Shown one piece after another: positions 1 through 64,000 of a stretch of 64,000 nt of DNA (position 1 is its first letter; each line of letters starts with the position of its first letter). The notes under the pieces were generated by a model, which ran no database searches, was not told where the DNA came from, and saw only the letters and a list, made by a program, of their open reading frames with translations. The DNA is taken from positions 682,001 through 746,000 of the forward strand of contig NZ_RKIC01000009.1 in assembly GCF_003755185.1 (NCBI RefSeq), given 5' to 3'. Source of the DNA: Frigoribacterium sp. PhB24. GTDB taxonomy: Bacteria; Actinomycetota; Actinomycetes; Actinomycetales; Microbacteriaceae. The position numbers were made by a program, and so were the translations under genes.

Positions 1-544
1 CGGCCGCCGCGGCGACGCGGTCGACCTCGGCGGCGTTGTCGAGGACGACGGTGCCGATGCCGGCCTCGACCGTCCGGTCGATCTCGGCAAGCGACTTGTT
101 GTTGCCGTGGAACCCCATGCGCGCCGGGTCGACGCCCGCGGCCCGGGCGACGGCGAACTCACCGCCGGTGCAGATGTCGACGGCCATGCCCGCCTCGGCC
201 ACCCACCGGGCGACCTCGGCCGAGAGGAACGCCTTGGCGGCGTAGTAGACCGTCGCCGTCGTGCCGATGCGGGCGGCCTCGCGCTCGAACGAGCGGACGG
301 CCTCGAGGGCCCGGGTGCGGGCGTCGTCCTCGTCGAGCACGTAGAGCGGGGTGCCGAACGACGCCACGAGCTCGGAGGCGGTGACACCGCCGAGCACGAG
401 TTCGCCGTCGCTCGACCGCCGGGCCGTGGCCGACCAGACCGCCGGATCGAGGGCGTCGGCGTCGATCGGCTCGACGAGCCAGGCAGGAGCCAGGGGGTTC
501 GGGGACACGCGGACCTCGGGGGTTCGAAGGACGGGGAACGACAT
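1..544 (-). CDS. lysA: Diaminopimelate decarboxylase LysA (N-terminal part, cut by left edge)
   Basis: This is the N-terminal 181 codons of a fold-type III PLP enzyme that decarboxylates meso-diaminopimelate to lysine, the last step of lysine synthesis. The sequence shows the PLP-lysine motif YYAAKAF (Lys about residue 104), followed by DICTGGEF and HGNNKS, all typical of LysA. The start is taken as the ATG at 544; a GTG 11 codons inside is an alternative. The gene runs off the window, so C-terminal residues cannot be checked. It lies downstream of argS on the same strand. The argS-lysA order is common in actinobacteria, but here a DUF2993 gene sits between them. Confidence 0.9.
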   Translation of the reverse strand, partial: MSFPVLRTPEVRVSPNPLAPAWLVEPIDADALDPAVWSATARRSSDGELVLGGVTASELVASFGTPLYVLDEDDARTRALEAVRSFEREAARIGTTATVYYAAKAFLSAEVARWVAEAGMAVDICTGGEFAVARAAGVDPARMGFHGNNKSLAEIDRTVEAGIGTVVLDNAAEVDRVAAAA

Positions 545-611
545 CAGAGCCTACCGACCGCCGACGAGCGTGGCGGCCACGGTCGGGACGTCCTCGACGG
601 CACGGGCGAGG

Positions 612-1391
612 TCAGGAGCAGGACCCCTTGGTGCCGATGCCGCTCGACGAGATCGGCAGGCCCGGTGACGTCACGTCGATGGTCGCCGCAGCCGACGTGA
701 CCGCGACGCCGGTGAGGGTGGTGCCCTGGGGCAGGTACTGCGCGGCGCACACGTCGAAGGCGTAGCCGCCGATGAAGGGCGCGAGGTCGAGCGAAAGAGA
801 CGTGTCCCGGAGCGACGCCGTCGTCGGCGTGAGCGAGATGACCCGGCCCTCGCTCGTGATCGAGGGGGTGGCGACGACGTCCACGGGGACGACCGTGTTC
901 ACCAACGGAATCGTGAAGTCGCGGGCGTAGGTGACCTGTCCGTCGCCGAACGCGATCGCCCCACCGCTTTCTTGCACGGCCGCCAGAGCGTTGACGGTCG
1001 CCGCGTCGGCGGTCACCGTTCCGGTGATCGCGCCGGTCGAACCGCTGAGGTCGGTCGGCACGTCGCGCACGTCGAAGTCGAACGAGAACCCGCCCGACGA
1101 CCCCGCGGACGAGATGGTGGCCTGGTCGATGCTGCCCTGCACGAGCTGCCACAGCATCGAGAAGCCGCCGATCTGCACGTCGACCGGGCCGGCGGCCTCG
1201 CCGAGCTGTTGCGAGATCTGTTTCTCGGCCTGGCCCTCGGCGACGGTCCGGACCACGAGGTCGGCGACCACGGCGAGGATTCCGAGGACCACCACGATCC
1301 CGAGCAGCACGAAGACGAAGATGCCGAAACCCCGACCCCGGCGGCGGGCGACGGGCTTGGCCTCGAAGAAGTCGGAGTCGATGTCGCTCAT
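612..1391 (-). CDS. DUF2993 (LmeA-like) membrane-anchored protein
   Basis: A 259-residue protein with a basic N-terminus (RRRGRG), one transmembrane helix at about residues 21-44 and a long extracytoplasmic beta-rich domain matching the DUF2993 family. The studied mycobacterial member LmeA binds phospholipid and supports lipoglycan assembly. Family assignment is by sequence character (helix-GQAEKQISQQL start, repeated beta segments, C-terminal GSCS). Its exact substrate here is unknown. It lies between argS and lysA on the same strand; a strong hairpin separates it from argS, so it may have its own promoter and be co-transcribed with lysA 67 bp downstream. Confidence 0.75.
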   Translation of the reverse strand: MSDIDSDFFEAKPVARRRGRGFGIFVFVLLGIVVVLGILAVVADLVVRTVAEGQAEKQISQQLGEAAGPVDVQIGGFSMLWQLVQGSIDQATISSAGSSGGFSFDFDVRDVPTDLSGSTGAITGTVTADAATVNALAAVQESGGAIAFGDGQVTYARDFTIPLVNTVVPVDVVATPSITSEGRVISLTPTTASLRDTSLSLDLAPFIGGYAFDVCAAQYLPQGTTLTGVAVTSAAATIDVTSPGLPISSSGIGTKGSCS

Positions 1392-1430
1392 CGGGCCATC
1401 TTGTCAGCCGGCCGACGAGGATCGCTCACG

Positions 1431-1465
1431 CCGCGCCTCCTGCGGTCGAGACCGAGGAGGCGCGG
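1431..1465. terminator. Hairpin between argS and the DUF2993 gene, built from the AGGAGGCGCG motif
   Basis: Arms CCGCGCCTCCT (1431-1441) and AGGAGGCGCGG (1455-1465) pair perfectly, and the inner CGGT/ACCG extends the stem with one bulged G. No U-tract follows, as usual in GC-rich actinobacteria. It lies 10 bp beyond the argS stop and is probably its terminator. Each arm is a copy of the window-wide 10-mer. Confidence 0.65.
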
Positions 1466-1474
1466 CGCGGGAGG

Positions 1475-3136
1475 TCACATGCGGTCGGGTGCCGAGACGC
1501 CGAGCAGGCCGAGCCCGTTGCGGATGACCTGGCCGGCGGCGTCGTTGAGCCACAGGCGGGTGCGGTGCAGATCGGTGACCTCGTCGTCGCCGAGCGGCGT
1601 GACGCGACAGTTGTCGTACCAGCGGTGGTAGGTGCCGGCGAGCTCTTCGACGTAGCGGGCCACGCGGTGCGGCTCGCGCAGCTCGGCGGCCTGGACGACG
1701 ACGCGCGGCAGCTCGGACAGGGCGCCGAGCAGGGCGCTCTCGGTCTCGTGCGTGAGCAGTGACGCGTCGAACGCGTCCCGCGTGACACCGGCCGCCTCGG
1801 CGTTGCGGGCCACCGCGCGGGTGCGGGCGTGGGCGTACTGGACGTAGAAGACCGGGTTGTCGTTGCTGCGTCTGGTCAACAGGTCGAGGTCGATGTCGAT
1901 CGAGCTGTTCACCGGGCTGCGGACCAACGAGTACCGACCGGCGTCGACGCCCACCGCGTCGACGAGGTCTTCCATCGTGACGACGGTGCCCGCGCGCTTG
2001 GACATGCGCATCGGCTCGCCGTCGCGCAGCAGGTTGACCATCTGGCCGATGAGGATCTCGAGGTTGACGCCGGGCTCGTCGCCGAACGCCGCGCACATCG
2101 CCATCATGCGGCCGACGTAGCCGTGGTGGTCGGCACCGAGCATGATCAGGTTGCGCTCGAAACCGCGCTCACGCTTGTCGAGGTAGTAGGCCAGGTCGCC
2201 GGCGATGTACGCGGCTTCGCCGTCACTCTTGACGATGACGCGGTCGCGGTCGTCGCCGAACTCGGTGGTGCGCAGCCAGGTCGCGCCCTCGGACTCGTAG
2301 ACGTGACCGAGCTCGCGGAGACGGGCGACGGCGCGCTCGACGGCCTTCGACTCGTGCAGCGAGTTCTCGTGGAAGTAGACGTCGAAGTCGACGCCGAAGT
2401 CATGCAGCGAGGACTTGATGTCGGCGAACATGAAGTCGACACCGACCGACCGGAACAGCTCTTGGGCCTCGTCGCGGGGCAGGTCGCGCACGTCGCCGTC
2501 GAAGGTCGCCAGGACGCGGGCGGCGATCTCGGCGATGTACTGACCGCCGTAGCCGTCGTCGGGGGTGGGCTCGCCGAGCGAGCTGGCCAGCAGGCTGCGG
2601 GCGAACCGGTCGATCTGCCCACCGTGGTCGTTGAAGTAGTACTCGCGGGTGACGAGGGCGCCCTGGGCCTGGAAGACGCGGGCCAGGCTGTCGCCGACCG
2701 CGGCCCAACGCACGCCGCCGAGGTGGATCGGGCCCGTCGGGTTCGCCGAGACGAACTCGAGGTCGATGGTGACGCCGCGGTAGTAGTCACCACGACCGTA
2801 CGCCTCGCCCTGCTCGACGATCGAGCGCGCGAGCAGGCCCGCCGCGGCGGCGTCGAGACGGATGTTGATGAAGCCGGGGCCCGCGACGTCGACGTCGGCG
2901 ACGCCGTCGACCTCGGCCAGCTCGGCCGCGATCTCGGTGGCGAGCTCGCGGGGGTTCGTGCCGACGCGCTTCGCGAACTTCATCGCCACGTTGGAGGCCC
3001 AGTCGCCGTGCTCGCGGTTCTTCGGCCGCTCGAGCGCCACGTCGCCCTCGGTCACCGCCACGTCGACGGTGCCTCGGCGCTCGAGGACGCCCTGGACGAC
3101 GGCGAGCAGGGACGTGGAGAGTTCGGCAGGAGTCAC
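1475..3136 (-). CDS. argS: Arginyl-tRNA synthetase
   Basis: Class Ia aminoacyl-tRNA synthetase that charges tRNA-Arg in the cytoplasm. The 553-residue product starts at the GTG at 3136 ([10 protein letters not shown]), just before the N-terminal tRNA-recognition domain; the reading frame stays open further upstream but that stretch is not protein-like. Motifs seen: the HIGH-equivalent HLGG (residues 138-141) after [10 protein letters not shown], the conserved [10 protein letters not shown], the KMSK-equivalent MSK (378-380) and a C-terminal DALR anticodon-binding domain ending [14 protein letters not shown]. Length is normal for the family. It is divergent from the lipoprotein gene at 3201, with only 64 bp between starts, so their promoters must be close together. 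Confidence 0.97.
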
Positions 3137-3200
3137 GAGGGACGATCTTACCGGCCGCCACGGGGCCGACGACGAGCCCGGCGTCGGTGATGATGGAGGG

Positions 3201-3827
3201 ATGAGCCCCGCCGCGACCCGCTCCCCCGTCGTCCTGCGCACCCTCGTCGTGACGGGTGCCCTCGCCCTGTCCCTCACCGCCTGTACGGCCCCGTCGGAGG
3301 CCACGCCGAGTCGCACCCCGACGGCGGGCGGTCAGGCCTCGGCGACCGCCGACTCGACCCCGACCGCGACGCCGACGCCCGACCTCGTGAGCACGCCGTT
3401 CACGATCGACTGCGACGATCTGCTCGACGCCGGCTCGCTCTCGACCTGGTACCCGGGGTTGACGGCCGTGACCGACGACCGCGCGAGCGGCGACGAGAGC
3501 AGGGACGGTGAGGCCCTGCGGCAGGTGGCCGACGCGGACGGCACGACGTGCACGTGGCAGGACTCCAGCGGCGCCACCGTCACGGTCGGCGTGGCGCACT
3601 TCGACGCGGACAGCCTCGACGAGCTGGCCAACGAGCTCGTCGCGACGAGCAACTCGGTGCCCACCTTCGGCGTCGAGGGCTACTTCGACACGCCCGGCGA
3701 GATCGGCACGGCCGAGGCGTTCGCGTCACCGGCGTTCGTCGTGGCCCGCTCGACGACGTTCCTCGAACCGGGCGACGCCGAACCGGTCGTGTCGGCCGTG
3801 CTCTCGGCACTGAAGCAGGTCGGCTGA
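3201..3827 (+). CDS. Predicted lipoprotein, function unknown
   Basis: A 208-residue protein starting at ATG 3201, directly behind the ribosome site GGAGGG. It has a lipoprotein signal peptide with lipobox LTAC (Cys28), then a Thr/Pro-rich flexible linker to about residue 60, then a globular domain with two cysteines (in IDCDDLL and TTCTWQ) that may form a disulfide. I do not recognise a family. The layout (linker plus small folded domain, C-terminal SALKQVG) is typical of actinobacterial surface lipoproteins. It is a single gene, convergent with the hydrolase at 3879. Confidence 0.8.
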
Positions 3828-3878
3828 GACCGAGACCGAGGGCGAGGGCGGGAGGCGCGCTCGCGTGAGGGGCGCGGC

Positions 3879-4706
3879 CTAGGCGACCAGCGCCTCCTCG
3901 TCCGTTCTCGAGCCGGCGGACGAGGCGAGGCGCCCCGCCTCGCCGGAAGCGGCCAAGGACGCCAACAGCGCCTCGAGTTGACCGGCCGGGGCTCCTTTGT
4001 CTTCGGGGTGCCACTGCACGCCCACCACCGGGGCCGAGTCGTGCTCGACGGCCTCGACGGTGCCGTCGGAGGCGCGGCCGACGACGCGGAGGCCCTGGCC
4101 CAGGCGACCGACGGCCTGGTGGTGCGCGCTCTGCACGACCGGCTCGGTGCCGAGGGCCCGGGCGAGGCGACTGCCGGGCTCGAGCCCGACGGCGTGCGGG
4201 TGCATGAGCTGGTCGACCGGCGCGTCGGGGGTGCGATGCACCCCGTCGTGGTCGTCCAGGTGTTGTACGAGGTCGCCACCGAGCGCGACGTTGATCAGCT
4301 GGTGGCCGCGGCAGACGCCGAGCAGCGGGGTGCGCCGGGCGACGGCTCGACGGACGAGGGCGAGCTGGGCCTCGTCGGCCACCGGGTCGTGGCGCCCCTC
4401 CCCCGGGTAGCCGGTCGCGCCTCCGTAGTGGCGGGGTGACAGGTCTTCTCCGCCGAGGACGACGATCGCGTCGGCGTCGTCGGTCAGGCGCAGCAGCTCG
4501 TCGGTGCCGAGGTCACCCGCCGCGAATCGCGTCGCCTGCCAGCCCGCGGCCTCGGCGGTCGCCTGCACGCGGGAGTTCATGTCGTCCACGTAGGCGTGGT
4601 ACTCGGGAGCGTGCGGCCGGTGTCGGGTGACCTCGACCACGGCGAGGCGCATCGAGGCGACGGTGGGGTCGCTCGGGCGGATCGACGTGGCTCGGTACGA
4701 GGTCAT
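3879..4706 (-). CDS. Class I glutamine amidotransferase-like hydrolase (peptidase C26 family)
   Basis: 275 residues of the gamma-glutamyl-gamma-aminobutyrate hydrolase (PuuD-like) family, which hydrolyses gamma-glutamyl amide bonds. The triad is visible: nucleophile Cys132 in GVCRGHQ, and His233 and Glu235 in VQWHPE. The IVVLGGEDLSPRHYG segment is the family's substrate-loop region. ATG 4706 is used as start; an in-frame ATG at codon 19 (MRLAVVEV) is a credible alternative because it opens directly into the first beta strand. No puu or glutamine-synthetase-like genes flank it, so its substrate here is unclear. The last codons carry a 9/10 match to the repeated AGGAGGCGCG motif. Confidence 0.88.
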   Translation of the reverse strand: MTSYRATSIRPSDPTVASMRLAVVEVTRHRPHAPEYHAYVDDMNSRVQATAEAAGWQATRFAAGDLGTDELLRLTDDADAIVVLGGEDLSPRHYGGATGYPGEGRHDPVADEAQLALVRRAVARRTPLLGVCRGHQLINVALGGDLVQHLDDHDGVHRTPDAPVDQLMHPHAVGLEPGSRLARALGTEPVVQSAHHQAVGRLGQGLRVVGRASDGTVEAVEHDSAPVVGVQWHPEDKGAPAGQLEALLASLAASGEAGRLASSAGSRTDEEALVA

Positions 4707-4813
4707 GCCCCCATGCTGCCGTCGTCACCGACGGCCTGCCAGGTGCGTGTCGCCGCGTTACGTCCGCGCCGCAGCCTCGGTCGCGGTCGCGCCGTCGGCA
4801 CCCGCCGTGGCGG

Positions 4814-5533
4814 TCACGGCCACAAGGCGGCGCGGGTCCAGCCGTCGCCGTCGCGGTCGTACCGCAGACGCACCTGATCGCGGCCCGTGGTGGCCTGCCA
4901 GAACTCGATCGAGGTGGGGTCGACCCGCCAGGCCGTCCAGTCCTCGGGGACGAAGGTGTCGTCGGACTCGATCGCGGCCTTGGCCTCGGCGAGGCGACGA
5001 CGTGTCTCGGCCTCGTCGGTGATCGGGCTGCTCTGCGGCTGCGTCATGGCGACGGCGCGCGAGTCGGGGTGCCGGGCGGTGAAGTCCTTCTCGCTGACCT
5101 CGCGCGGGCCGGGCGTCGCCCGACCGAGCACCCGGACCTGGCGGCCCTGCTCACGCCAGTAGAGGGTGAGGGCCACCCGGGGGTTCTCGGCGATCTGCCG
5201 ACCCTTCGGGCTGATCGACGAGGTGGCGAACCAGAGCGCTCCGTCGTCGACGTCCTTGAGCAGGAGGGTGCGGGCCGTGACGTCACCATCGGACGACGAG
5301 GTCGAGATGACCATGGCGTGCGGCTGGGCGACGTCCTGGTCGACGGCCTCGACGAGCCACGCGACGAACTGGTCGACCGCGTCGTCGGCCACGTCGTCGA
5401 CGTCGAAGGTGGGCAGCTCGGGGTGGAAGACCTTGGCCGAGCGGAGACGCTCACGCAGGGTCGGACCCTCGGGATCGGTGCGGTCGGAACGGGCGCCGGT
5501 GTCGGCTCGGTCGGTGCGGGTGTCGTCGGTCAC
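4814..5533 (-). CDS. pdxH: Pyridoxamine/pyridoxine 5'-phosphate oxidase
   Basis: FMN enzyme that oxidises PNP or PMP to pyridoxal 5'-phosphate. The 239-residue product starts at GTG 5533, preceded by GGGGGA; upstream in-frame sequence overlaps the tRNA and is not coding. FMN-binding segments seen are TARTLLLKDVDDGALWF, SSISPKGRQIAENPRVAL and YWREQGRQVRVLGRA, and the C-terminus FWQATTGRDQVRLRYDRD resembles the PdxH substrate-binding tail, though the usual RLHDR is replaced. A related pyridoxamine oxidase-family flavoprotein cannot be fully excluded. Transcribed divergently from tRNA-Arg, 77 bp away. Confidence 0.9.
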   Translation of the reverse strand: MTDDTRTDRADTGARSDRTDPEGPTLRERLRSAKVFHPELPTFDVDDVADDAVDQFVAWLVEAVDQDVAQPHAMVISTSSSDGDVTARTLLLKDVDDGALWFATSSISPKGRQIAENPRVALTLYWREQGRQVRVLGRATPGPREVSEKDFTARHPDSRAVAMTQPQSSPITDEAETRRRLAEAKAAIESDDTFVPEDWTAWRVDPTSIEFWQATTGRDQVRLRYDRDGDGWTRAALWP

Positions 5534-5610
5534 TCCCCCACGATGCACCCCGCGAGTCGAGGCCGTCCCAGGCCGGACCGATTCGCTGCTAACCTGGACG
5601 ACGTTCCCGG

Positions 5611-5685
5611 GCCCCCATAGCTCAGGGGATAGAGCACTGCCCTCCGGAGGCAGGGGCGGCAGTTCGAATCTGCCTGGGGGCACCA
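5611..5685 (+). tRNA. tRNA-Arg (anticodon CCG)
   Basis: The cloverleaf folds by eye: acceptor GCCCCCA/TGGGGGC, D-stem GCTC/GAGC, anticodon stem CTGCC/GGCAG with loop CTCCGGA (anticodon CCG, 5644-5646), a four-base variable region, and T-arm GGCAG-TTCGAAT-CTGCC. The discriminator A is at 5682 and CCA is encoded (5683-5685). It reads the CGG arginine codon, which is common in this GC-rich genome. A resolvase gene lies 74 bp downstream on the opposite strand. Confidence 0.96.
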
Positions 5686-5758
5686 CGTCTTTCCTCGTCG
5701 ATGTCGGCTCAGCCCGTCGGCGTGCGTCGTTCGGTCGACCGAGCGGCAGGCCACCAGG

Positions 5759-6340
5759 TCAGTCGGGCTGGCGGCGGGCGCGGTCGGCGTCGTCGCGCTC
5801 GAGTTCGCGGCGCAGGACGCGCTCGGGCACGGCGACGTGCTCGGCGGCCTCGCGCATGCTCGCTCCCCCGGCGCGCAGCTGGCGGGCCGCGTCGAGGCGG
5901 CGCCTCGAGACCGGGGGCTTCGGGGTCTGCGCGACCCGCGCCTCCTGACGTCTGCGGGTCTCGGCGCGGTGCAGCTCACCCCCGACCTGCTCGTCGAAGC
6001 GGGCCAGGGAGGCCGTCACCCGGAAGAAGAAGCGGCCGTAGGCGTTGAGCTCGTCGATCTGCTCGTCGATCGAGCGGAAGGCCACCCCCAGGGCGTCGAG
6101 GGTCGCCATCACGCCGACCAGTTCGGCGACCGAGCGACCGATGCGGTCGACGTTCGCCACGACGAACACGTCGCCCTCTCGCAGGCTGCCGATCGCCTTC
6201 GCGAACTCGGGGCGTGACTGCCGGGTGCCGGTGGCGTGATCGACGAAGATCTTGTCGCACCCGGTCGCCCGGAGACGTTCGACCTGCTGGTCGGACGACG
6301 GATCGTCTCGCGAGATGCGGGCGTACCCGACGACGGTCAC
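5759..6340 (-). CDS. Serine recombinase (resolvase/invertase family)
   Basis: 193-residue small serine recombinase. The N-terminal catalytic domain shows the nucleophile in GYARIS (Ser10) followed by DQQVERL, and the later NVDRIGRS motif (family form LDRLGRS). The C-terminal part (about residues 130-190) is a basic helix-turn-helix DNA-binding domain (SRRRLDAARQLRAGGASMREAAEHVAV). Start is GTG 6340, preceded by GGAAGG at 6-nt spacing. No transposase, res-site partner or phage genes are seen beside it, so it may be a remnant of a mobile element or a domesticated recombinase. The nearby tRNA-Arg is a typical integration target, but no duplicated tRNA 3' end was found. Confidence 0.9.
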   Translation of the reverse strand: MTVVGYARISRDDPSSDQQVERLRATGCDKIFVDHATGTRQSRPEFAKAIGSLREGDVFVVANVDRIGRSVAELVGVMATLDALGVAFRSIDEQIDELNAYGRFFFRVTASLARFDEQVGGELHRAETRRRQEARVAQTPKPPVSRRRLDAARQLRAGGASMREAAEHVAVPERVLRRELERDDADRARRQPD

Positions 6341-6439
6341 AAGGAGCCTTCCGACTGTGGGTGGAGAGAGAGGAGAGGCCCCGCCGGTGGCGAGGCCTCG
6401 GGGACACACGCCGGGGGCGGTGTCAGTGGACGGTCGCGC

Positions 6440-6655
6440 TCAACTGTAGGTGAGCGCGATCACGGCGACGTCGAGCGTGCGGTACGAGCCCTCGCGTCGG
6501 ACGGCGGTGCGGACGCGTCCGCGAAGCACCTCGAACAACCCGTCGTTCTCGTGCACGAAACCGATCACGCCGGCAGTCGGCGTCGCCACGCGATGGAACC
6601 CGTCACCCAGAGGGATGACCTCGGCTCGGGATGTGCGCTCCAAGACAGCACCCAT
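6440..6655 (-). CDS. Small hypothetical protein (71 aa)
   Basis: Starts at ATG 6655 with a good ribosome site (GAAGGAGA, 5 nt before the start). The product reads like a compact beta-rich single-domain protein (ERTSRAEVIPLGDGFHRVA, then VIGFVHENDGLFEVLRG, ending VAVIALTYS), with no membrane helix or cysteine. I do not recognise a family. It lies 99 bp upstream of the resolvase start on the same strand, with no overlap, so it is probably a separate transcription unit. Confidence 0.65.
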   Translation of the reverse strand: MGAVLERTSRAEVIPLGDGFHRVATPTAGVIGFVHENDGLFEVLRGRVRTAVRREGSYRTLDVAVIALTYS

Positions 6656-6799
6656 GATGTCTCCTTCATCGTTCTCCGGCCCGTCTCGTGGGCCGTGATC
6701 GCAGCGTACCCCGCGAGTGGGGTACAAGGCCTCCCGGAGCGGTCAGGCTCGCCGTCCGGTTCGCACCGCGGACAGACGCGGCATGGGGCTCGGATACGG

Positions 6800-7690
6800 T
6801 CAGGCTGCCGAGGCCTCGGGCAGGGCCCCGCGACGCCGCCGCCGACCGGCCGCGATCGTTACCCCGACGCTCGCCGTGGTCACACAGGCCAGGGCCACCA
6901 CCTCGCGCACCCCGAGCGCCTCGCCGAGCACGACGAGCCCGGCCGACGCGGCCACCGCCGGCCCCAGGCTGGACAGGACGCCGAACACCCGGGTCGGCAG
7001 TCGCCGCAGCGCCACCGACTCGAGGGCGTACGGGATCGCCGAGGTCAGCGCCGCCACGACCAGGAAGATCAGCAGGAGGCGCGGGTCGGCCCGGACGGCC
7101 ACCGTCGCGTCGTGCGCCCCGAACGGGACGACCACGAGGGCGGCGACGAACATGGCGGTCGCGAGGGCGCCCATGGGGTCGCGACCCCGACCGAGGGAGG
7201 CGTTGGCCAGGATGTAGCAGGCCCAGAACGCCCCGGCACCGAGGGCGAGGAGCACGCCGACGAGCGGGATCGCGCCGGTCGAGTCGGAACCGAGCAGCAC
7301 GACCCCGGCGAGGGCGAGCAGCGCCCAGGCCGCGTCCCACCACCGCCTCGTCTGCACGAGCGCCACGACCAGTGGACCGAGGAACTCGAGGGTGACCGCG
7401 ACCCCGAGCGGCACGACGTCGATCGCGAGGTAGATGAGCGAGTTCATCCCCGCAAGGGCCAGGCCGAGCACGACCACGCCGAGCCAGGTACGGCGCGGCC
7501 ACCGCCAGGGACGCGGTCGGAAGACCACGAGCAGCAGCGCGGCCCCGAACGCGAGGCGCAGGGCGGCCGCGCCCGTCGGACCCAGGGCCTCGAAGTGCGT
7601 CTTGGCGAGGGCGGCCCCGAACTGCACCGACACGATCGCCGCGACGGCGAGGAGGGGCGACGGCACACGGCCGAGAGGGCTGGGGTTCAC
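6800..7690 (-). CDS. EamA/RhtA-type drug/metabolite exporter
   Basis: 296-residue polytopic membrane protein of the DMT superfamily with about ten predicted helices in two EamA repeats. The second repeat ends LSSLGPAVAASAGLVVLGEALG, the signature region of RhtA-like threonine/homoserine exporters. The substrate is not determinable from sequence. A basic C-terminal tail (GRRRRRGALPEASAA) is cytoplasmic by the positive-inside rule. It is a single gene facing the small membrane protein at 7741 across a 50-bp divergent spacer. The gene carries an in-frame exact copy of AGGAGGCGCG (7074-7083, read as DPRLL on the coding strand). Confidence 0.88.
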   Translation of the reverse strand: MNPSPLGRVPSPLLAVAAIVSVQFGAALAKTHFEALGPTGAAALRLAFGAALLLVVFRPRPWRWPRRTWLGVVVLGLALAGMNSLIYLAIDVVPLGVAVTLEFLGPLVVALVQTRRWWDAAWALLALAGVVLLGSDSTGAIPLVGVLLALGAGAFWACYILANASLGRGRDPMGALATAMFVAALVVVPFGAHDATVAVRADPRLLLIFLVVAALTSAIPYALESVALRRLPTRVFGVLSSLGPAVAASAGLVVLGEALGVREVVALACVTTASVGVTIAAGRRRRRGALPEASAA

Positions 7691-7740
7691 GAGGCTCCGA
7701 GTTCGTCACGGGGTGCGCGGCGGCACAGTACGATCGTGGC

Positions 7741-8148
7741 ATGAGCGACGCCTTCTCCGTCATCGCGCCGGTGGTGGAGCTCTTCGGCTGGTTCGGCTTC
7801 GTCGTGGGCTCGCCCTTCCTCCTGGCCGGTTGGCTGCTCCGCCGCCGTGCGACCCGCCTCGAGAGCACCGTGGGCGTGGTCATCCCGCCCCCGGACTGGG
7901 CCCGAGCCGCGACCGCCCGCTGGATGGACGTCGACGGGCAGCTGCACGAGACGCAGTTCGGCGACGTCCCGGTCACGACGCCGCTCGAGACCGAGCTCAC
8001 CGTGCACTACGACCCCGACCGTCCTCACCGTGCCCGCGTCCACCCGCCGCACGACGACGGGCGGGCGCCGCGCACGGTGGGGGTCGTGCTCTACGCGGTC
8101 GGGGCGGTCTGCGCCGTCGCGTCGGTGGGCCTGCTCCTCGCCTCGTGA
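7741..8148 (+). CDS. Small two-helix membrane protein
   Basis: 135 residues. A hydrophobic helix at about residues 7-33 is followed by a basic stop (LLRRRATRLE), a soluble loop of about 75 residues and a second helix at the C-terminus (VGVVLYAVGAVCAVASVGLLL). The layout, with both ends membrane-embedded and an extracytoplasmic beta domain, resembles DUF3592-type proteins; this is inferred from topology only. ATG 7741 is the first start after the divergent EamA gene. Confidence 0.7.
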   Translation: MSDAFSVIAPVVELFGWFGFVVGSPFLLAGWLLRRRATRLESTVGVVIPPPDWARAATARWMDVDGQLHETQFGDVPVTTPLETELTVHYDPDRPHRARVHPPHDDGRAPRTVGVVLYAVGAVCAVASVGLLLAS

Positions 8149-8207
8149 CCCGGGCGCTCTGACGGGGGCCGTCGATAGACTCCCCCGCAACGAGCGAGGG
8201 GAGCGTC

Positions 8208-10205
8208 GTGAGCACGAGCGCAACGACCGGCCGACGACCGACGAGCCGAGCGGTGATCGCCGTGACCACGGCCGTCCTGACCCTGGTGGGTGCGATCGCC
8301 GTCGGTGCGGCTCCGGCCCGGGCGGTCGAACCCGTCGAGCTCCAGGGCGCCTACGTGGTCGATCAGGCCGACGTGCTCACCGGTGCGGACGAGCGCGAGG
8401 TCACCGACGCACTCGACTCGCTCTCGGCCGACACCGGCGTCAACCTCTTCGTGGTCTACGTCGACTCGTTCACCTCGCCCTCCGACCGCACGGCCTGGGG
8501 AGAAGCCACGGCGTCGCTCAACCAGCTCGGCACGAACGACGTCCTGCTCTCGGTGTCGGTCGACGACCAGTTCTACGATCTCTCGGCCGACACCTCGGTC
8601 CTCTCGGAGTCCGACCGCCAGGCGCTCCAGACCGACGTGGTCCTGCCTCAGCTGCGTGAGGGCGACTGGGCCGGCGCCGCCGTCGCCCTGGCCGACGGCA
8701 TCCGCAGCGACGAGGCGGGCCCCGACCTCAGTTGGGTGCTCTGGGCACTGCTGGTGCTGGTCCTCCTGGCTGCCGCGATCGCCGTGGTGTTCGTCATCCG
8801 ACGGGCGCGGCGACGTCGCCGCGAGTTCGACGCACGGAAGGCCGACCAGGACGAGCTCGACAGACGTGCTGCACGCGTGCTGGTCGCCCTCGACGACGAA
8901 CTCACCGCGGGCGCGCACGAGGTCGGCTTCGCCGCCGCGCAGTTCGGTGACGATGCCGCCAAGCCCTTCGCCGAGGCGCTCGACGCGGCCCGGGTGCACG
9001 CCCGCGAGGCGTTCGCCCTGCAGCAGAAGCTGGACGACTCGATCCCCGACTCCCCCGAGCAACGTCGCGAATGGACCACCCGCATCATCGAGTTGTGCGA
9101 GGCGGCCGACGCCTCGCTCGCCGAGCAGTCCGCGGCGTTCGACGAGCTGCGCGAGGCCGAGAGCCGGGCGCCCCGCGACGTCGAGGCCCTGCCGGGCGAG
9201 ATCGAGAGCCGTCGGGCCCGCCTCACGAAGGCTCGCACCGTCATCGGCGAGCTGACCACGATCTACTCGGCGCGGGCGGTCGCGTCGATCGACCAGAACG
9301 ACGACCAGGCCGACCGTCTGCTCGAGTTCGCCGACGAGCGGACGGGAACGGCCGCGACCGCGGTGGCGTCGTCCTCTACGTCCGAGGCGGTCATCGCCAT
9401 CCGCGAGGCGCGTCAGGCGCTGGCGCAGGTCGACCAGTTGCTGACCGCGGTCGACGCCGCCGCCGAGTCGCTGCGGACGGCGGGCAGCACGATCTCGGCG
9501 ATGACCCTCGACCTGCGGCGGGACATCGCGACGGCCGAAGGCCTGCCCGACGACTCGGCTCCGCAGGGTGTCGACATCGCCGGTTCCGTCTCGGCCGCAC
9601 GGGCCTCCGTGGCGCTGGCCGAGACGACGACCGACGACCCGCTCGCCGTCGTCGCCTCGCTCGGTGCCGCCAACGACCGCATCGACCAGGTGCTGGCCGC
9701 CGTACGCGAGGACACCGAGAAGCAGCGCCGGGCACAGGCGGCCCTCGACCAGGCGCTGCTGACCGCCCGCAGCCAGATCAGCGCCACCCGCGACTTCATC
9801 GAGACCCGTCGGGGCGGCATCGGCCCGCAGCCCCGCACCCGGTTGTCCGAGGCCGAGCGCCACCTGGCCACCGCGGTGTCCCTCGCGACGTCCGACCGCG
9901 ACGCCGCCTTGTTCGAGGCCCACCAGGCCGTCCAGTTGTCGCAGGCCGCTGCGGCCGGCGCCGAGGCCGAGGTCTCGTCGTACCAGCGGTCGAGCCCGTT
10001 CGGCGGCGGCGTCGGCACCCGCGGGTCGTCCGGGGCCGACCTCGGCGGCATCGTCACCGGCATGCTGCTAGGCGGACTCTTCAGCGGGGGCGGCGGCGGC
10101 TTCGGCGGCGGCGGCGGCGGCTTCGGCGGCGGAGGCGGCGGCTTCGGCGGAGGCGGCGGAGGCGGCGGAGGCGGCGGCCGCAGCTCCGGCGGCGGCCGGT
10201 TCTAG
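8208..10205 (+). CDS. TPM-domain protein with coiled coil and Gly-rich tail
   Basis: 665 residues from GTG 8208, behind GAGGGGA. Order: Sec signal peptide (1-39, ending APARA), TPM domain (about 45-165, a fold seen in Psb27/TLP18.3/MOLO-1 proteins), one transmembrane helix (176-197) followed by a basic RRARRRRREF stop, a long alpha-helical/coiled-coil cytoplasmic region (about 200-590) and a C-terminus almost entirely of Gly and Phe (from about 625) ending SSGGGRF. The TPM domain thus faces outward and the helical part the cytoplasm. PspA follows 86 bp downstream, so a shared envelope-stress role is plausible. Close relatives are annotated only as TPM-domain proteins. Confidence 0.85.
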   Translation: MSTSATTGRRPTSRAVIAVTTAVLTLVGAIAVGAAPARAVEPVELQGAYVVDQADVLTGADEREVTDALDSLSADTGVNLFVVYVDSFTSPSDRTAWGEATASLNQLGTNDVLLSVSVDDQFYDLSADTSVLSESDRQALQTDVVLPQLREGDWAGAAVALADGIRSDEAGPDLSWVLWALLVLVLLAAAIAVVFVIRRARRRRREFDARKADQDELDRRAARVLVALDDELTAGAHEVGFAAAQFGDDAAKPFAEALDAARVHAREAFALQQKLDDSIPDSPEQRREWTTRIIELCEAADASLAEQSAAFDELREAESRAPRDVEALPGEIESRRARLTKARTVIGELTTIYSARAVASIDQNDDQADRLLEFADERTGTAATAVASSSTSEAVIAIREARQALAQVDQLLTAVDAAAESLRTAGSTISAMTLDLRRDIATAEGLPDDSAPQGVDIAGSVSAARASVALAETTTDDPLAVVASLGAANDRIDQVLAAVREDTEKQRRAQAALDQALLTARSQISATRDFIETRRGGIGPQPRTRLSEAERHLATAVSLATSDRDAALFEAHQAVQLSQAAAAGAEAEVSSYQRSSPFGGGVGTRGSSGADLGGIVTGMLLGGLFSGGGGGFGGGGGGFGGGGGGFGGGGGGGGGGGRSSGGGRF

Positions 10206-10291
10206 GCCCGCCCGTCACGCTCCCCTCCCGCCGCGAACCAGCAGCACGACGAGCACTTCTCACACGGCACCACCTCTCGAAAGGACGCACC

Positions 10292-11014
10292 ATGGCAAAG
10301 CAGTCGATCTTCGGACGTATCGCGCAACTGACCCGCGCGAACATCAACAGCCTGCTCGACCAGGCCGAGGACCCCAGCAAGATGCTGGACCAGATGGTCC
10401 GCGACTACACCAACAGCATCGCCGAGGCAGAAGAGGCCGTCGCGACCACGATCGGCAACCTGCGCCTGCTCGAACAGGACCACACCGAGGACGTAGCGGC
10501 CGCCGCGGACTGGGAGCGCAAGGCACTCGCCGCGAGCAACAAGGCCGACGAGCTGCGCTCGTCGGGCAACACGGTCGACGCCGACAAGTTCGACGCCCTC
10601 GCCCGCGTGGCCCTCGGCAAGCAGCTGCAGAGCGAGAAAGAAGCCAAGACCGCCGAACCGCAGATCGCCTCCCAGACCGACGTCGTCGACAAGCTCAAGA
10701 CCGGGCTCACCGGCATGCGGTCCAAGCTCGACCAACTCGCCGCCAAGCGCGACGAGCTCAACGCACGCTCCAAGACCGTCGAGGCCCAGACCAAGGTCGC
10801 CGACGCCGTCCAGAGCATCGACATCCTCGACCCGACGAGCGAGATCAGCCGCTTCGAGGACAAGGTGCGCCGCGAGGAGGCCAAGATGCTCGGTCGTCAA
10901 GAGCTCGCCGCCTCGAGCCTCGACGCCCAGTTCGAGAGCCTGGACGACCTCGGCGAGCAGACCGAGGTCGACGCCCGCCTCGCCGCCCTCAAGCTCGGCG
11001 CGCTCGACAAGTGA
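10292..11014 (+). CDS. pspA: Phage shock protein A (PspA/IM30 family)
   Basis: 240 residues, almost all alpha-helical coiled coil, starting MAKQSIFGRIAQLTRANINSLLDQ, which matches the amphipathic N-terminal helix of PspA/Vipp1 proteins. The family (ESCRT-III-like) binds damaged inner membrane and maintains the proton-motive force. ATG 10292 follows GAAAGGA. The conserved ILDPTSEISRFEDKVRREEA helix-turn region is present. The stop overlaps the next gene's GTG start by 4 nt (GTGA), so they are probably translationally coupled. Its upstream neighbour is the TPM membrane protein, consistent with an envelope-maintenance cluster. Confidence 0.93.
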   Translation: MAKQSIFGRIAQLTRANINSLLDQAEDPSKMLDQMVRDYTNSIAEAEEAVATTIGNLRLLEQDHTEDVAAAADWERKALAASNKADELRSSGNTVDADKFDALARVALGKQLQSEKEAKTAEPQIASQTDVVDKLKTGLTGMRSKLDQLAAKRDELNARSKTVEAQTKVADAVQSIDILDPTSEISRFEDKVRREEAKMLGRQELAASSLDAQFESLDDLGEQTEVDARLAALKLGALDK

Positions 11015-12150
11015 CCCAGCCGCTGCCCCGCACGTCGGCACCGGGGGACGACCCGCCGGTGCAGGCGCGCGGGGCGGCACCCCGCCTGATGGGCGTCGAC
11101 GTCGCCCGTGGCCTCGCCGTGATCGGCATGTTCGCCGCCCACATGTGGCCTCGGCCGCTGCTCGACGAGCGTGTCTTCGACGGTCGGTCGGCGATCCTCT
11201 TCGCGACCCTCGCCGGAGTCTCGCTCGGGCTCATGTCGGGAGGCACCAGGCCGACGCCGCGCGGCGGTCGAGGGCGCGTCGTGAGCGGTATCGCCATCCG
11301 GGCCGGCCTGCTCATCGTGCTGGGCCTCGCGTTGCAGGCCTGGAACCCCTACCTGCTGGTGATCCTGCCGTACTACGGCGTGATGTTCGTCCTGGCGCTG
11401 GGGCTGCTCTACGCCCCTCGGGCCGTGCTGCTGGCGGCCGCCGCGCTGCTCGCCGCCGTGGCCCCGTGGCTGGCCTCGTCCGTCCCCGTCGACGCCTACG
11501 GTGACACCGCGCTGTCCGGCGCCGGCGGCCTCGCGACCCAGGCCCTGCTCGTCGGGGCCTACCCGGCGCTGGTCTGGACGCCCTTCCTGCTCGTCGGTCT
11601 CGCCGCGGCGCGCTCCGACCTGAGCCGCACCCGCACCCAGGTCACGCTCCTCGTCGTCGGGACGTCGGCCGCGATCGTGGGGTACTCGGCGCGGTTCCTG
11701 CCCGGCGCCTCCTCGGTCCCCTGGTTCGACCCGGCCGACCACGAGGGTATGCCGGCCGAGATCGTGGGCTCGGGCGGCGTCGCCGCCGCGGTGCTCGGAC
11801 TGCTGTTGCTCGCCACCACCGCTCGCCGTCCCGTGACGCCCGAGGGCCCGGGACGCGGAGGCGCGGCGGCGGTCGTCCGCATGGTCCTGCGGCCTCTCGC
11901 GGCGACGGGCGCGCAACCGCTGACCGTCTACACGGCCCATGTGCTCATCACGGCGCCCCTGTTCACCCTGTACCGGCTGTCCGACCCGAGCGCGGCCTAC
12001 GGCCTTCCCCTCGGCCACCTGGTCGCCGCCGCCGTCCTCACGCTCGTCTACGCGACCCTCTGGCAGCGCTTCGTCGGGCGTGGGCCCCTCGAGCGGGCGA
12101 TCGGCGCGCTGAGTCGCCCCTGGACCTGGAGCACGGGCACCCGCCCGTGA
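11011..12150 (+). CDS. Polytopic membrane protein, DUF1624/DUF418-like (HGSNAT-type)
   Basis: 379-residue integral membrane protein with about ten helices. The N-terminal segment GVDVARGLAVIGMFAAHMW matches the start of heparan-alpha-glucosaminide N-acetyltransferase-like (DUF1624) and DUF418 proteins, which carry transmembrane acyltransfer active sites. The later AAHVLITAPLF-type segment (YTAHVLITAPLFTLYRL) is the DUF418-like C-terminal helix pair. Donor and acceptor are unknown. Translation starts at GTG 11011, overlapping the pspA stop, so it belongs to the pspA operon. Confidence 0.78.
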   Translation: MTQPLPRTSAPGDDPPVQARGAAPRLMGVDVARGLAVIGMFAAHMWPRPLLDERVFDGRSAILFATLAGVSLGLMSGGTRPTPRGGRGRVVSGIAIRAGLLIVLGLALQAWNPYLLVILPYYGVMFVLALGLLYAPRAVLLAAAALLAAVAPWLASSVPVDAYGDTALSGAGGLATQALLVGAYPALVWTPFLLVGLAAARSDLSRTRTQVTLLVVGTSAAIVGYSARFLPGASSVPWFDPADHEGMPAEIVGSGGVAAAVLGLLLLATTARRPVTPEGPGRGGAAAVVRMVLRPLAATGAQPLTVYTAHVLITAPLFTLYRLSDPSAAYGLPLGHLVAAAVLTLVYATLWQRFVGRGPLERAIGALSRPWTWSTGTRP

Positions 12151-12163
12151 CAGACTGACGCCC

Positions 12164-12991
12164 GTGAGGTTCGTCGTGGTTCCACAGTGGCAGGGTTCTC
12201 CGTCGTCGAGGGCCATGCGGCTCGCCGAAGGCGCGTACGCCATCTTGGGCGATCTGCCGTCGTCCGCCACCACGCTGGTCGAGGTCCCCGTGGGTGCGGG
12301 CGATTCGTTGGGCACGCGGGTGCACCGGCTCTCGTCGGTGCTCACCATCGCCCAGTCGGTCGGTCGCGAACTGCGAGCCGACGACTCCCCCGCCATCGTC
12401 GTCGGCGGGGACTGCGGCGTCGAGTTCGCGGCCGTCCGTCACGCCCTCACGCCGCGCGCCGCCGTCGTCTGGTTCGACGCCCACCCCGACCTGCACAGCC
12501 CCCGCAGCAGCGAGAGCGGTGCGTTCAGCGGCATGGTGCTGCGGTCCCTGATCGGCGATGACGGCGAAGACCTCCCCACCATGGGCCCCGGCCCGACGCC
12601 CGAGCCGCTCGACCCCGCCCGGGTGATCCTCGCGGGGGCGCGTAGCTACGACGACGCCGAAGACCGCTACATCGACAGCCGCCACGTCCGCACGGTCTCG
12701 TCTCTCGACTTCGACCCCGCCGACGTGGTCGCCGCCGTCGAGGACTCCGGGGCCACCGAGGTCTACCTGCACGTCGACCTCGACGTGCTCGACCCGGGAG
12801 TCGTCGAGGGCTTGCTCGACCCCCAGCCGTTCGGCCTCGATCTCGGCGTGCTGATCGAGACGATCACCGCCCTCACCGAACGGTTCACCCTCGTCGGTGC
12901 GGGCCTCTGCTCGTTCGCGCCGGTCGACGCCGAGGCGGCCTCCGACGACATGGGCACGATCCTGCGCATCCTCGGGGCCCTGTCACGATGA
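12164..12991 (+). CDS. Arginase/agmatinase/formiminoglutamase-family protein with altered metal motif
   Basis: 275 residues of the ureohydrolase fold. Metal-binding motifs are DAHPD (105-109, in WFDAHPDLHS) and DLDVLDP (Asp205, Asp207 and Asp210 region, in HVDLDVLDP). The first motif, normally GGDHS, is GGDCG (81-84), so the metal-ligand His is replaced by Cys84; the binuclear Mn site is probably changed. Substrate unknown. GTG 12164 is 13 bp after the upstream stop, and the gene overlaps the crotonase downstream by 4 nt, so co-translation is likely. A non-arginase role is plausible. Confidence 0.82.
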   Translation: MRFVVVPQWQGSPSSRAMRLAEGAYAILGDLPSSATTLVEVPVGAGDSLGTRVHRLSSVLTIAQSVGRELRADDSPAIVVGGDCGVEFAAVRHALTPRAAVVWFDAHPDLHSPRSSESGAFSGMVLRSLIGDDGEDLPTMGPGPTPEPLDPARVILAGARSYDDAEDRYIDSRHVRTVSSLDFDPADVVAAVEDSGATEVYLHVDLDVLDPGVVEGLLDPQPFGLDLGVLIETITALTERFTLVGAGLCSFAPVDAEAASDDMGTILRILGALSR

Positions 12992-13794
12992 GCGCCGACC
13001 CCATGAGCACCGACCGTCCGCGCGTCACGGTCGACCGCGACGGCCACGTGCTGCTGATCGGCCTCGACCGACCCGACAAGCGCAACGCCGCCGACCTGCG
13101 GATGCTGCGCGAGCTGGCCCTGGCTTACGGCGAGCTGGACCGCGACCCCGAGCTGCGCGTCGGACTGCTCTTCGCCCACGGCGACCACTTCACTGCCGGC
13201 CTCGACCTCGGCGACGTCGTGCCCGCGGTGACCGCCGAGGGTCTGGACGTCGTCCCCGAGGGGGGCCTCGACCCCTGGCAGGTCCACGGACGTCAGGTGT
13301 CCAAGCCCGTCGTCATGGCCGTGCAGGGCACCTGCCTGACGCTCGGCGTCGAGCTCGCGCTGGCGAGCGACGTCGTGGTGGCGAGCCGCGACGCGCGATT
13401 CGGCCAGATCGAGGTCAGCCGCGCCATCCTGCCGTTCGGTGGCGCGACGATCAGGTTGCCCCGCCGGGTCGGCTGGGGTGACGCCATGCGGTACCTGTTG
13501 ACCGGCGACCTCCTGGACGCCGAGGAGGCGCGGCGCATCGGGATCGTGCAAGACCTGGTCGACGTCGGGTCGGCCTTCGAGCACGCCCTCGACCTCGCCC
13601 GACGCATCGCGGCGCAGGCTCCCCTGGCCGTCCAGGCCACGCTCGCGAACTCCCGGCTGGCCGTTCGTGAGGGCGACGCCGCGGCCGAGGCCCGGCTCCA
13701 GCCCGAGCTCGTGCGGTTGCTCGCCTCGGACGACGCCCGGATCGGGTTCGAGGCCTTCGTCTCGCGGACCGCCGCCGAGTTCACGGGACGCTGA
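12988..13794 (+). CDS. Enoyl-CoA hydratase/isomerase (crotonase family)
   Basis: 268 residues. The crotonase fold is shown by DRPDKRNA, the oxyanion-hole segment HFTAGLDL and GTCLTLGVELALASD. Both acid/base glutamates expected for true hydratases are present (Glu122 in GVELALA, Glu142 in FGQIE). It acts on an unknown acyl-CoA. ATG 12988 overlaps the arginase-like stop (ATGA). A second ATG six codons in is an alternative start. The gene contains an exact AGGAGGCGCG copy (13523-13532, read EEARR) and is followed by a strong terminator hairpin. Confidence 0.88.
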   Translation: MSADPMSTDRPRVTVDRDGHVLLIGLDRPDKRNAADLRMLRELALAYGELDRDPELRVGLLFAHGDHFTAGLDLGDVVPAVTAEGLDVVPEGGLDPWQVHGRQVSKPVVMAVQGTCLTLGVELALASDVVVASRDARFGQIEVSRAILPFGGATIRLPRRVGWGDAMRYLLTGDLLDAEEARRIGIVQDLVDVGSAFEHALDLARRIAAQAPLAVQATLANSRLAVREGDAAAEARLQPELVRLLASDDARIGFEAFVSRTAAEFTGR

Positions 13795-13838
13795 CCGCGC
13801 CTCCCCCATCGGCGACGCATGAAAGAAGACGCACGAAA

Positions 13839-13870
13839 GAGCCCGTCCACCCCGAAGGGTGGACGGGCTC
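13839..13870. terminator. Bidirectional terminator between crotonase and CsbD genes
   Basis: Perfect 14-bp stem GAGCCCGTCCACCC / GGGTGGACGGGCTC with a CGAA tetraloop. It lies 45 bp after the crotonase stop and 20 bp after the convergent csbD-like stop, so it can serve both. Confidence 0.85.
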
Positions 13871-13889
13871 GAGAACGAGGCGGATCGGT

Positions 13890-14060
13890 TTACTTGAAGA
13901 CGTCCTTGACGTCTTCGCCGACCTTCTTGGCGGAGGCACCGGCCTGGTCCTTCTGACCTTCGGCCTTCAACTCGTCGTCGCCCTTGCGGTCGCCGAGAGT
14001 CTCTTTCGCCTTGCCGGCGATGTCCTGAGCGGCGTTCTTGATCTTGTCGTCGAGTCCCAT
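13890..14060 (-). CDS. CsbD-family stress protein
   Basis: 56-residue, highly charged Lys/Asp-rich protein (MGLDDKIKNAAQDIAGKAKE), the classic CsbD-like sequence. Family members are induced by general stress in many bacteria; the biochemical role is unknown. Start ATG 14060 is fixed by a strong ribosome site, GAGGAGG six nt upstream. The RBS context AGGAGGCACAC resembles the window-wide repeat but is a normal Shine-Dalgarno. Confidence 0.92.
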   Translation of the reverse strand: MGLDDKIKNAAQDIAGKAKETLGDRKGDDELKAEGQKDQAGASAKKVGEDVKDVFK

Positions 14061-14254
14061 GTGTGCCTCCTCGTAGGTTGACGCGCTCCGCCGCAACGAT
14101 CGCGGTGGCGCGCTGATGTCTGGGACGCTACCCGCGCCTCCGCGATCTCGCTCGCCTCGTTCAGAAAACATCCAGGACTGTTTCACGAAACGGCCATGTC
14201 CCCCGGGCGGAACCGCCTGAGAACGCGAGATCTCGGGCGACTAGCGTCGGGGCC

Positions 14255-15655
14255 ATGACGACTTATGACCTCATCGTGATCGGAGCCGGCGCTGTCGGTG
14301 AGAACGTGGCCGACTACGCCACCCGCAACGGCCTCAAGGTGGGCCTCGTCGAAGCCGAGCTCGTCGGCGGCGAGTGCTCGTACTGGGCCTGCATGCCGTC
14401 CAAGGCGTTGTTGCGTTCGAGCGCGGTCGTCCGCGCGGCCAAGTCGCTCGACGGAGCCAAGCAGGCCGTGACGGGCGACGTCGACGTCGCAGCCGTCCTG
14501 CGTCGGCGCGACTCGTTCACCAGCAACTGGGACGACTCTGGCCAGGCCGACTGGGTCGAGGGTGCCGGCATCGACCTGATCCGCGGGCACGCCACCATCA
14601 CCGGTGTCAAGGAGGTGACGGTGAACGGCGAGGCGCACCAGGCGAAGTACGCCGTGGCCGCCGTGACCGGTTCGTCGGCCCTGCTGCCGGACATCCCCGG
14701 CCTCGCCGAGGCGAAGCCCTGGACCAGCCGCGAGGCCACCAGCGTGAAATCGATGCCGCAGAGCGTCGTCATCGTCGGCGGCGGCGTCGTCGCGGCCGAG
14801 ATGGCCACGGCGTACCAGCAGCTCGGCTCGACCGTCACCCTGATCGCCCGCAGCGGTCTGCTCGGCGGGCAGGAGCCCTTCGCCGGCGAACTCGTCGGCG
14901 ACTCGCTCCGCGGACTCGGCGTCGACGTACGCCTCGGCGTCTCGCCCTCGCACGTGCTGCGTACCGAGCACGACACGGTCGAGGTCAGCCTCGACGACGA
15001 CTCGACGGTGATCGCCGACGAGATCATCGTCGCGACCGGCCGCGTGCCCCGCACCTCCGACCTCGGCCTCGAGAACGTCGGGTTGACCCCCGGTGAGTGG
15101 CTCGACGTCGACGACACCATGCTCGTCAAGGGCACCGACTGGCTCTACGGCGTGGGCGACGTCAACCACCGAGCACTGCTGACGCACCAGGGGAAGTACC
15201 AGGCCCGCGCGGCCGGAGAGGTCATCGCCGCTCGGGCGTTCGGCAAGCCCGTGCAGGCCGAGCCGTGGGGTGCCCACGTCGCCACGGCCGACGACGCGGC
15301 CGTGCCGCAGGTCACCTTCACCGACCCCGAGGTCGCGAGCGTGGGCCTCACCGCCGACGCCGCCGGCAAGCGCGGCATCGACGTCAAGGTCGTCGACTAC
15401 GACCTCGCCGCCGTGGCGGGCTCGGCGATCCACTCGGACGAGTACACGGGTCAGGCGCGCCTGGTCGTCGACGAGTCCCGCAAGGTGATCGTCGGCGCGA
15501 CCTTCGTCGGCCCGGACGTCAGCGACCTGCTGCACGCCGCCACGATCGCTGTCGTCGGCGAGGTGCCGATCGATCGCCTCTGGCATGCCGTGCCCTCGTA
15601 CCCCACGGTCAGCGAGGTCTGGCTGCGCCTGCTGGACGCGTACGGACGTCCGTGA
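14255..15655 (+). CDS. Class I pyridine nucleotide-disulfide oxidoreductase (dihydrolipoamide dehydrogenase-like)
   Basis: 466-residue FAD enzyme. N-terminal GAGAVGENVA is the FAD dinucleotide fold, followed by the redox-active pair in GGECSYWACMPSK (Cys41, Cys46). A second GGGVVAAEMA fold binds NAD(P)H, and near residue 440 HAVPSYPTVSE holds the active-site His-Glu. The CSYWAC spacing (CX4C) is the class I type, but the flanking residues differ from Lpd, mycothione reductase and mercuric reductase, so the substrate is open. It heads a three-gene unit with 4-nt overlaps into the HExxH protein and the SDR. Confidence 0.88.
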   Translation: MTTYDLIVIGAGAVGENVADYATRNGLKVGLVEAELVGGECSYWACMPSKALLRSSAVVRAAKSLDGAKQAVTGDVDVAAVLRRRDSFTSNWDDSGQADWVEGAGIDLIRGHATITGVKEVTVNGEAHQAKYAVAAVTGSSALLPDIPGLAEAKPWTSREATSVKSMPQSVVIVGGGVVAAEMATAYQQLGSTVTLIARSGLLGGQEPFAGELVGDSLRGLGVDVRLGVSPSHVLRTEHDTVEVSLDDDSTVIADEIIVATGRVPRTSDLGLENVGLTPGEWLDVDDTMLVKGTDWLYGVGDVNHRALLTHQGKYQARAAGEVIAARAFGKPVQAEPWGAHVATADDAAVPQVTFTDPEVASVGLTADAAGKRGIDVKVVDYDLAAVAGSAIHSDEYTGQARLVVDESRKVIVGATFVGPDVSDLLHAATIAVVGEVPIDRLWHAVPSYPTVSEVWLRLLDAYGRP

Positions 15656-16008
15656 GGAACCCCCTGGTCGACTCCCCGATCTCGAGGATCGGTTGCGCCT
15701 GGGCGACGGCGGTCGGCCTCGTGATCGGGGTGCCGCTCAGCGTCGGACGCGTCCGCGTCGTCGGTGACCTGATCGTGTGCCGGGGACTGCCCCGCTGGGC
15801 GTTCAAGCGCGGGGGCACCTGCGTCGGTCGGGTGTACCTCACCCGGGACAACGACGGGCCGCGCGTCCTCGACCACGAGGCCGTGCACGTCCGTCAGTGG
15901 CGGAAGTACGGCATGCTGATGCCCGTACTGTACTTCTTGGCCGGCAGCGACCCGCTGTCGAACAGATTCGAGATCGAGGCCGGCCTCGAGAAGGGCGGAT
16001 ATCGATGA
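15652..16008 (+). CDS. Small hypothetical protein with HEAVH (putative zinc-binding) motif
   Basis: 118 residues from GTG 15652, overlapping the upstream reductase stop by 4 nt, which fixes the start. It has a hydrophobic stretch at about residues 14-30, then HEAVHVRQW (75-79) in the HExxH form of zincin metalloproteases, and the C-terminal NRFEIEAGLEKGGYR, which could supply a third ligand (Glu). The downstream SDR also starts inside it (ATGA overlap). Family not recognised; protease activity is only suggested by the motif. Confidence 0.75.
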   Translation: MRNPLVDSPISRIGCAWATAVGLVIGVPLSVGRVRVVGDLIVCRGLPRWAFKRGGTCVGRVYLTRDNDGPRVLDHEAVHVRQWRKYGMLMPVLYFLAGSDPLSNRFEIEAGLEKGGYR

Positions 16009-16826
16009 CCCGCACCGTGATCATCACCGGGGCGAGCAGCGGCATCGGCCGCGAGGCCGCCCGCGAGCTCGCGAGAGGCGGCGCCGAGATCGGTGTGGTC
16101 GGACGCGACCCCGAGCGCACGCAGGCCGTGGCCGACGAGGTGGGCGGAACGGCCTTCCTCGTCGACTACGACCGGCTCGACGACGTCCGGTCGTTGGCCG
16201 AGCGGTTGCTCGACCGCTATCCGCGGATCGACGCCCTCGCGAACAACGCCGGCGGTCTCGTCAGCGAACGGGGCGTCACGGCGGACGGCTTCGAGCGCAC
16301 CCTGCAGTCGAACCACCTCGCGCCGTTCCTGTTGACCCGGCTGCTCCTGCCCCGCCTCGTCGAGAGCGGTGGACGTGTCGTCTCGACGGCGAGCACGGCC
16401 AACCTGCTCGGCCACGTGCGGCTCGACGACCTCAACTGGTCGAAGCGGCGCTGGGGCGGTGGGTGGCGTCAGTACGGCACGACCAAGATCGAGACCGTCC
16501 TGTTCATCCGCGAGCTCGCGAAGCGCACCGGGCTCGAGGCGTTCTCGTTCCACCCGGGCATCGTGGTGACCGGATTCGGGTCGGACTCACGCTCCATGCG
16601 GGTCGCGAACGTGCTGACGAACGGCAACTACGGCATCTCGGCCTCGGCCGGTGCCGTGCCGCTGGTCCAGCTCGCCGGCCCGACGACGATCGCGGTCGAG
16701 AGCGGCACCTACTTCGACCAGCTGAAGCCACACGGCCGCCTGCACCGGCAGGCGACCGACCCTCTGCTCGCCGAAGCACTCTGGGAGCGCACCTCCGAGC
16801 TGGTCGGACTGCCCGCCGAGGTCTAG
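16005..16826 (+). CDS. Short-chain dehydrogenase/reductase
   Basis: 273-residue Rossmann-fold NAD(P)-dependent oxidoreductase. The cofactor motif TGASSGIG is at residues 8-15, NNAGG follows, and the catalytic set is Ser in STAS plus Tyr and Lys in YGTTK. The pattern resembles the retinol-dehydrogenase-like SDR subgroup (a long insertion after the catalytic Ser, HPGIVVTGF). The substrate is unknown. ATG 16005 overlaps the previous stop. It ends 20 bp before a perfect hairpin terminator. Confidence 0.92.
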   Translation: MTRTVIITGASSGIGREAARELARGGAEIGVVGRDPERTQAVADEVGGTAFLVDYDRLDDVRSLAERLLDRYPRIDALANNAGGLVSERGVTADGFERTLQSNHLAPFLLTRLLLPRLVESGGRVVSTASTANLLGHVRLDDLNWSKRRWGGGWRQYGTTKIETVLFIRELAKRTGLEAFSFHPGIVVTGFGSDSRSMRVANVLTNGNYGISASAGAVPLVQLAGPTTIAVESGTYFDQLKPHGRLHRQATDPLLAEALWERTSELVGLPAEV

Positions 16827-16846
16827 GCGCGGCCCGAGGACGAGAC

Positions 16847-16881
16847 GCAGGAGGCGCGACCGACGTGGTCGCGCCTCCTGC
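16847..16881. terminator. 15-bp hairpin built from the AGGAGGCGCG motif
   Basis: Perfect arms GCAGGAGGCGCGACC and GGTCGCGCCTCCTGC with a 5-nt loop, between the stops of the SDR (plus) and siderophore-interacting protein (minus), so a bidirectional terminator. Both arms contain an exact copy of the repeated 10-mer. Confidence 0.85.
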
Positions 16882-16897
16882 GCCTCGGGGCCTCACG

Positions 16898-17836
16898 TCA
16901 GGACTCGGACCTGCCGACCCGCCAATAGCCCATGAAGGCGACCTGGCGCCGATCGATGCCGACCTCGCTGACGAGGAAGCGGCGGAGCGTCTTGATGGCG
17001 CCCGCCTCGCCCGCGAACCAGGCGTAGAGGTCGGAGCTGACGGCGGCGCCACGCGGGTCGTCGCCCTGGGGGACGTCCCACAGGAGGTCGTGGTCGACGT
17101 CGACCTCGCTCACCTCGACACCGTGGTGCCAGGCGGTGACGTACCGCGCAGTCCAACGACGTACCGCCACGATCAGGGCCTCACCGTGGCCGGACGTCGC
17201 CTCTCGACGGGGCAGCCAGTGGACGTCGACCCCGGGAGGCGCGACGAGATCGAGCTCGTCGGCCGCGGTCGGGATCTCGATGAAGACGCACCCCCGGGCG
17301 TCCGCCGGCAGCGCCTCGACGATGGAGCAGATGGCCGGGGCCGCGGTCTCGTCGCCGGCCAGCAGCACGGTGCGCGCGTCACCGGGTGACCACTCGACCC
17401 CGCTGCCCGTGACACCGCTGGTCGCGTCGGGACCGATCAGCACGAGTTCGTCGCCGACCCGGGCTCGACCTGCCCAGGCCGAGGCGGGACCGGTGTCACC
17501 GTGGCAGACGAAGTCGACATCGACCTCGCGAAGGGCGGGACGCGCGGCTCGCGCGGTGTACGTGCGGAACGTGTTCTGCTGCTCGGGCGGAAGCGCTCGC
17601 CACGCGGCGTACCAGTCGTCGGTGGGGAACGTGTCGTAGCCGGTGCCCTCGAGGGGCAGGACGACCTTGATGCGCTGGTCGAGGCCGTCGACGCCGAAGT
17701 CGCCGAGGTCGTCGCCCGTGAAGGTGATGCGCACGAACGACGGCGCGAGGCGACGGACCGCCGCGACCCGGACGCGGTAGGGACGGTGCGCCGCCTTCGC
17801 GGGGCGCTCGACGGTGGTGGTGGACGTGATCGTCAT
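16898..17836 (-). CDS. Siderophore-interacting protein (ferric-siderophore reductase)
   Basis: 312 residues, SIP/ViuB family. The FAD-binding beta-barrel domain (about 20-140) shows RVRVAAVRRLAPSFVRITFTG and RTYTARA (the RxYS/T FAD motif); the C-terminal NAD(P)H-type domain runs VLLAGDETAAPAICSIVEAL to FVSEVGIDRRQVAFMGYWRVG, ending in the typical GYWR. The family reduces ferric-siderophore complexes to release iron in the cytoplasm. ATG 17836 is chosen because MTITSTTTVE leads straight into the domain. It lies 13 bp downstream of a second, single-domain SIP gene, and an iron box lies upstream of both. Confidence 0.93.
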   Translation of the reverse strand: MTITSTTTVERPAKAAHRPYRVRVAAVRRLAPSFVRITFTGDDLGDFGVDGLDQRIKVVLPLEGTGYDTFPTDDWYAAWRALPPEQQNTFRTYTARAARPALREVDVDFVCHGDTGPASAWAGRARVGDELVLIGPDATSGVTGSGVEWSPGDARTVLLAGDETAAPAICSIVEALPADARGCVFIEIPTAADELDLVAPPGVDVHWLPRREATSGHGEALIVAVRRWTARYVTAWHHGVEVSEVDVDHDLLWDVPQGDDPRGAAVSSDLYAWFAGEAGAIKTLRRFLVSEVGIDRRQVAFMGYWRVGRSES

Positions 17837-17849
17837 CGAGAGACGCCGG

Positions 17850-18278
17850 TCAGGCGGCGGCGGGCGTGCCGACGTGGAAGAGCTGGTGCAGGTCGTGCCG
17901 CAGGTCGTAGGCGAACGAGCGCGGGCCACCGATCCAGACGACGTGGTCACCCGTCGCCACGGTCTCGGGTTCGACGTACATCTCGCCGAGCCAGGCGCGG
18001 ACCGCACGCTCGAGGGCCTGACCCGGGGCGCAGGCCGTGCTGGTGCCGGGCACGCCCGAGCGGCGGTCGCGGGCGAGCCAGGTGACGGTGACACGACCCG
18101 GCGAGGCGAGCGGCACGACGTCGTCGACGCTGTCGACCTCGACGAACACCTGACCCCGGGCGCAGATCGGCAGGACCGAGAGCATCTCTCGCAGGACGGG
18201 GATCGACGTCGCGTCTGCGGCGAAGAGGACGCGCAGGGCGTCGTGCGGCAGGGGCGGGTTCTGGTCTACGAGGAGCAT
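17850..18278 (-). CDS. Stand-alone SIP C-terminal-domain protein
   Basis: 142 residues that align by eye with the C-terminal NAD(P)H-binding half of siderophore-interacting proteins (RVLFAADATSIPVLREMLSVL compares with VLLAGDETAAPAICSIVEAL next door), but no N-terminal FAD domain is present. It cannot be a complete flavin reductase alone. ATG 18278 is chosen because an iron box (18291-18309) and a TATATT sequence lie immediately upstream; a start 13 codons further out would put the box inside the gene. It is the first gene of the SIP operon and probably works with, or regulates, the full-length SIP. Confidence 0.78.
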   Translation of the reverse strand: MLLVDQNPPLPHDALRVLFAADATSIPVLREMLSVLPICARGQVFVEVDSVDDVVPLASPGRVTVTWLARDRRSGVPGTSTACAPGQALERAVRAWLGEMYVEPETVATGDHVVWIGGPRSFAYDLRHDLHQLFHVGTPAAA

Positions 18279-18290
18279 GTCCTCTTCAAT

Positions 18291-18309
18291 ATAGGTAAGG
18301 CTTGCCTCA
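18291..18309. promoter_or_regulatory. IdeR/DtxR-type iron box
   Basis: ATAGGTAAGGCTTGCCTCA matches the DtxR/IdeR consensus TTAGGTTAGGCTAACCTAA at 14 of 19 positions and is an inverted repeat around AGGCTTGCCT. It overlaps TATATT (minus strand, 18288-18293), just before the small SIP start, so it should repress that operon in iron-replete cells. A TTGACA hexamer for the divergent transporter lies 22 bp away (18331-18336). Confidence 0.75.
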
Positions 18310-18563
18310 TCCGCCACACGGGTCTCTCGATTGACAGCGACCTCGCTGCCGTGATGGTAGGTTCTGACGGGTTCGGGAGTCCGTCAGCGACGCCCGGCAC
18401 AAGGGGCCGTACCGTGTCCGACAGCAACACGGTGGCGGATCGCGTGGACCGGTTCAGCAGCGACCGGGACTCCCCCGCCGAACGACCGGGTGGCTCCCCC
18501 GCGCCCCCGGTCCCTCGTCGCCGTGGACGATCCGCCACGGCCATCCCCGGAAGGCCCCACCAG

Positions 18564-20063
18564 GTGCGCACCCTCCCCCTCTCCGCCGCCGTCGCCGCGC
18601 TGTTGCTCGTCGCGACGGGCTGCTCGTCCACGTCGTCCCCCGACGGGTCGGGCACCCCCGACCCCGACGCGACCGTCACGGTCGGTCTCGTGCTCGAGCC
18701 GAGCGACCTCGACATCCGCAGCACGGCGGGCATCGCGCTCGACCAGGTGCTGATCGACAACGTGTACCAGGGTCTCGTCGGTCGCACGCAGGACAACGAG
18801 ATCCGCGACGTGCTGGCCGCGAACCACACGGTCAGCGACGACGGCCTCGTCTACACGTTCACGCTGCACGACGGCGTGACCTTCCACGACGGCGCCGCCA
18901 TGACGGCCGACGACGTCGTCTGGTCGCTGTCGCAGGTCAAGGACGACGCCTCGCTCGCCAACCACGCCGACCTCGCCGCCGTCTCGACCGTCACGGCGCC
19001 CGCCGCCGACACCGTCGTGCTCACGCTCTCGCGACCCGATTCGTCTCTGCTGTTCAACCTCACGGGGCGAGCCGGTCTCGTGCTGCAGCAGTCGGCGACG
19101 AACGACCTCTCGACCACGGCGAACGGTACCGGGCCCTTCGAACTGACGAGCTGGCGGCAGGGCGACAACCTGCAGCTCGGGCGCTTCGACGACTACTGGG
19201 GCACCCCGGCGAAGGTCGCGGGCGTCACCTTCCGCTACGTGACCGACCCGTCCGCCGCGATCAACGCCTCGATCTCGGGCGACGTCGACGTGCAGACCGC
19301 GGTCGACGCGACCCTGTCGAGCCAGCTCGACGGCGTCGACGGCATCACGGTCGAGAAGGGCAAGACGACCGACAAGTACACCCTCGCGTTCAACAACGCC
19401 GTCGCGCCGTTCACCGACGCGAAGGTCCGCGAGGCCGTGCGGCTCGCGATCGACAACGACGCGCTGATCACCGCCGTCGGCGGGTCGGCCGTCGACCAGG
19501 GCGGCCCGATCCCCGAGCTCGACCCCGGCTACGAGGACCTCACGAGCGTCGACGCCTACGACCCCGACGAGGCGAGGACCCTGCTCGCCGAGGCCGGCCA
19601 CGACGGTGACCTGTCACTGACCCTCGAGTACCCCAACGTCTACCCGGCCGCGATCGGCGACGTGCTGACCACGCAACTCAAGGCCGTCGGCGTCACCGTG
19701 ACGGTGCAGCAGGTCGACTTCAGCACCTGGCTCGACGACGTCTACGTGGACAAGGACTTCGAGCTCAGCATGGTGAACCACGCCGAGACCCACGACTTCG
19801 CGAACTGGGCGAACCCGGACTACTACTGGGGCTACGACAGCGCACCCGTCCAGCAGCTCTACGCCGAGTCGATCGCCGCGACCGACCCGCAGGTCGCCGA
19901 CGAGAAGCTCGCCGAGGCCGCGAGGATCGTCTCGGACGACGCCCCTGCCGAGTGGCTCTACACGGCCACCACGCTGACGGCGATCCACGACGGCGTCACC
20001 GGGTTCCCGACGAGTTCGACCACGACCCGCCTCGACCTGGCCGACCTGGCCACGGCGGAGTGA
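18564..20063 (+). CDS. Solute-binding lipoprotein of an Opp/Dpp/Nik-type ABC importer
   Basis: 499 residues (SBP_bac_5, cluster C). The lipoprotein signal ends in lipobox VATGC (Cys20). Family hallmarks seen are NVYQGLVGR, YTFTLHDGVTFHDGAAMTADDVVWS and GTGPFELTSW, and the C-terminal part contains EYPNVYPAAIGDVLTTQLKAVGV. GTG 18564 is preferred because it opens at the signal peptide and has GGAAGG nine nt upstream; in-frame GTG 18414 would add an unlikely 50-residue polar leader. It begins a five-gene importer operon with 4-nt overlaps. Divergence from SIP genes across an iron box suggests a metal-chelate or metallophore ligand rather than dipeptides (inference). Confidence 0.9.
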   Translation: MRTLPLSAAVAALLLVATGCSSTSSPDGSGTPDPDATVTVGLVLEPSDLDIRSTAGIALDQVLIDNVYQGLVGRTQDNEIRDVLAANHTVSDDGLVYTFTLHDGVTFHDGAAMTADDVVWSLSQVKDDASLANHADLAAVSTVTAPAADTVVLTLSRPDSSLLFNLTGRAGLVLQQSATNDLSTTANGTGPFELTSWRQGDNLQLGRFDDYWGTPAKVAGVTFRYVTDPSAAINASISGDVDVQTAVDATLSSQLDGVDGITVEKGKTTDKYTLAFNNAVAPFTDAKVREAVRLAIDNDALITAVGGSAVDQGGPIPELDPGYEDLTSVDAYDPDEARTLLAEAGHDGDLSLTLEYPNVYPAAIGDVLTTQLKAVGVTVTVQQVDFSTWLDDVYVDKDFELSMVNHAETHDFANWANPDYYWGYDSAPVQQLYAESIAATDPQVADEKLAEAARIVSDDAPAEWLYTATTLTAIHDGVTGFPTSSTTTRLDLADLATAE

Positions 20064-21013
20064 CCCGCTTCGTCATCGGACGCCTGCTCCTCTTCGTCGG
20101 GGGGCTGGCCGTCGCGAGCGTGCTGATCTTCGCGACGCTGCGGTTGCTGCCGGGCGACGTCGCCCAGGCGATCGCGGGGACGACCGGCTCGCCCGAACAG
20201 GTCGCCGCCCTCCGTCAGCAGCTCGGTCTCGACCGGCCCGTCGTGGTGCAGTACCTCGACTGGGCCGGCGGGCTGCTGCGCCTCGACCTCGGCGAGTCGC
20301 TCGTCACGGGGACGCCGGTGATCGACGAGGTCCTCGACAAGCTGGCCGTCACCCTCCCGCTCGCCGGCCTCTCGCTGGTCTTCGGGTTGCTGATCGGCAT
20401 CCCGCTCGGCGTGACGAGCGCGCTCCGCCGCGGCCGCGCCTCCGGTGTCGTCCTCGGCACGGGCGCCCAGCTGTTGGCCGCCGTCCCGGTCGTCTGGGCG
20501 GGCATGCTGCTGATCGGCGTCTTCGCCGTGACCCTGCGGCTGCTGCCGACGCAGGGGTTCCCGGTCGACGGCTGGAGCGAACCCGGGCGGGCGCTGCGCT
20601 CGCTCGTCCTGCCCGCGCTCACCATCGGGATCGTCGAGGGGGCCGTGCTGCTGCGCTTCACGCGCTCGGCGGCGCTCGGCGCCCTCGACCAGGACTACGT
20701 GCGAACGGCCGCCGCCAACGGCATGACCCGGTCACGTGCCCTCGTGCGGCACGGACTGCCGAACGTCATGCTCAGCGTGGTGTCGATCCTCGGGCTGCAG
20801 GTGGCCGGCCTGATCGTGTCCGCCGTCGTGATCGAGCAGTTGTTCACGCTGCCGGGGCTCGGCCGCATGCTGGTGACCGACGTCGGTCGCCGCGACCTGA
20901 CCAAGGTGCAGGGTGAACTGATGACGCTGACCACGCTGGTGCTGTTCATCGGCCTCGTGATCGACGTCGTGCACCGACGACTCGACCCGCGCCTGCGCGA
21001 GGGCGACCGATGA
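20060..21013 (+). CDS. ABC importer permease, DppB/OppB/NikB type
   Basis: 317-residue permease starting at GTG 20060, which overlaps the binding-protein stop. About six helices. The N-terminal signature RLLPGDVAQAIAG and QLGLDRPVVVQYLDW is characteristic of DppB/NikB, and the EAA loop reads DYVRTAAANGMTRSRALVRHGLPN. It pairs with the DppC-type permease that follows (ATGA overlap). Confidence 0.93.
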   Translation: MTRFVIGRLLLFVGGLAVASVLIFATLRLLPGDVAQAIAGTTGSPEQVAALRQQLGLDRPVVVQYLDWAGGLLRLDLGESLVTGTPVIDEVLDKLAVTLPLAGLSLVFGLLIGIPLGVTSALRRGRASGVVLGTGAQLLAAVPVVWAGMLLIGVFAVTLRLLPTQGFPVDGWSEPGRALRSLVLPALTIGIVEGAVLLRFTRSAALGALDQDYVRTAAANGMTRSRALVRHGLPNVMLSVVSILGLQVAGLIVSAVVIEQLFTLPGLGRMLVTDVGRRDLTKVQGELMTLTTLVLFIGLVIDVVHRRLDPRLREGDR

Positions 21014-21933
21014 GGCGCGGCGCGTTCGTCCGCGAGCTGCTGCGTCGCCCGCAGGGCCTGTTCGGCGTCGGATGGCTCGCCCTCGTCGTCCTGTCGGCCC
21101 TGGTCAGCCTGTTCTGGACCCCGCTCGACCCCTTCGAGACCGACCCCTACTCGGCGTGGCTGACCCCCTCGCTGGCGCACCCGTTCGGCACCGACTCGGT
21201 CGGCCGTGACATCTTCAGCTACGTCTTCGCCGCCACCGGCACCACCGTCGTGGTCGCCGTCGCCTCGGGGGTGGTCGCCACCGTCGTCGGCGTGGGCCTC
21301 GCGGCCCTCGGGTCGTTGACGTCCCGCTGGGTGCGCGAGTCGGTCGCCGTGCTGATCGACGTGCTCGTGGCGTTCCCCACGCTCTTGATCGCCATGGCCC
21401 TCGCGGCGGCGTTCGGCGGGTCGCTCACCGTGGTGGTCGTCGCGGTCGGGATCGGCTACGGCGTGACGATCGCCCGGGTCAGCCGATCCGAGATCCGGCA
21501 GGTCGCGCGGACCGACTACGTGCTCGCCGCCCGGGCGAACGGACTCGGCACGGGGGCCGTGCTGCGACGTCATCTGCTGCCTAACGTCGCGCCCGTCTTC
21601 GTCGTCCAGCTCTCGCTGTCGATGGCCACGAGCGTGCTCGCCGAGGCAGGCCTGTCGTTCCTCGGCTACGGTGCCCCGGCCAACACCGCCTCGTGGGGCC
21701 GTCTGCTGAGCGACCTGCAGAAGTTCATCGGCGTGCACCCCGGCTCGGTCGTCTGGCCGGGGCTGGCCATCACGCTGACCGTCCTGGCGCTCAACCTGCT
21801 GGGCGACGCCGTGCGCGACGCGTCCGACCCGCGGCTGCGGTCGCGTCGAGGCGGCCGGGGCAGACCCGCCGACGGGTCGACGCCGCCGCCCGCCGCTCCC
21901 CCGCGCCCTGTCGCCCCGGGGGTCGTCTCGTGA
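21010..21933 (+). CDS. ABC importer permease, DppC/OppC/NikC type
   Basis: 307 residues. The N-terminal helix is followed by the PFGTDSVGRDIFSYV motif of the DppC family, and the EAA loop reads DYVLAARANGLGTGAVLRRHLLPNV. The C-terminus ends in a Pro/Arg-rich cytoplasmic tail (RSRRGGRGRPADGST), longer than usual. ATG overlaps the previous stop (ATGA) and the stop overlaps the ATPase start (GTGA). Confidence 0.93.
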   Translation: MRRGAFVRELLRRPQGLFGVGWLALVVLSALVSLFWTPLDPFETDPYSAWLTPSLAHPFGTDSVGRDIFSYVFAATGTTVVVAVASGVVATVVGVGLAALGSLTSRWVRESVAVLIDVLVAFPTLLIAMALAAAFGGSLTVVVVAVGIGYGVTIARVSRSEIRQVARTDYVLAARANGLGTGAVLRRHLLPNVAPVFVVQLSLSMATSVLAEAGLSFLGYGAPANTASWGRLLSDLQKFIGVHPGSVVWPGLAITLTVLALNLLGDAVRDASDPRLRSRRGGRGRPADGSTPPPAAPPRPVAPGVVS

Positions 21934-22705
21934 GCCTCGTGATCGACGACCTGACCGTGACCATCGGCGACCGCCGCGTCGTCGACGGCCTCTCGCTCGA
22001 CGTGCCCGACGGTGCGCGGGTCGGGCTGATCGGCGAGTCCGGCTCGGGCAAGTCGCTCACGACGCTGGCCGTCCTCGGCCTGCTGCCCGACGGCGCCCGC
22101 GCCACGGGCAGCATCCGGCTGGACGGACGCGAGCTGCTCGGGGCGTCCGAGCGCGACCTGGCCGGGCTGCGCGGCCGTGTCGTCGGCACGGTCTTCCAGG
22201 ACCCCCGCACCGCCCTCGACCCCGTCGTCACCGTCGGGCGGCAGATCGCCGAGCCCCTCCGCCTGCACGGCCGCGTCGGTCGCCGGGATGCCCGCGCCCG
22301 GGCCGTGGCGGCCGCCGCCGAGGTCGGCCTACCCGACCCCGAGACCGTCGTCGACCTGTACCCGCACCAGCTCTCGGGCGGCCAACGACAGCGGGTCGGC
22401 ATCGCGATGGCCCTGATCAACCGCCCGGGCCTCGTGCTCGCGGACGAGCCCACCACGGCGCTCGACGTCACGACGCAGGCCGAGGTGCTCGCGCTCTTCC
22501 AACGCCTCGTCGACGAGCAGCGCACGTCACTGCTCTTCGTCACGCACGACCTCGCCGTGCTCTCGCGCATCACCGACCACGCCGCGGTGCTCTCGCGCGG
22601 CCGCGTCGTCGAGCGCGGCCCCGTCGAGCGACTGCTCCACCGCCCCGAGCACGAGGTCACCCGGGGACTCGTCGAGGCCACGCGGGCGACGACCTGGAGG
22701 GCCTC

Positions 22706-22709
<4 letters not shown>
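21930..22709 (+). CDS. ABC importer ATPase, DppD/OppD/NikD type
   Basis: 259 residues from GTG 21930 (overlap). Walker A GESGSGKS, Q-loop VFQDPRTALDPV, signature LSGGQRQRV, Walker B LVLADEPTTALD, and switch His in FVTHDLAVL. The usual DppD C-terminal extension is short: the protein ends WRAS after HEVTRGLVEA. It energises import with the DppF-type subunit that follows. Confidence 0.94.
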
Positions 22710-23512
<803 letters not shown>

Positions 23513-23533
23513 CGCGGGGCACCCGGGCCGGGC

Positions 23534-24958
23534 TCACCACATCGACGGGTGCCGGCGCTGCCACCGCAGCCGACGCTCGAGCTGCGCGCCGATCGCGAGC
23601 AGGACGTCCTCGCGGCCCGGCCGTCCGATCAGCTGCACGCCCGCCGGCAGCCCGTCGACCTCGCCCACGGGCAAGCTGATCGCGGGCAGCCCGGCCACGT
23701 TGACGAACGACGTGAACGGCGAGTACAGGCACTGCTGCTCGAAGTTGCGCTCGGCGTCCTCGGCGTCGTACCAGCCGATCGGCCGCGGCAACATGGCGAG
23801 AGTCGGTGTCAGGACGGCGTCGAAGGCCGAGAACCGCTCGATCACGTCGCGCTCGAACGCCGCCAGCCCGACGAGTGCCGTCGACAGCTCGCGTGCCGTC
23901 ACGCGTCGGCCCTGCTCGACCAACCACCGGGTGATCGGCTCGAGCAGCGCCAGCTCGGCCTCGGTCTCGGCGGGGATGCCCGCCGCCCCCGCCTGCCAGA
24001 TCGTGCGGAAGAGCGCCGGGTAGTCCGACGGAGGCAGGCTGGTCTCGTCGATCCCGTGCCCCGTCGTCGCGAGCAGGTCGGCGGTCTCGCCGAGGACGCC
24101 CAGGAGGCGCGGGTCGACCCGGACGTCGAACGCGTCGTCCCACGGGCTGGTCGTCATCACGGCGATCTGGAAGCGTCCCTCGCCCCGTACGGCGGTGCCG
24201 AGGTACGCCCCGTCGGGTGACGGCGGAGCCGAGAGCGCCTGGTGGTGGCGCGGTGGACGACCGTCGGGCGACACCATCGCGTCGAGCAGCAAGGCGGCGT
24301 CGGCGACCGACCGGGCCAGCGCACCACCGACGGGAAGGCCCGCGAGGCTGGTCAACCCCGACTGCGCCGGCACCCGGCCCCGCGAGGGTTTGAGGCCGAC
24401 CAGGCCGGTGGCGGCGGCCGGGATGCGGATGCTGCCTCCGCCGTCCGACCCGGGGGCGAAGGGCAGCAGCCCCGCGGCGACGGCGGCCGCGGCCCCGCCG
24501 CTCGACCCGCCCGCGCCCGTCCCGGGTGACCACGGGTTGCGCGTCGGCGGACCGACGAGCGTCTCGGTGTACGCGGTCAGCCCGAACTCGGGCGTCGCCG
24601 TCTTACCCACGCTGATCGCACCGGCCTCGTCGAGCACCTCGGTGATCTCGGACGACGTCTCGGGCACCCGTCCCCGGCTGAGGCGCGACCCGGACCAGGT
24701 CGGCACACCGGCCCGGTCGCTGAGGTCCTTGTCGGCCAGCGGCAGCCCCCAGAGCGGCGCGACCGAGGGGCCGGCGGCGGCCAGGGCGTCGGCCCGCGTG
24801 CGGGCGGCGTCGTCGGTCACCGTGACGAACGCACCGAGGTCGCCGTCGAGACGGGCGATGCGCTCGAGGTAGTGGGTGGTCAGCTCGCGGGGCGAGACCT
24901 CGCCGCGGCGCAGCCAGTCCCACTGCTCGTGGGCGCTCAGGTGATGGAGTTCGAACAC
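23534..24958 (-). CDS. Amidase (amidase-signature family)
   Basis: 474 residues. The Ser-cisSer-Lys triad is visible: Lys77 in LADKDLS, Ser152 in GAGGSSGGAAAA and Ser176 in GSDGGGSIRIPA. The family hydrolyses a broad range of amides, and the closest recognised type is a generic GatA-like or aryl-acylamidase homologue rather than GatA itself (no gatB/C nearby, wrong length). ATG 24958 starts MFELHHLSAHEQWDWL. It is convergent with the importer operon, 21 bp between stops, and is probably its own transcription unit. Confidence 0.9.
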   Translation of the reverse strand: MFELHHLSAHEQWDWLRRGEVSPRELTTHYLERIARLDGDLGAFVTVTDDAARTRADALAAAGPSVAPLWGLPLADKDLSDRAGVPTWSGSRLSRGRVPETSSEITEVLDEAGAISVGKTATPEFGLTAYTETLVGPPTRNPWSPGTGAGGSSGGAAAAVAAGLLPFAPGSDGGGSIRIPAAATGLVGLKPSRGRVPAQSGLTSLAGLPVGGALARSVADAALLLDAMVSPDGRPPRHHQALSAPPSPDGAYLGTAVRGEGRFQIAVMTTSPWDDAFDVRVDPRLLGVLGETADLLATTGHGIDETSLPPSDYPALFRTIWQAGAAGIPAETEAELALLEPITRWLVEQGRRVTARELSTALVGLAAFERDVIERFSAFDAVLTPTLAMLPRPIGWYDAEDAERNFEQQCLYSPFTSFVNVAGLPAISLPVGEVDGLPAGVQLIGRPGREDVLLAIGAQLERRLRWQRRHPSMW

Positions 24959-25001
24959 CCGTCGAGCCTAGGCCGCAGGCCAGGCCACGGGCTGCCTTTT
25001 C

Positions 25002-25017
25002 TGGTACATTTGTCCCA
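25002..25017. promoter_or_regulatory. Candidate TetR operator and -10 region upstream of the SMR gene
   Basis: TGGTACATTTGTCCCA is a 12/16 inverted repeat (half-sites GGTACA and TGTCCC) in an unusually AT-rich patch 63 bp before the SMR start. It contains TACATT, a good -10 hexamer (TANNNT). Since the co-directional downstream gene is a TetR regulator, this is the natural operator candidate. Confidence 0.45.
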
Positions 25018-25079
25018 TTCGTGCTCCCTCGGCCGCAGGTCGCCGCCGGGACCGTCGCACGTCTCGACAGGACACCGTC

Positions 25080-25418
25080 ATGGGTTACCTCTTCCTCGCA
25101 CTCGCCATCGTCGGCGAGGTCTTCGCCACGAGCTTCCTCAAGGTCACCAGCGGCCCCGACGCCAAGTGGTGGCAGTACGCGGCGGTCGTGGTCGGCTACG
25201 TCTTCGCCTTCGCGATGCTCTCGCAGTCGCTGACCAAGGGCGTGCCGCTCGGCATCGCCTACGCGATCTGGGCCGGCGTCGGCGTCGTGCTGGTCGCCCT
25301 CATCAGCTGGATCTTCTTCAAGGAGCCGTTGACCCTCGTCCAGCTCGGCGGCATCGTCCTCGTGATCGGCGGAGTCACGATGCTCGAGCTCGGCGGCCGC
25401 CACCAGGTCACGGCCTGA
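25080..25418 (+). CDS. Small multidrug resistance (SMR) family transporter
   Basis: 112 residues, four transmembrane helices. The essential membrane-embedded glutamate is Glu13 in IVGEVFATSFLK, and WxxFKEPL-type helix 3-4 residues are present (ISWIFFKEPLTLVQ). Family members (EmrE, QacE, SugE/Gdx) export cationic drugs or guanidinium by proton antiport as dimers; the WAGVGVV segment is closer to EmrE/QacE than to Gdx. ATG 25080 follows GACAGGACACC. The TetR gene begins 5 bp downstream, so the pair is probably co-transcribed and self-regulated. Confidence 0.94.
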   Translation: MGYLFLALAIVGEVFATSFLKVTSGPDAKWWQYAAVVVGYVFAFAMLSQSLTKGVPLGIAYAIWAGVGVVLVALISWIFFKEPLTLVQLGGIVLVIGGVTMLELGGRHQVTA

Positions 25419-25423
25419 CCCCG

Positions 25424-26047
25424 GTGAGCGACACGACGTCGGGTGACGACCCGGCCCCCGAACCCGGCGGGTCGACCCTCGGCCCCGGCGGATCCACCGT
25501 GGGCCCCGGCGGCCAGGCCCTCACCCCCAAGGGCGAGACCAGGAGGCGCGCGCTGCTCGACGGCGTCCTGGCCGTCCTCGAGGCGGGCGGCCCCTCGGCC
25601 GTGACGCACCGGGCCGTCGCCCGTGCGGCCGGCGTCCCGGTCTCGGCGGCCACGTACTACTTCGCCGGCCGGGACGACCTGCTGCGTGCGGCGCTCCGCC
25701 ACGCGACCATCGACTGGGTGCGCTCGTTCGACCGACTCGAGCGCGCCTCCTTGCGTGACCTCGCCGAGACGCTCGTCCGGTACGCGATCACCGAGCGCGG
25801 GTCGGCCCGGGCGCAGTACGAACTGCTCTTCACCGCCATGCGGGACCCGTCGCTGCGCGAGGACGCCGAGCTCTGGTACTCGTCGCTCGAGCACGTGCTG
25901 GCACGGGCCGGCGTGCCGGGCGAGCGGCTCGACGTCGTCGCCCTGGCCGTCGACGGCTTGATCGTCCGCATGCTCTGGCGTGGCGAGCCGTGTACCGTCG
26001 CGGCGACCGAACGGATGCTGCACGAGATCGTCGGCCCGCTGCCCTGA
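25424..26047 (+). CDS. TetR-family transcriptional regulator
   Basis: 207 residues from GTG 25424. A Gly/Pro-rich leader (about 30 residues) precedes the helix-turn-helix: GETRRRALLDGVLAVLEAGG, then THRAVARAAGVPVSAATYYFAGRDDLL, the TetR recognition helix. The C-terminal ligand domain ends RMLHEIVGPLP. It lies 5 bp after the SMR pump and most likely represses it. Two exact copies of AGGAGGCGCG occur in the gene (25541-25550 as Arg-AGG Arg-AGG codons; 25742-25751 on the minus strand). Convergent with the GNAT gene, 3 bp apart. Confidence 0.88.
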   Translation: MSDTTSGDDPAPEPGGSTLGPGGSTVGPGGQALTPKGETRRRALLDGVLAVLEAGGPSAVTHRAVARAAGVPVSAATYYFAGRDDLLRAALRHATIDWVRSFDRLERASLRDLAETLVRYAITERGSARAQYELLFTAMRDPSLREDAELWYSSLEHVLARAGVPGERLDVVALAVDGLIVRMLWRGEPCTVAATERMLHEIVGPLP

Positions 26048-26050
26048 GCC

Positions 26051-26644
26051 TCAGCCGCGGCGGCGCTTCTTGAGCGACTTCTGCATCGTGACCGTGCCGA
26101 GCCACCGTCCGAACTTGAAGCCGACCCGCCCCATGCGGCCGACCTCGGTGAAGCCGAGCCGCTCGTGCAGGCCGATCGACGCCTCGGCGTTCTTGTCGGC
26201 GATGACGGCGATCATCTCGCGGATGCCCGCGTCACGACAGGCCTCGACGAGCGCCTCGAGCAGGGCGCGGCCGAGGCCCTTGCCCGTCGACGCGGCCCGC
26301 AGGTAGATCGAGCTCTCGACGGTGTATCGATACGCCGCCTTGCCGCCCCACGGGGTCGCGACCGCGTAGCCGAGGGCCTCACCGGACGGGTTCACCGCCA
26401 CCAGGAAGGGCATGCCGAGAGTGGTGACGAAGGCGAGCTTGCGGCGCCACTCGGCGAGGGTCATGGCGTCCTCGTCGAAGGTGACGGACGAGTTCGCGAC
26501 GTAGTGGTTGTAGATCTCACGCACGTAGGGCAGGTCGGCGGCCGTCGCGGGGCGGATCTCGAACGTGAACGCGGGCTCGACCGAAGCCGGGGGCCGCAGG
26601 GCCCGGGGCAGTCGCCGTCGGGGCTGGTATTCCTCTTCGAGCAC
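26051..26644 (-). CDS. GNAT N-acetyltransferase, phosphinothricin acetyltransferase-like
   Basis: 197 residues. After a basic leader (RRRLPRALRPP), the GNAT domain has the PAT/Bar-like opening YVREIYNHYVANSSVTFDED, and the acetyl-CoA motif A is at TGKGLGRALLEA. The family acetylates phosphinothricin, methionine sulfoximine/sulfone or similar amines in many soil bacteria; the natural substrate here is unknown. A start nearer the domain (around residue 20) is possible. Confidence 0.85.
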   Translation of the reverse strand: MLEEEYQPRRRLPRALRPPASVEPAFTFEIRPATAADLPYVREIYNHYVANSSVTFDEDAMTLAEWRRKLAFVTTLGMPFLVAVNPSGEALGYAVATPWGGKAAYRYTVESSIYLRAASTGKGLGRALLEALVEACRDAGIREMIAVIADKNAEASIGLHERLGFTEVGRMGRVGFKFGRWLGTVTMQKSLKKRRRG

Positions 26645-26677
26645 GACCCCACTCTGTCACGCCGGTGCGGGCCCGGC

Positions 26678-27421
26678 TCAGGCCGCGGGCGGGAGCGTCC
26701 AGTCGACGGGTTCGCCGCCCTGGGCGACCAGCAGCTCGTTCGCCCGGCTGAACGGCCGCGAACCGAAGAAACCGCGTGACGCCGACAAGGGGCTCGGGTG
26801 GGGTGACTCGATCGAGGGGACGTCGCCGAGCAGAGGCTTGAGTGCCGACGCGTCACGGCCCCAGAGGATGGCCACGAGAGGGCCTCCGCGTGCCGCCAGG
26901 ACCTCGATCGCCCGCTGGGTGACCGGCTCCCAGCCTTTGCCGCGGTGCGACGCCGTCTCGCCCGGGCGCACCGTGAGCACCCGGTTGAGCAGCAGCACGC
27001 CGTTGCGTGACCACGAGGTGAGGTCGCCGTGCTCGACGACCGGCACGCCGAGGTCGTCGTGCAGTTCGCGGTAGACGTTGGCGAGGCTGCGCGGCACCGG
27101 GCGGACGTGGGGGTCGACGGCGAACGACAGTCCGATCGGGTGGCCGGGCGTCGGGTAGGGGTCCTGACCGACCACGAGGACGCGGACGTCGTCGAGCGGC
27201 TGCCGGAAGGCCCGCAGCACGTTCTCGCCCGCGGGCAGGTAACCGCGGCCCGCGCGCACCTCGGAGCGCAGGTACTCGCCCATGTCGGCGATGCGGTCGG
27301 CGACGGGCTCGAGCGCCGACGCCCACGACGGGTCGATCTGCTCGGAGAGCGGTCGACGGTGGTCGTGCGCCTCGTTTCGGGACTGCTCGCCGCCCTGGCC
27401 GGGGCCGGTCGCGTCGGTCAC
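26678..27421 (-). CDS. ung: Uracil-DNA glycosylase (family 1)
   Basis: 247 residues. It excises uracil from DNA, the first step of base excision repair. Catalytic motifs: water-activating Asp87 in [19 protein letters not shown] (stacking segment), and His208 in [24 protein letters not shown] 27421 overlaps the stop of the upstream S51-like gene by 4 nt, which fixes the start; the extra open frame upstream is within that gene. Third gene of the phosphoribosyltransferase/S51/ung operon. Confidence 0.96.
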
Positions 27422-28161
27422 TCGACCCCGAGCGTGCCGACCGAGACGCCGACGATCTCGCCGTCGTCGTCGAGCTGCGGTTCGACGCGCCAGACGCTTC
27501 CCGTTCCCAGCACCGCGAGGGCGCCCTCGCCGACGACCAGGGCCGTGTTCTCGTCGATGGCGACGCCGCCCCGGACCAGCCCGGCCTCGGTGGCGGCGAT
27601 GAGCCGGGTCAGGGTGCCCCACTGGGCGGCGTGCACGTCGATGGCGAGGTCGACCAGGCCGAGTCCGTCCGCCAGGGTCACCTCGTCGAGGTCTTCGGCG
27701 GCGTCCTCCGGGCAGACCGGCACGTCGCCGATCAGCCAGCCGCCGAGCAGGGCGCGGTCGGCGGCGATCATCGCCCCGGCCGAGAAACCGAGGTAGGGCA
27801 GCCCGTCGGCGACGAGCAGGCGCACCTGGTCGATCAGCGGCGCGACGGCGTCGAGGTAGGCCGGGGTGAGACCGCCCGCGACCAGCAACCCGTCGACGTC
27901 GCTGAGCACGCGGGTGTCGAACTCGTCCCCGGCGGTGACGATGGTGGTGAGCGCCTCGCAGCGCCCGCCGGCGGCGATCATGGCGGGGTAGCCGTCACGG
28001 AACTCTGCCGACGGCGACTCGTCGGCGACGACGATCAACACGGCGATGCGGGGCACGCTGCGGCCGACGGCGGCACCGCGCACGGCGGCCTCGGCCACGA
28101 AGAGGTCGTAGAGCTCGGTGTCGTCGGGGGACCAGCCGCCGCCCACGAGGTGGATGCTCAC
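27418..28161 (-). CDS. Peptidase S51-like (Type 1 GATase-like) protein
   Basis: 247 residues with the S51/cyanophycinase fold: [15 protein letters not shown] and the nucleophile elbow [17 protein letters not shown] (Ser127). S51 members are aspartyl dipeptidases or cyanophycinases; which applies here is unclear, and the acidic partner and His positions could not be aligned with certainty. GTG 28161 overlaps the upstream phosphoribosyltransferase stop, and its own stop overlaps ung, so the three are translationally coupled. Confidence 0.82.
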
Positions 28162-28706
28162 GCGCCGACCCCCGAGCCGACCTCGCGGGTCACCGGCGGC
28201 AGCGCGCTCCACGGGAAGGTGATCCACTGATCGGTGCGCTTCCAGACGAAGTCGGGCTCGAGCACCGTGCGAGGCTTGCTGTACAGGCAGACGGTGCGCA
28301 CCTCGGCGGCGACCTCGGCGAGCAGGTCGCGCACGAGCACGAGGGTGCGGCCCGAGTCGGACACGTCGTCGACGACGAGCACCTTCTTGCCTTCGAGTGA
28401 CGGTGCGTCGAGCGTCGGCGGCAGCAGCACGGGCTCGGGGAGCCGCTCGTCGACGCCCGTGTAGAACTCGACGTTGATCGAGCCGCACATCTTGGTGTCG
28501 AGCGCGTAGGCCACGGCCCCGGCGAGCACGAGCCCGCCCCGGGCGACGGCGACGATCACGTCGGGTGCGAACCCCGCCTGGACGACGTCCGAGGCCAGGT
28601 GGCGGGCGGCCTCACCGAACTCGAGCCAACCCAGCACCTCTCTCTCGGGAGCCTCGACCTCGGGTCGTGCGGGGGCGGCCTGGCTGTCGTCGGGTGGGGT
28701 GACCAT
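28158..28706 (-). CDS. Phosphoribosyltransferase (xanthine/hypoxanthine PRT-like)
   Basis: 182 residues, type I PRT fold with the PRPP loop in KVLVVDDVSDSGRTLVLVRD. It has the VARGGLVLAGAVAYALDTK opening and the C-terminal PDFVWKRTDQWITFPW hood segment seen in xanthine phosphoribosyltransferase-like proteins, suggesting purine-base salvage. ATG 28706 (MVTPPDDSQ) is used; a few in-frame starts exist upstream. It opens the three-gene operon with the S51-like gene and ung. Confidence 0.85.
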   Translation of the reverse strand: MVTPPDDSQAAPARPEVEAPEREVLGWLEFGEAARHLASDVVQAGFAPDVIVAVARGGLVLAGAVAYALDTKMCGSINVEFYTGVDERLPEPVLLPPTLDAPSLEGKKVLVVDDVSDSGRTLVLVRDLLAEVAAEVRTVCLYSKPRTVLEPDFVWKRTDQWITFPWSALPPVTREVGSGVGA

Positions 28707-28740
28707 GCCGACAACCGTAACGCGCGCAGGCCCCCACGCG

Positions 28741-29505
28741 TCACGCGGGGACCCAGGCACCCCCGGGAGGCGCGAAGACGGTGTCGACGCCGTCGGACCA
28801 GAGCAGCGAGTCGGGCTCGCGGTCGGTGACGCCCGGCAGGCCGCCGTCCGACACCAGCTCGTCGTCGAGGTCGACCAGCTCGGCCCGACGCAGCGACCAG
28901 GCGTCGTGGCGGTTCGGCCAGTACCGCGTGCGGCCGCCCCGGGCGACGTGCATGCCCCAGCGGGCGGTGAGGAACTCGGCGAGCGGGTCGCCGTCGACGA
29001 CCTCGTCGGTCGGACGGACGGCCAGGCGCGACGACGGGTTCGCCCCCGGCCCGAGTCGAGTGCTGCGGTACGTCACGACCCCGTCGGCCCGGGTCTCGTG
29101 CATCGACGACCACCGGTACGGCAGTCCGAGCCCGACGTTGGCGGCCAGCACCGAGACGAGGCGCTGCGCCTCGAGGGTGCGGAACACCACGCCGCGACGC
29201 CCGAGGGCGTCGACCGAGTAGAGCCGCACGTTCGTCTCGAGGAAGTCACCGGCCCAAGGCACGGCGGGCAGTGGCCCGAAGGCGCTGCCGGTCAGCTTGA
29301 ACGGGATGAGCCCGACCCACGTCGAGCCGTCGAACACGTCGGGCCGGGTACCGGGTGGCAGCAGCGGTGCGACACGGTCGGGCTCGACCCGCCAGTGCGC
29401 GAAGGCCAGCCCGCCCCAGTGCTGCCGGATGAACGCCGGGCGCAGCAACGGAGGCGCGGTGCGGGTCACCGGATCGGGCTCGGCCCCCGGTGTGGTCAGG
29501 TCCAT
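28741..29505 (-). CDS. DUF2071 family protein
   Basis: 254 residues matching DUF2071 (YqjF-like): LLRPAFIRQHWGGLAFAHWRVEPDRVAPLLPPGT, WVGLIPFKLTG and the ETNVRLYS segment are the recognised conserved pieces, with a C-terminal RTRYWPNRHDAWSLRRAEL. The function is unknown; acetoacetate-decarboxylase-like folds are proposed for the family. ATG 29505 (MDLTTPGAE) opens near the domain. It lies 34 bp upstream of the phosphoribosyltransferase start, on the same strand. Confidence 0.85.
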   Translation of the reverse strand: MDLTTPGAEPDPVTRTAPPLLRPAFIRQHWGGLAFAHWRVEPDRVAPLLPPGTRPDVFDGSTWVGLIPFKLTGSAFGPLPAVPWAGDFLETNVRLYSVDALGRRGVVFRTLEAQRLVSVLAANVGLGLPYRWSSMHETRADGVVTYRSTRLGPGANPSSRLAVRPTDEVVDGDPLAEFLTARWGMHVARGGRTRYWPNRHDAWSLRRAELVDLDDELVSDGGLPGVTDREPDSLLWSDGVDTVFAPPGGAWVPA

Positions 29506-29601
29506 GCCCGCCACGCTACGGACGCCGCCCCTGAACGGTCCACAGCTGGCCACGGGTGTCGCCGCCGGGACCGACGACGCGCCCCTTCCGGGCGGTCACG
29601 G

Positions 29602-30564
29602 TCACCGGCGGACGGTGGCCGAGCGCAGGGGTTCGAGCTGGTCGAGCGGCAGGCCGATGCGCGTCCCCCGCACCCGGCCGAGCAGGCGACCGGTCACGAG
29701 GGCGATCGCGGCGGCGGCCAGCACCGTCGTGCCCCGACGGCGACCGACGAACGACGACCACGCGCTCGAGGCCAGGCGAGCGAACGCGACGCCCCGGAGG
29801 GTGTCGCCGTCGCCATCCCCTCCGATCGAGCGGCGCAGTGCGACCTGGGCGACACCACGGTCGACGGCGGCGCCCACGACGGAACGTCGACGGGTCTCGC
29901 CGGGGTGTACGGTGCGCGAGACGCGGGCCAACGAGGCCGAGACGACCCGCGCCTCCGGCTCGTCCGCCGCCAGACGCAGGCACAACTCCACGAACTCGGC
30001 ACCGCGGGGCACGCCCTCACGGGCGTCGAGGCCGCTGGCCAGGCCGCCGACCTGCAGCAGGTCCCACCGTCGGAAGGCCACGGTGGCACCCGCCACGTCG
30101 TCGAGCCCGACGAGGCCGTCGGGTCGCGAGCGGGGCGTGCAGTCGACGGCCCAGAGCAGGTCGTCCGGCAGGGCCGACGCGGCCGTGCCGGGCCAGGTCG
30201 GTTCGGTCCGACCGACGACGGCGATCACGTCGACCTGGTCGAACGGCGCGGCGAGGGCCCGGGCCCAGCCGGCGTGGGCGACGCAGTCCGCGGCGAGGAA
30301 CGCCACGACGTCGCCACGCGCGGACTCGATCCCGGTGTCGCGGCTGCCGGCGAGCCCCGGTGTGCGCGTGTTGTCGACGACCACGAGGTCGTCGTACCGG
30401 TGGCGCAGGTGGTCGCGGAGTCGCGGCGCCCGATCGACGACGGCCACGACGTCGTGCACGTCCCCGTCGCGCAGGACGGAGTCGAGTGCGGCCGTCAGAC
30501 CGTCGAACGGGGTGGAGCCGTCGGCGCAGACGACGACGCTGACGCGGGGGGCCGGGCGGTTCAC
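29602..30564 (-). CDS. Family 2 glycosyltransferase-like protein
   Basis: 320 residues. The N-terminal PRVSVVVCADGSTPFDGLTAALDSVL and a LAGSRDTGIESARGDVVAFLAADC stretch form a GT-A Rossmann-type start; the DxD position is LAADC, so a canonical DXD is absent. The C-terminal part has a hydrophobic segment (TVLAAAAIALVTGRLLG) that may anchor it to the membrane. Donor and acceptor are unknown. GTG 30564 overlaps the stop of a short upstream open stretch (30561-30674, minus) by 4 nt. Confidence 0.82.
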   Translation of the reverse strand: MNRPAPRVSVVVCADGSTPFDGLTAALDSVLRDGDVHDVVAVVDRAPRLRDHLRHRYDDLVVVDNTRTPGLAGSRDTGIESARGDVVAFLAADCVAHAGWARALAAPFDQVDVIAVVGRTEPTWPGTAASALPDDLLWAVDCTPRSRPDGLVGLDDVAGATVAFRRWDLLQVGGLASGLDAREGVPRGAEFVELCLRLAADEPEARVVSASLARVSRTVHPGETRRRSVVGAAVDRGVAQVALRRSIGGDGDGDTLRGVAFARLASSAWSSFVGRRRGTTVLAAAAIALVTGRLLGRVRGTRIGLPLDQLEPLRSATVRR

Positions 30565-31182
30565 GCGGTGCCTCCGCGGGGGGTGCGGCGGGTGGACGGG
30601 CGGAGAGCCGGCAGGGGCGGGCGGACGCGGAGGGTCACGGGGGTTCCTCGGGGTTCGTCGACGGTCGCCGTCACGCCGCGGGCGGGCGCGTTCGGGTGGC
30701 GACCCTCGTCGGAGGGTGCGTTCGGTGACGTCGTCGGGTGGGTGGCCCGGCGTCGTCGGCCACCGGTCGATTCGGGCGACCGCGGCAGAGGCTCGCCCCG
30801 GATTCGGGTTCGGGGCGTCCTGACGTCGACAACGCTACGCGGGGGTCGCTGGGAACACGAGACACGAGGGCCTCCCCCGTTCGAGGGGGCCTCGTCCGGG
30901 TGACGTCCGGGTGGGGCCCGACCCGTGCCGGTACGCATCGGGTGAGGCCCGCGATCCCGCGCGGTTCCGCGGCCCGTCGGGCCCGGGACCGCGGGAGGCG
31001 CGGGTGCCGTCCTTGCCGTCCGTCCGGTCGCCGATCGGGTCGCCCCAGGTCGGAACCACCCCCTGGTGACCCGCGCGACGCGTCGCGCGTCCGGCCGTGG
31101 CCCCGGCCCGTCACCCGGTCGGCACCCGCGCGGGCGCCGGTAGGGTCGGGACCGACCCACCAACACGAGAGGACGTCGACGA
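30565..31182. other. 618-bp divergent spacer, mostly without recognisable genes
   Basis: Between the glycosyltransferase (minus) and the hypothetical gene (plus). A possible 37-codon tail (GTG 30674 to TGA 30561, VTATVDEPRGTPVTLRV...) would overlap the glycosyltransferase by 4 nt but has no RBS that I can see and no known homology, so I treat it as doubtful. A G/C-rich imperfect hairpin (about 30864-30896, CCTCCCC/GGGGGCC) may be a terminator or leader. The ORFs in this block are not protein-like. Otherwise I see nothing. Confidence 0.5.
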
Positions 31183-31785
31183 GTGCCCCACGGCCCCGGT
31201 ACGCGCCGCCGCGCGGAACGCACCGCTCTCGAGCGCGCCGTCGACGAAGGGCTCCTGATCGTCCGGTCGGCCCTGGTCGTCGCCGTGACGAACCGGATCA
31301 TCCGCCGGGCCCTGCAAGAGCACCTGCCGTTCGACGATGACGTCGCCACCCGGGCCGCCCGCGACGAGATCGACCGGTTGACCGACGAGCAGACCGCTGC
31401 CGCCGTCCGGGTGCGCCGGCTGCGCCGGATGACCGGGCGGTCGTACGGGCAGTCACGCCACCAGTTCGACTACCGCCCCGAGGACGTCGACGCGTTGAAG
31501 CTGCGCGAGGCCGCCTCGAAGGGCGTGGCCCGGGCACTGGCCGCCCGCCGGGACGACGACGACTTCGTGGCCGAGGTCGTGGCGGCCGCCCGCGCACGGG
31601 CGTGGGACGACGTCGGGCAGACCGTCGTCGATCGGCTCGGCTGGGCCGCCCGTCCCGACGACGACTACGACGACGGCCGTCACGAACGGCTGCGCGACCT
31701 CGTCGAGGGCGACCTCGCGGCGCTGCGCCGGGCCCGGTCGGATGCCGCCGACCCGGACGGCCCCCCGCGAGTCAGTCCTTCCTGA
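31183..31785 (+). CDS. Hypothetical soluble protein (200 aa)
   Basis: GTG 31183 behind GAGAGGA. A mostly helical, Arg/Asp-rich protein: an N-terminal AVDEGLLIVRSALVVAVTNRIIRRALQE helix, a middle RRMTGRSYGQSRHQFDYRPED stretch, and an Asp-rich C-terminal half. Family not recognised and no catalytic motif seen. It overlaps the convergent SDR by 14 bp at the stop codons. Confidence 0.7.
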   Translation: MPHGPGTRRRAERTALERAVDEGLLIVRSALVVAVTNRIIRRALQEHLPFDDDVATRAARDEIDRLTDEQTAAAVRVRRLRRMTGRSYGQSRHQFDYRPEDVDALKLREAASKGVARALAARRDDDDFVAEVVAAARARAWDDVGQTVVDRLGWAARPDDDYDDGRHERLRDLVEGDLAALRRARSDAADPDGPPRVSPS

Positions 31786-32548
31786 CCTTCAGCTCGCCCT
31801 TGGCGACCTTGTAGGTGGCCGCCTGCGCCACGGGCTTGATGGTCACCAGGTCGAGGTTGACGTGGGCCGGCAGCTCGACGGAGTGCACGATCGACTCGGC
31901 GACGTCGTCGGCCGTCAGCGGCGACTCGACGTCACGGTACACGGCGTCCGCGCGGTCCCGGTCACCGCCGAAGCGCACGAGCGAGAACTCCTCGGTGTGC
32001 ACCATTCCCGGCGCGATCTCGATCACCCGGATCGGCTCCCCCGCCAGCTCGAGCCGCAGCACGGCCACGAGGGCGTGCTCGGCGAACTTCGAGGCGTTGT
32101 AGCCGCCGCCGTTCTCGTACGCGACGTGGCCGGCGATCGAGGTGACCGTGACGATGTCGGCGCCCCGCGCCTCCTCGGCTCCGTGGCGCAGCGACGGCAG
32201 CAGGGCGGTGACCGCGCGCTTCGTGCCGAGCACGTTGACCTCGAACATGCGCTGCCAGTCGTCGATCGAGCCGTTCTCGACGCTGTCGAGTCCGAAGGCG
32301 CCGCCGGCGTTGTTGACGAGGGCGTGCAGCGGCCCGGTCGACTCGACGTGGGCCCGCAGGGCTGCCACGTCGTCGTCGCTGGTGAGGTCGGCCCGGAACC
32401 AGGTCGCCCCCGTCTCGTCGGCGAGCGCACGGAGGCGGTCCTCGCGCCGGGCGACCGCGAGCACCTCCCAGCCGCGCGAGCGGAACAGCCGTACCGTCGC
32501 CGCTCCGATACCCGAGCTGGCCCCCGTCACCACGACCCGTCCCACCAT
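31772..32548 (-). CDS. Short-chain dehydrogenase/reductase
   Basis: 258 residues: TGASSGIG (8-15), NNAGG, catalytic Tyr and Lys in YNASK (GGYNASKFAEH), and a PGMV substrate-loop segment. This is the classical NAD(P) SDR pattern; the substrate is unknown. ATG 32548 is fixed by a textbook Shine-Dalgarno, AGGAGGCGCAC directly before ATG, which is also a near-copy of the repeated 10-mer. The coding strand holds another exact copy (32166-32175, read EEARG). Confidence 0.92.
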   Translation of the reverse strand: MVGRVVVTGASSGIGAATVRLFRSRGWEVLAVARREDRLRALADETGATWFRADLTSDDDVAALRAHVESTGPLHALVNNAGGAFGLDSVENGSIDDWQRMFEVNVLGTKRAVTALLPSLRHGAEEARGADIVTVTSIAGHVAYENGGGYNASKFAEHALVAVLRLELAGEPIRVIEIAPGMVHTEEFSLVRFGGDRDRADAVYRDVESPLTADDVAESIVHSVELPAHVNLDLVTIKPVAQAATYKVAKGELKVRKD

Positions 32549-32626
32549 GTGCGCCTCCTGTCGTCTCGTTCGTCGTCGTCGCCCGTCGCGGACGCGCCCG
32601 GCCCACGCTAGCGGCCCCGTTACGCC

Positions 32627-32660
32627 CCGTGTCCGGCATCGTGGACGCCCGAGGACACGG
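32627..32660. promoter_or_regulatory. Inverted repeat upstream of metY
   Basis: CCGTGTCC (32627-32634) and GGACACGG (32653-32660), 18 nt apart, lie 73 bp before the metY start. Could be an operator or a leader hairpin; no SAM-riboswitch core is visible. Confidence 0.3.
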
Positions 32661-32732
32661 TCCGTAGCGTGGCTGTCACCGCAGACCCCGCCGACCACCC
32701 CGGCCCACGCACCCCGATCGCAGGAGCAGACC

Positions 32733-34064
32733 ATGACCGACGCCCAGCCCGACTGGAAGTTCGAGACGCAGCAGATCCACGCCGGGGCCCAGCCCGACCC
32801 CACGACGCACGCCCGCGCGACCCCGATCTACAAGACGACGTCGTACGTCTTCCGGGACGCGCAGCACGCGCAGGACCTGTTCGCCCTGGCCGAGAACGGC
32901 AACATCTACTCGCGCATCATGAACCCCACCCACGACGTCGTGGAGAAGCGCATCGCCGCGCTCGAGGGCGGGACGGGTGCCCTGCTCGTGTCGTCGGGTC
33001 AGGCCGCCTCGACCTTCGCGGTGCTGAACATCGCCGAGGCCGGCGACCACATCGTGTCGTCGTCGTCGATCTACGGCGGCACCTACAACCTGTTCAGGTA
33101 CACGCTCGCGAAGCTCGGCATCGAGACGACCTTCGTCGAGAACCAGGACGACGCCGACGAGTGGCGCCGCGCCGTGCGCCCGAACACGAAGCTGTTCTTC
33201 GCCGAGACGATCGGCAACCCGAAGATCAACATCCTCGACCTCGAGAAGGTGTCCGGGGTGGCGCACGCCGAGGGCGTGCCGCTGATCGTCGACAACACCA
33301 TCGCGACGCCCTACCTGATCCGACCGCTCGAGCACGGCGCCGACATCGTGGTGCACTCGGCGACGAAGTTCCTCGGCGGGCACGGCACGGTCATCGGCGG
33401 CTTCATCGTGGACGGCGGCACGTTCCCGTGGTCGGCCAACGCGGCTCGGTTCCCCGGGTTGACGCAGCCCGACCCCTCGTACCACGGGGCCGTCTACACC
33501 CAGGCGGTCGGCGACGCGCTGGCCTACGTCATCAAGGCCCGCGTGCAGCTGCTGCGCGACCTCGGCGCGTCGAACAGCCCCGACACCGCCTTCTCGTTGA
33601 TCCAGGGCATCGAGACGCTCAGCCTGCGCATCGAACGACACGTCCAGAACGCGCAGGAGGTGGCCGAGTGGCTCGACGCCCGCGACGACGTCGCCGCGGT
33701 CTACTACGCGGGCCTGCCGACCAGCCCGTGGTACGCGGCGGCGAACAAGTACGCCCCCCGGGGCGTCGGGGCCGTCCTCTCGTTCGAGTTGAAGGGGGGT
33801 GTCGACGCCGGCCGCGCCCTCGTCGACCACCTGCGACTGTTCAGCCACCTCGCCAACATCGGCGACGTGCGCAGCCTCGTCATCCACCCCGCCTCGACGA
33901 CGCACTCGCAGCTCACCCCCGAGCAGCAGTTGACGACCGGGGTCACCCCGGGACTCGTCCGGCTCTCGGTCGGCCTCGAGAACGTCGACGACCTCAAGGC
34001 CGACCTCGACGCGGGCTTCGCCGCGGCACGCGCCGTCACCCGGGAGGCGCTGCGCAGCAGCTAG
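32733..34064 (+). CDS. metY: O-acetylhomoserine (thiol)-lyase
   Basis: 443-residue Cys/Met-metabolism PLP enzyme that makes homocysteine from O-acetylhomoserine and sulfide. PLP Lys212 is in [11 protein letters not shown]; other family segments are [29 protein letters not shown] and the DNTIATPYL block. The C-terminus carries [28 protein letters not shown], typical of MetY rather than cystathionine gamma-synthase. ATG 32733 follows AGGAGCAGACC. It lies 100 bp before metX on the same strand, with a hairpin between them. Confidence 0.95.
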
Positions 34065-34100
34065 GACGGCCGCGCGGGTCGCGCGGGTCGCGGCGGACCC

Positions 34101-34141
34101 GAGGAGGCGCGGTGCGCGTAACAAACGCACCGCGCCTCCTC
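34101..34141. terminator. 16-bp hairpin between metY and metX, made of two copies of the 10-mer
   Basis: Perfect arms GAGGAGGCGCGGTGCG and CGCACCGCGCCTCCTC with a 9-nt loop. It sits between two co-directional genes that function in one pathway, so it may attenuate transcription into metX rather than simply end the metY message. Confidence 0.7.
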
Positions 34142-34164
34142 GGCTCGTCCAGGATGGACGACAC

Positions 34165-35364
34165 ATGGACTGGCAGAGCACACCCGAGGACACCGTCCCG
34201 TCGAGCGTCGTCAGCGAGCGCACCCGGCTGGCGATGCTGGGGCGCCCGCCGGTCACCGGAGCCTGGCGTGACGGCGACGACCCCGGAGGGCGGTCGTTCG
34301 GGTCACTGGACGAGCTCGCGCTCGAGAGCGGTGTGGTGCTGCCCCGGGCGCGACTGGCGTTCGAGACCTGGGGCGAGCTCGACGCCGACCGGGGCAACGC
34401 CGTGCTGGTCTCGCACGCCCTGACCGGAGACAGCCACGTCGCCGGGCCGGCCGGGCCCGGCCACCCCACGGCCGGCTGGTGGAACGGCGTCGTCGGCCCG
34501 GGCCTCGCGATCGACACCGACCGCTGGTTCGTCGTCGCACCGAACGTGCTCGGGGGCTGCCAGGGCAGCACGGGCCCCTCGTCGTTCGCCCCCGACGCCG
34601 TCGAATGGGGCTCGAGGTTCCCGCACCTGACGATCCGCGACCAGGTCGCCGCCCAGGCCGCCCTCGCCGACCGCCTCGGCATCGACCGCTGGGCCGCGGT
34701 CGTCGGCGGCTCGATGGGGGGCATGCACGCCCTCGAGTGGGCGATCACGTACCCGTCGCGCGTCGCCCGCCTCGCCGTGCTGGCCGCGCCGCCGGTCGTG
34801 AGCGCCGACCAGATCGGCCTCAACACCGTGCAGTACGAGGCGATCCGCATGGATTCCGCCTTCGACGGAGGCGACTACTACGACGCGGTCGACGGCCCCT
34901 ACCGCGGCCTCGCCCTCGCGCGCCGCATGGCCCTGCTGAACTACCGCTCCCCCGACGAGCTCAACGCCCGGTTCGGACGCAGCTGGCAGAGCGAGATCTC
35001 GCCGCTGGGCGGCCCGGGGCGGTTCCAGGTCGAGAGCTACCTCGACTTCCACGGCAACAAGTTCACCCGTCGTTTCGACGCGGGCAGCTACGTGACGTTG
35101 CTCGGGGCGATGAACTCGCACGACGTGGGACGCGACCGGGGCGGCGTCGCCGCGGCCCTGAACCGCATCACGGCTCCGACGCTCGTCCTCGGCGTCGACA
35201 GCGACCGGCTGTTCCCCGTGTCCGACCAGCGAGAGGTCGCACGACACCTGCGGCACGGCCTGGACGGTCATGACGTGGCCGTCGTCGAGAGCCCGTACGG
35301 ACACGACGGATTCCTCATCGAGGCCGACGCGGTGGGCGCTCACCTGCGCCGCCTGCTCGACTGA
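34165..35364 (+). CDS. metX: Homoserine O-acetyltransferase
   Basis: 399 residues, alpha/beta-hydrolase fold. It acetylates homoserine with acetyl-CoA, supplying the metY substrate. Nucleophile Ser183 is in GGSMGGM; the catalytic Asp (GVDSDRLFP) and His (YGHDGFL) are present. VLVSHALTGDSHVAG and the PNVLGGCQGSTGPSS segment are characteristic of MetX. ATG 34165 is used (MDWQSTPEDTV); no strong RBS is visible. Confidence 0.95.
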   Translation: MDWQSTPEDTVPSSVVSERTRLAMLGRPPVTGAWRDGDDPGGRSFGSLDELALESGVVLPRARLAFETWGELDADRGNAVLVSHALTGDSHVAGPAGPGHPTAGWWNGVVGPGLAIDTDRWFVVAPNVLGGCQGSTGPSSFAPDAVEWGSRFPHLTIRDQVAAQAALADRLGIDRWAAVVGGSMGGMHALEWAITYPSRVARLAVLAAPPVVSADQIGLNTVQYEAIRMDSAFDGGDYYDAVDGPYRGLALARRMALLNYRSPDELNARFGRSWQSEISPLGGPGRFQVESYLDFHGNKFTRRFDAGSYVTLLGAMNSHDVGRDRGGVAAALNRITAPTLVLGVDSDRLFPVSDQREVARHLRHGLDGHDVAVVESPYGHDGFLIEADAVGAHLRRLLD

Positions 35365-35539
35365 CCCCACTTCGGTGGACACCCCGGGGTACAGTTCCGC
35401 GCCGCGACCGGATCGTTACCCGTCGGATCGGCGTTTCCGACCCTGCATGACCCCCTGAGAGGGGGCTGGATGTGAAAACATGAGGGGTCGCCAGCCACCC
35501 GGCACGAGCGACGACCCCGTCGGAAGCCACTCACGAACC

Positions 35540-36697
35540 ATGGACATCTTCGCCCAAGAGCGCGATCGTCTGCTCAGCAGCACGACCCGCACCCTGGGTC
35601 TCGCCTGCGCGGCGGTCTCGATCGTGGCTCTGGCGATCCCCGGCGTCACCGACCCCCTGCACCTGGCGGCGATCGCACCGCTCGCCGCGCTGCTCATCGT
35701 CTCGCTGCTCTTCGTCACCGGCCCCCGCGCCCGTGTCTGGGTGCCGGTCGGACTGGCCTCCGGCATCGCCGCGACCGTCGTCGCCCTGTTGCCCGCCGGC
35801 GGCCCCGACGACGGCCCGCTCGCGACGGCGATCATCCCTCTGGCCGGCGGCGCGACCGCCGCCTTCAGCCTGATGCTGTCGTCGAGTCGACCGCGACTCA
35901 CCACGGCGATCGTGGCCTTCCTCGTCGAACTCACCCTCGTCGCCCTGGCGACCGGCTCGCCCTTCACCTTCCCCGTGGCGGCCGTCCTGCTCGGCTGGGT
36001 GTCCTGCTTCGTCACGGGCCTCTGGCTGGGACGCGCCGTCCCCCTGGCGGCACGTCGCATCTACAGCATCGGCAACGCCCACCGGGCCGAGCGCCAGGCC
36101 AGCGAGACCGAGGCCCAACGTCGTCAGGGTGCCCGGTTGCTGCACGACACCGTGCTGGCCACGCTCACCCTGCTGGCCCATTCGGGCTTCGGGGTCACGG
36201 CCCAGGCCCTGCAGGACCAGGCGGCCGAGGACGCGCGCCTGCTGCGCCACCTGCGCCTCGGCGGCACGCCCCAGCCACAGGCCTCGGGCGACTACAGCCT
36301 CGAGACCGTCGAGGAGTCCCCGCTCGGCCAGACCCTCGAGTCGGTCAAGCAGCGCTTCGGCCGTATGGGCCTCGAGGTGAGCTGGCACGGCACCGGGCAG
36401 GTGCTGTTGCCCACCCATGTCCTCGACGCCTTCCTGCTGGCCCTCGCCGAGTGCCTCGAGAACGTGCGACGTCACGCCGGCGTCACCGAGGCGCACGTCA
36501 CGATCATCCACGACGACTCGATGGTCCGGGCGATGGTCACCGACGCAGGCGTCGGCTTCGACCTCGCCGGCATCAGCGAAGAGCGTCTGGGCTTCAAGGA
36601 GTCCGTCGTCGGACGGCTGCACGAGGTCGGCGGCAGCGCGCGCCTGTTCTCGTCCCCCGGCTCGGGCACGACCGTCGTCCTGGAGGCACCACGATGA
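35540..36697 (+). CDS. Two-component sensor histidine kinase (NarL/DegS type)
   Basis: 385 residues if started at ATG 35540 (MDIFAQERDR). In-frame ATG 35480 would add 20 polar residues; upstream hairpin CCCCCTGAGAGGGGG lies at 35451-35465. The N-terminal half has about five to six transmembrane helices. The phosphoacceptor His202 lies in GARLLHDTVLATLTLLAH (HisKA_3 pattern), the N-box is LAECLENVRRHAG and the G1 box is VTDAGVGFDL, so the HATPase domain is intact. First gene of a three-gene signalling operon; the next gene overlaps by 4 nt. Confidence 0.88.
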   Translation: MDIFAQERDRLLSSTTRTLGLACAAVSIVALAIPGVTDPLHLAAIAPLAALLIVSLLFVTGPRARVWVPVGLASGIAATVVALLPAGGPDDGPLATAIIPLAGGATAAFSLMLSSSRPRLTTAIVAFLVELTLVALATGSPFTFPVAAVLLGWVSCFVTGLWLGRAVPLAARRIYSIGNAHRAERQASETEAQRRQGARLLHDTVLATLTLLAHSGFGVTAQALQDQAAEDARLLRHLRLGGTPQPQASGDYSLETVEESPLGQTLESVKQRFGRMGLEVSWHGTGQVLLPTHVLDAFLLALAECLENVRRHAGVTEAHVTIIHDDSMVRAMVTDAGVGFDLAGISEERLGFKESVVGRLHEVGGSARLFSSPGSGTTVVLEAPR

Positions 36698-37944
36698 GCA
36701 TCGACGAGAACACGCTCGGCGTCGTCCGCGGCCGCCGGGCCGCCCGCGGCCTGCCGATCAGCTCGACCGGCGCGCGCTCGCTCCGTCAGGCCCGGGCGGC
36801 CGGCGCGACGCTCGGCACCGGCTACCTCGGGGTCGGTGCGGCCGTGGTCGCCGCCCTCCAGGCCGTGTACGGCCTGACGTTCTTCCTCAGCCACCTGTCG
36901 GCGTATCCCGACGTCGCCCCCGCGCTGGTCGCGTGGCTGCTCTACATCGCGACCTTCATCGGCACGGCCGTCCTCGTGACCGTGCGCGGCGATCGGCTCA
37001 CCACCGGCGTCTTCGCCGTCATCGGAGTCGTCCTCGCCGTCGTCGTCGCGCTCGACTTCGTCGCCATCTGGCCCCTGCACGACGTCGGCGCCTACGCCAC
37101 GTCGAGCGTCGCCGTCGGCTTCGGTCTGCTGCCGATCGTCACCCTGCGGCCCGTCCGCGAGGTCGTGGTCGCCACCGCCCTGCTGTTCGTGGCCTTCGTC
37201 GTCATGGTGGCCGCGTCGACGCCCGTCACGAGCGACTCCGGGCCGCAGCAGATCTGCATCGTCGCCCTGGCCGTCCTGCCCAGCGCCATCGCCACCTTCG
37301 CCGTCCACCGGTTCCGACTCATGGTCCAGGTCGAGCTCGACCGGGTGCTCGTGCAGAGCAACGTCTCGCAACCCCGGTTCGCCGTGGGCATGCTCGCGAG
37401 CGACGAGCTCGCGCGTCTCGACCTCGCGGCCGAGAAGCTGCTCGACGGCGTGTCCAACGGCGACGTCCCGCTGCCCCTGTCCCCCAAGGTCGCCTCACAG
37501 GCGGCGTCGCTCGCCACCGAACTCCGGCTGCACCTGATCGAGGGCCGACGCGAGACCTGGCTGCACCACGCCGTCACCGAGTCCGAGTACCTCGGCCGGT
37601 CGGTCACGTTGGTCGACCCCTCGTCGTTGGCGGGCCTGCTCGCCCCTCCGCAGCGCGACGGACTGCTGCAGGGCGTCTGGCTGCTGCTCGGCGACTCGAA
37701 GAGCCGCGCCCCGGGCACGACGATCCAGCTGGCCCTCGGCCCCGTGACCGCCGCGTCCCAGTCGTTCGCCGGTCGCAGCGTGTGCGTCCCCGTGGTGATC
37801 TCCACGACGGGCATCCGCCGTAACCGCGTCACGCCCGCCACCTGGAACGCCCTGGAGCGCGCCGGCGAGTACGTCGTGTCGTCCCACGAGTCCAGCGTCA
37901 AGATCTCGGTCAACTGCATCGTCGACAACCCCGCCGAGGCCTGA
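36694..37944 (+). CDS. Membrane protein with degenerate kinase-like C-terminus, partner of the sensor kinase
   Basis: 416 residues from ATG 36694, overlapping the kinase stop (ATGA). The N-terminal half has about six transmembrane helices. The C-terminal cytoplasmic region (about 235-416) reads like a helical dimer/ATPase-like module (ASLATELRLHLIEGRRETWLHHAV), but no H-box, N-box or G-box is recognisable, so it is unlikely to be a kinase. Position between a kinase and a response regulator suggests it modulates the kinase, for example as a membrane sensor. Similarity to the kinase is by layout, not proven. Confidence 0.75.
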   Translation: MSIDENTLGVVRGRRAARGLPISSTGARSLRQARAAGATLGTGYLGVGAAVVAALQAVYGLTFFLSHLSAYPDVAPALVAWLLYIATFIGTAVLVTVRGDRLTTGVFAVIGVVLAVVVALDFVAIWPLHDVGAYATSSVAVGFGLLPIVTLRPVREVVVATALLFVAFVVMVAASTPVTSDSGPQQICIVALAVLPSAIATFAVHRFRLMVQVELDRVLVQSNVSQPRFAVGMLASDELARLDLAAEKLLDGVSNGDVPLPLSPKVASQAASLATELRLHLIEGRRETWLHHAVTESEYLGRSVTLVDPSSLAGLLAPPQRDGLLQGVWLLLGDSKSRAPGTTIQLALGPVTAASQSFAGRSVCVPVVISTTGIRRNRVTPATWNALERAGEYVVSSHESSVKISVNCIVDNPAEA

Positions 37945-38030
37945 GCCGACGAGACCCCCGCGTGGTCGGCCCCGACCATCGCCTCCGCCCGTAGCATGAA
38001 CACCACTCCGCCCTGAAAGAAGGTCCCGAC

Positions 38031-38708
38031 GTGACAGACCCCGACGACCGCATCCGCCTCGCCCTCGTAGACGACCACAAGATGCTGCTGGGCGCCCTCA
38101 GCGAATGGATCCGGGGTGCCGCGAGCGACATCTCGATGGTCGCCGCCGTCGCGTCCTGGCCCGAGCTGCTGACGCACCCCGAGTTCCCGGTCGACGTCGT
38201 GCTGCTCGACCTCGACCTGAAAGACAACATCCCGATCTCGCTCAAGATCAACACGCTCAAGACCACCGGAGTCAAGACCGTGCTGATGAGCACCTACTCC
38301 GAGCCGAACGTCGTGCGCGAAGCCCTCGCCGCCGGCGCCCTGGGCTACCTCGTCAAGAGCGAGGACGCCGAGATGATCGTCGAGGCGATCCGCTCGGCCG
38401 CCAAGGGCGAGTCGTACATCTCGGCCGAGCTCGACCTGGCCCTCAACGCCGCCGAGGTCGGCGGCGTGCCGAAGCTCAGCGCTCAAGAGCGCCGCGTCAT
38501 GGCGCTCTACGGCGGCGGCGAGCCCGTCAAGGCCGTCGCCTACCAGCTCGGCATCAGCGAAGAGACGGCCAAGAGCTACCTCAAGCGCATCCGCGAGAAG
38601 TACCGCGTGGCCGGCTACGACGTGGGCACCAAGGTCGCTCTGCGGAAGCGCGCCATCCAGGACGGCATCCTGCTGCAGACCGACACCCCGGCACAGACCA
38701 GCTTCTGA
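38031..38708 (+). CDS. Response regulator with LuxR-type HTH (NarL family)
   Basis: 225 residues from GTG 38031. The receiver domain (8-130) has Asp60 in VVLLDLDL as the predicted phosphorylation site. The C-terminal effector is a LuxR/GerE helix-turn-helix: SAQERRVMALYGGGEPVKAVAYQLGISEETAKSYLKRIR. It is the third gene of the signalling operon (86 bp after the membrane partner) and its likely output. It is followed by a strong terminator. Confidence 0.93.
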   Translation: MTDPDDRIRLALVDDHKMLLGALSEWIRGAASDISMVAAVASWPELLTHPEFPVDVVLLDLDLKDNIPISLKINTLKTTGVKTVLMSTYSEPNVVREALAAGALGYLVKSEDAEMIVEAIRSAAKGESYISAELDLALNAAEVGGVPKLSAQERRVMALYGGGEPVKAVAYQLGISEETAKSYLKRIREKYRVAGYDVGTKVALRKRAIQDGILLQTDTPAQTSF

Positions 38709-38728
38709 CCTGCGGCGCGACCCCGCGC

Positions 38729-38760
38729 GACGGCCCGGCCCCCTCGTGGGCCGGGCCGTC
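38729..38760. terminator. Intrinsic terminator after the response regulator
   Basis: Perfect 13-bp stem GACGGCCCGGCCC / GGGCCGGGCCGTC with a 6-nt loop, 20 bp after the stop. Confidence 0.85.
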
Positions 38761-39103
38761 GCCGGTTCCGCACCCGCGCCTCCTGCTCCGGCCCTCCCCC
38801 GCCCCTGCCGCCTGCCTGCCTTCCTGCCTTGTGCACATCGCGACGAGTCACCGCCCGCCGCGCCCTGGCCCGCAGAGATGAGCGGTGTGTCGGACACTCT
38901 CTGTCGGGTTCGGCACGCCTGGGGGCCCGAGACGAGTCGGGTTCGGCACGCCCGACGGCACGAGATCGGGGTCGGCACGGCGCACGAGTCAGCGGTCACC
39001 CCGGGGCCGGCAGTCCGCACCCGAACGCGCAGAGCATCTGCATCCTCCTCTGCGAGAGGTCGTGCACGACCCCAGGAGGCGCGGGCGGCGCCCCGAGGAC
39101 CGC
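38761..39103. repeat. 343-bp spacer with a threefold short direct repeat
   Basis: GTCGGGTTCGGCACGCC occurs at 38903-38919 and 38936-38952, and a degenerate third copy, TCGGGGTCGGCACGGC, at about 38966-38981. The same spacer holds two exact AGGAGGCGCG copies in opposite orientation (38775-38784 minus, 39074-39083 plus). No gene is recognisable. Confidence 0.6.
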
Positions 39104-40354
39104 CTACGCCGAGACGGACTCGCGTTCGTCGGCGGTGGCCCGGGCCGCCCCGCGTCGGTCGTCGACCCGCTGCATGCCGAAGCTGATCGTGGTGAGGACG
39201 ACTCCGGCGAGGGCCAGCACGACGCCGACCCAGCCGGGTGCCGAGAAGCCGAGCCCGGCCGCGATGACCGCTCCACCGAGGTAGGCGCCGAAGCTGTTGC
39301 CGAGGTTCATGGCCGAGTGGTTCAGGGCGGCGCCGATGACCTGGCTCTCGCCCGCGACCTCCATCAGGCGCGACTGCACCGAGGGGCCGACGCTCGAGCC
39401 GACGAGGCCGACGAAGAACGTGCTGACGAAGATGCCGACGATCGAGCTCGAGGTGAGCGCGTAGGCCGAGAGCGCGGCGATGAGGCCGACGAAGCCGAGG
39501 TACATGGCGAGCTTGAGCGAGCGATCGGCCAACCAGCCGCCGAGCAGGTTGCCGATCGTCATGCCGACACCGACCGTGACGAGCACCCAGGGGACGACGC
39601 CCTCGGACACTCCCGCCCCCTCCGTGACGGCGTTGGCGATGTAGCTGTAGACCGCGAAGAACCCGCCGAAGCCGATGGCTCCGATGCCCATCACCAGCCA
39701 CACCTGGGGCTGCCTGAAGGCTCGCAGCTCGCGCTTCATCGACGCGGACGCGTCGCCGTCCTGGTGCGGCACCGCGAGGGCGACCGCGGCGAAGGTCAGC
39801 GCGAAGATGAGGGCGACGGCGAGGTAGGCGACGCGCCAGCCGGCCTGCTGACCGAGCCAGGTGATCGTGGGCACGCCGATCACGTTGGCGATGGTCAGGC
39901 CGCTCAGCACGAGCGCGACGCCCTTGCCGCGGTTGCCCGGGCCCATGATCGAGGCGGCGACGATGGACGCGATGCCGAAGTAGGCGCCGTGAGGCAGGCC
40001 GGCGGCGAAGCGGGCGGCGAGCACCCAGCCGAAGGACGGCAGCAGGGCCGAGGCGATCGTGCCCACCGTGAAGGCCGCCAGCAGGGCGAGCAGCAGCTTC
40101 TTCTTCGGGAAGTGCGACGACATCGCGGCGATGGTCGGGGCGCCGACGACGACGCCGAGGGCGTAGGCGCTGATCAACCAGCCGGCCTGGGCGATGCCGG
40201 CGTCGGCCGACCGGGAGTACAGGTCGGGCAGCAGATCGCCGGCCATGTCGGGCAGCAGGCCCATGGCCACGAACTCGGTGGAACCGATGCCGAAGCCGCC
40301 CAGGGCGAGGGCGATCAGGGCGGCCGTGCGGCGACGGCGGGAGAGATGGGTCAC
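39104..40354 (-). CDS. MFS transporter, DHA1-type exporter
   Basis: 416 residues, twelve helices. It starts at GTG 40354 (VTHLSRRRRTAALIALALGG), eight nt after GAAGG; a further in-frame GTG at 40402 would add 16 residues. Family signatures are the motif-C-like SEFVAMGLLPDMA region (here STEFVAMGLLP) and the helix 4-5 QAGWLISAYALGVVVGAP motif of arabinose-efflux-permease-like proteins. The ligand is unknown. It ends close to the repeat-rich spacer at 39103. Confidence 0.88.
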   Translation of the reverse strand: MTHLSRRRRTAALIALALGGFGIGSTEFVAMGLLPDMAGDLLPDLYSRSADAGIAQAGWLISAYALGVVVGAPTIAAMSSHFPKKKLLLALLAAFTVGTIASALLPSFGWVLAARFAAGLPHGAYFGIASIVAASIMGPGNRGKGVALVLSGLTIANVIGVPTITWLGQQAGWRVAYLAVALIFALTFAAVALAVPHQDGDASASMKRELRAFRQPQVWLVMGIGAIGFGGFFAVYSYIANAVTEGAGVSEGVVPWVLVTVGVGMTIGNLLGGWLADRSLKLAMYLGFVGLIAALSAYALTSSSIVGIFVSTFFVGLVGSSVGPSVQSRLMEVAGESQVIGAALNHSAMNLGNSFGAYLGGAVIAAGLGFSAPGWVGVVLALAGVVLTTISFGMQRVDDRRGAARATADERESVSA

Positions 40355-40658
40355 GAGCGGGGCCTTCAGGATCGAGGGGGTGTCAGCGAGGGAGCCTGCC
40401 ACGGCTCGCCGTCGAGCTGGGAGGTGCGATGCAGCGGTTCCGCCTCGGCGGAACGCGTCTGCGATGGCGGTCGTATCGATTCGATCGACGCCCTGATGAC
40501 GAGTTTATGCCCCAGGGAGGCCCATCCGACAAGGGGGGTCGGCCCCTCGCGGGGTGAGCCTTGGAATTCGCCGCGATTTGCGTGAGAATCGATCAGCGCC
40601 AGATCGGCGCGACCACTCGCGTCGTCGACCGGACGGCATCCCCAGACATGAGGTCCTC
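40355..40658. other. 304-bp divergent spacer between the MFS exporter and the secreted protein
   Basis: Two AT-richer ATCGAT-containing patches lie here (TATCGATTCGATCG at about 40475 and GAGAATCGATCAG at about 40583), one toward each gene; they may be related operator half-sites, but this is weak. No RNA gene seen. Confidence 0.35.
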
Positions 40659-41690
40659 ATGCCCCGCATCCGCCCTGCCCTGACCGCCGCCGGCATCGTC
40701 GCCGCCTCGGCGATCGCCCTCGCCACCGTGACACCCGTCGGTGCCGCGAACGCGGCCTTCGACCCGGACGGCGCGCTCGTCGTCAACACGCGCGAGCAGA
40801 TCGGCGACGAGGCCGGGGCCCGCCCGGCGTCGGGTTGGTACCTGGGCGACGGCAGCACGGGGACGATCTCGTTCGACGAGCGCGGGCTCGTGGCGCTCGG
40901 CACGGTCGTCGTCCTCCACGACCGCGATGCCCCGGCAACCGACCTGACGGCCCTCGTCGACGGTGCGTCCTTGCGGGGCGACGTCGCGGTCTCGTTCCAG
41001 CTGAGGCTCGACGAGAACGTCACGGGGTCGGGCACGGAGAGCACGATCCTGGCGCCCGTGGGCGACCCTTCGACGGTCGACCCCTCCTCCGCCGGCCTCT
41101 GGACCAGTTCGGAGCCCTTCGGCACCATCCCCGCCGGTGCCGCCCGGCCCCTGGCGGAGTTCCAGACCGAGGTCGCCGCCCTGGACGCGGCCGGCGACCG
41201 GTCGGCCGACGCCCGCATCACCGCGTACGGGTTCGAGGCCGGCACCGGCCTGACGGGCTACGTCCAGGCGATCGCGGTCGGGGGGCAGACGACGTACTTC
41301 ACGCCGACACCGTCCGGCAGCCTCCGCCCGTCGACCCTGGCCCTGTCGGAGCTCCGGACGTCCGGCGTCGCCGTGTCCGCCGACGGGTTCTTCCCGGGCG
41401 AGACCGTCGAGGCGTCTCTCGCACCGACGGAATCGGACTCGGGGACGCCCACGACCGTCGTCACGTTCACCGCGGACGACGCGGGCTCCGTCACCGGCGA
41501 CGTCGTCGCCGGCACCGCCACGCGCACCGGCGGGTACACGCTCGTGCTCGTCGGTGCGGAGTCGGGCATCAGCCTGGCGAGCACCGTCGCGGTCACGGCC
41601 GACATGGTGTCGCCCGCACCGACGACGCCGGTCGCGCCTCCGGCTCCGATCGCCACGCCGGTCCGAGCCGACGCGGCGTTCACGGGCTGA
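40659..41690 (+). CDS. Secreted protein with Ig-like C-terminal domain, function unknown
   Basis: 343 residues. Sec signal peptide (about 1-33, ending GAANA). The body is beta-rich and low in Cys; the second part (about 225-320: TLALSELRTSGVAVSADGFFPGE and VVTFTADDAGSVTG) reads like an immunoglobulin-like cell-surface repeat. A Pro/Thr tail ends PVRADAAFTG, with no LPXTG sorting signal. Start ATG 40659 (MPRIRPALTAAG) opens the signal peptide. The L,D-transpeptidase lipoprotein gene follows 19 bp later, so the two may be co-transcribed. Confidence 0.75.
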   Translation: MPRIRPALTAAGIVAASAIALATVTPVGAANAAFDPDGALVVNTREQIGDEAGARPASGWYLGDGSTGTISFDERGLVALGTVVVLHDRDAPATDLTALVDGASLRGDVAVSFQLRLDENVTGSGTESTILAPVGDPSTVDPSSAGLWTSSEPFGTIPAGAARPLAEFQTEVAALDAAGDRSADARITAYGFEAGTGLTGYVQAIAVGGQTTYFTPTPSGSLRPSTLALSELRTSGVAVSADGFFPGETVEASLAPTESDSGTPTTVVTFTADDAGSVTGDVVAGTATRTGGYTLVLVGAESGISLASTVAVTADMVSPAPTTPVAPPAPIATPVRADAAFTG

Positions 41691-41709
41691 GGCGGCGGCA
41701 CGGCTCCAG

Positions 41710-42516
41710 GTGACCAAGCACGACGCGACGCCGACCCGTCGCCGATCGACGTCCGTTCCCGTCGTGGCGTTCACGGCGATCGTCGCCGCCGTCCTGCTGG
41801 CAGGATGCTCCTCGACCGACGAGACCGCGCCCACGGCCACGACTCCGGCGGCGACCACCTCGCCCGAAGCGTCCCCGTCGCCGGCCCCGTCGACGGGCGG
41901 GTCGGGCGACGCGGGGACGCCCGTCCCGGCGTCGACGACGATCGCGACGGCCGACGTCGCCCGGATCTCGGTGTCGTCGACCCCGGGCGGCCCGACGACG
42001 ACCGTCCTCGAGCCTCCCCGACCCAGCGGCACCCCGCTCGTCTTCCGTGTCGTCGAGCAGCGAGGCGATGACATCGAGGTCGACCTCGCCCAGAGGCCGA
42101 ACGGCAGCACCGGGTGGGTCCGCGCGTCGGACGTGACGCTCAACTCGACGTCGTACGCCCTCGTCGTCTCGACCTCGTCCAACGAGCTCAGCCTCTTCGA
42201 CGCGGGGGCACTGGTCGACACCTACCCCGCGGCGACGGGGACGGGCGGGACCCCCACCCCGCTGGGTGACTTCTACCTGACCGAGCTGCTCGCACCGACG
42301 AACGAAGGCTACGGTCCGTACGCCTACGGGCTCTCGGCGTTCTCGGACGTCCTCAACTCGTTCGGCGGCGGCCCGGGGCAGATCGGACTGCACGGCACGG
42401 ACGACGCGGCGAGCGTCGGCCGGTCCGCGAGCCACGGCTGCATCCGTCTGCTGGACGCCGACATCACGACCCTGGCCGGGATGCTCCCCCTGGGGACGCC
42501 GATCCTGATCCGCTGA
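41710..42516 (+). CDS. L,D-transpeptidase (YkuD domain) lipoprotein
   Basis: 268 residues from GTG 41710. Lipobox LLAGC (Cys33), then a Ser/Thr/Pro-rich spacer of about 50 residues, then the YkuD catalytic domain (about 145-268). The active site is complete: His228 in GLHGTDD, and His242 and Cys244 in SASHGCIRL (HX13HXC). The family makes 3-3 peptidoglycan cross-links and is resistant to most beta-lactams. Preceding residues (LVVSTSSNELSLFD) match the YkuD start. The enzyme is membrane-anchored and acts on the wall outside the membrane. Confidence 0.92.
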   Translation: MTKHDATPTRRRSTSVPVVAFTAIVAAVLLAGCSSTDETAPTATTPAATTSPEASPSPAPSTGGSGDAGTPVPASTTIATADVARISVSSTPGGPTTTVLEPPRPSGTPLVFRVVEQRGDDIEVDLAQRPNGSTGWVRASDVTLNSTSYALVVSTSSNELSLFDAGALVDTYPAATGTGGTPTPLGDFYLTELLAPTNEGYGPYAYGLSAFSDVLNSFGGGPGQIGLHGTDDAASVGRSASHGCIRLLDADITTLAGMLPLGTPILIR

Positions 42517-42600
42517 GGGTCGGGCCCGCGGTGCAGGCCCGCGGGGCGGGCCCGGGCGACGCGGTCGGCGGTGACCCGGCGCGGCGGTCGGCCCCGCGGT

Positions 42601-42942
42601 TCAGCCCCTCGTGACGGTCGCGTCGAGCGCCGCTTCGAGCCGCTCGACCTTGCCGCTCAACTCGCCGGTGCGCCCCGGCCGGATGTCGGCCTTGAGCACC
42701 AGCGACACGCGCGATCCGAAGGCACCGACGGCCTCGGTGGCGGCCTTGACGACGGCCATCACCTCGTCCCATTCGCCCTCGACCTCGGTGAACATCGACG
42801 AGGTGTGGTTGGGCAGCCCCGAGGCGCGCACCACCGCGACCGCGGCGGCCACGGCCGAATGGACCGAGTCGGCCTCGGAGCCGGCGGACGGCCCGCCCTC
42901 GGGGGCGGCACCACTGGGCGAGACGGAGAACGCGACGATCAT
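42601..42942 (-). CDS. Thiamine-binding protein, MTH1187/YkoF (DUF77) family
   Basis: 113 residues. MIVAFSVSPSG, HSAVAAAVAVVRASGLPNHTSSMFTEVEGEWDEVMAVVKAATEAV and VSLVLKADIRPG match the DUF77/MTH1187 family. These small ferredoxin-like proteins bind thiamine and often assemble as multimers. ATG 42942 overlaps the stop of the GT87-like gene by 4 nt, so it is coupled to a membrane glycosyltransferase, an unusual pairing whose meaning is unclear. Confidence 0.85.
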   Translation of the reverse strand: MIVAFSVSPSGAAPEGGPSAGSEADSVHSAVAAAVAVVRASGLPNHTSSMFTEVEGEWDEVMAVVKAATEAVGAFGSRVSLVLKADIRPGRTGELSGKVERLEAALDATVTRG

Positions 42943-44273
42943 GCGTCCATCCTCGCGTGTGCGGGGCGGACGCGCCAGAGCGTGACGACCGCCCACGCCA
43001 GCAGTCCGAGCTCGAGCACGGCCCGCACGGTGACCACGGCGACCAGGTCGGGTCGCGCGGCGAGCAGGGCGTCGTACTCGAACGGGTACACCACCTGCGT
43101 CAACCCCGCGACGACCACGGCCAACGCCGCCGGCACGACGAACCGCGGCCCTCCTGCCCGGGCGAGCACGACGCCGACGACGACGGGGACGGCCAGCCAG
43201 GCCACGAACTGCGGCGAGCCGACCTTGTTGGTCACGATGAGCGCGACGACGACGGCCAGCGACAACGGGCCCAGGAGGCGCGTGGCCGTCACCCCGCGAC
43301 GCACCGCCCGCAGACCCAGCAGCACGACACCCAGCACGACCGCGGCCATCACGAGGCTCATGGCCTTCGCCGCGAAGCCGACCCCGTCGCCGGCGATCTG
43401 GTAGGTGAGGATCTCGCGGTCGTAGTAGACGAAGGTGCCGGGGACCCCCGCGGCGGCACGCCAGAGCCAGAGCACCGCCGCCGGCGACTCGACCTGCAGC
43501 CCCCGGCCGGCCTGCTGGCCCACGAAGCCGACGACGTTCCAGCCACTGCCGAGCACGAGCGAGATCGACACCACGACGGCGCTGGTCACCGCGGCGGCCA
43601 CGACGACCTCGACCCGACGACGCACGGCGAGGACGGCGACCACCACGAGGGCGGCGGGCCAGACCTTGACCCAGGCCGCGATCGTGAGCAGGACGGACGC
43701 CAGCGTGGGTCGGGTGGAGACCAGCAGCAGACCCACCAGCGCGATCGCCACGGTGACCGCGTCGATGCGGCCGAGGGCGATCGGCCCGAGGGCGACGAGG
43801 AACGCCAGCCACCACCACGCGGCGACCACGGACCCGGCGCGTCGTCGGGCGACGAGCACTCCGAAGGCACCGGCGTTCAGCGACGACACGAGCACGAGCC
43901 ACACCGCTCCGTAGCCCGGGTCACCCCCGAGCCGGGCGACGAGCATCGGCACCGCGGCGAGCAGGGGGTAGACCCACGGTCGGTCGACGCCCACCCAGTC
44001 GCCGCCCCCGACGCCCTGCTGCATCCACGTGCGGTAGACGACGTCCACGTCGCCCAGGGTGCGGTTGCCACCCACGAGGTTGAGCCGGACGAGCCAGGCG
44101 TGCACCAGCACGAAGGCGATGCCGAGGACGACCGGTGACGCGGCGAGCGACCTCGCCCGGTCGACCAGGCCGATGCGATCGTCGGCCACGGCAGGGGTGC
44201 GGGACGACCCCGCGTCGGGCACGGCCGGCGGCGCCCCGGGGTCGGCCGACGCGGGCGGGACGGAGGTCGGCAT
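42939..44273 (-). CDS. Polyprenyl-phosphate-dependent glycosyltransferase, GT87/DUF2029-like
   Basis: 444 residues from ATG 44273 (GTG 44279 is an alternative). About ten transmembrane helices; a periplasmic loop after the first helix contains NRTLGDVDVVYRTWMQQG, and the Asp in GDVDV could serve as the catalytic base of GT-C enzymes. GT87 members (PimE-like) transfer mannose from polyprenyl phosphates to cell-wall glycolipids. A conserved helix-loop reads GRIDAVTVAIALVGLLL. Divergent from the amino acid SBP gene across 79 bp. Confidence 0.8.
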   Translation of the reverse strand: MPTSVPPASADPGAPPAVPDAGSSRTPAVADDRIGLVDRARSLAASPVVLGIAFVLVHAWLVRLNLVGGNRTLGDVDVVYRTWMQQGVGGGDWVGVDRPWVYPLLAAVPMLVARLGGDPGYGAVWLVLVSSLNAGAFGVLVARRRAGSVVAAWWWLAFLVALGPIALGRIDAVTVAIALVGLLLVSTRPTLASVLLTIAAWVKVWPAALVVVAVLAVRRRVEVVVAAAVTSAVVVSISLVLGSGWNVVGFVGQQAGRGLQVESPAAVLWLWRAAAGVPGTFVYYDREILTYQIAGDGVGFAAKAMSLVMAAVVLGVVLLGLRAVRRGVTATRLLGPLSLAVVVALIVTNKVGSPQFVAWLAVPVVVGVVLARAGGPRFVVPAALAVVVAGLTQVVYPFEYDALLAARPDLVAVVTVRAVLELGLLAWAVVTLWRVRPAHARMDA

Positions 44274-44352
44274 GCCCACAGGCTAGCCGCCGACCCCGAC
44301 ACCGGACGTCATGCGTCGGCCGACGTCGGCCGTCGCCGCTACGATCCCTCTC

Positions 44353-45183
44353 ATGCGCAGACCCGCCTCCCTCCGACTCGTCGCGACCGCCGCCGCCCTC
44401 GTGCTGGCCGGGTCGCTCGCCGCCTGCTCGTCCGACGGGGGCTCGGGCGGCGACGGGTCGGCCGTCGGCCCCGTCACCGACGGCAAGATCACGGTCGCCA
44501 CGGGCGAACCGGCCTACGGCCCGTGGGTCGAGGACGACGACCCGACGTCGGGCAAGGGCTACGAGGCCGCCGTGGCCTACGCCGTCGCCGAGAAGCTCGG
44601 CTACGGCGACTCCGACGTCGTCTGGGTGCGCACGACCTTCGACGAGGCCATCGCGCCCGGTCCCAAGACCTTCGACCTGAACCTGCAGCAGTTCTCGATC
44701 ACCGACCAGCGAACGAAGGCCGTCGACTTCTCCCCCGCCTACTACGAGACCCGTCAGGCCGTCGTCACCCTGCCCGGCACGGCCGCGGCCGGCGCCACGT
44801 CGATCGCCGACCTGAAGGGCCTCGCGATCGGCGCCCAGAGCGGCACGACGAGCTTCACCGCCGCCGAGAACGCGATCGACCCCGACGACGGCGTCCAGGC
44901 GTACAACTCGAACGACGACGCCAAGGCGGCCCTCGAAGCCGGTCAGGTCGACGCGATCGTGCTCGACGTCCCCACCGCCACCTACTTCATCGAGGGCGGC
45001 GTCGTGCTCGGTCAGCTGCCCGCGGTCGACGGTGCCAGCGACCAGCTCGGCATCGTCCTGCCGCTCGGCAGCTCGTTGACCGCCGACGTCACGACGGCCG
45101 TCGACGACCTGACGGCCGACGGGACGCTCGCCGAGCTGCAGAAGCAGTGGCTGGCCGACTACGACGTGAAAGAGCTCTCGTAG
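44353..45183 (+). CDS. Amino acid ABC transporter substrate-binding lipoprotein
   Basis: 276 residues. Lipobox LAAC (SLAACSSD). The periplasmic-binding fold type II domain (SBP_bac_3) shows DFSPAYYETRQAVVTLPG, DLKGLAIGAQSGTTSF and DAKAALEAGQVDAIVLDVPTA, typical of polar amino acid (Glu/Gln/Arg/His) binding proteins. ATG 44353 begins the signal peptide; an in-frame ATG 14 codons upstream is less likely. Heads the three-gene importer. Confidence 0.92.
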   Translation: MRRPASLRLVATAAALVLAGSLAACSSDGGSGGDGSAVGPVTDGKITVATGEPAYGPWVEDDDPTSGKGYEAAVAYAVAEKLGYGDSDVVWVRTTFDEAIAPGPKTFDLNLQQFSITDQRTKAVDFSPAYYETRQAVVTLPGTAAAGATSIADLKGLAIGAQSGTTSFTAAENAIDPDDGVQAYNSNDDAKAALEAGQVDAIVLDVPTATYFIEGGVVLGQLPAVDGASDQLGIVLPLGSSLTADVTTAVDDLTADGTLAELQKQWLADYDVKELS

Positions 45184-45209
45184 CGCCTCGCACGGTCGCG
45201 GCCGACCCC

Positions 45210-46052
45210 GTGGTGGTCAGCGACCTCGAACTCGACCGTCGTGCCTTCCGTCGACGCCAGTCGACCCGGTCCGTCGTGATCGCCGCCGTCAGCACGGTCG
45301 CCTTCGCCGCGCTCGCCTGGTGGGCGGTCACCAGCACGCCCGGTTGGTCTCGCGTGCAGTTCAGCTTCTTCGACGGGGCGACCTTCGCCTCGGCCTGGCC
45401 GCGCGTGATCGAGGGCCTCTGGCTGAACGTCCGGGTGCTGCTGGTCGCCGCGGTCGGCGTGGCCGTCCTCAGCACCGTCCTGTCGGCGCTCCGTACCCTG
45501 CGGGGGCCGGTGTTCTTCCCGGTCCGGGCACTGGTGCGCGGCTACACCGACCTGTTCCGGGGCATGCCGCTGATCATCGTGCTCTACCTCGTCGGCTTCG
45601 GCGTGCCGGGGCTGGGCCTCGGCATCCCGCGTCTCCCCGCCGAGTTCTGGGGCACGATCGCGCTCGTCCTCACCTACTCCGCCTATGTGTCCGAGGTCAT
45701 CCGCGCCGGCATCGACGCGGTGCACCCGTCGCAACGCCTCGCGGCCCGGTCGCTCGGCCTCGGTCACGCCAAGACCCTGCGACTCGTGGTCTTCCCTCAG
45801 GCGCTGCGCAAGGTGACGCCCGCTCTGATGAACGACTTCGTCTCGATGCAGAAGGACGTCGGCCTCATCTCCGTGCTCGGTGCCGTCGACGCGGTCCGCG
45901 CCGCCCAGATCGAGACCGCCACCGCGGCGAACTTCACGCCCTACGTGCTCGCCGGGCTGCTCTTCGTCCTGCTCGCCCTGCCGACGATCTGGCTCACCGA
46001 CTGGCTGTCGGCGCGCCTCCGTCGTCGCGAACAGGCGGGCAGCGTCGTATGA
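45210..46052 (+). CDS. Amino acid ABC transporter permease (HisM/GlnP type)
   Basis: 280 residues from GTG 45210. Helices span about 25-270; the EAA loop is SEVIRAGIDAVHPSQRLAARSLGL and the GTI(A)LVLTYSAY segment is typical of HisMQ permeases. A leading cytoplasmic stretch (DLELDRRAFRRRQSTRS) precedes TM1. Only one permease is present, so it probably homodimerises. The ATPase start overlaps the stop by 4 nt. Confidence 0.88.
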   Translation: MVVSDLELDRRAFRRRQSTRSVVIAAVSTVAFAALAWWAVTSTPGWSRVQFSFFDGATFASAWPRVIEGLWLNVRVLLVAAVGVAVLSTVLSALRTLRGPVFFPVRALVRGYTDLFRGMPLIIVLYLVGFGVPGLGLGIPRLPAEFWGTIALVLTYSAYVSEVIRAGIDAVHPSQRLAARSLGLGHAKTLRLVVFPQALRKVTPALMNDFVSMQKDVGLISVLGAVDAVRAAQIETATAANFTPYVLAGLLFVLLALPTIWLTDWLSARLRRREQAGSVV

Positions 46053-46888
46053 GCACGCACACCCCCGACCCCACCCCAGGAGGCGCGGTGCCCGCCACCC
46101 CCGCCGTCACCGGCCCCGAGACGGTCGAGCCCCCCGCGACGGCTCGCCACCCCGAGATCGTGCTGCGCCTCGACGGGGTGCGCAAGTCGTTCGGCGACAC
46201 GGTCGTGCTCGACGGCATCGACCTGGACGTCGCACGCGACGAGGTCGTGGCCCTGATCGGCGCCAGCGGCTCGGGCAAGTCGACGCTGCTGCGCACCGTG
46301 AACCTGCTCGAGCGGGTCGACGACGGCCGCATCGTGCTCGGCGACGACGACATCACCGATCCCCGCGTGCGCGTCGACGCCGTGCGGGCCCGCATCGGCG
46401 TCGTGTTCCAGCACTTCAACCTCTTCCCGCACCTGACCGTGCTCGACAACGTCGCCCTCGCCAGCCGTCACGTGTTGCGCCAGCCGAAGGCCGCCGCGAA
46501 CGAGCGCGCCCTCGAGGTCCTGACGCGCGTGGGCCTCGGCGACAAGGCCGGCGCCTATCCCGACCGCCTCTCGGGCGGGCAGCAGCAGCGGGTCGCCATC
46601 GCCCGGGCCTTGGCCCCGCGCCCCGCCGTGCTGCTGCTCGACGAGATCACGAGCGCGCTCGACCCCGAGCTGGTGGGCGAGGTGCTCGACCTGGTCCGCA
46701 CGCTCAAAGAGGTCGGCACGACGATCCTGATGGCGACGCACGAGATGGCCTTCGCCCGCGACGTCGCCGATCGGGTCGTCTTCCTCGACCGCGGCCGCAT
46801 CGCCGAGCAGGGGCCGCCCGCCCAGCTCTTCACGGCGCCCCGTGAGGCCCGCACGCGCGAGTTCCTCACCCGCTTCACCGCGCCCTGA
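46049..46888 (+). CDS. Amino acid ABC transporter ATPase (HisP/GlnQ type)
   Basis: 279 residues. A disordered Pro/Thr leader (about 33 residues) precedes Walker A GASGSGKST, Q-loop VVFQHFNLFPHLTVLDNV, signature LSGGQQQRVAIARAL, Walker B VLLLDEITSALD (IT instead of PT, usual for this subfamily) and switch His MATHEMAFA. ATG 46049 overlaps the permease stop. An exact AGGAGGCGCG copy lies in the leader (46078-46087, read as Gly-Gly-Ala). Confidence 0.94.
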   Translation: MSTHTPDPTPGGAVPATPAVTGPETVEPPATARHPEIVLRLDGVRKSFGDTVVLDGIDLDVARDEVVALIGASGSGKSTLLRTVNLLERVDDGRIVLGDDDITDPRVRVDAVRARIGVVFQHFNLFPHLTVLDNVALASRHVLRQPKAAANERALEVLTRVGLGDKAGAYPDRLSGGQQQRVAIARALAPRPAVLLLDEITSALDPELVGEVLDLVRTLKEVGTTILMATHEMAFARDVADRVVFLDRGRIAEQGPPAQLFTAPREARTREFLTRFTAP

Positions 46889-46928
46889 CCCCCACCGTCT
46901 TCACCCGCGCCTCCCAGGCTCCTGCGAG

Positions 46929-46942
46929 GGTGACGCGTCACC
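46929..46942. promoter_or_regulatory. Perfect 14-bp palindrome upstream of the YceI gene
   Basis: GGTGACGCGTCACC, 60 bp before the YceI start and 40 bp after the ABC ATPase stop. A perfect 14-bp palindrome in a promoter-sized gap is a good operator candidate; the regulator is unknown. Confidence 0.45.
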
Positions 46943-47002
46943 ATCGGGTCAGCCCCGTGGACTCGCCGCGCGTCACGCCGACCCCTCCGAAGGACGACCA
47001 CC

Positions 47003-47692
47003 ATGAAGAAGAAGACCACCATCGTGCTCGGCGTCGCCGCCGTCGTCGTCGTGTTGGGGGCCACCGCAGCCTTCGCCGGCCCCGTCATCTACCGCGACCT
47101 CGTCGTGGGCGAACCCGAGGCGGCGCCCACCGCCGCCCTCACCCCCGGAGCGAGCACCCTCGACCCCGACCAGCTGACCGGCGACTGGACCATCGGCGAC
47201 GGCAGCACCGCCGGCTACCGCGTCGACGAGGTGCTCAACGGCACCGACGTCACCGTCGTGGGCAGCACCGACCAGGTGTCGGGCACCATCACGGTCGACG
47301 GCACGACCATCTCGGCCGCGACGATCGACGTCGACGTGGCCTCGATCGCGACCGACAGCGGCAACCGCGACGACTACTTCCGGGGCACCGCCATGCAGGT
47401 GAACCAGTACCCGACGGCCACCTTCACGCTGTCCCAGCCGATCGAGGCCGCGGTTCCGTCCGACGGCGAGGTGGCGAGCGTCGACGCGACCGGCGAACTG
47501 ACCATGCACGGCGTCACGAAGACGGTGACCGTCCCGCTGCAGGCGGCGCTCTCGGGTGACGGCGTGCAGGTGAGCGGGTCGATCCCGGTGACCTTCTCGG
47601 ACTACGGCGTCGAGGCGCCGAGCCTCGGCTTCGTCAAGGTCGAAGACGAGGGAACGGTCGAGTTCCTCGTGGCGGCGACCCCCGCCTCCTGA
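47003..47692 (+). CDS. YceI-family protein with N-terminal membrane anchor
   Basis: 229 residues from ATG 47003 (after GAAGGACGACCACC). One transmembrane helix at about 5-27, then a lipocalin-like YceI domain (about 60-229): DWTIGDGSTAGYRVDEVLNGTDVTVVG, RDDYFRGTAMQVNQYPTATF and TGELTMHGVTKTVTVP are characteristic. YceI proteins bind long-chain isoprenoid or fatty lipids outside the membrane. A palindrome lies upstream and a double repeat hairpin downstream. Confidence 0.92.
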   Translation: MKKKTTIVLGVAAVVVVLGATAAFAGPVIYRDLVVGEPEAAPTAALTPGASTLDPDQLTGDWTIGDGSTAGYRVDEVLNGTDVTVVGSTDQVSGTITVDGTTISAATIDVDVASIATDSGNRDDYFRGTAMQVNQYPTATFTLSQPIEAAVPSDGEVASVDATGELTMHGVTKTVTVPLQAALSGDGVQVSGSIPVTFSDYGVEAPSLGFVKVEDEGTVEFLVAATPAS

Positions 47693-47710
47693 CCCCCGCG
47701 CTCGTCGGCG

Positions 47711-47762
47711 GGCGTCGCACCACCGACTGGGCGTCGCACCACCGACTTCGGTGGTGCGACGC
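47711..47762. repeat. Tandem plus inverted short repeat (terminator of YceI / nnrD)
   Basis: GGCGTCGCACCACCGACT occurs twice in tandem (47711-47728 and 47730-47747), followed at once by its inverse TCGGTGGTGCGACGC (47748-47762), so the second copy forms a 15-bp hairpin with a 2-nt loop. It lies between convergent genes and probably terminates both. Confidence 0.75.
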
Positions 47763-47794
47763 TCGGTTCGTGGGGCCGTGTCACACGGCCGGGC

Positions 47795-48628
47795 TCAGGC
47801 CGGGCTCAGCAGCTCGGCGATCGTGGCGGGCAGGGCGTCGATCAGGCCGAGCACGGTGACGGGCCCGCCGGCGCTGGCGCGGGACGCGGCGAGGCCGTGG
47901 ACGACCGCGGCCGTCGCGGCCAACCGGGCCAGCGCCTCCTCGTCCTCGGCGACTTCGTCGGCGTGTGTCGCGACCAGCGCGCCCAGGACTCCCCCGAGGG
48001 CGTCACCCGCCCCCGCGGTCGCGAGCCACGACGGGGCACTGGCCGCGACGAGCCGCGTGCCGCCGGGCGAGGCGACGTACGTGCGGTGCCCTTTGACGAG
48101 CACGGTGCAGCCCCACTCCCCCGCGGCCCGTTCGGCGGCGCCGGCCGGATCGGCGGCGACGTCGTCGACCTCACGCCCCGAGGCCCGGGCCAGCTCGCGG
48201 AAGTGCGGTGTCAGGACGACGGGCCCGGTCGCCTGCTCGCGCAGCGCCAGCGCACCGGCGTCGAGCACGAGCGGCAGCCCCGAGGAGGCGCCGGTCGCGA
48301 ACCCGTCGCGCGTCTCGTCGTCGAGGTGGTCGGGATCGACCCCCGAACCGAGCAACCACGCCTGCACGCGCCCCGGGCTCGTCACCGCCTCGGGCCGACG
48401 GTGCAGCACGAAGTCGGAGGCGCGGGCCGGGCCGAGGTAGCGCAGCATGCCGACCCCGGTGTGCAGTGCGGCCTCGACGCCGAGCACGGCGGCGCCCGGG
48501 TACGCGCTCGAGCCGGTCACGACACCGAGTACGCCGCGGCTGTACTTGTCGTCGTTCTCGGAGGGGACGGCGATCCAGTCGGAGGCGTCGGAGGGGGTCC
48601 AGTCGGCGAAGCGGGTGTCGATGGTCAC
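47795..48628 (-). CDS. nnrD: ADP-dependent NAD(P)H-hydrate dehydratase
   Basis: 277 residues, ribokinase-like fold. It repairs hydrated NAD(P)H using ADP. Family segments seen: NDDKYSRGVLGVVTGSSAYPGAA, VVLTPHFRELAR (TPHxGE-like), VLVKGHRTYVASP and the ATP-pocket WLATAGAGDALGGVLGAL. No N-terminal epimerase (NnrE) domain is fused, so the epimerase must be elsewhere. ATG 48628. Divergent from the HAD gene. Confidence 0.92.
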   Translation of the reverse strand: MTIDTRFADWTPSDASDWIAVPSENDDKYSRGVLGVVTGSSAYPGAAVLGVEAALHTGVGMLRYLGPARASDFVLHRRPEAVTSPGRVQAWLLGSGVDPDHLDDETRDGFATGASSGLPLVLDAGALALREQATGPVVLTPHFRELARASGREVDDVAADPAGAAERAAGEWGCTVLVKGHRTYVASPGGTRLVAASAPSWLATAGAGDALGGVLGALVATHADEVAEDEEALARLAATAAVVHGLAASRASAGGPVTVLGLIDALPATIAELLSPA

Positions 48629-48681
48629 GCCTCGACGGTAGTCGGGCCCGCCTGCACCGGGTCCGCCGATACGGTGGAGCG

Positions 48682-49317
48682 ATGAGCATCTCCCTCCCCG
48701 GCCGCACCGTCGTCTTCGACTACGGCGAGGTGATCGCGCGCTTCCCCGACGAGGCCTCCCGCCGCCGCATCGAGCAGTTGGCCGGCGTCGACCCGGGCGT
48801 GCTCTGGCCCAGCTACGGCCGCCACCGGCACGCCCTCGACCGCGGCACGCTCGGCGCCGGCGGGTACTGGCGAGCCATCGAGGCGGACACCGGCGCCGTG
48901 TGGACCCGCACCCGGGTGCACGAACTCTGGGCCGCCGACTTCCCGTCGTGGTTCGTCCCCGAGCCCGGCACCCTCGACGTCATCTCGGATCTGGCCGACG
49001 GCGGCACGCGCCTGGCCGTCCTCTCGAACGCCGGCCTCGACTTCGCGTCGCCGTTTCGCCACTCGCCCCTCGGCGAGCTGTTCGAGCGCGTCTTCGTGAG
49101 CGCCGAGCTCGACGACCTCAAGCCGTCGGCCACGATCTTCGAGCACCTCCTGGCCGAACTCGGAACAACGGCCGCCGACACGGTGTTCATCGACAACAGG
49201 TCCGACAACGTCGAGGCCGCCCAGGAACTCGGCATCACCGGGCACCTGTTCACCGGCCCCGAGCCCCTCCGGCGCTTCGTCGAAGAGCTCGCGGCCCTCC
49301 CCACCGAAAGGCGCTGA
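48682..49317 (+). CDS. HAD-family hydrolase (subfamily IA)
   Basis: 211 residues. The nucleophile Asp13 is in VVFDYGEV, which lacks the second motif I Asp (as in phosphoglucose-phosphatase/YihX-like HADs); motif II is LAVLSNA, motif III Lys in DDLKPSATIF, and motif IV IDNRSDNVEAAQELG. The physiological substrate is unknown. ATG 48682. Its stop lies 8 bp before the flavin oxidoreductase start, so the two are probably co-transcribed. Confidence 0.88.
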   Translation: MSISLPGRTVVFDYGEVIARFPDEASRRRIEQLAGVDPGVLWPSYGRHRHALDRGTLGAGGYWRAIEADTGAVWTRTRVHELWAADFPSWFVPEPGTLDVISDLADGGTRLAVLSNAGLDFASPFRHSPLGELFERVFVSAELDDLKPSATIFEHLLAELGTTAADTVFIDNRSDNVEAAQELGITGHLFTGPEPLRRFVEELAALPTERR

Positions 49318-49325
49318 CCCCCCTC

Positions 49326-50459
49326 GTGACGAACGCAGCACAGACGGCACCCGCCCCCACGACCCCCTCCGACGCCCCCGTCGGCCTCTTCGACCCGATC
49401 ACCCTCCGCGGGCAGGCCTTCCGCAACCGGCTCTGGGTCGCGCCCATGTGCCAGTACTCGGCCGAGCTCGAGGACGGCGTCCCCACCGACTGGCACCTCG
49501 TGCACCTGGGCTCGCTCGCCCGAGGAGGCGCGGGTGCGGTCATCGCCGAGGCCACGTCGGTCACGCCCGAGGGACGCATCTCGCCGCAAGACCTGGGACT
49601 CTGGAACGACGCCCAGGTCGAGGCGTTCCGCCCGATCACGGCCTTCATCCGCTCCCAGGGCTCGGTGCCGGGCGTACAGCTCGCGCACGCGGGCCGCAAG
49701 GCCTCGACTTTCCGCCCGTGGAGCGAGACGCAGGGCACCGTCCCCGCCGACGAGGGCGGCTGGACCACCGTCGCCCCTTCGGCCGTGGCCTTCGAGGGCT
49801 ACGACGAGCCCGTCGCGCTGACCACCGAGGCGGTGGGGGGCCTCGTCGAGGCGTTCCGCGTCGCCGCGCGCCGCTCGATCGACGCAGGCTTCGAGCTGAT
49901 CGAGCTGCACGCGGCCCACGGCTACCTGCTGCACCAGTTCCTCTCGCCGCTGAGCAACGAGCGCGACGACCGGTACGGCGGGCCGCTCGAGAACCGTGCG
50001 CGCTTCCTGCTCGAGGTCGTCGCGGCCGTCCGTGCCGAGGTCGGCGACGAGTACCCGCTGCTGGTCCGCTTCTCGGCGACCGACTGGGCCGACGGTGGCT
50101 GGAACGAGGACGACACCGCGACCGTCGCCGCCTGGGCGCGCGACGCCGGCGCCGACCTGTTCGACATCTCGACCGGCGGCCTCGTCGCCGGGGTGAGCAT
50201 CCCGGTCGGCCTCGGCTACCAGGTGCGCTTCGCCGAGCACGTCCGCACGCAGGGCCGCGTCGAGACCGGGGCCGTCGGCCTCATCGTCGGAGCCGAGCAG
50301 GCGAACGAGGTCGTCGCGAGCGGCCGGGCCGACGTCGTCCTGATGGCCCGCGAGTTCTTGCGCGACCCACACTTCCCCCTGCGCGCCGCGGCCGAGCTCG
50401 GGGTCGAACTGGACTACACCCCACCGCAGTACCAGCGCGCGCCGTTCCGCGTGCGCTGA
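49326..50459 (+). CDS. NADH:flavin oxidoreductase, YqjM-like OYE
   Basis: 377 residues from GTG 49326. TIM-barrel FMN enzyme of the old-yellow-enzyme family. Diagnostic segments: APMCQYSAE (the YqjM Cys at the FMN), VQLAHAGRKAST, ELIELHAAHGYLLHQFLSPLSNERDDRYGGP (active-site His-Ala-Ala-His) and a C-terminal ALIV-like VLMAREFLRDPHFP. Family members reduce electrophilic alkenes and participate in oxidative-stress response. An exact AGGAGGCGCG copy (49523-49532) is read RGGAG. Confidence 0.94.
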   Translation: MTNAAQTAPAPTTPSDAPVGLFDPITLRGQAFRNRLWVAPMCQYSAELEDGVPTDWHLVHLGSLARGGAGAVIAEATSVTPEGRISPQDLGLWNDAQVEAFRPITAFIRSQGSVPGVQLAHAGRKASTFRPWSETQGTVPADEGGWTTVAPSAVAFEGYDEPVALTTEAVGGLVEAFRVAARRSIDAGFELIELHAAHGYLLHQFLSPLSNERDDRYGGPLENRARFLLEVVAAVRAEVGDEYPLLVRFSATDWADGGWNEDDTATVAAWARDAGADLFDISTGGLVAGVSIPVGLGYQVRFAEHVRTQGRVETGAVGLIVGAEQANEVVASGRADVVLMAREFLRDPHFPLRAAAELGVELDYTPPQYQRAPFRVR

Positions 50460-50491
50460 GTCGCCGGGGCCGTACCGGCCACGCACGACGC

Positions 50492-50534
50492 GACCCGCGC
50501 CTCCTCGCCCTCTCGGGGTCGGGAGGCGCGGGTC
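50492..50534. terminator. Hairpin built from the 10-mer, between convergent genes
   Basis: GACCCGCGCCTCC (50492-50504) pairs with GGAGGCGCGGGTC (50522-50534) over a 17-nt loop. The left arm contains an exact copy of the repeated motif, the right arm a 9/10 copy. Confidence 0.75.
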
Positions 50535-50555
50535 GTGTCGTCCGCGCGGGCTCGC

Positions 50556-51596
50556 TCAGCGACGCCTGGTCGCGTCCTGCACCTCGCCGATCAGCTCTTC
50601 GAGGATGTCCTCGAGGAACAGCACGCCTCGCGTGGCGCCGGACTCGTCGAAGGAGCGCGCGACGTGGACCCCACTGCGACGCATGGTCGCCAGGGCGTCC
50701 TCGAGCTCGGTGCCCTGGAAGATCGAGATCAGCTGACGGATGCGCTTCGGCGGCACCGGGTCGGCGAACTCGTCCTCGGCGAGGTCGATGACGTCCTTCA
50801 GGTGCAGGTACCCCGTGGGGTCTCCTGCGTCGTCGACCAGCACGTAGCGCGAGAAGCCGCGCTGGGCGACCGCGCGCTCGACGTCGTGCGGGGTCGCGTC
50901 CTCGGGCAGGGTGACGAGTTGGTCCATCGGGACGGCCGTCTGGGCGACGGTCTTCTCGGTGAACTCGAACGCGGCCCGCACCGTACCGGTGGCGTCGGTG
51001 ATCATGCCCTCGCGTTGCGACTGGGCGACGATGGTGGCCACCTCGTCGACCGTGTAGGCGCTCGTCGCCTCGTCCTTCGGCTCGACCTTGAATGCCCGCA
51101 GCACGGCGTTGGCCGAATGGTTGAGGGCCAGCACGACCACGTGCAGCACGCGGGCGATGGCGACGAGCGGCGGGGCGAGCAGCAGTGCGGCGCGGTCCGG
51201 CAGCGAGAACGAGATGTTCTTCGGCACCATCTCGCCGAACACGACGTGCAGGAACGACACGAGCACCAGCGTGATGACGAAACCGACGACGCTGACCAGC
51301 TCGGGGCTGAGCCCCGTCCACCCGAGCGGCCCCTCGAGCAGGTGGTGGATCGACGGCTCGGACACGTTGAGGATCAGCAGCGAGCAGATCGTGATGCCGA
51401 GCTGGGTCGTCGCGAGCATCATCGTCGCGTGCTCCATGGCCCACAGCGTCGTCTTGGCGGCCCGACTGCCCGCCTCGGCCTTGGGCTCGATCTGCGACCG
51501 TCGCGCCGAGATGACGGCGAACTCGGCGGCCACAAAGAACGCGTTGCCGGCGAGCAGCACGACGAGCCAGACGATGCCCCACCAGTCGCTGCTCAT
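50556..51596 (-). CDS. CNNM/CorC-family (DUF21 plus CBS) membrane protein
   Basis: 346 residues. The DUF21 transmembrane domain (about 1-165) holds GNAFFVAAEFAVISARRSQIE and FGEMVPKNISFS, both conserved in CNNM/CorC proteins, followed by CBS domains (about 200-330). It lacks the C-terminal CorC_HlyC domain, ending in QDATRRR after the second CBS. Homologues affect Mg/Co export or are annotated as hemolysin-like. It overlaps the larger paralogue by 4 nt, so both are probably subunits of one complex. Confidence 0.92.
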   Translation of the reverse strand: MSSDWWGIVWLVVLLAGNAFFVAAEFAVISARRSQIEPKAEAGSRAAKTTLWAMEHATMMLATTQLGITICSLLILNVSEPSIHHLLEGPLGWTGLSPELVSVVGFVITLVLVSFLHVVFGEMVPKNISFSLPDRAALLLAPPLVAIARVLHVVVLALNHSANAVLRAFKVEPKDEATSAYTVDEVATIVAQSQREGMITDATGTVRAAFEFTEKTVAQTAVPMDQLVTLPEDATPHDVERAVAQRGFSRYVLVDDAGDPTGYLHLKDVIDLAEDEFADPVPPKRIRQLISIFQGTELEDALATMRRSGVHVARSFDESGATRGVLFLEDILEELIGEVQDATRRR

Positions 51597-53044
51597 CGGG
51601 TCACCTCTCGCGTGCGGACGGCGCGCCGGTCGTCCTCGACGCCCGTGCGCACCTTCTCGGGCAGCACCTTGGGGTCACGTCGGCCCGAGCGGTCGCGCCC
51701 GTCGCGCCCGTCCCGTCGGCCCGGCTCGATCGCCGTGGCCTCGGCCACCTCGTCGGGCGTGGGCGTGAAGCGGATGCGGTCGATGCGTCGGCCGTCGAGC
51801 CGTTCGACGCGGAAGACCCCGTCGTCGGTCTCGACCACGTCGCCGATCTTGGGCAGGCGTCCGAGCTCGCTCATCAACCAACCGCCGACCGTCTCGTAGG
51901 GGCCGTCCTCCGGCACCTTGACCGAGGCGCGCTCGAGCAGTTCGTCGGGGCGCAGCAGACCGGGGAAGGTCAACCAGTTGCGTGACCGCACCACGTCGAC
52001 GCGGCTGCGGTCGTGCTCGTCGCTGACCTCGCCGACCAATTCTTCGATGAGGTCTTCGAGGGTCACGACGCCGGCGGTGCCGCCGTACTCGTCGACCACG
52101 ACGGCCATCTGGTAGCCGCGACCACGGACCTCGCCCAGCAGGTTGTCGAGGGTCATCGTCTCGGGAACCCGGACGGCGTCGGTCAGCAGCGCCGAGACGG
52201 GCACGTCGGCCCGCTTCTCGCGCGGCACCGAGACGGCCTGCTTGACGTGCACGAGGCCCACGACGTCGTCGATCCCGTCGTCGGTCACCGGGAACCGCGA
52301 GTAGCCGGTGCGCCGAGCCAGCTCGAGGACGGTCTCGGCGGAGTCGCCGCGCGCGACGGTCGACAGGCGGGGTCGCGGCGTCATGACGTCGGAGGCGGTG
52401 TGGTCGCTGAAGACGAGCGTCCGGGCCAGCAGGGTCGCCGTGTCGCGGTCGAGGCTGCCCTCGGTCGCCGAACGACGGACGAGCGACGAGAGCTCTTCGG
52501 CCGTTCGAGCGCCCGACAGCTCTTCTTTCGGCTCGATGCCCATGGCACGCAACACGGCGTTGGCCGTGTTGTTGAGCAGGGCGACGGCGGGTTTGAACAC
52601 CGTGGTGAACAGCACCTGGAACGGGATGACCAGCTTCGCCGTCTCGAGCGGCAACGCGAGCGCGAAGTTCTTGGGAACGAGCTCGCCGATGATCATCGAC
52701 AGCAGGGTGGCGACGACGATCGAGACGATCGGCGCGCCGACCGCGACGACCCCCTCGGGCACCCCGACGGCGGTGAGCGGCGGCGAGAGGAGCCGCGAGA
52801 TCGCGGGCTCCATCGTGTAGCCGGTCAGCAGGGTGGTCAACGTGATGCCGAGCTGGGCGCTCGACAGGTGGGTCGAGGTGATGCGCAGCGCACCGATGGT
52901 CGCCGCGAGCCCCTTCTCACCCCGGGACTGACGGGCCTCGAGGTCGGACCGGTCGAGGTTGACCAGCGAGAACTCGCTGGCCACGAAGAGGCCGGTGCCG
53001 ACGGTGAGCAGCAGGCCGAACGCGAGCAGTATCCACTCGTTCAC
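51593..53044 (-). CDS. CNNM/CorC-family membrane protein with CorC_HlyC domain
   Basis: 483 residues. DUF21 (about 1-190, with [22 protein letters not shown] and [14 protein letters not shown]), two CBS domains (about 210-340) and a CorC_HlyC transporter-associated domain (about 350-450, [25 protein letters not shown]). The C-terminus is an Arg/Asp-rich tail ([18 protein letters not shown]). The downstream paralogue starts inside it. Tandem CNNM genes are common in actinobacteria. Confidence 0.94.
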
Positions 53045-53200
53045 CGGGTGCCCTCACCCCGCTCGGAGGTGATGGGGCCCGTGGTCAGGAGGCGCGGCGT
53101 GCGATGGTGCGAGGGTGCGGTCGTCTGAGACGGAGGGTCATCCATAGACGGGAGATCTTACGGCACGTGCACGATTTCCGTCGTTCGTCCTCACGCGGCC

Positions 53201-54637
53201 TCACCAGCTGACGGGGAGCGCCTTGCCCTCTTCGTAACCGGCCGCCGACTGGACGCCGACGAGCGCGCGATCGGCGAACTCGGGGACGGAGGTCGCCCCG
53301 GCGTAGGTGAACGAGCTGCGGACGCCCGACGTGATCATGTCTAGGAGGTCTTCGAGGCCGGGTCGGAGCGGGTCGAGGTAGATCTTGGACGACGAGATGC
53401 CCTCGGCGAAGAGCGTCTTGCGGGCCAGCTCGTACGGGTCGAGGCGCTCGAAGCGACCGCGCACGGCCTTGGTCGAGGCCATGCCCCAGCTCTCTTTGTA
53501 GAGACCCCGCTCGTCGCTCGCCAGCTCACCCGGCGCCTCGATGGTGCCGGCGAACCACGAGCCGATCATCACCGACGACGCACCCGCCGCGAGGGCCAAC
53601 GCCACGTCGCGCGGGTACCGCACGCCGCCGTCGGCCCAGACGTGCGCGCCGAGGGCGCGAGCCGTGGCGGCCGTCTCGAGCACGGCCGAGAACTGGGGGC
53701 GACCGACGGCGGTCATCATGCGCGTGGTGCACATGGCGCCCGGTCCGACGCCCACCTTGACGATCGACGCGCCGGCCGCCACGAGGTGCCGGACGGCCTC
53801 TTCGGTGACGACGTTGCCCGCGACGATCGGCAGGCCCAGGTCGAGGGAGGACACCGCCTGCACGGCCCGGATCATGCCGTCCTGGTCGCCGTGCGCCGTG
53901 TCGATCACGAGCACGTCGACACCCGCTGCGGCGAGCGCCCGGGCCTTGCCCGCGACGTCGCCGTTGATTCCGATGGCCGCGGCGACCCGCAGGCGACCGT
54001 CGGCGTCGACGGCGGGCTGATAGATCGTCGACCGCAAGGCGCTCTTGCGGCTCACCGTGCCGACGACCTGACCGTGCCGGAGCACGGGGGCGAAGTGGAT
54101 GTCGGCCGCGACCATGCGGTCGAACGCGTCGCGTGGGCTGTCGACGTCGTCGGCGTCGAGCGAGGTCAGGGCCCCGTGCAGCAGGTCGCCGAGCACGGCG
54201 TCACGCGGGGCCGTGGCCAGACGCGAGGTGGCGATGCAGCCCAGGTAGGCACCCGTGCCGTCGTGCAGCACGATGCCGTGACCCTCGACCGCCGGGACGA
54301 CGGAGAGCGCCTGCTCGACGGTCTGCGCCGCGTCGAGCGAGTACGGCGTGTCGTAGTCGACGGGCTGGGCCTTGACCCAGCGGATGGCCGCGTCGAGGTC
54401 TTGCAGGTGCATGTCCTGCGGCAGCACGCCGAGGCCGCCGCGCCGGGCCAGGGTCGCCGCGAGGCGCGGGCCCGTGACCGAGTTCATGTTGGCCGATACG
54501 ATCGGGATCGTGGCTCCGGTGCCGTCGCCCGGGGCGAGGGACACGTCGAGCCTGCTGGTGATCGACGACCGGCTCGGGACGAGGAACACGTCGGAGTAGG
54601 TCAGATCGTGCGTGGGGGTCGTCTCGTAGAACCGCAT
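53201..54637 (-). CDS. guaB1: GuaB1-family IMP dehydrogenase-related protein (GMP reductase-like)
   Basis: 478 residues, IMPDH/GMP-reductase TIM barrel with an inserted CBS pair (about 95-205). Catalytic Cys303 is in GVGPGAMCTTRM; the MN of SANMNSVTG and IDTAHGDQDGMIRAV are typical. Mycobacterial GuaB1 with the same CBS architecture is a GMP reductase, so GMP-to-IMP conversion is the best guess. ATG 54637 (MRFYETTPTHDLTYSD) opens the barrel. It is divergent from kgd (122 bp apart). Confidence 0.9.
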   Translation of the reverse strand: MRFYETTPTHDLTYSDVFLVPSRSSITSRLDVSLAPGDGTGATIPIVSANMNSVTGPRLAATLARRGGLGVLPQDMHLQDLDAAIRWVKAQPVDYDTPYSLDAAQTVEQALSVVPAVEGHGIVLHDGTGAYLGCIATSRLATAPRDAVLGDLLHGALTSLDADDVDSPRDAFDRMVAADIHFAPVLRHGQVVGTVSRKSALRSTIYQPAVDADGRLRVAAAIGINGDVAGKARALAAAGVDVLVIDTAHGDQDGMIRAVQAVSSLDLGLPIVAGNVVTEEAVRHLVAAGASIVKVGVGPGAMCTTRMMTAVGRPQFSAVLETAATARALGAHVWADGGVRYPRDVALALAAGASSVMIGSWFAGTIEAPGELASDERGLYKESWGMASTKAVRGRFERLDPYELARKTLFAEGISSSKIYLDPLRPGLEDLLDMITSGVRSSFTYAGATSVPEFADRALVGVQSAAGYEEGKALPVSW

Positions 54638-54759
54638 GGGTCCACGGTAATCCCTGTGAGTCGTCCCGCCGAGGTCGAGCCGTTTGCGCTTAAGCTGGGC
54701 GAGGTGGGCGTCGCTGCCCACGCACTGATCAACAATCAACGGAGAGTGGGCGATCGGCT

Positions 54760-57700
54760 GTGTCAAGCCACGTGACCGGTACAACTGACGACGGCGCTGC
54801 GGCGGAGTTCGGGGCCAACGAGTGGCTCGTCGACGAGCTCTACGAGCAGTGGGTGGTCGACAAGAACTCGGTCGACGAATCGTGGTGGCCGATCCTCGAG
54901 GCCTACACGCCGCCCGAGGGCGGGTCCGCCCCCGTGTCGCCCGCCGCGCCGTCCGTCGAGACCGCACCTGCGCCTTCTGCGTCGTCGAGCGGTGACGCGC
55001 CCGCGGCCGAGGCCGCCGCGCCCGCCGCCGGGGCCGCAGGCCAGAAGGCCGCCGCGCGCACCACCTCGGTCGAACCGGCGGCGAAGCCGATCCCGGCCCA
55101 GGTGCCCGACAAGGCCAAGGCGAAGCCCGCGACGCCCGGCGAGCAGCCCACGCCCGAGGCCGAGAACGTCGTCTCGCCGCTGCGTGGCATGGCCAAGTCG
55201 CTCGCGACCAACATGGACGCCAGCCTCACGGTGCCCACCGCGACGAGCGTCCGCACGATCCCGGCGAAGCTGATGATCGACAACCGCATCGTCATCAACA
55301 ACCACCTCAAGCGCGCACGCGGCGGCAAGGTGTCGTTCACGCACCTCATCGGCTGGGCCCTGGTGCAGGCGCTCAAAGAGTTCCCGAGCCAGAACGTCTA
55401 CTACGACGAGGTCGACGGCAAGCCGTCGGTCGTCACGCCGGCTCACGTCAACCTCGGCCTCGCGATCGACATCCCGAAGCCCGACGGCACCCGCGCCCTG
55501 CTCGTGCCCGGCATCAAGAAGGCCGAAGAGATGCACTTCGGCGAGTTCCTTACCGCCTACGAGGACATCGTCAAGCGTGCTCGCGACAACAAGCTCGCGG
55601 CCGCCGACTTCCAGGGCAACACGATCTCGTTGACCAACCCGGGCGGCATCGGCACCGTGCACAGCGTGCCGCGCCTGATGAAGGGCGCGGGGGCCATCAT
55701 CGGCGCCGGCGCGCTCGACTACCCGGCCGAGTTCCAGGGTTCGGCCTCGAAGACGCTCGTCGAACTGGGCATCGGCAAGACCATCACGCTGACCAGCACC
55801 TACGACCACCGTGTGATTCAGGGCGCGGGCTCCGGTGAGTTCCTCAAGAAGGTGCACGAACTGCTGATCGGGCAGCGCGGCTTCTACGAGGACATCTTCG
55901 CGGCGCTGCGCATCCCGTACGAGCCGATCCACTGGAACGCCGACATCAACGTCAACCTGGCCGAGCGCGTCAGCAAGACGGCCCGCGTCCAAGAGCTGAT
56001 CAACAGCTACCGGGTCCGCGGCCACCTGATGGCCGACATCGACCCGCTCGAGTACCGCCAGCGCACGCACCCCGACCTGGCCATCGAGAGCCACGGGCTC
56101 ACCTTCTGGGACCTCGACCGCGAGTTCGTCACCGGTGGCCTGGGTGGCCGGACGCACGCCCTGCTGCGCGACATCCTCGGCATCCTGCGCGACTCGTACT
56201 GCCGCACCATCGGCGTCGAGTACATGCACATCCAAGATCCCGCCCAGCGCACGTGGATTCAAGAGCACCTCGAGGTGCCGTACACGAAGCCCTCGCACGA
56301 CGAGCAGATGCGCATCCTGGCCAAACTCAACGAGGCCGAGGCCTTCGAGACCTTCCTGCAGACGAAGTACGTCGGCCAGAAGCGCTTCAGCCTCGAAGGT
56401 GGCGAGTCCACCATCTCGCTGCTCGACACGGTCATGCAGCACGCCGCCCGCGAGGGTCTCGACGAGGTCGCGATCGGCATGGCCCACCGCGGCCGCCTCA
56501 ACGTGCTGACGAACATCGCCGGCAAGACGTACGGCCAGATCTTCCGCGAGTTCGAGGGCACGCAAGACCCCAAGACCGTCCAGGGGTCGGGCGACGTCAA
56601 GTACCACCTCGGCACCGAGGGCGAGTTCACCAGTGCCGTCGGCGAGACCATCCCCGTGTACCTGGCCGCGAACCCGTCGCACCTCGAGGCCGGCGACGGC
56701 GTGCTCGAGGGCATCGTGCGCGCCAAGCAAGACAGGGGGACGGCCGGTGCGTTCAGCACCCTGCCCATCCTGATCCACGGCGACGCGGCCATGGCCGGGC
56801 AGGGCGTCGTGGTCGAGACGCTGCAGATGTCGCAGCTGCGCGGTTACCGCGTGGGCGGCACCATCCACGTCGTCATCAACAACCAGGTGGGCTTCACGAC
56901 GCCGCCGTCCGAGTCGCGCACGTCGGTGTACTCGACCGACGTCGCCAAGACGATCCAGGCGCCGATCTTCCATGTGAACGGCGACGACCCCGAGGCCGTG
57001 GCCCGTGTCGCCGAGCTCGCGTTCTCGTACCGTCAGCAGTTCAAGCGCGATATCGTCATCGACCTCGTCTGCTATCGCCGACGCGGCCACAACGAGGGCG
57101 ACGACCCCTCGATGACCCAGCCGCTGATGTACAACCTCATCGAGCAGAAGCGTTCGGTGCGCACCCTCTACACCGAGGCCCTCGTCGGCCGCGGCGACAT
57201 CACGCAAGACGAGTACGACGGCGCCCACCGCGACTTCCAGGACCGTCTCGAGCGCGCCTTCGCCGAGACGCACGCCGCGCAGACCGGCTCGATCCCGGTC
57301 GTCACGAGCGACGACGGCGACGTCGCCGACCTCGAACGGCCCGCCGCCCAGCAGGACGACGCCCGGGGCGAGCCCGAGAGCACGGGCGTCTCGCTCGAGC
57401 TCGTGCACGACATCGGCGACGCCCACGACAACCCGCCGGCCGGGTTCTCGGTGCACCCGAAGCTTCAGCAGCTGCTCAAGAAGCGCGTCGACATGAGCCG
57501 CAACGGCGGCATCGACTGGGCCTTCGCCGAGCTGCTCGCCTTCGGCTCGCTGCTGACCGAGGGCACCCCCGTGCGCCTCGCGGGGCAGGACAGCCGGCGT
57601 GGCACCTTCGTGCAGCGACACTCGGTGCTGCACGACCGCGAGAACGGCCAGGAGTGGCTGCCGCTGCAGAACATCGCCGACGACCAGGCGAAGCTCTGGA

Positions 57701-58533
57701 TCTACGACTCGCTGCTCAGCGAGTACGCGGCCATGGCCTTCGAGTACGGCTACTCGGTCGAACGGGCCGACGCGCTCGTGCTGTGGGAAGCCCAGTTCGG
57801 CGACTTCAGCAACGGTGCCCAGACCGTCATCGACGAGTTCATCTCGTCGGCCGAGCAGAAGTGGGGCCAGCGGTCCAGCGTCGTGCTGCTGCTGCCGCAC
57901 GGCTACGAGGGCCAGGGCCCCGACCACTCGTCCGCCCGCATGGAGCGCTTCCTGCAGCTCTGCGCCGAGGACAACATGACGATCGCGCGGCCGTCGACGC
58001 CCGCGTCGTACTTCCACCTGCTGCGTCGTCAGGCCTACGCCCGCCCGCGTCGTCCGCTCGTGGTCTTTACCCCGAAGGCCATGCTGCGACTGCGTGGAGC
58101 GACCAGCGGGGTCGACGCGTTCACCACGGGTCGCTTCGAGCCGGTGCTCGACTGCACGCGGGTGACCGAGCCCGAGTCCACGAAGCGCGTCGTGCTGCAC
58201 AGCGGCAAGATCCACTACGACCTCTCGACCGAGCTCGACAAGCGTGGCGTCCAGAACGACGTCGCTCTGGTCCGCCTCGAGCAGCTCTACCCGCTGCCGC
58301 TCGACGAGATCCGTCGCGTGCTCGACCGCTACCCGTCGGCCGAGCTGGTCTGGGCGCAAGAAGAGCCCGAGAACCAGGGAGCCTGGCCGTTCGTCGTGCT
58401 CGAGCTGCAGAAGCACCTCGACCGACAGATCCGTGTCGCCTCACGTCCCGCGTCGGCCTCGCCGGCCGCCGGGTCGAACAAGGCGAGCGCGGTGCAGCAA
58501 GCGGCCCTGATCGCCGAGGCGCTCGACCTGTAG
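54760..58533 (+). CDS. kgd: Multifunctional 2-oxoglutarate decarboxylase/dehydrogenase (Kgd)
   Basis: 1257 residues from GTG 54760. Order: short E1-type N-terminus (ANEWLVDELYEQWVVDKNSVDESWW), an Ala/Pro-rich linker, an E2 acyltransferase-like domain (about 140-365; catalytic DHRVIQGAGSGEFL) and the full E1 TPP domain (about 400-1257; GMAHRGRLNVLTNIAGK, GDAAMAGQGVVVETLQMSQLRGY, and the C-terminal GLEGQGPDHSSARMERFLQL-like segment). This fused KGD/SucA layout is typical of actinobacteria, where it feeds the TCA cycle (also giving succinic semialdehyde). A 517-bp repeat-rich spacer follows. Confidence 0.95.
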   Translation: MSSHVTGTTDDGAAAEFGANEWLVDELYEQWVVDKNSVDESWWPILEAYTPPEGGSAPVSPAAPSVETAPAPSASSSGDAPAAEAAAPAAGAAGQKAAARTTSVEPAAKPIPAQVPDKAKAKPATPGEQPTPEAENVVSPLRGMAKSLATNMDASLTVPTATSVRTIPAKLMIDNRIVINNHLKRARGGKVSFTHLIGWALVQALKEFPSQNVYYDEVDGKPSVVTPAHVNLGLAIDIPKPDGTRALLVPGIKKAEEMHFGEFLTAYEDIVKRARDNKLAAADFQGNTISLTNPGGIGTVHSVPRLMKGAGAIIGAGALDYPAEFQGSASKTLVELGIGKTITLTSTYDHRVIQGAGSGEFLKKVHELLIGQRGFYEDIFAALRIPYEPIHWNADINVNLAERVSKTARVQELINSYRVRGHLMADIDPLEYRQRTHPDLAIESHGLTFWDLDREFVTGGLGGRTHALLRDILGILRDSYCRTIGVEYMHIQDPAQRTWIQEHLEVPYTKPSHDEQMRILAKLNEAEAFETFLQTKYVGQKRFSLEGGESTISLLDTVMQHAAREGLDEVAIGMAHRGRLNVLTNIAGKTYGQIFREFEGTQDPKTVQGSGDVKYHLGTEGEFTSAVGETIPVYLAANPSHLEAGDGVLEGIVRAKQDRGTAGAFSTLPILIHGDAAMAGQGVVVETLQMSQLRGYRVGGTIHVVINNQVGFTTPPSESRTSVYSTDVAKTIQAPIFHVNGDDPEAVARVAELAFSYRQQFKRDIVIDLVCYRRRGHNEGDDPSMTQPLMYNLIEQKRSVRTLYTEALVGRGDITQDEYDGAHRDFQDRLERAFAETHAAQTGSIPVVTSDDGDVADLERPAAQQDDARGEPESTGVSLELVHDIGDAHDNPPAGFSVHPKLQQLLKKRVDMSRNGGIDWAFAELLAFGSLLTEGTPVRLAGQDSRRGTFVQRHSVLHDRENGQEWLPLQNIADDQAKLWIYDSLLSEYAAMAFEYGYSVERADALVLWEAQFGDFSNGAQTVIDEFISSAEQKWGQRSSVVLLLPHGYEGQGPDHSSARMERFLQLCAEDNMTIARPSTPASYFHLLRRQAYARPRRPLVVFTPKAMLRLRGATSGVDAFTTGRFEPVLDCTRVTEPESTKRVVLHSGKIHYDLSTELDKRGVQNDVALVRLEQLYPLPLDEIRRVLDRYPSAELVWAQEEPENQGAWPFVVLELQKHLDRQIRVASRPASASPAAGSNKASAVQQAALIAEALDL

Positions 58534-59050
58534 ACGCCCACCGCCCGGACGACCGTGGCCGCTCGTCCCCGCCTCGTCTCTCATCTCTCGTCTCCGTCTC
58601 CGTCGCCGACGTCGCGCGTCGGCAACTCAGGGCTCCTGTCGCCGCGCCGCCCGACCACCGCCCGATCCTCGACCGTTCTCCTGAGTCGCCGACACGCGCC
58701 CGACCACGCCCGCAGGCACGTTCGCTCCCGCGCCGACACTCCGAGCCGAACTCGGCCCGGGCCCTTGTTTCGGCCCTGCTGTCGGCAACTCAGGACTCCT
58801 GCACGCGCAGTACCCCTCAGACCGCCGCCCGACGACACCAGCCAGGAGTTGCCGACGTACGCCCCCGCGACACGCGCCCCGCGACCTGTGACCTGGGACG
58901 TCGGCGGCAGCGCAGGGGCGGTGGCTCGGAAGCATGTGCGCGTCCGGGCATGTTCACACGAAGCGCAACGGGAGTCCTGAGTCGACGACCGCGGGCGGCA
59001 GGTTCAGCCCACGGTGATGCCGCTGTCGCGGCGGCAGGAAACCGCGGCGG
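58534..59050. repeat. 517-bp spacer with five copies of a GTCGGCAACTCAGGACTC-type repeat
   Basis: Copies, by eye: 58618-58640 (plus), 58678-58693 (minus, GTCGGCGACTCAGGAG), 58781-58801 (plus, GTCGGCAACTCAGGACTCCT at 58781-58800), 58843-58856 (minus, shorter) and 58971-58988 (minus, GTCGTCGACTCAGGACTC). The orientations alternate, so neighbouring copies can pair as hairpins. No gene is recognisable. Confidence 0.7.
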
Positions 59051-59491
59051 TCAGATCAGCTTCGAGTAGCGGACGCCGGCCTCGTGGTACCCGCGCTTGC
59101 GGTAGAAGCGGTTGGCCGAATCCGTGGCCGCGGCCGAGACCGCGTTGAGCACCCGCGCCCGGTGCCCCCGGGCCCAGGCTTCGAAGTGCCCGAGCAGGTA
59201 CGAGCCGACGCCGTCACGTCGGGCTTCGGCGGACACGACGAGCAGCAACAGCTCGGCCGTCGGCGCGTCGTCGTTGTAGGCCCACACGACGTGACCGCCG
59301 GCCACCGCCGTGATGCGCCCCTCGTCACCGCGCACGACCCACGTCTCGTGCCCCGCGTCGGCCGTCAGCCGCGCCAGGCGGGTCGACAGCACGTCGGTGT
59401 CGAGCGTGTAGCCCAGCAGTCCGATCAACGACACGAGGTCGTCGAGGTCGCTGGTGGTCGGGATGCCGAGGGGCTGCACCGGTGCGGTCAT
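59051..59491 (-). CDS. GNAT-family N-acetyltransferase
   Basis: 146 residues. GNAT domain with ELLLLVVSAEARRDGVGSYLLGHF (motif A, acetyl-CoA binding R/QxxGxG form ARRDGVG) and a C-terminal RFYRKRGYHEAGVRYSKL typical of the family. The substrate is unknown. ATG 59491. It lies 59 bp from rsrA on the same strand but probably in its own unit. Confidence 0.85.
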   Translation of the reverse strand: MTAPVQPLGIPTTSDLDDLVSLIGLLGYTLDTDVLSTRLARLTADAGHETWVVRGDEGRITAVAGGHVVWAYNDDAPTAELLLLVVSAEARRDGVGSYLLGHFEAWARGHRARVLNAVSAAATDSANRFYRKRGYHEAGVRYSKLI

Positions 59492-59550
59492 GCCACGACG
59501 CTAGCGCAGGCGCTCGACGTGTGACGACCGGGTGCGCCTGGTGGCCGGGG

Positions 59551-59796
59551 CTAGCGGTGGGCGGACTGCAACTCGCGGAGCCGGGCCAGCACGGTGGCCC
59601 GCAGGTCTTCGGGTGCCGTCTCGCGGCAGGCGCGCTGGACCGCCTCGGTCAGCACGACGCCGACCTCGTGCTCGCCCGAGCAGTCGGAGCAGTTCGCCAT
59701 GTGCTCGCGGATGTCGGCCGCGTCCTCGCGGCACAACTCGTTGTGCAGGTAGTCCTCGAGCTCTGCCTTGGCCTTGGTGCAACCGCAGTCGGTCAT
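59551..59796 (-). CDS. rsrA: RsrA-like zinc-containing redox anti-sigma factor
   Basis: 81 residues with a ZAS zinc motif: Cys6, His32, Cys36, Cys39 have the same spacing as Cys11, His37, Cys41, Cys44 of Streptomyces RsrA (26, 4 and 3 residues). Other thiols are at Cys4 and Cys22. RsrA binds and inactivates sigma-R until a disulfide forms. Its ATG 59796 overlaps the sigma stop (ATGA), so the two are co-translated, as expected of a toxin-antitoxin-like stoichiometric pair. Confidence 0.9.
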
Positions 59797-60539
59797 TTCT
59801 TTCCGCCCTTCGACGAGCCGGCGGGCACGGCGATGCCACGATCGCGTGCGTAGTCGGCGAGGAGTTCACGGAGCAGGCGACGGCCGCGGTGCAGGCGGCT
59901 CATCACGGTGCCCACGGGGGTCTTCATGATGTCGGCGATCTCTTGGTACGAGAAGCCTTCGACGTCGGCGAAGTACACGGCCATGCGGAAGTCCTCGGGG
60001 ACCTTCTGCAGGGCGTCCTTCACGGCACTGTCGGGGAGGTGGTCGATCGCCTCGGCCTCGGCCGAGCGCGTCGAGCCGGAGGCGCGGGTCGCCGACTCGG
60101 CGCCGCCCATCTGCCAGTCCTCGAGTTCGTCGATCGTGCCCTGGTAGGGGTCGCGCTGCTTCTTGCGGTACGTGTTGATGAACGTGTTGGTCTGGATGCG
60201 GTACAGCCAGGCCTTCAGGTTGGTGCCCTGCTGGAACTGCGCGAACGCCGCGTACGCCTTGACGAACGTCTCTTGCACGAGGTCGCTGGCGTCGGCCGGG
60301 TTGCGCGTCATGCGCATGCCCGCGGCGTAGAGCTGGTCCATGAAGGGGAGCGCCTGCTCTTCGAACAGGGCGCGCTTCTCAGCGTCGGCGTCGACGGCCT
60401 CGAGGGCGGCGTCGACGTCGGCCTCGGTCGGTTCGACGGCGGCATCGGTCGGTGTGGGCTCGTGGCCCTCGGGGGTGCTCATCAGGGCCGATTCTAGTTC
60501 GGCGACGGTGATTTCCCTCGGTGCGAGTGCGACAGGCAC
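59793..60539 (-). CDS. sigR: ECF sigma factor, SigR/SigH (redox) group
   Basis: 248 residues from GTG 60539, which is preceded by GGAGG (4-nt spacing). Sigma-2: [46 protein letters not shown], the standard SigR/SigH segment; sigma-4: [45 protein letters not shown]. The start is uncertain: ATG 60482 (229 aa) has no Shine-Dalgarno, and ATG 60563 (256 aa) would be near-leaderless. A longer isoform (like sigma-R' in Streptomyces) is possible. Controls thiol-oxidative stress genes; operon with rsrA. Confidence 0.92.
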
Positions 60540-60573
60540 AGGTCCTCCAGGTTCTTGCTGCATTACTGTGGTG

Positions 60574-60599
60574 AACCGATGCAGGTGTACAGGTATTCC
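60574..60599 (-). promoter_or_regulatory. Sigma-R-type autoregulatory promoter of sigR-rsrA
   Basis: On the minus strand, GGAAT (60595-60599) is followed after exactly 18 nt by GTT (60574-60576), the sigma-R consensus GGAAT-N18-GTT. Transcription would begin around 60566, giving a 5' region that includes the GGAGG before GTG 60539. The -35 lies inside the first codons of aroA. Confidence 0.8.
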
Positions 60600-61994
60600 G
60601 GGCCCGAGTTCTCCCCCTACGGCGACGGAAAGGTTCCCGAGGTCGACGAGGGTCGCTGGGTCGCGCCCACCGCCTCCGGGCCGCTGCGCGCCTCCACGTC
60701 CCTGCCCGGGTCGAAGTCGCTGACGAACCGCGAACTGGTGCTCTCGGCGCTGGCGTCGTCGTCGTCGACGTTGCGCCTGCCACTGCACTCCCGCGACACG
60801 GCGCTCATGATCGAGGCGCTCAAGGCGTTGGGCACGACGGTCGCCGAGTTCCCGTCCGACTCCCCCTTCGGGCCCGACCTGGTCGTCACGCCCGGCGAGC
60901 TGCAGGGCGGCGCCACGATCGACTGCGGCCTGGCCGGCACGGTCATGCGGTTCTTGCCCCCGGTCGCGGCGCTCGCGCTCGGACCGGTCACGTTCGACGG
61001 TGACGCCGGTGCCCGCAAGCGCCCGATGCGCACCACGATCGAGGCCCTCCGTGCTCTCGGCGTCGAGGTGAACGACGACGGCCGGGGCATGTTGCCGTTC
61101 AGCCTCTACGGCACCGGCGAGGTCGAGGGCGGCGCCGTCGAGATCGACGCCTCGGCCTCGAGCCAGTTCGTCTCGGGTCTGCTGCTCTCGGCGCCCCGCT
61201 TCGAGCGCGGCCTCACGCTGACGCACACCGGCGAACGCCTGCCGAGCCTGCCGCACATCGAGATGACGATCGACGCGCTCGCGCGGCGTGGGGTCGAGGT
61301 CGAGTCGCCCACCGCCGGCACCTGGGTCGTCCCGCCGACCGCGATCGCAGGGCGTGAGGTCGTCATCGAGCCCGACCTGTCGAACGCGGCGCCGTTCCTC
61401 GTGGCCGCCCTCGTCGCCGGGGGGACCGTCTCGATCGCGCACTGGCCGGCCGACACCACCCAGGTCGGAGCCGACCTGATCGACCTGCTGCCGCTCTGGG
61501 GGGCGACCGTCACGCTCGACGACGACACCCTCACCGTCGACGGCGGAGTCGGCCTCGTCGGCGGCGGCTCGCTGCCCGGCGTCGACGTCGACCTCTCGCG
61601 GGGCGGCGAACTCGCCCCCGCGCTGGTCGCCCTCGCCGCCCTCGCGTCGGGTCCCAGCACGATCACCGGCATCGGTCACCTGCGTGGTCACGAGACGGAC
61701 CGGCTCGCGGCCCTCGCGGCCGAGATCAACGCCCTGGGAGGCGCGGTGACCGAGCTCGAGGACGGCCTGCGCATCGAGCCGTCCCCGTTGCACGCGGGCC
61801 AGTGGCGCACCTACGAGGACCACCGCATGGCGACCGCCGCGGCGATCATCGGCCTCGCGGTCGAGGGGGTCGAGCTCGACGACGTCCGCGTCGTGGCCAA
61901 GACGCTGCCGCAGTTCGTCGAGCTGTGGGACGAGATGCTCGGCCGGGCCGTCCACCAGAGCCCCGCCGACATCGACCTGCTCGGGTTCCTCTAG
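60579..61994 (+). CDS. aroA: 3-phosphoshikimate 1-carboxyvinyltransferase (EPSP synthase)
   Basis: 471 residues. Shikimate-pathway enzyme: shikimate-3-phosphate plus PEP to EPSP. Active-site segments: [18 protein letters not shown] (Lys-Ser), [18 protein letters not shown] (LPAGT-like), [21 protein letters not shown], and [13 protein letters not shown] near the C-terminus. ATG 60579 (MQVYRYSG); the TTG at 60555 would add eight residues. Divergent from sigR and followed by rsgA (52 bp), the conserved actinobacterial neighbourhood. Confidence 0.95.
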
Positions 61995-62046
61995 GCGCCG
62001 GGCCGACGACGATGAGCGGGGCACGGTCGACGATGGGCGGAACGCG

Positions 62047-63177
62047 ATGAGCTGGTGGAGCGACGGCGACGACGCCGACGACGAGCGCGACTACGGCGAG
62101 TACGACGAGAGCTCGGTGCGGGTGCGCCCGAACCCCAAGGGCAACAAGCCGCGCACCAAGCAGCGGCCGGCCTACGCGAACGCCGAGGAGGGCGTCGTCT
62201 GGACGGTCGACCGTGGCCGCTACGGCGTCCTGATGGACGCGGGCACTCCCGACGAGCGTGAGATCACGACGGCCCGGGCGCGCGAACTCGGCAAGAAGAG
62301 CGTCGTGACCGGCGACCGGGTCGGCGTCGTCGGCGACACGAGCGGCTCCGAGGGGTCGCTCGCCCGGATCGTCAAGGTGCACGAGCGGTCCACCCTGTTG
62401 CGGCGCAGCGCCGACGACAGCGACGCCGTCGAGCGCGTCATCGTCGCCAACGCCGACCAGATGCTGATCGTCGTGGCCGCGGCCGACCCCGAGCCGCGCC
62501 CGCGCCTCGTCGACCGGTACATGGTCGCGGCGTTCGACGCGGGGGTCGAACCGATCCTCTGCATCACGAAGACCGACCTCGCCGACCCGGCGCCGTTCGC
62601 GGCGCACTTCTCGTGCTTCGACCTGCGCATCGTCACGACGACGTCGACCTCGTTCGACGAGGTCGCGCCCGGCGGGCAGGTCTCCCCCGCGCTCGACGAG
62701 CTGCGTGGTGTCCTCGACGGCCACGTCACGGTCACGGTCGGCCACTCGGGCGTCGGCAAGTCCACCCTCGTGAACGCGCTGACCGGGTCGCGACGCGAGG
62801 TGGGCGTGGTCAACGCCGTCACCGGGCGCGGGCGGCACACGTCGTCGTCGACGGTGTCGTTCAAGGTGCCGACGGGCGGCTGGATCGTCGACACCCCGGG
62901 TGTGCGGTCGTTCGGGCTCGGGCACGTCGACCCCGAGAACATCCTCAAGTCGTTCGCGGCGCACGCGATCCCGGCCGAGGGCGAACCGGTCGACGGCATC
63001 CCTCTGGCCGAGGCCCACGACTGGGAGATCGTCGACCGCGTCGAGGCCGGTGAGCTCGGCGACGTCGGCCGCGAACGGCTCGAGTCGCTGCAGTCGCTGC
63101 TCCAGTCCAAGGGCGGCGTGAGCGGTCGGGACCTCGCCGCGGCCGCCGACGACGCCCGCAGCGACGAGCTCGGCTAG
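62047..63177 (+). CDS. rsgA: Ribosome small-subunit-dependent GTPase A
   Basis: 376 residues. Circularly permuted GTPase (G4 before G1): OB-fold, G4 TKTD (174-177), G1 GHSGVGKST (232-240), G3 DTPG (282-285). The usual C-terminal zinc knuckle (C-x-C-x-H-x-C) is absent: the 90 residues after G3 contain no Cys. The highly acidic start ([18 protein letters not shown]) is unusual. It matures the 30S subunit. Follows aroA in the conserved aroA-rsgA order. Confidence 0.92.
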
Positions 63178-63216
63178 CGCACACCCGCGTCGTCCGGCGA
63201 CGGGCCGGACGTGCGC

Positions 63217-63283
63217 TGTCGTACCGCGTTCCGTGCAGCACACCGGGACTAGTCGCGGTGCCGTGCACGAAACGCGGTGCGAC
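63217..63283. repeat. Long imperfect inverted repeat after rsgA
   Basis: GTCGTACCGCGTTCCGTGCA (63218-63237, continuing to 63241) pairs with the right arm 63258-63283 (reverse complement GTCGCACCGCGTTTCGTGCA...) with few mismatches over about 24 bp. It probably terminates rsgA. An exact AGGAGGCGCG copy follows at 63291-63300. Confidence 0.6.
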
Positions 63284-63356
63284 GAGGCGCAGGAGGCGCG
63301 GGTCGAGCCGGCGGACAGGGCGCCGACGAGCAGGGCGGGCTGGGTACGCTGACGGG

Positions 63357-64000
63357 GTGACCGATGCCGCCGAGCCGACCCGCGCCTCCTCGTCCGAAGC
63401 TGTGTATACGCCGTTCCCGTCCTTCGCAACGTGGATGCGGTCCTTCTCGATGGACGAACGACTGTTCGCGACCTTCGCCACCCGTCTGTCGACGGCAAAG
63501 GACGGCGCTGACCCCGAGTCATTGAGGGAGGCGATCGAGACCGCGACCAAGTGGGCGGCCATCGACACCGGAGCGATCGAGGGACTCTACGAGGTCGACC
63601 GTGGGTTCACGTTCTCGGTCGCGGCAACGGCGGCGGCGTGGGACAACATCCACTTGGCCAAGAATGAGCAGACAGAGCGGGCCATCAAGGACGCGCTCGA
63701 GGCCTACGACTTCGTCCTCGACGCGGCGACTCGACGGACGCCGATCTCCGAGATGCTGATCAAGACGATCCACGAGATCATCTGCCGGTCGCAGGACGAG
63801 CACTCGGTCGTGACGGCCGTCGGCCTGCAGAAACAGGAGATGCCGAAGGGTGAATACAAGAAGCACGCCAACAGCCCGTTCAACATCGCGACCGAGACGG
63901 TACATGCCTACGCATCGGTGCTCGACACACCGCCCGAGATGGCACGACTCATCGCCGAATTGTCGAGTGACGAGTTCGCATCGGCACATCCCGTGGCGCA
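63357..64000 (+). CDS. Fic-family protein (N-terminal part, cut by right edge)
   Basis: GTG 63357 opens 214 codons to the window edge. The N-terminal helix has TGAIEG (residues 71-76), matching the [S/T]xxxE[G/N] inhibitory motif of Fic proteins; then IHEIICRSQDEHSVVTAVG, GEYKKHANSPFNIATETVHAYASVL and SSDEFASAHPVA, the segment just before the HPFx[D/E]GN[G/K]R active site, which would lie beyond the edge. AMPylation or related activity is inferred. TACGCT, about 7 bp upstream, fits a leaderless -10. Codon use is visibly less GC-rich (TCA, TTG, AGG, AAT, ACA) than the neighbours, suggesting transfer. Confidence 0.85.
   Translation, partial: MTDAAEPTRASSSEAVYTPFPSFATWMRSFSMDERLFATFATRLSTAKDGADPESLREAIETATKWAAIDTGAIEGLYEVDRGFTFSVAATAAAWDNIHLAKNEQTERAIKDALEAYDFVLDAATRRTPISEMLIKTIHEIICRSQDEHSVVTAVGLQKQEMPKGEYKKHANSPFNIATETVHAYASVLDTPPEMARLIAELSSDEFASAHPVA

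What the first reader, a model, noticed from the sequence alone, without database searches (positions are those of the whole stretch)
1432..63390. Highly over-represented 10-mer AGGAGGCGCG (extended CAGGAGGCGCGGGTC-like), with uptake-sequence-like distribution
I count 23 exact copies by eye: plus strand at 1455, 7074, 13523, 16849, 24102, 25541, 34102, 39074, 43273, 46078, 49523, 53087, 63291; minus at 1432, 5937, 16870, 22729, 25742, 32166, 34131, 38775, 50496, 63381; plus roughly 15 copies with one mismatch. At 70% GC about one copy is expected in 64 kb on both strands. About half lie in genes, in several different reading frames and on both strands (read as EEAR, DPRLL, RGGAG, PGGAV, RASSS, APPL), so the constraint is on DNA, not protein. 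The rest are intergenic and often paired into hairpins. Abundant 10-mers, both orientations, coding plus paired terminators, is the pattern of Neisseria/Haemophilus DNA uptake sequences. Other explanations are a Chi-like recombination site or a regulatory or structural repeat.
Basis: partly seen in the sequence, partly recalled or inferred. Interest (0 to 1): 0.8.

Follow-up and report, generated by a model that had tools for sequence, protein, structure and literature searches.

The report
Genus-wide DNA word in Frigoribacterium
A ten-letter DNA word is scattered more than a thousand times through this actinobacterium's genome in a pattern like the "self" tags that Neisseria and Haemophilus use to choose which DNA to take up; whether it serves that purpose here is still untested.

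Summary
All 23 copies of AGGAGGCGCG are where stated (0.96 expected). The genome, a Frigoribacterium by ComEC similarity, holds 1342 copies against 15 of the reversed word. All 16 genus genomes searched are enriched (513-1570); no other genus comes near in 249 family and 149 order genomes. The constraint is on DNA: 77 coding copies against 11.6 after synonymous shuffling, on both strands of genes, without following the strand bias of genes. Copies are about eightfold denser between genes; 32 of 130 form 16 inverted hairpin pairs, none in divergent gaps. They outlast control 10-mers between species and are few on presumed accessory contigs. Other family genera carry their own words (CGGATGCCG, CGGATCCTG, CGGATGCCTC), a dialect pattern. 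Best reading: a DNA uptake sequence, a first candidate in Actinobacteria as far as I saw; uptake is untested. Three of 16 species lack PilT yet keep the motif, pointing to the Tad/Flp pilus or another receptor. Chi, REP elements and ribosome-binding sites fit worse.

The parts
1432..1464 (.). inverted pair of the motif (- at 1432-1441, + at 1455-1464), hairpin between two minus-strand genes
   Evidence: (dG -40.3); both arms exact in 5 of 5 congeners
5937..5946 (-). motif, coding, same strand as called gene 5759-6340
   Evidence: exact in 5 of 5 congeners
7074..7083 (+). motif, coding, opposite strand to called gene 6800-7690
   Evidence: exact in 5 of 5
13523..13532 (+). motif, coding, same strand as called gene 12988-13794
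   Evidence: exact in 4 of 5
16849..16879 (.). inverted pair (+ 16849-16858, - 16870-16879), hairpin between convergent genes
   Evidence: (dG -42.8); arms exact in 5 of 5 and 3 of 5
22729..22738 (-). motif, coding, opposite strand to called gene 22706-23512
   Evidence: exact in 4 of 5
24102..24111 (+). motif, coding, opposite strand to called gene 23534-24958
   Evidence: exact in 5 of 5
25541..25550 (+). motif, coding, same strand as called gene 25424-26047
   Evidence: exact in 5 of 5
25742..25751 (-). motif, coding, opposite strand to called gene 25424-26047
   Evidence: exact in 4 of 5
32166..32175 (-). motif, coding, same strand as called gene 31772-32548
   Evidence: exact in 5 of 5
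34102..34140 (.). inverted pair (+ 34102-34111, - 34131-34140), hairpin between co-directional genes
   Evidence: (dG -43.8); both arms exact in 5 of 5
38775..38784 (-). motif, intergenic (convergent gap)
   Evidence: exact in 4 of 4 aligned
39074..39083 (+). motif, intergenic (same convergent gap)
   Evidence: exact in 3 of 3 aligned
43273..43282 (+). motif, coding, opposite strand to called gene 42939-44279
   Evidence: exact in 5 of 5
46078..46087 (+). motif, directly before a called gene start (intergenic, not so in the calls behind)
   Evidence: exact in 3 of 5
49523..49532 (+). motif, coding, same strand as called gene 49326-50459
   Evidence: exact in 4 of 5
50496..50530 (.). motif (- 50496-50505) facing a one-mismatch copy (+ 50521-50530): imperfect inverted pair in a convergent gap
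   Evidence: exact copy kept in 4 of 5
53087..53096 (+). motif, intergenic
   Evidence: exact in 5 of 5
63291..63390. two motifs in inverted orientation 90 bp apart (+ 63291-63300 intergenic; - 63381-63390, intergenic, inside a called gene)
   Evidence: exact in 3 of 4 and 3 of 3 aligned congeners

Best explanation
AGGAGGCGCG (strict core GGAGGCGC, preferred A before and G after, then roughly GTCG) is the DNA uptake sequence of the genus Frigoribacterium. Proposed working: competent cells bind this word with a surface receptor, most likely a minor pilin of the Tad/Flp pilus (the machine that natural transformation needs in the actinobacterium Micrococcus luteus), and pass the DNA to ComEA and ComEC, so that DNA of their own genus is preferred. 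Biased uptake plus recombination keeps re-installing the word at positions where it does little harm (between genes, and at synonymous codons), and inverted pairs downstream of genes have been co-opted as hairpins, perhaps terminators. SHOWN: abundance, genus specificity in the genomes searched, DNA-level constraint, lack of polarity along the stretches examined, pairing, retention between species, presence of ComEA, ComEC, Tad and type IV pilus genes, persistence of the motif without PilT, different words in sister genera. INFERRED: that the word is bound at uptake, the identity of the receptor, and the terminator role.
For: 1342 copies vs 15 of the reversed control; 16 of 16 genus genomes enriched. 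Coding copies 77 vs 11.6 +/- 2.8 (max 20 of 200) under within-gene synonymous shuffling; second species G253 74 vs 9.2. Where the peptide allows the word it is spelled out in 21 of 25 [KEQ]EAR, 18 of 23 RAS and 18 of 40 [SPTA]RLL sites. 68 plus / 62 minus in a region whose coding is 305 kb minus vs 124 kb plus, and 37 same / 40 opposite to genes; runs test on 98 unpaired sites z = +2.28, alternating rather than polarised. Density 1.43/kb between genes vs 0.18/kb in genes; 16 inverted pairs under 80 bp and no direct pair in 464 kb; 8 convergent, 8 co-directional, 0 divergent. Retention in five congeners 22/23, 20/21, 21/22, 21/22, 15/21 vs 0.39-0.51 for any aligned 10-mer; composition-matched control in four of them. 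Few copies on presumed accessory contigs (3 vs 18.2). Genus-level words in the family, as described for Neisseriaceae DUS, whose inverted pairs are also linked to terminators (PMC3630211, passages). ComEA-ComEC, type IVa pilus locus, Tad locus with DUF4244 and TadE pilins; M. luteus transformation needs tad genes (PMC4322843, passages).
Against: No uptake experiment exists here, and transformation of Frigoribacterium did not appear in the listing I saw (10 of 592 papers listed). A ComEC match is in 90 of 90 sampled family genomes, so machinery presence does not discriminate. Motif load does not follow the type IVa pilus: 3 of 16 Frigoribacterium lack PilT over the cut-off and carry 1204, 1249 and 1492 copies. 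In the family the CGGATGCCG load is only weakly tied to PilT (one per genus, p = 0.04; 12 of 28 PilT-minus genera at 6x or more). Single-mismatch forms at core positions 1-8 are not over-represented (excess only at the two outer positions; two-mismatch forms 901 vs 1099 expected), whereas known uptake sequences show a graded excess (PMC1939737, passages). Seven other Frigoribacterium stretches, four of them added to the window's orthologues or overlapping them, sum to 69 same / 98 opposite to genes (p = 0.03 if independent), a mild orientation excess absent from the own genome. CGGATGCCG shows no clear intergenic excess. No receptor was identified. Pairs lack a T-run: 0 of 16 have TTTT within 15 bases, so termination is doubtful.
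Confidence: 0.6

Rival explanations
1. A Chi-like recombination hotspot read by the cell's helicase-nuclease.
For: Over-represented in the chromosome and few copies on presumed accessory contigs; non-palindromic word with an 8-bp strict core. Non-polarised Chi candidates are reported for Vibrio (PMC8022716, passages).
Against: No polarity in the stretches seen: 68 plus / 62 minus where coding is 305 kb minus vs 124 kb plus; unpaired sites alternate more than chance. The origin of replication was not located, so polarity is judged from gene strand bias. The roughly eightfold intergenic excess and the inverted pairs are not expected of Chi (my judgement). The abundant word changes between genera of one family.
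Confidence: 0.12
2. A DNA-binding, architectural or methylation word of unknown role (HIP1-like), unrelated to DNA import.
For: HIP1 of cyanobacteria is an abundant word tied to orphan methyltransferases (PMC4390886, start of abstract in the listing). The strict core without excess of near-misses and the persistence without PilT fit a binding site inside the cell.
Against: AGGAGGCGCG is not palindromic; genus-level words, hairpin pairs and scarcity on accessory DNA need separate explanations. No methyltransferase or binding protein was looked for.
Confidence: 0.2
3. A REP- or MITE-like hairpin element spread by a transposase, or a terminator family.
For: 16 inverted pairs with folding energies of -31.0 to -53.5 kcal/mol, none in divergent gaps. 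Other family genomes carry repeats that look REP-like.
Against: 78 of 130 copies are inside genes in several frames; beyond about 10 bp only weak preferences are shared and loops vary in length and sequence, so no mobile cassette. 98 of 130 copies are unpaired. No T-run at the pairs.
Confidence: 0.04
4. Codon, codon-pair or Shine-Dalgarno (AGGAGG) bias.
For: The word contains AGGAGG, and the frames that need rare codons are nearly empty (same-0: 2, opposite-2: 3 of 78).
Against: 77 coding copies vs 11.6 after synonymous shuffling; on both strands of genes; roughly at control level in the other 84 family genera, with mild excesses in a few genomes (G055 216 vs 75, G008 52 vs 14, G119 41 vs 13, G163 90 vs 46).
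Confidence: 0.02

Closest known systems
DNA uptake sequence (DUS) of Neisseriaceae and its dialects
   Same: Short word in high number (2245 and 3269 copies of one dialect), conserved within species, changing between genera, in genes and between them, inverted pairs linked to terminators (PMC3630211, passages; here).
   Different: Actinobacterium, so no outer membrane of the Neisseria type (general knowledge); GC-rich word; the motif persists without the type IVa pilus, where the DUS receptor ComP sits (PMC6370729, passages); near-misses not in excess at core positions.
Uptake signal sequence (USS) of Pasteurellaceae (Haemophilus)
   Same: Non-palindromic word without orientation bias around the chromosome (PMC1939737, passages), strict core with softer flanks.
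   Different: Flanks here show no AT-rich tracts (that USS has them is recalled). Known uptake sequences show a graded excess of near-misses. The proposed USS receptor is a type IV minor pilin, PpdA/ComN (PMC12616744, passages).
Chi sites
   Same: Over-represented non-palindromic word of conserved DNA.
   Different: No polarity in the stretches seen; intergenic excess; inverted pairs.
HIP1 of cyanobacteria
   Same: Abundant clade-specific word.
   Different: HIP1 is a palindrome tied to methyltransferases (PMC4390886, start of abstract); this word is not palindromic.
Flp/Tad-dependent natural transformation of Micrococcus luteus
   Same: Actinobacterium with comEA, comEC and tad genes; the DUF4244 pilin here resembles by eye the M. 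luteus Flp fragment printed in PMC6370729.
   Different: No uptake sequence mentioned: 0 hits for that term in the main text of PMC4322843.

Membership tests
DNA uptake sequence (DUS/USS) | short word with strong genome-wide excess | tested here: met
   1342 vs 15 control; 16 of 16 genus genomes
DNA uptake sequence (DUS/USS) | no orientation bias to replication or genes | tested here: met
   own genome even; seven other Frigoribacterium stretches sum to 69 same / 98 opposite to genes; origin not located
DNA uptake sequence (DUS/USS) | coding plus intergenic, with part in intergenic inverted pairs | tested here: met
   52 intergenic / 78 coding; 16 pairs; terminator role not shown, 0 of 16 with a T-run
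DNA uptake sequence (DUS/USS) | constraint on DNA rather than protein | tested here: met
   77 vs 11.6
DNA uptake sequence (DUS/USS) | conserved within the clade, dialects between genera | tested here: met
   that the other words are dialects of one system is inference
DNA uptake sequence (DUS/USS) | scarce in recently acquired DNA | tested here: inconclusive
   3 vs 18.2 expected on small contigs singled out after their counts were seen; accessory nature is inferred
DNA uptake sequence (DUS/USS) | excess falling gradually with mismatch load | tested here: not met
   single-mismatch 176 vs 84.7, but the excess sits only at the two outer positions; two-mismatch 901 vs 1099; expectation model differs from that of PMC1939737
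DNA uptake sequence (DUS/USS) | competence machinery in the genome | tested here: met
   ComEA, ComEC, Tad, type IVa pilus; but a ComEC match in 90 of 90 family genomes; DprA, ComF not looked for
DNA uptake sequence (DUS/USS) | recognition by a type IV(a) pilus minor pilin | tested here: not met
   3 of 16 Frigoribacterium lack PilT over the cut-off but keep the motif; a Tad receptor is not excluded
DNA uptake sequence (DUS/USS) | the word enhances DNA uptake or transformation | not testable with these tools
   needs an uptake assay
Chi site | polarised along the leading strand | tested here: not met
   with gene strand bias as the proxy; criterion from PMC8022716
Chi site | recognised by the recombination helicase-nuclease | not testable with these tools
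   needs biochemistry
REP/MITE element | extragenic, with an element longer than the core | tested here: not met
   78 of 130 in genes; only weak shared flanks, no shared loops
HIP1-type iterated palindrome | palindromic word | tested here: not met
   read from the sequence
HIP1-type iterated palindrome | read by orphan methyltransferases | not tested
   no methyltransferase search made

The most novel reading that the evidence does not exclude
The family Microbacteriaceae uses DNA uptake sequences with genus-specific dialects (CGGATGCCG in many genera, CGGATGCCTC in one, CGGATCCTG in another, AGGAGGCGCG in Frigoribacterium), read by a receptor that is not on a type IVa pilus. This would be a self-DNA recognition system in Gram-positive bacteria, evolved independently of Neisseria and Haemophilus.
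Probability: 0.5. Interest if true: 0.92.

Novelty: new variant of a known kind. Interest (0 to 1): 0.82.

Why it matters
[quoted passage not shown] A third case, in a Gram-positive phylum, would separate uptake bias from outer-membrane passage, offer several natural dialects for finding the receptor, and suggest that this family exchanges DNA by transformation more than supposed. It could also give a tool for transforming these bacteria.

Tried and rejected
Type IVa pilus as the required machine: attractive because a pilB-pilT-pilC-pilin-pilD-pilMNO locus lies between rpoC and rpsL (gene names by my reading), but 3 of 16 species show no PilT over the cut-off, nor a PilB-like second hit, and keep the motif. 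All three are drafts (10 to 80 contigs, 99% complete). Association of CGGATGCCG with PilT over 110 family genomes: p = 0.0002 overall, p = 0.04 (Mann-Whitney) and 0.14 (Fisher) with one genome per genus of 2 Mb or more. G016 GTGGGCGTGG: a tandem repeat inside one gene, discarded. G055, the other genome with the highest AGGAGGCGCG count (216 vs 75), showed only 3 copies and no clear word in 120 kb. ARAGORN's second tRNA at 13479-13568, overlapping site 13523, has an undetermined anticodon and no Rfam hit; I treat it as false. Searches of print for the words: one search listed 18 of 18 papers, unrelated by title; one search listed 8 of 170, one opened (a probe sequence). No paper tying Microbacteriaceae to uptake sequences showed in what was listed; those lists were partly truncated. 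An earlier statement of mine that 3 sites lie near comEC rested on a list of intergenic sites only; one search recounted it.

Caveats: gene calls come from a home-made codon-model caller; two settings gave 78 coding / 52 intergenic and 77 / 53 of 130. Markov expectations are order 4, order 3. Own-genome statistics use 464 of 3457 kb. The accessory-contig test (L143, L145-L148) left out L149 (1165 bases, reads N) and includes L147 (4,635 bp, no gene called, GC 0.54, probably rRNA); without L147 the expectation is 16.4 by my arithmetic. Composition-matched retention was run for four of the five congeners (G252 not run).

Full report
WHAT IS THERE. The window is contig 1, 682001-746000, of a 3.46 Mb assembly that holds 680 forward and 662 reverse copies; the same string read backwards occurs 5 and 10 times. 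The genome's ComEC is 85-87% identical to that of three named Frigoribacterium strains, so I call the organism Frigoribacterium, family Microbacteriaceae.

WHERE IT OCCURS. All 16 genomes of the genus that were searched are enriched, 513 to 1570 copies, controls 10 to 51. In 249 family genomes (85 genera; 5 of the 249 in the own genus) no other genus comes near; the mild exceptions include G055 (216 vs 75), G008 (52 vs 14), G119 (41 vs 13) and G163 (90 vs 46). In 149 order genomes (65 genera, own included) no other exceeds 83 copies.

WHAT IT LOOKS LIKE. In 464 kb of the own genome there are 130 copies, 68 plus and 62 minus. 78 lie in genes and 52 between them, i.e. 0.18 and 1.43 per kb. In genes 39 are on the coding strand and 39 opposite, mostly in four of the six frames; the two that need rare codons hold 2 and 3. 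Synonymous-codon shuffling within each gene, which keeps protein and codon usage, leaves 11.6 copies where 77 are seen; in a second species 9.2 vs 74; the reversed string is not in excess (1 vs 6.2). Where a peptide permits the word it is often spelled: 21 of 25 [KEQ]EAR, 18 of 23 RAS before a T-codon, 18 of 40 [SPTA]RLL. So the constraint is on DNA. Changes at core positions 1-8 are not in excess (GGAGGCGC is strict); the first and last base are softer (C, G at the first; T at the last), with weak preferences outside (C at -2 and -3; G, G or T, C, G after).

PAIRS. 32 of the 130 copies form 16 inverted pairs under 80 bp; none is direct. All fold into strong hairpins with loops of differing length and sequence (one pair overlaps itself); 8 lie in convergent and 8 in co-directional gaps, none in divergent gaps, which make up 24% of intergenic bases. 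This recalls the DUS pairs of Neisseriaceae, but none of the 16 has TTTT within 15 bases, so a terminator role is only a possibility. Some other Frigoribacterium stretches contain a few direct close pairs, for example 5 of 15 in 200 kb of G253.

NO POLARITY. The 464 kb carry 305 kb of coding on the minus and 124 kb on the plus strand, yet the word is even. Unpaired sites (52 plus, 46 minus) alternate slightly more than chance, z = +2.28. A Chi site should be polarised (criterion in PMC8022716, passages). The replication origin was not located; gene strand bias is the proxy. Against evenness: the seven other Frigoribacterium stretches sum to 69 same and 98 opposite to genes (p = 0.03 if independent; five are overlapping orthologues of one region, so they are not independent).

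CONSERVATION. Five congeners aligned to the window (89.6-92.5% identity) keep the exact word in 15/21, 22/23, 20/21, 21/22 and 21/22 aligned sites, whereas any 10-mer is kept in 39-51%. With composition-matched control 10-mers of the same class, in four of them, the contrast holds in genes (11/11, 10/10, 11/11, 7/10 vs 0.30-0.45) and between genes (11/12, 10/11, 10/11, 8/11 vs 0.33-0.38). In the reverse direction, sites found in congeners are kept in the own genome less often (for example 11/16 coding and 11/15 intergenic of G256), so sites turn over. Against the more distant species (about 80% identity) own coding sites are kept in 5/10, 4/8 and 5/8 (controls 0.11-0.13) and intergenic ones in 2/7, 2/4 and 1/4 (controls 0.22-0.26), the latter not clearly above control.

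ACCESSORY DNA. Four small contigs of lower GC (L143, L145, L146, L148) with metal-resistance-like, resolvase-like and transposase genes, and one probable rRNA contig (L147), carry 3 copies where 18.2 are expected (p = 1.4e-5; transposase by Pfam; other gene names are my reading of the protein starts). Two small contigs of normal GC carry 9 and 12 per 20 kb. The contigs were singled out after their counts were seen.

MACHINERY. comEA and comEC are adjacent and open. A type IVa pilus locus (PilB, PilT, PilC, a major pilin, three minor-pilin-like genes, PilD, PilM, PilN, PilO; names by reading, with T2SSE, PilT-family and N_methyl hits) lies between rpoC and rpsL. A Tad locus (T2SSE ATPase, T2SSF, DUF4244 Flp-like pilin, TadE and a further small protein) lies beside a topoisomerase-like gene. 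PilT over its cut-off is in 13 of 16 Frigoribacterium; G250, G254 and G259 lack it, carry 1204, 1249 and 1492 copies, and among themselves keep coding sites at 9/12, 9/17, 9/12, 9/15, 11/15 and 11/18 against 0.17-0.22 for controls; intergenic sites are kept less clearly, 1/8 to 4/6 against 0.13-0.25. A weak hit of the kind that is the Tad ATPase in the own genome is present in 16 of 16. Since M. luteus needs tad genes for transformation (PMC4322843, passages; PMC6370729, passages), I place the receptor on the Tad side, as inference.

DIALECTS. k-mer surveys of other genera showed other words. CGGATGCCG reaches 2929, 2536, 2375, 2320 and 2245 copies in five genomes of four genera (reversed controls 72-109) and is near control in the two Frigoribacterium counted (184 vs 104; 121 vs 133). 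In G063 it is even in orientation (58 same, 54 opposite), has 128 coding copies vs 14.0 after synonymous shuffling, and forms some inverted pairs, but is not clearly denser between genes. Genus g5 instead carries CGGATCCTG (816 and 677 copies; G047 352; the other 107 genomes at most 161; 21 coding vs 2.2 shuffled in G004). G079 carries CGGATGCCTC (20 vs 0.43 expected in 60 kb). All begin [CA]GGA. That these are dialects of one system is inference; dialects by clade are described for Neisseriaceae DUS (PMC3630211, passages).

READING. The combination of strict short word, DNA-level constraint, little or no orientation bias, intergenic hairpin pairs and genus-specific words is that of DNA uptake sequences. 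I hold this at 0.6, because no uptake was measured, because near-misses are not graded as in Haemophilus and Neisseria (PMC1939737, passages), and because the family-wide link to a pilus is weak. The main rivals are a non-polar Chi-like site and an intracellular binding or methylation word.

NOVELTY. PMC12616744 (2025; passage) names Neisseriaceae and Pasteurellaceae as the only families known to do this. None of the listings I saw showed an actinobacterial uptake sequence; several were truncated, and the library holds open-licence papers only.

Noticed in passing
family survey, e.g. G102, G063, G029, G025, G106, G057; L085, L100-L109: CGGATGCCG is over-represented, up to 2929 copies per genome, in many Microbacteriaceae genera, even in orientation and at the DNA level in G063, but near control in Frigoribacterium.
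   Followed up: partly
L075, L110-L113 (G004) and G087: Genus g5 carries a different abundant word, CGGATCCTG (816 and 677 copies), perhaps a dialect of the former.
   Followed up: partly
L086, L128, L129 (G079): CGGATGCCTC (20 vs 0.43 expected in 60 kb) looks like a further dialect.
   Followed up: partly
G047: CGGATCCTG 352 copies while CGGATGCCG is near control (87 vs 62): perhaps an independent shift to the g5 word.
   Followed up: no
L070 10653-20299 and L070/L071 onwards: Type IVa pilus locus with PilT in an actinobacterium, between rpoC and rpsL; PilT over cut-off in 55 of 110 family genomes.
   Followed up: partly
L031, L033-L035 (G110): A repeat built from TCGAGGGCGGGTC in tandem and inverted copies at several places; a different, REP-like element.
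   Followed up: no
L027-L029 (G008), L120-L121 (G045), L089 (G071): REP-like repeats with GTCTCGAAACCC/CTCCTCAACCCGC, TCTCGATACGCC and GGTCCCTGAGC.
   Followed up: no
window 13479-13568: ARAGORN reports a tRNA with an undetermined anticodon overlapping a motif site; no Rfam hit there, probably false.
   Followed up: partly
G253:C1:2393365-2395156: A second pair of PilT/PilB-like ATPase hits in one Frigoribacterium, under the PilT cut-off.
   Followed up: no
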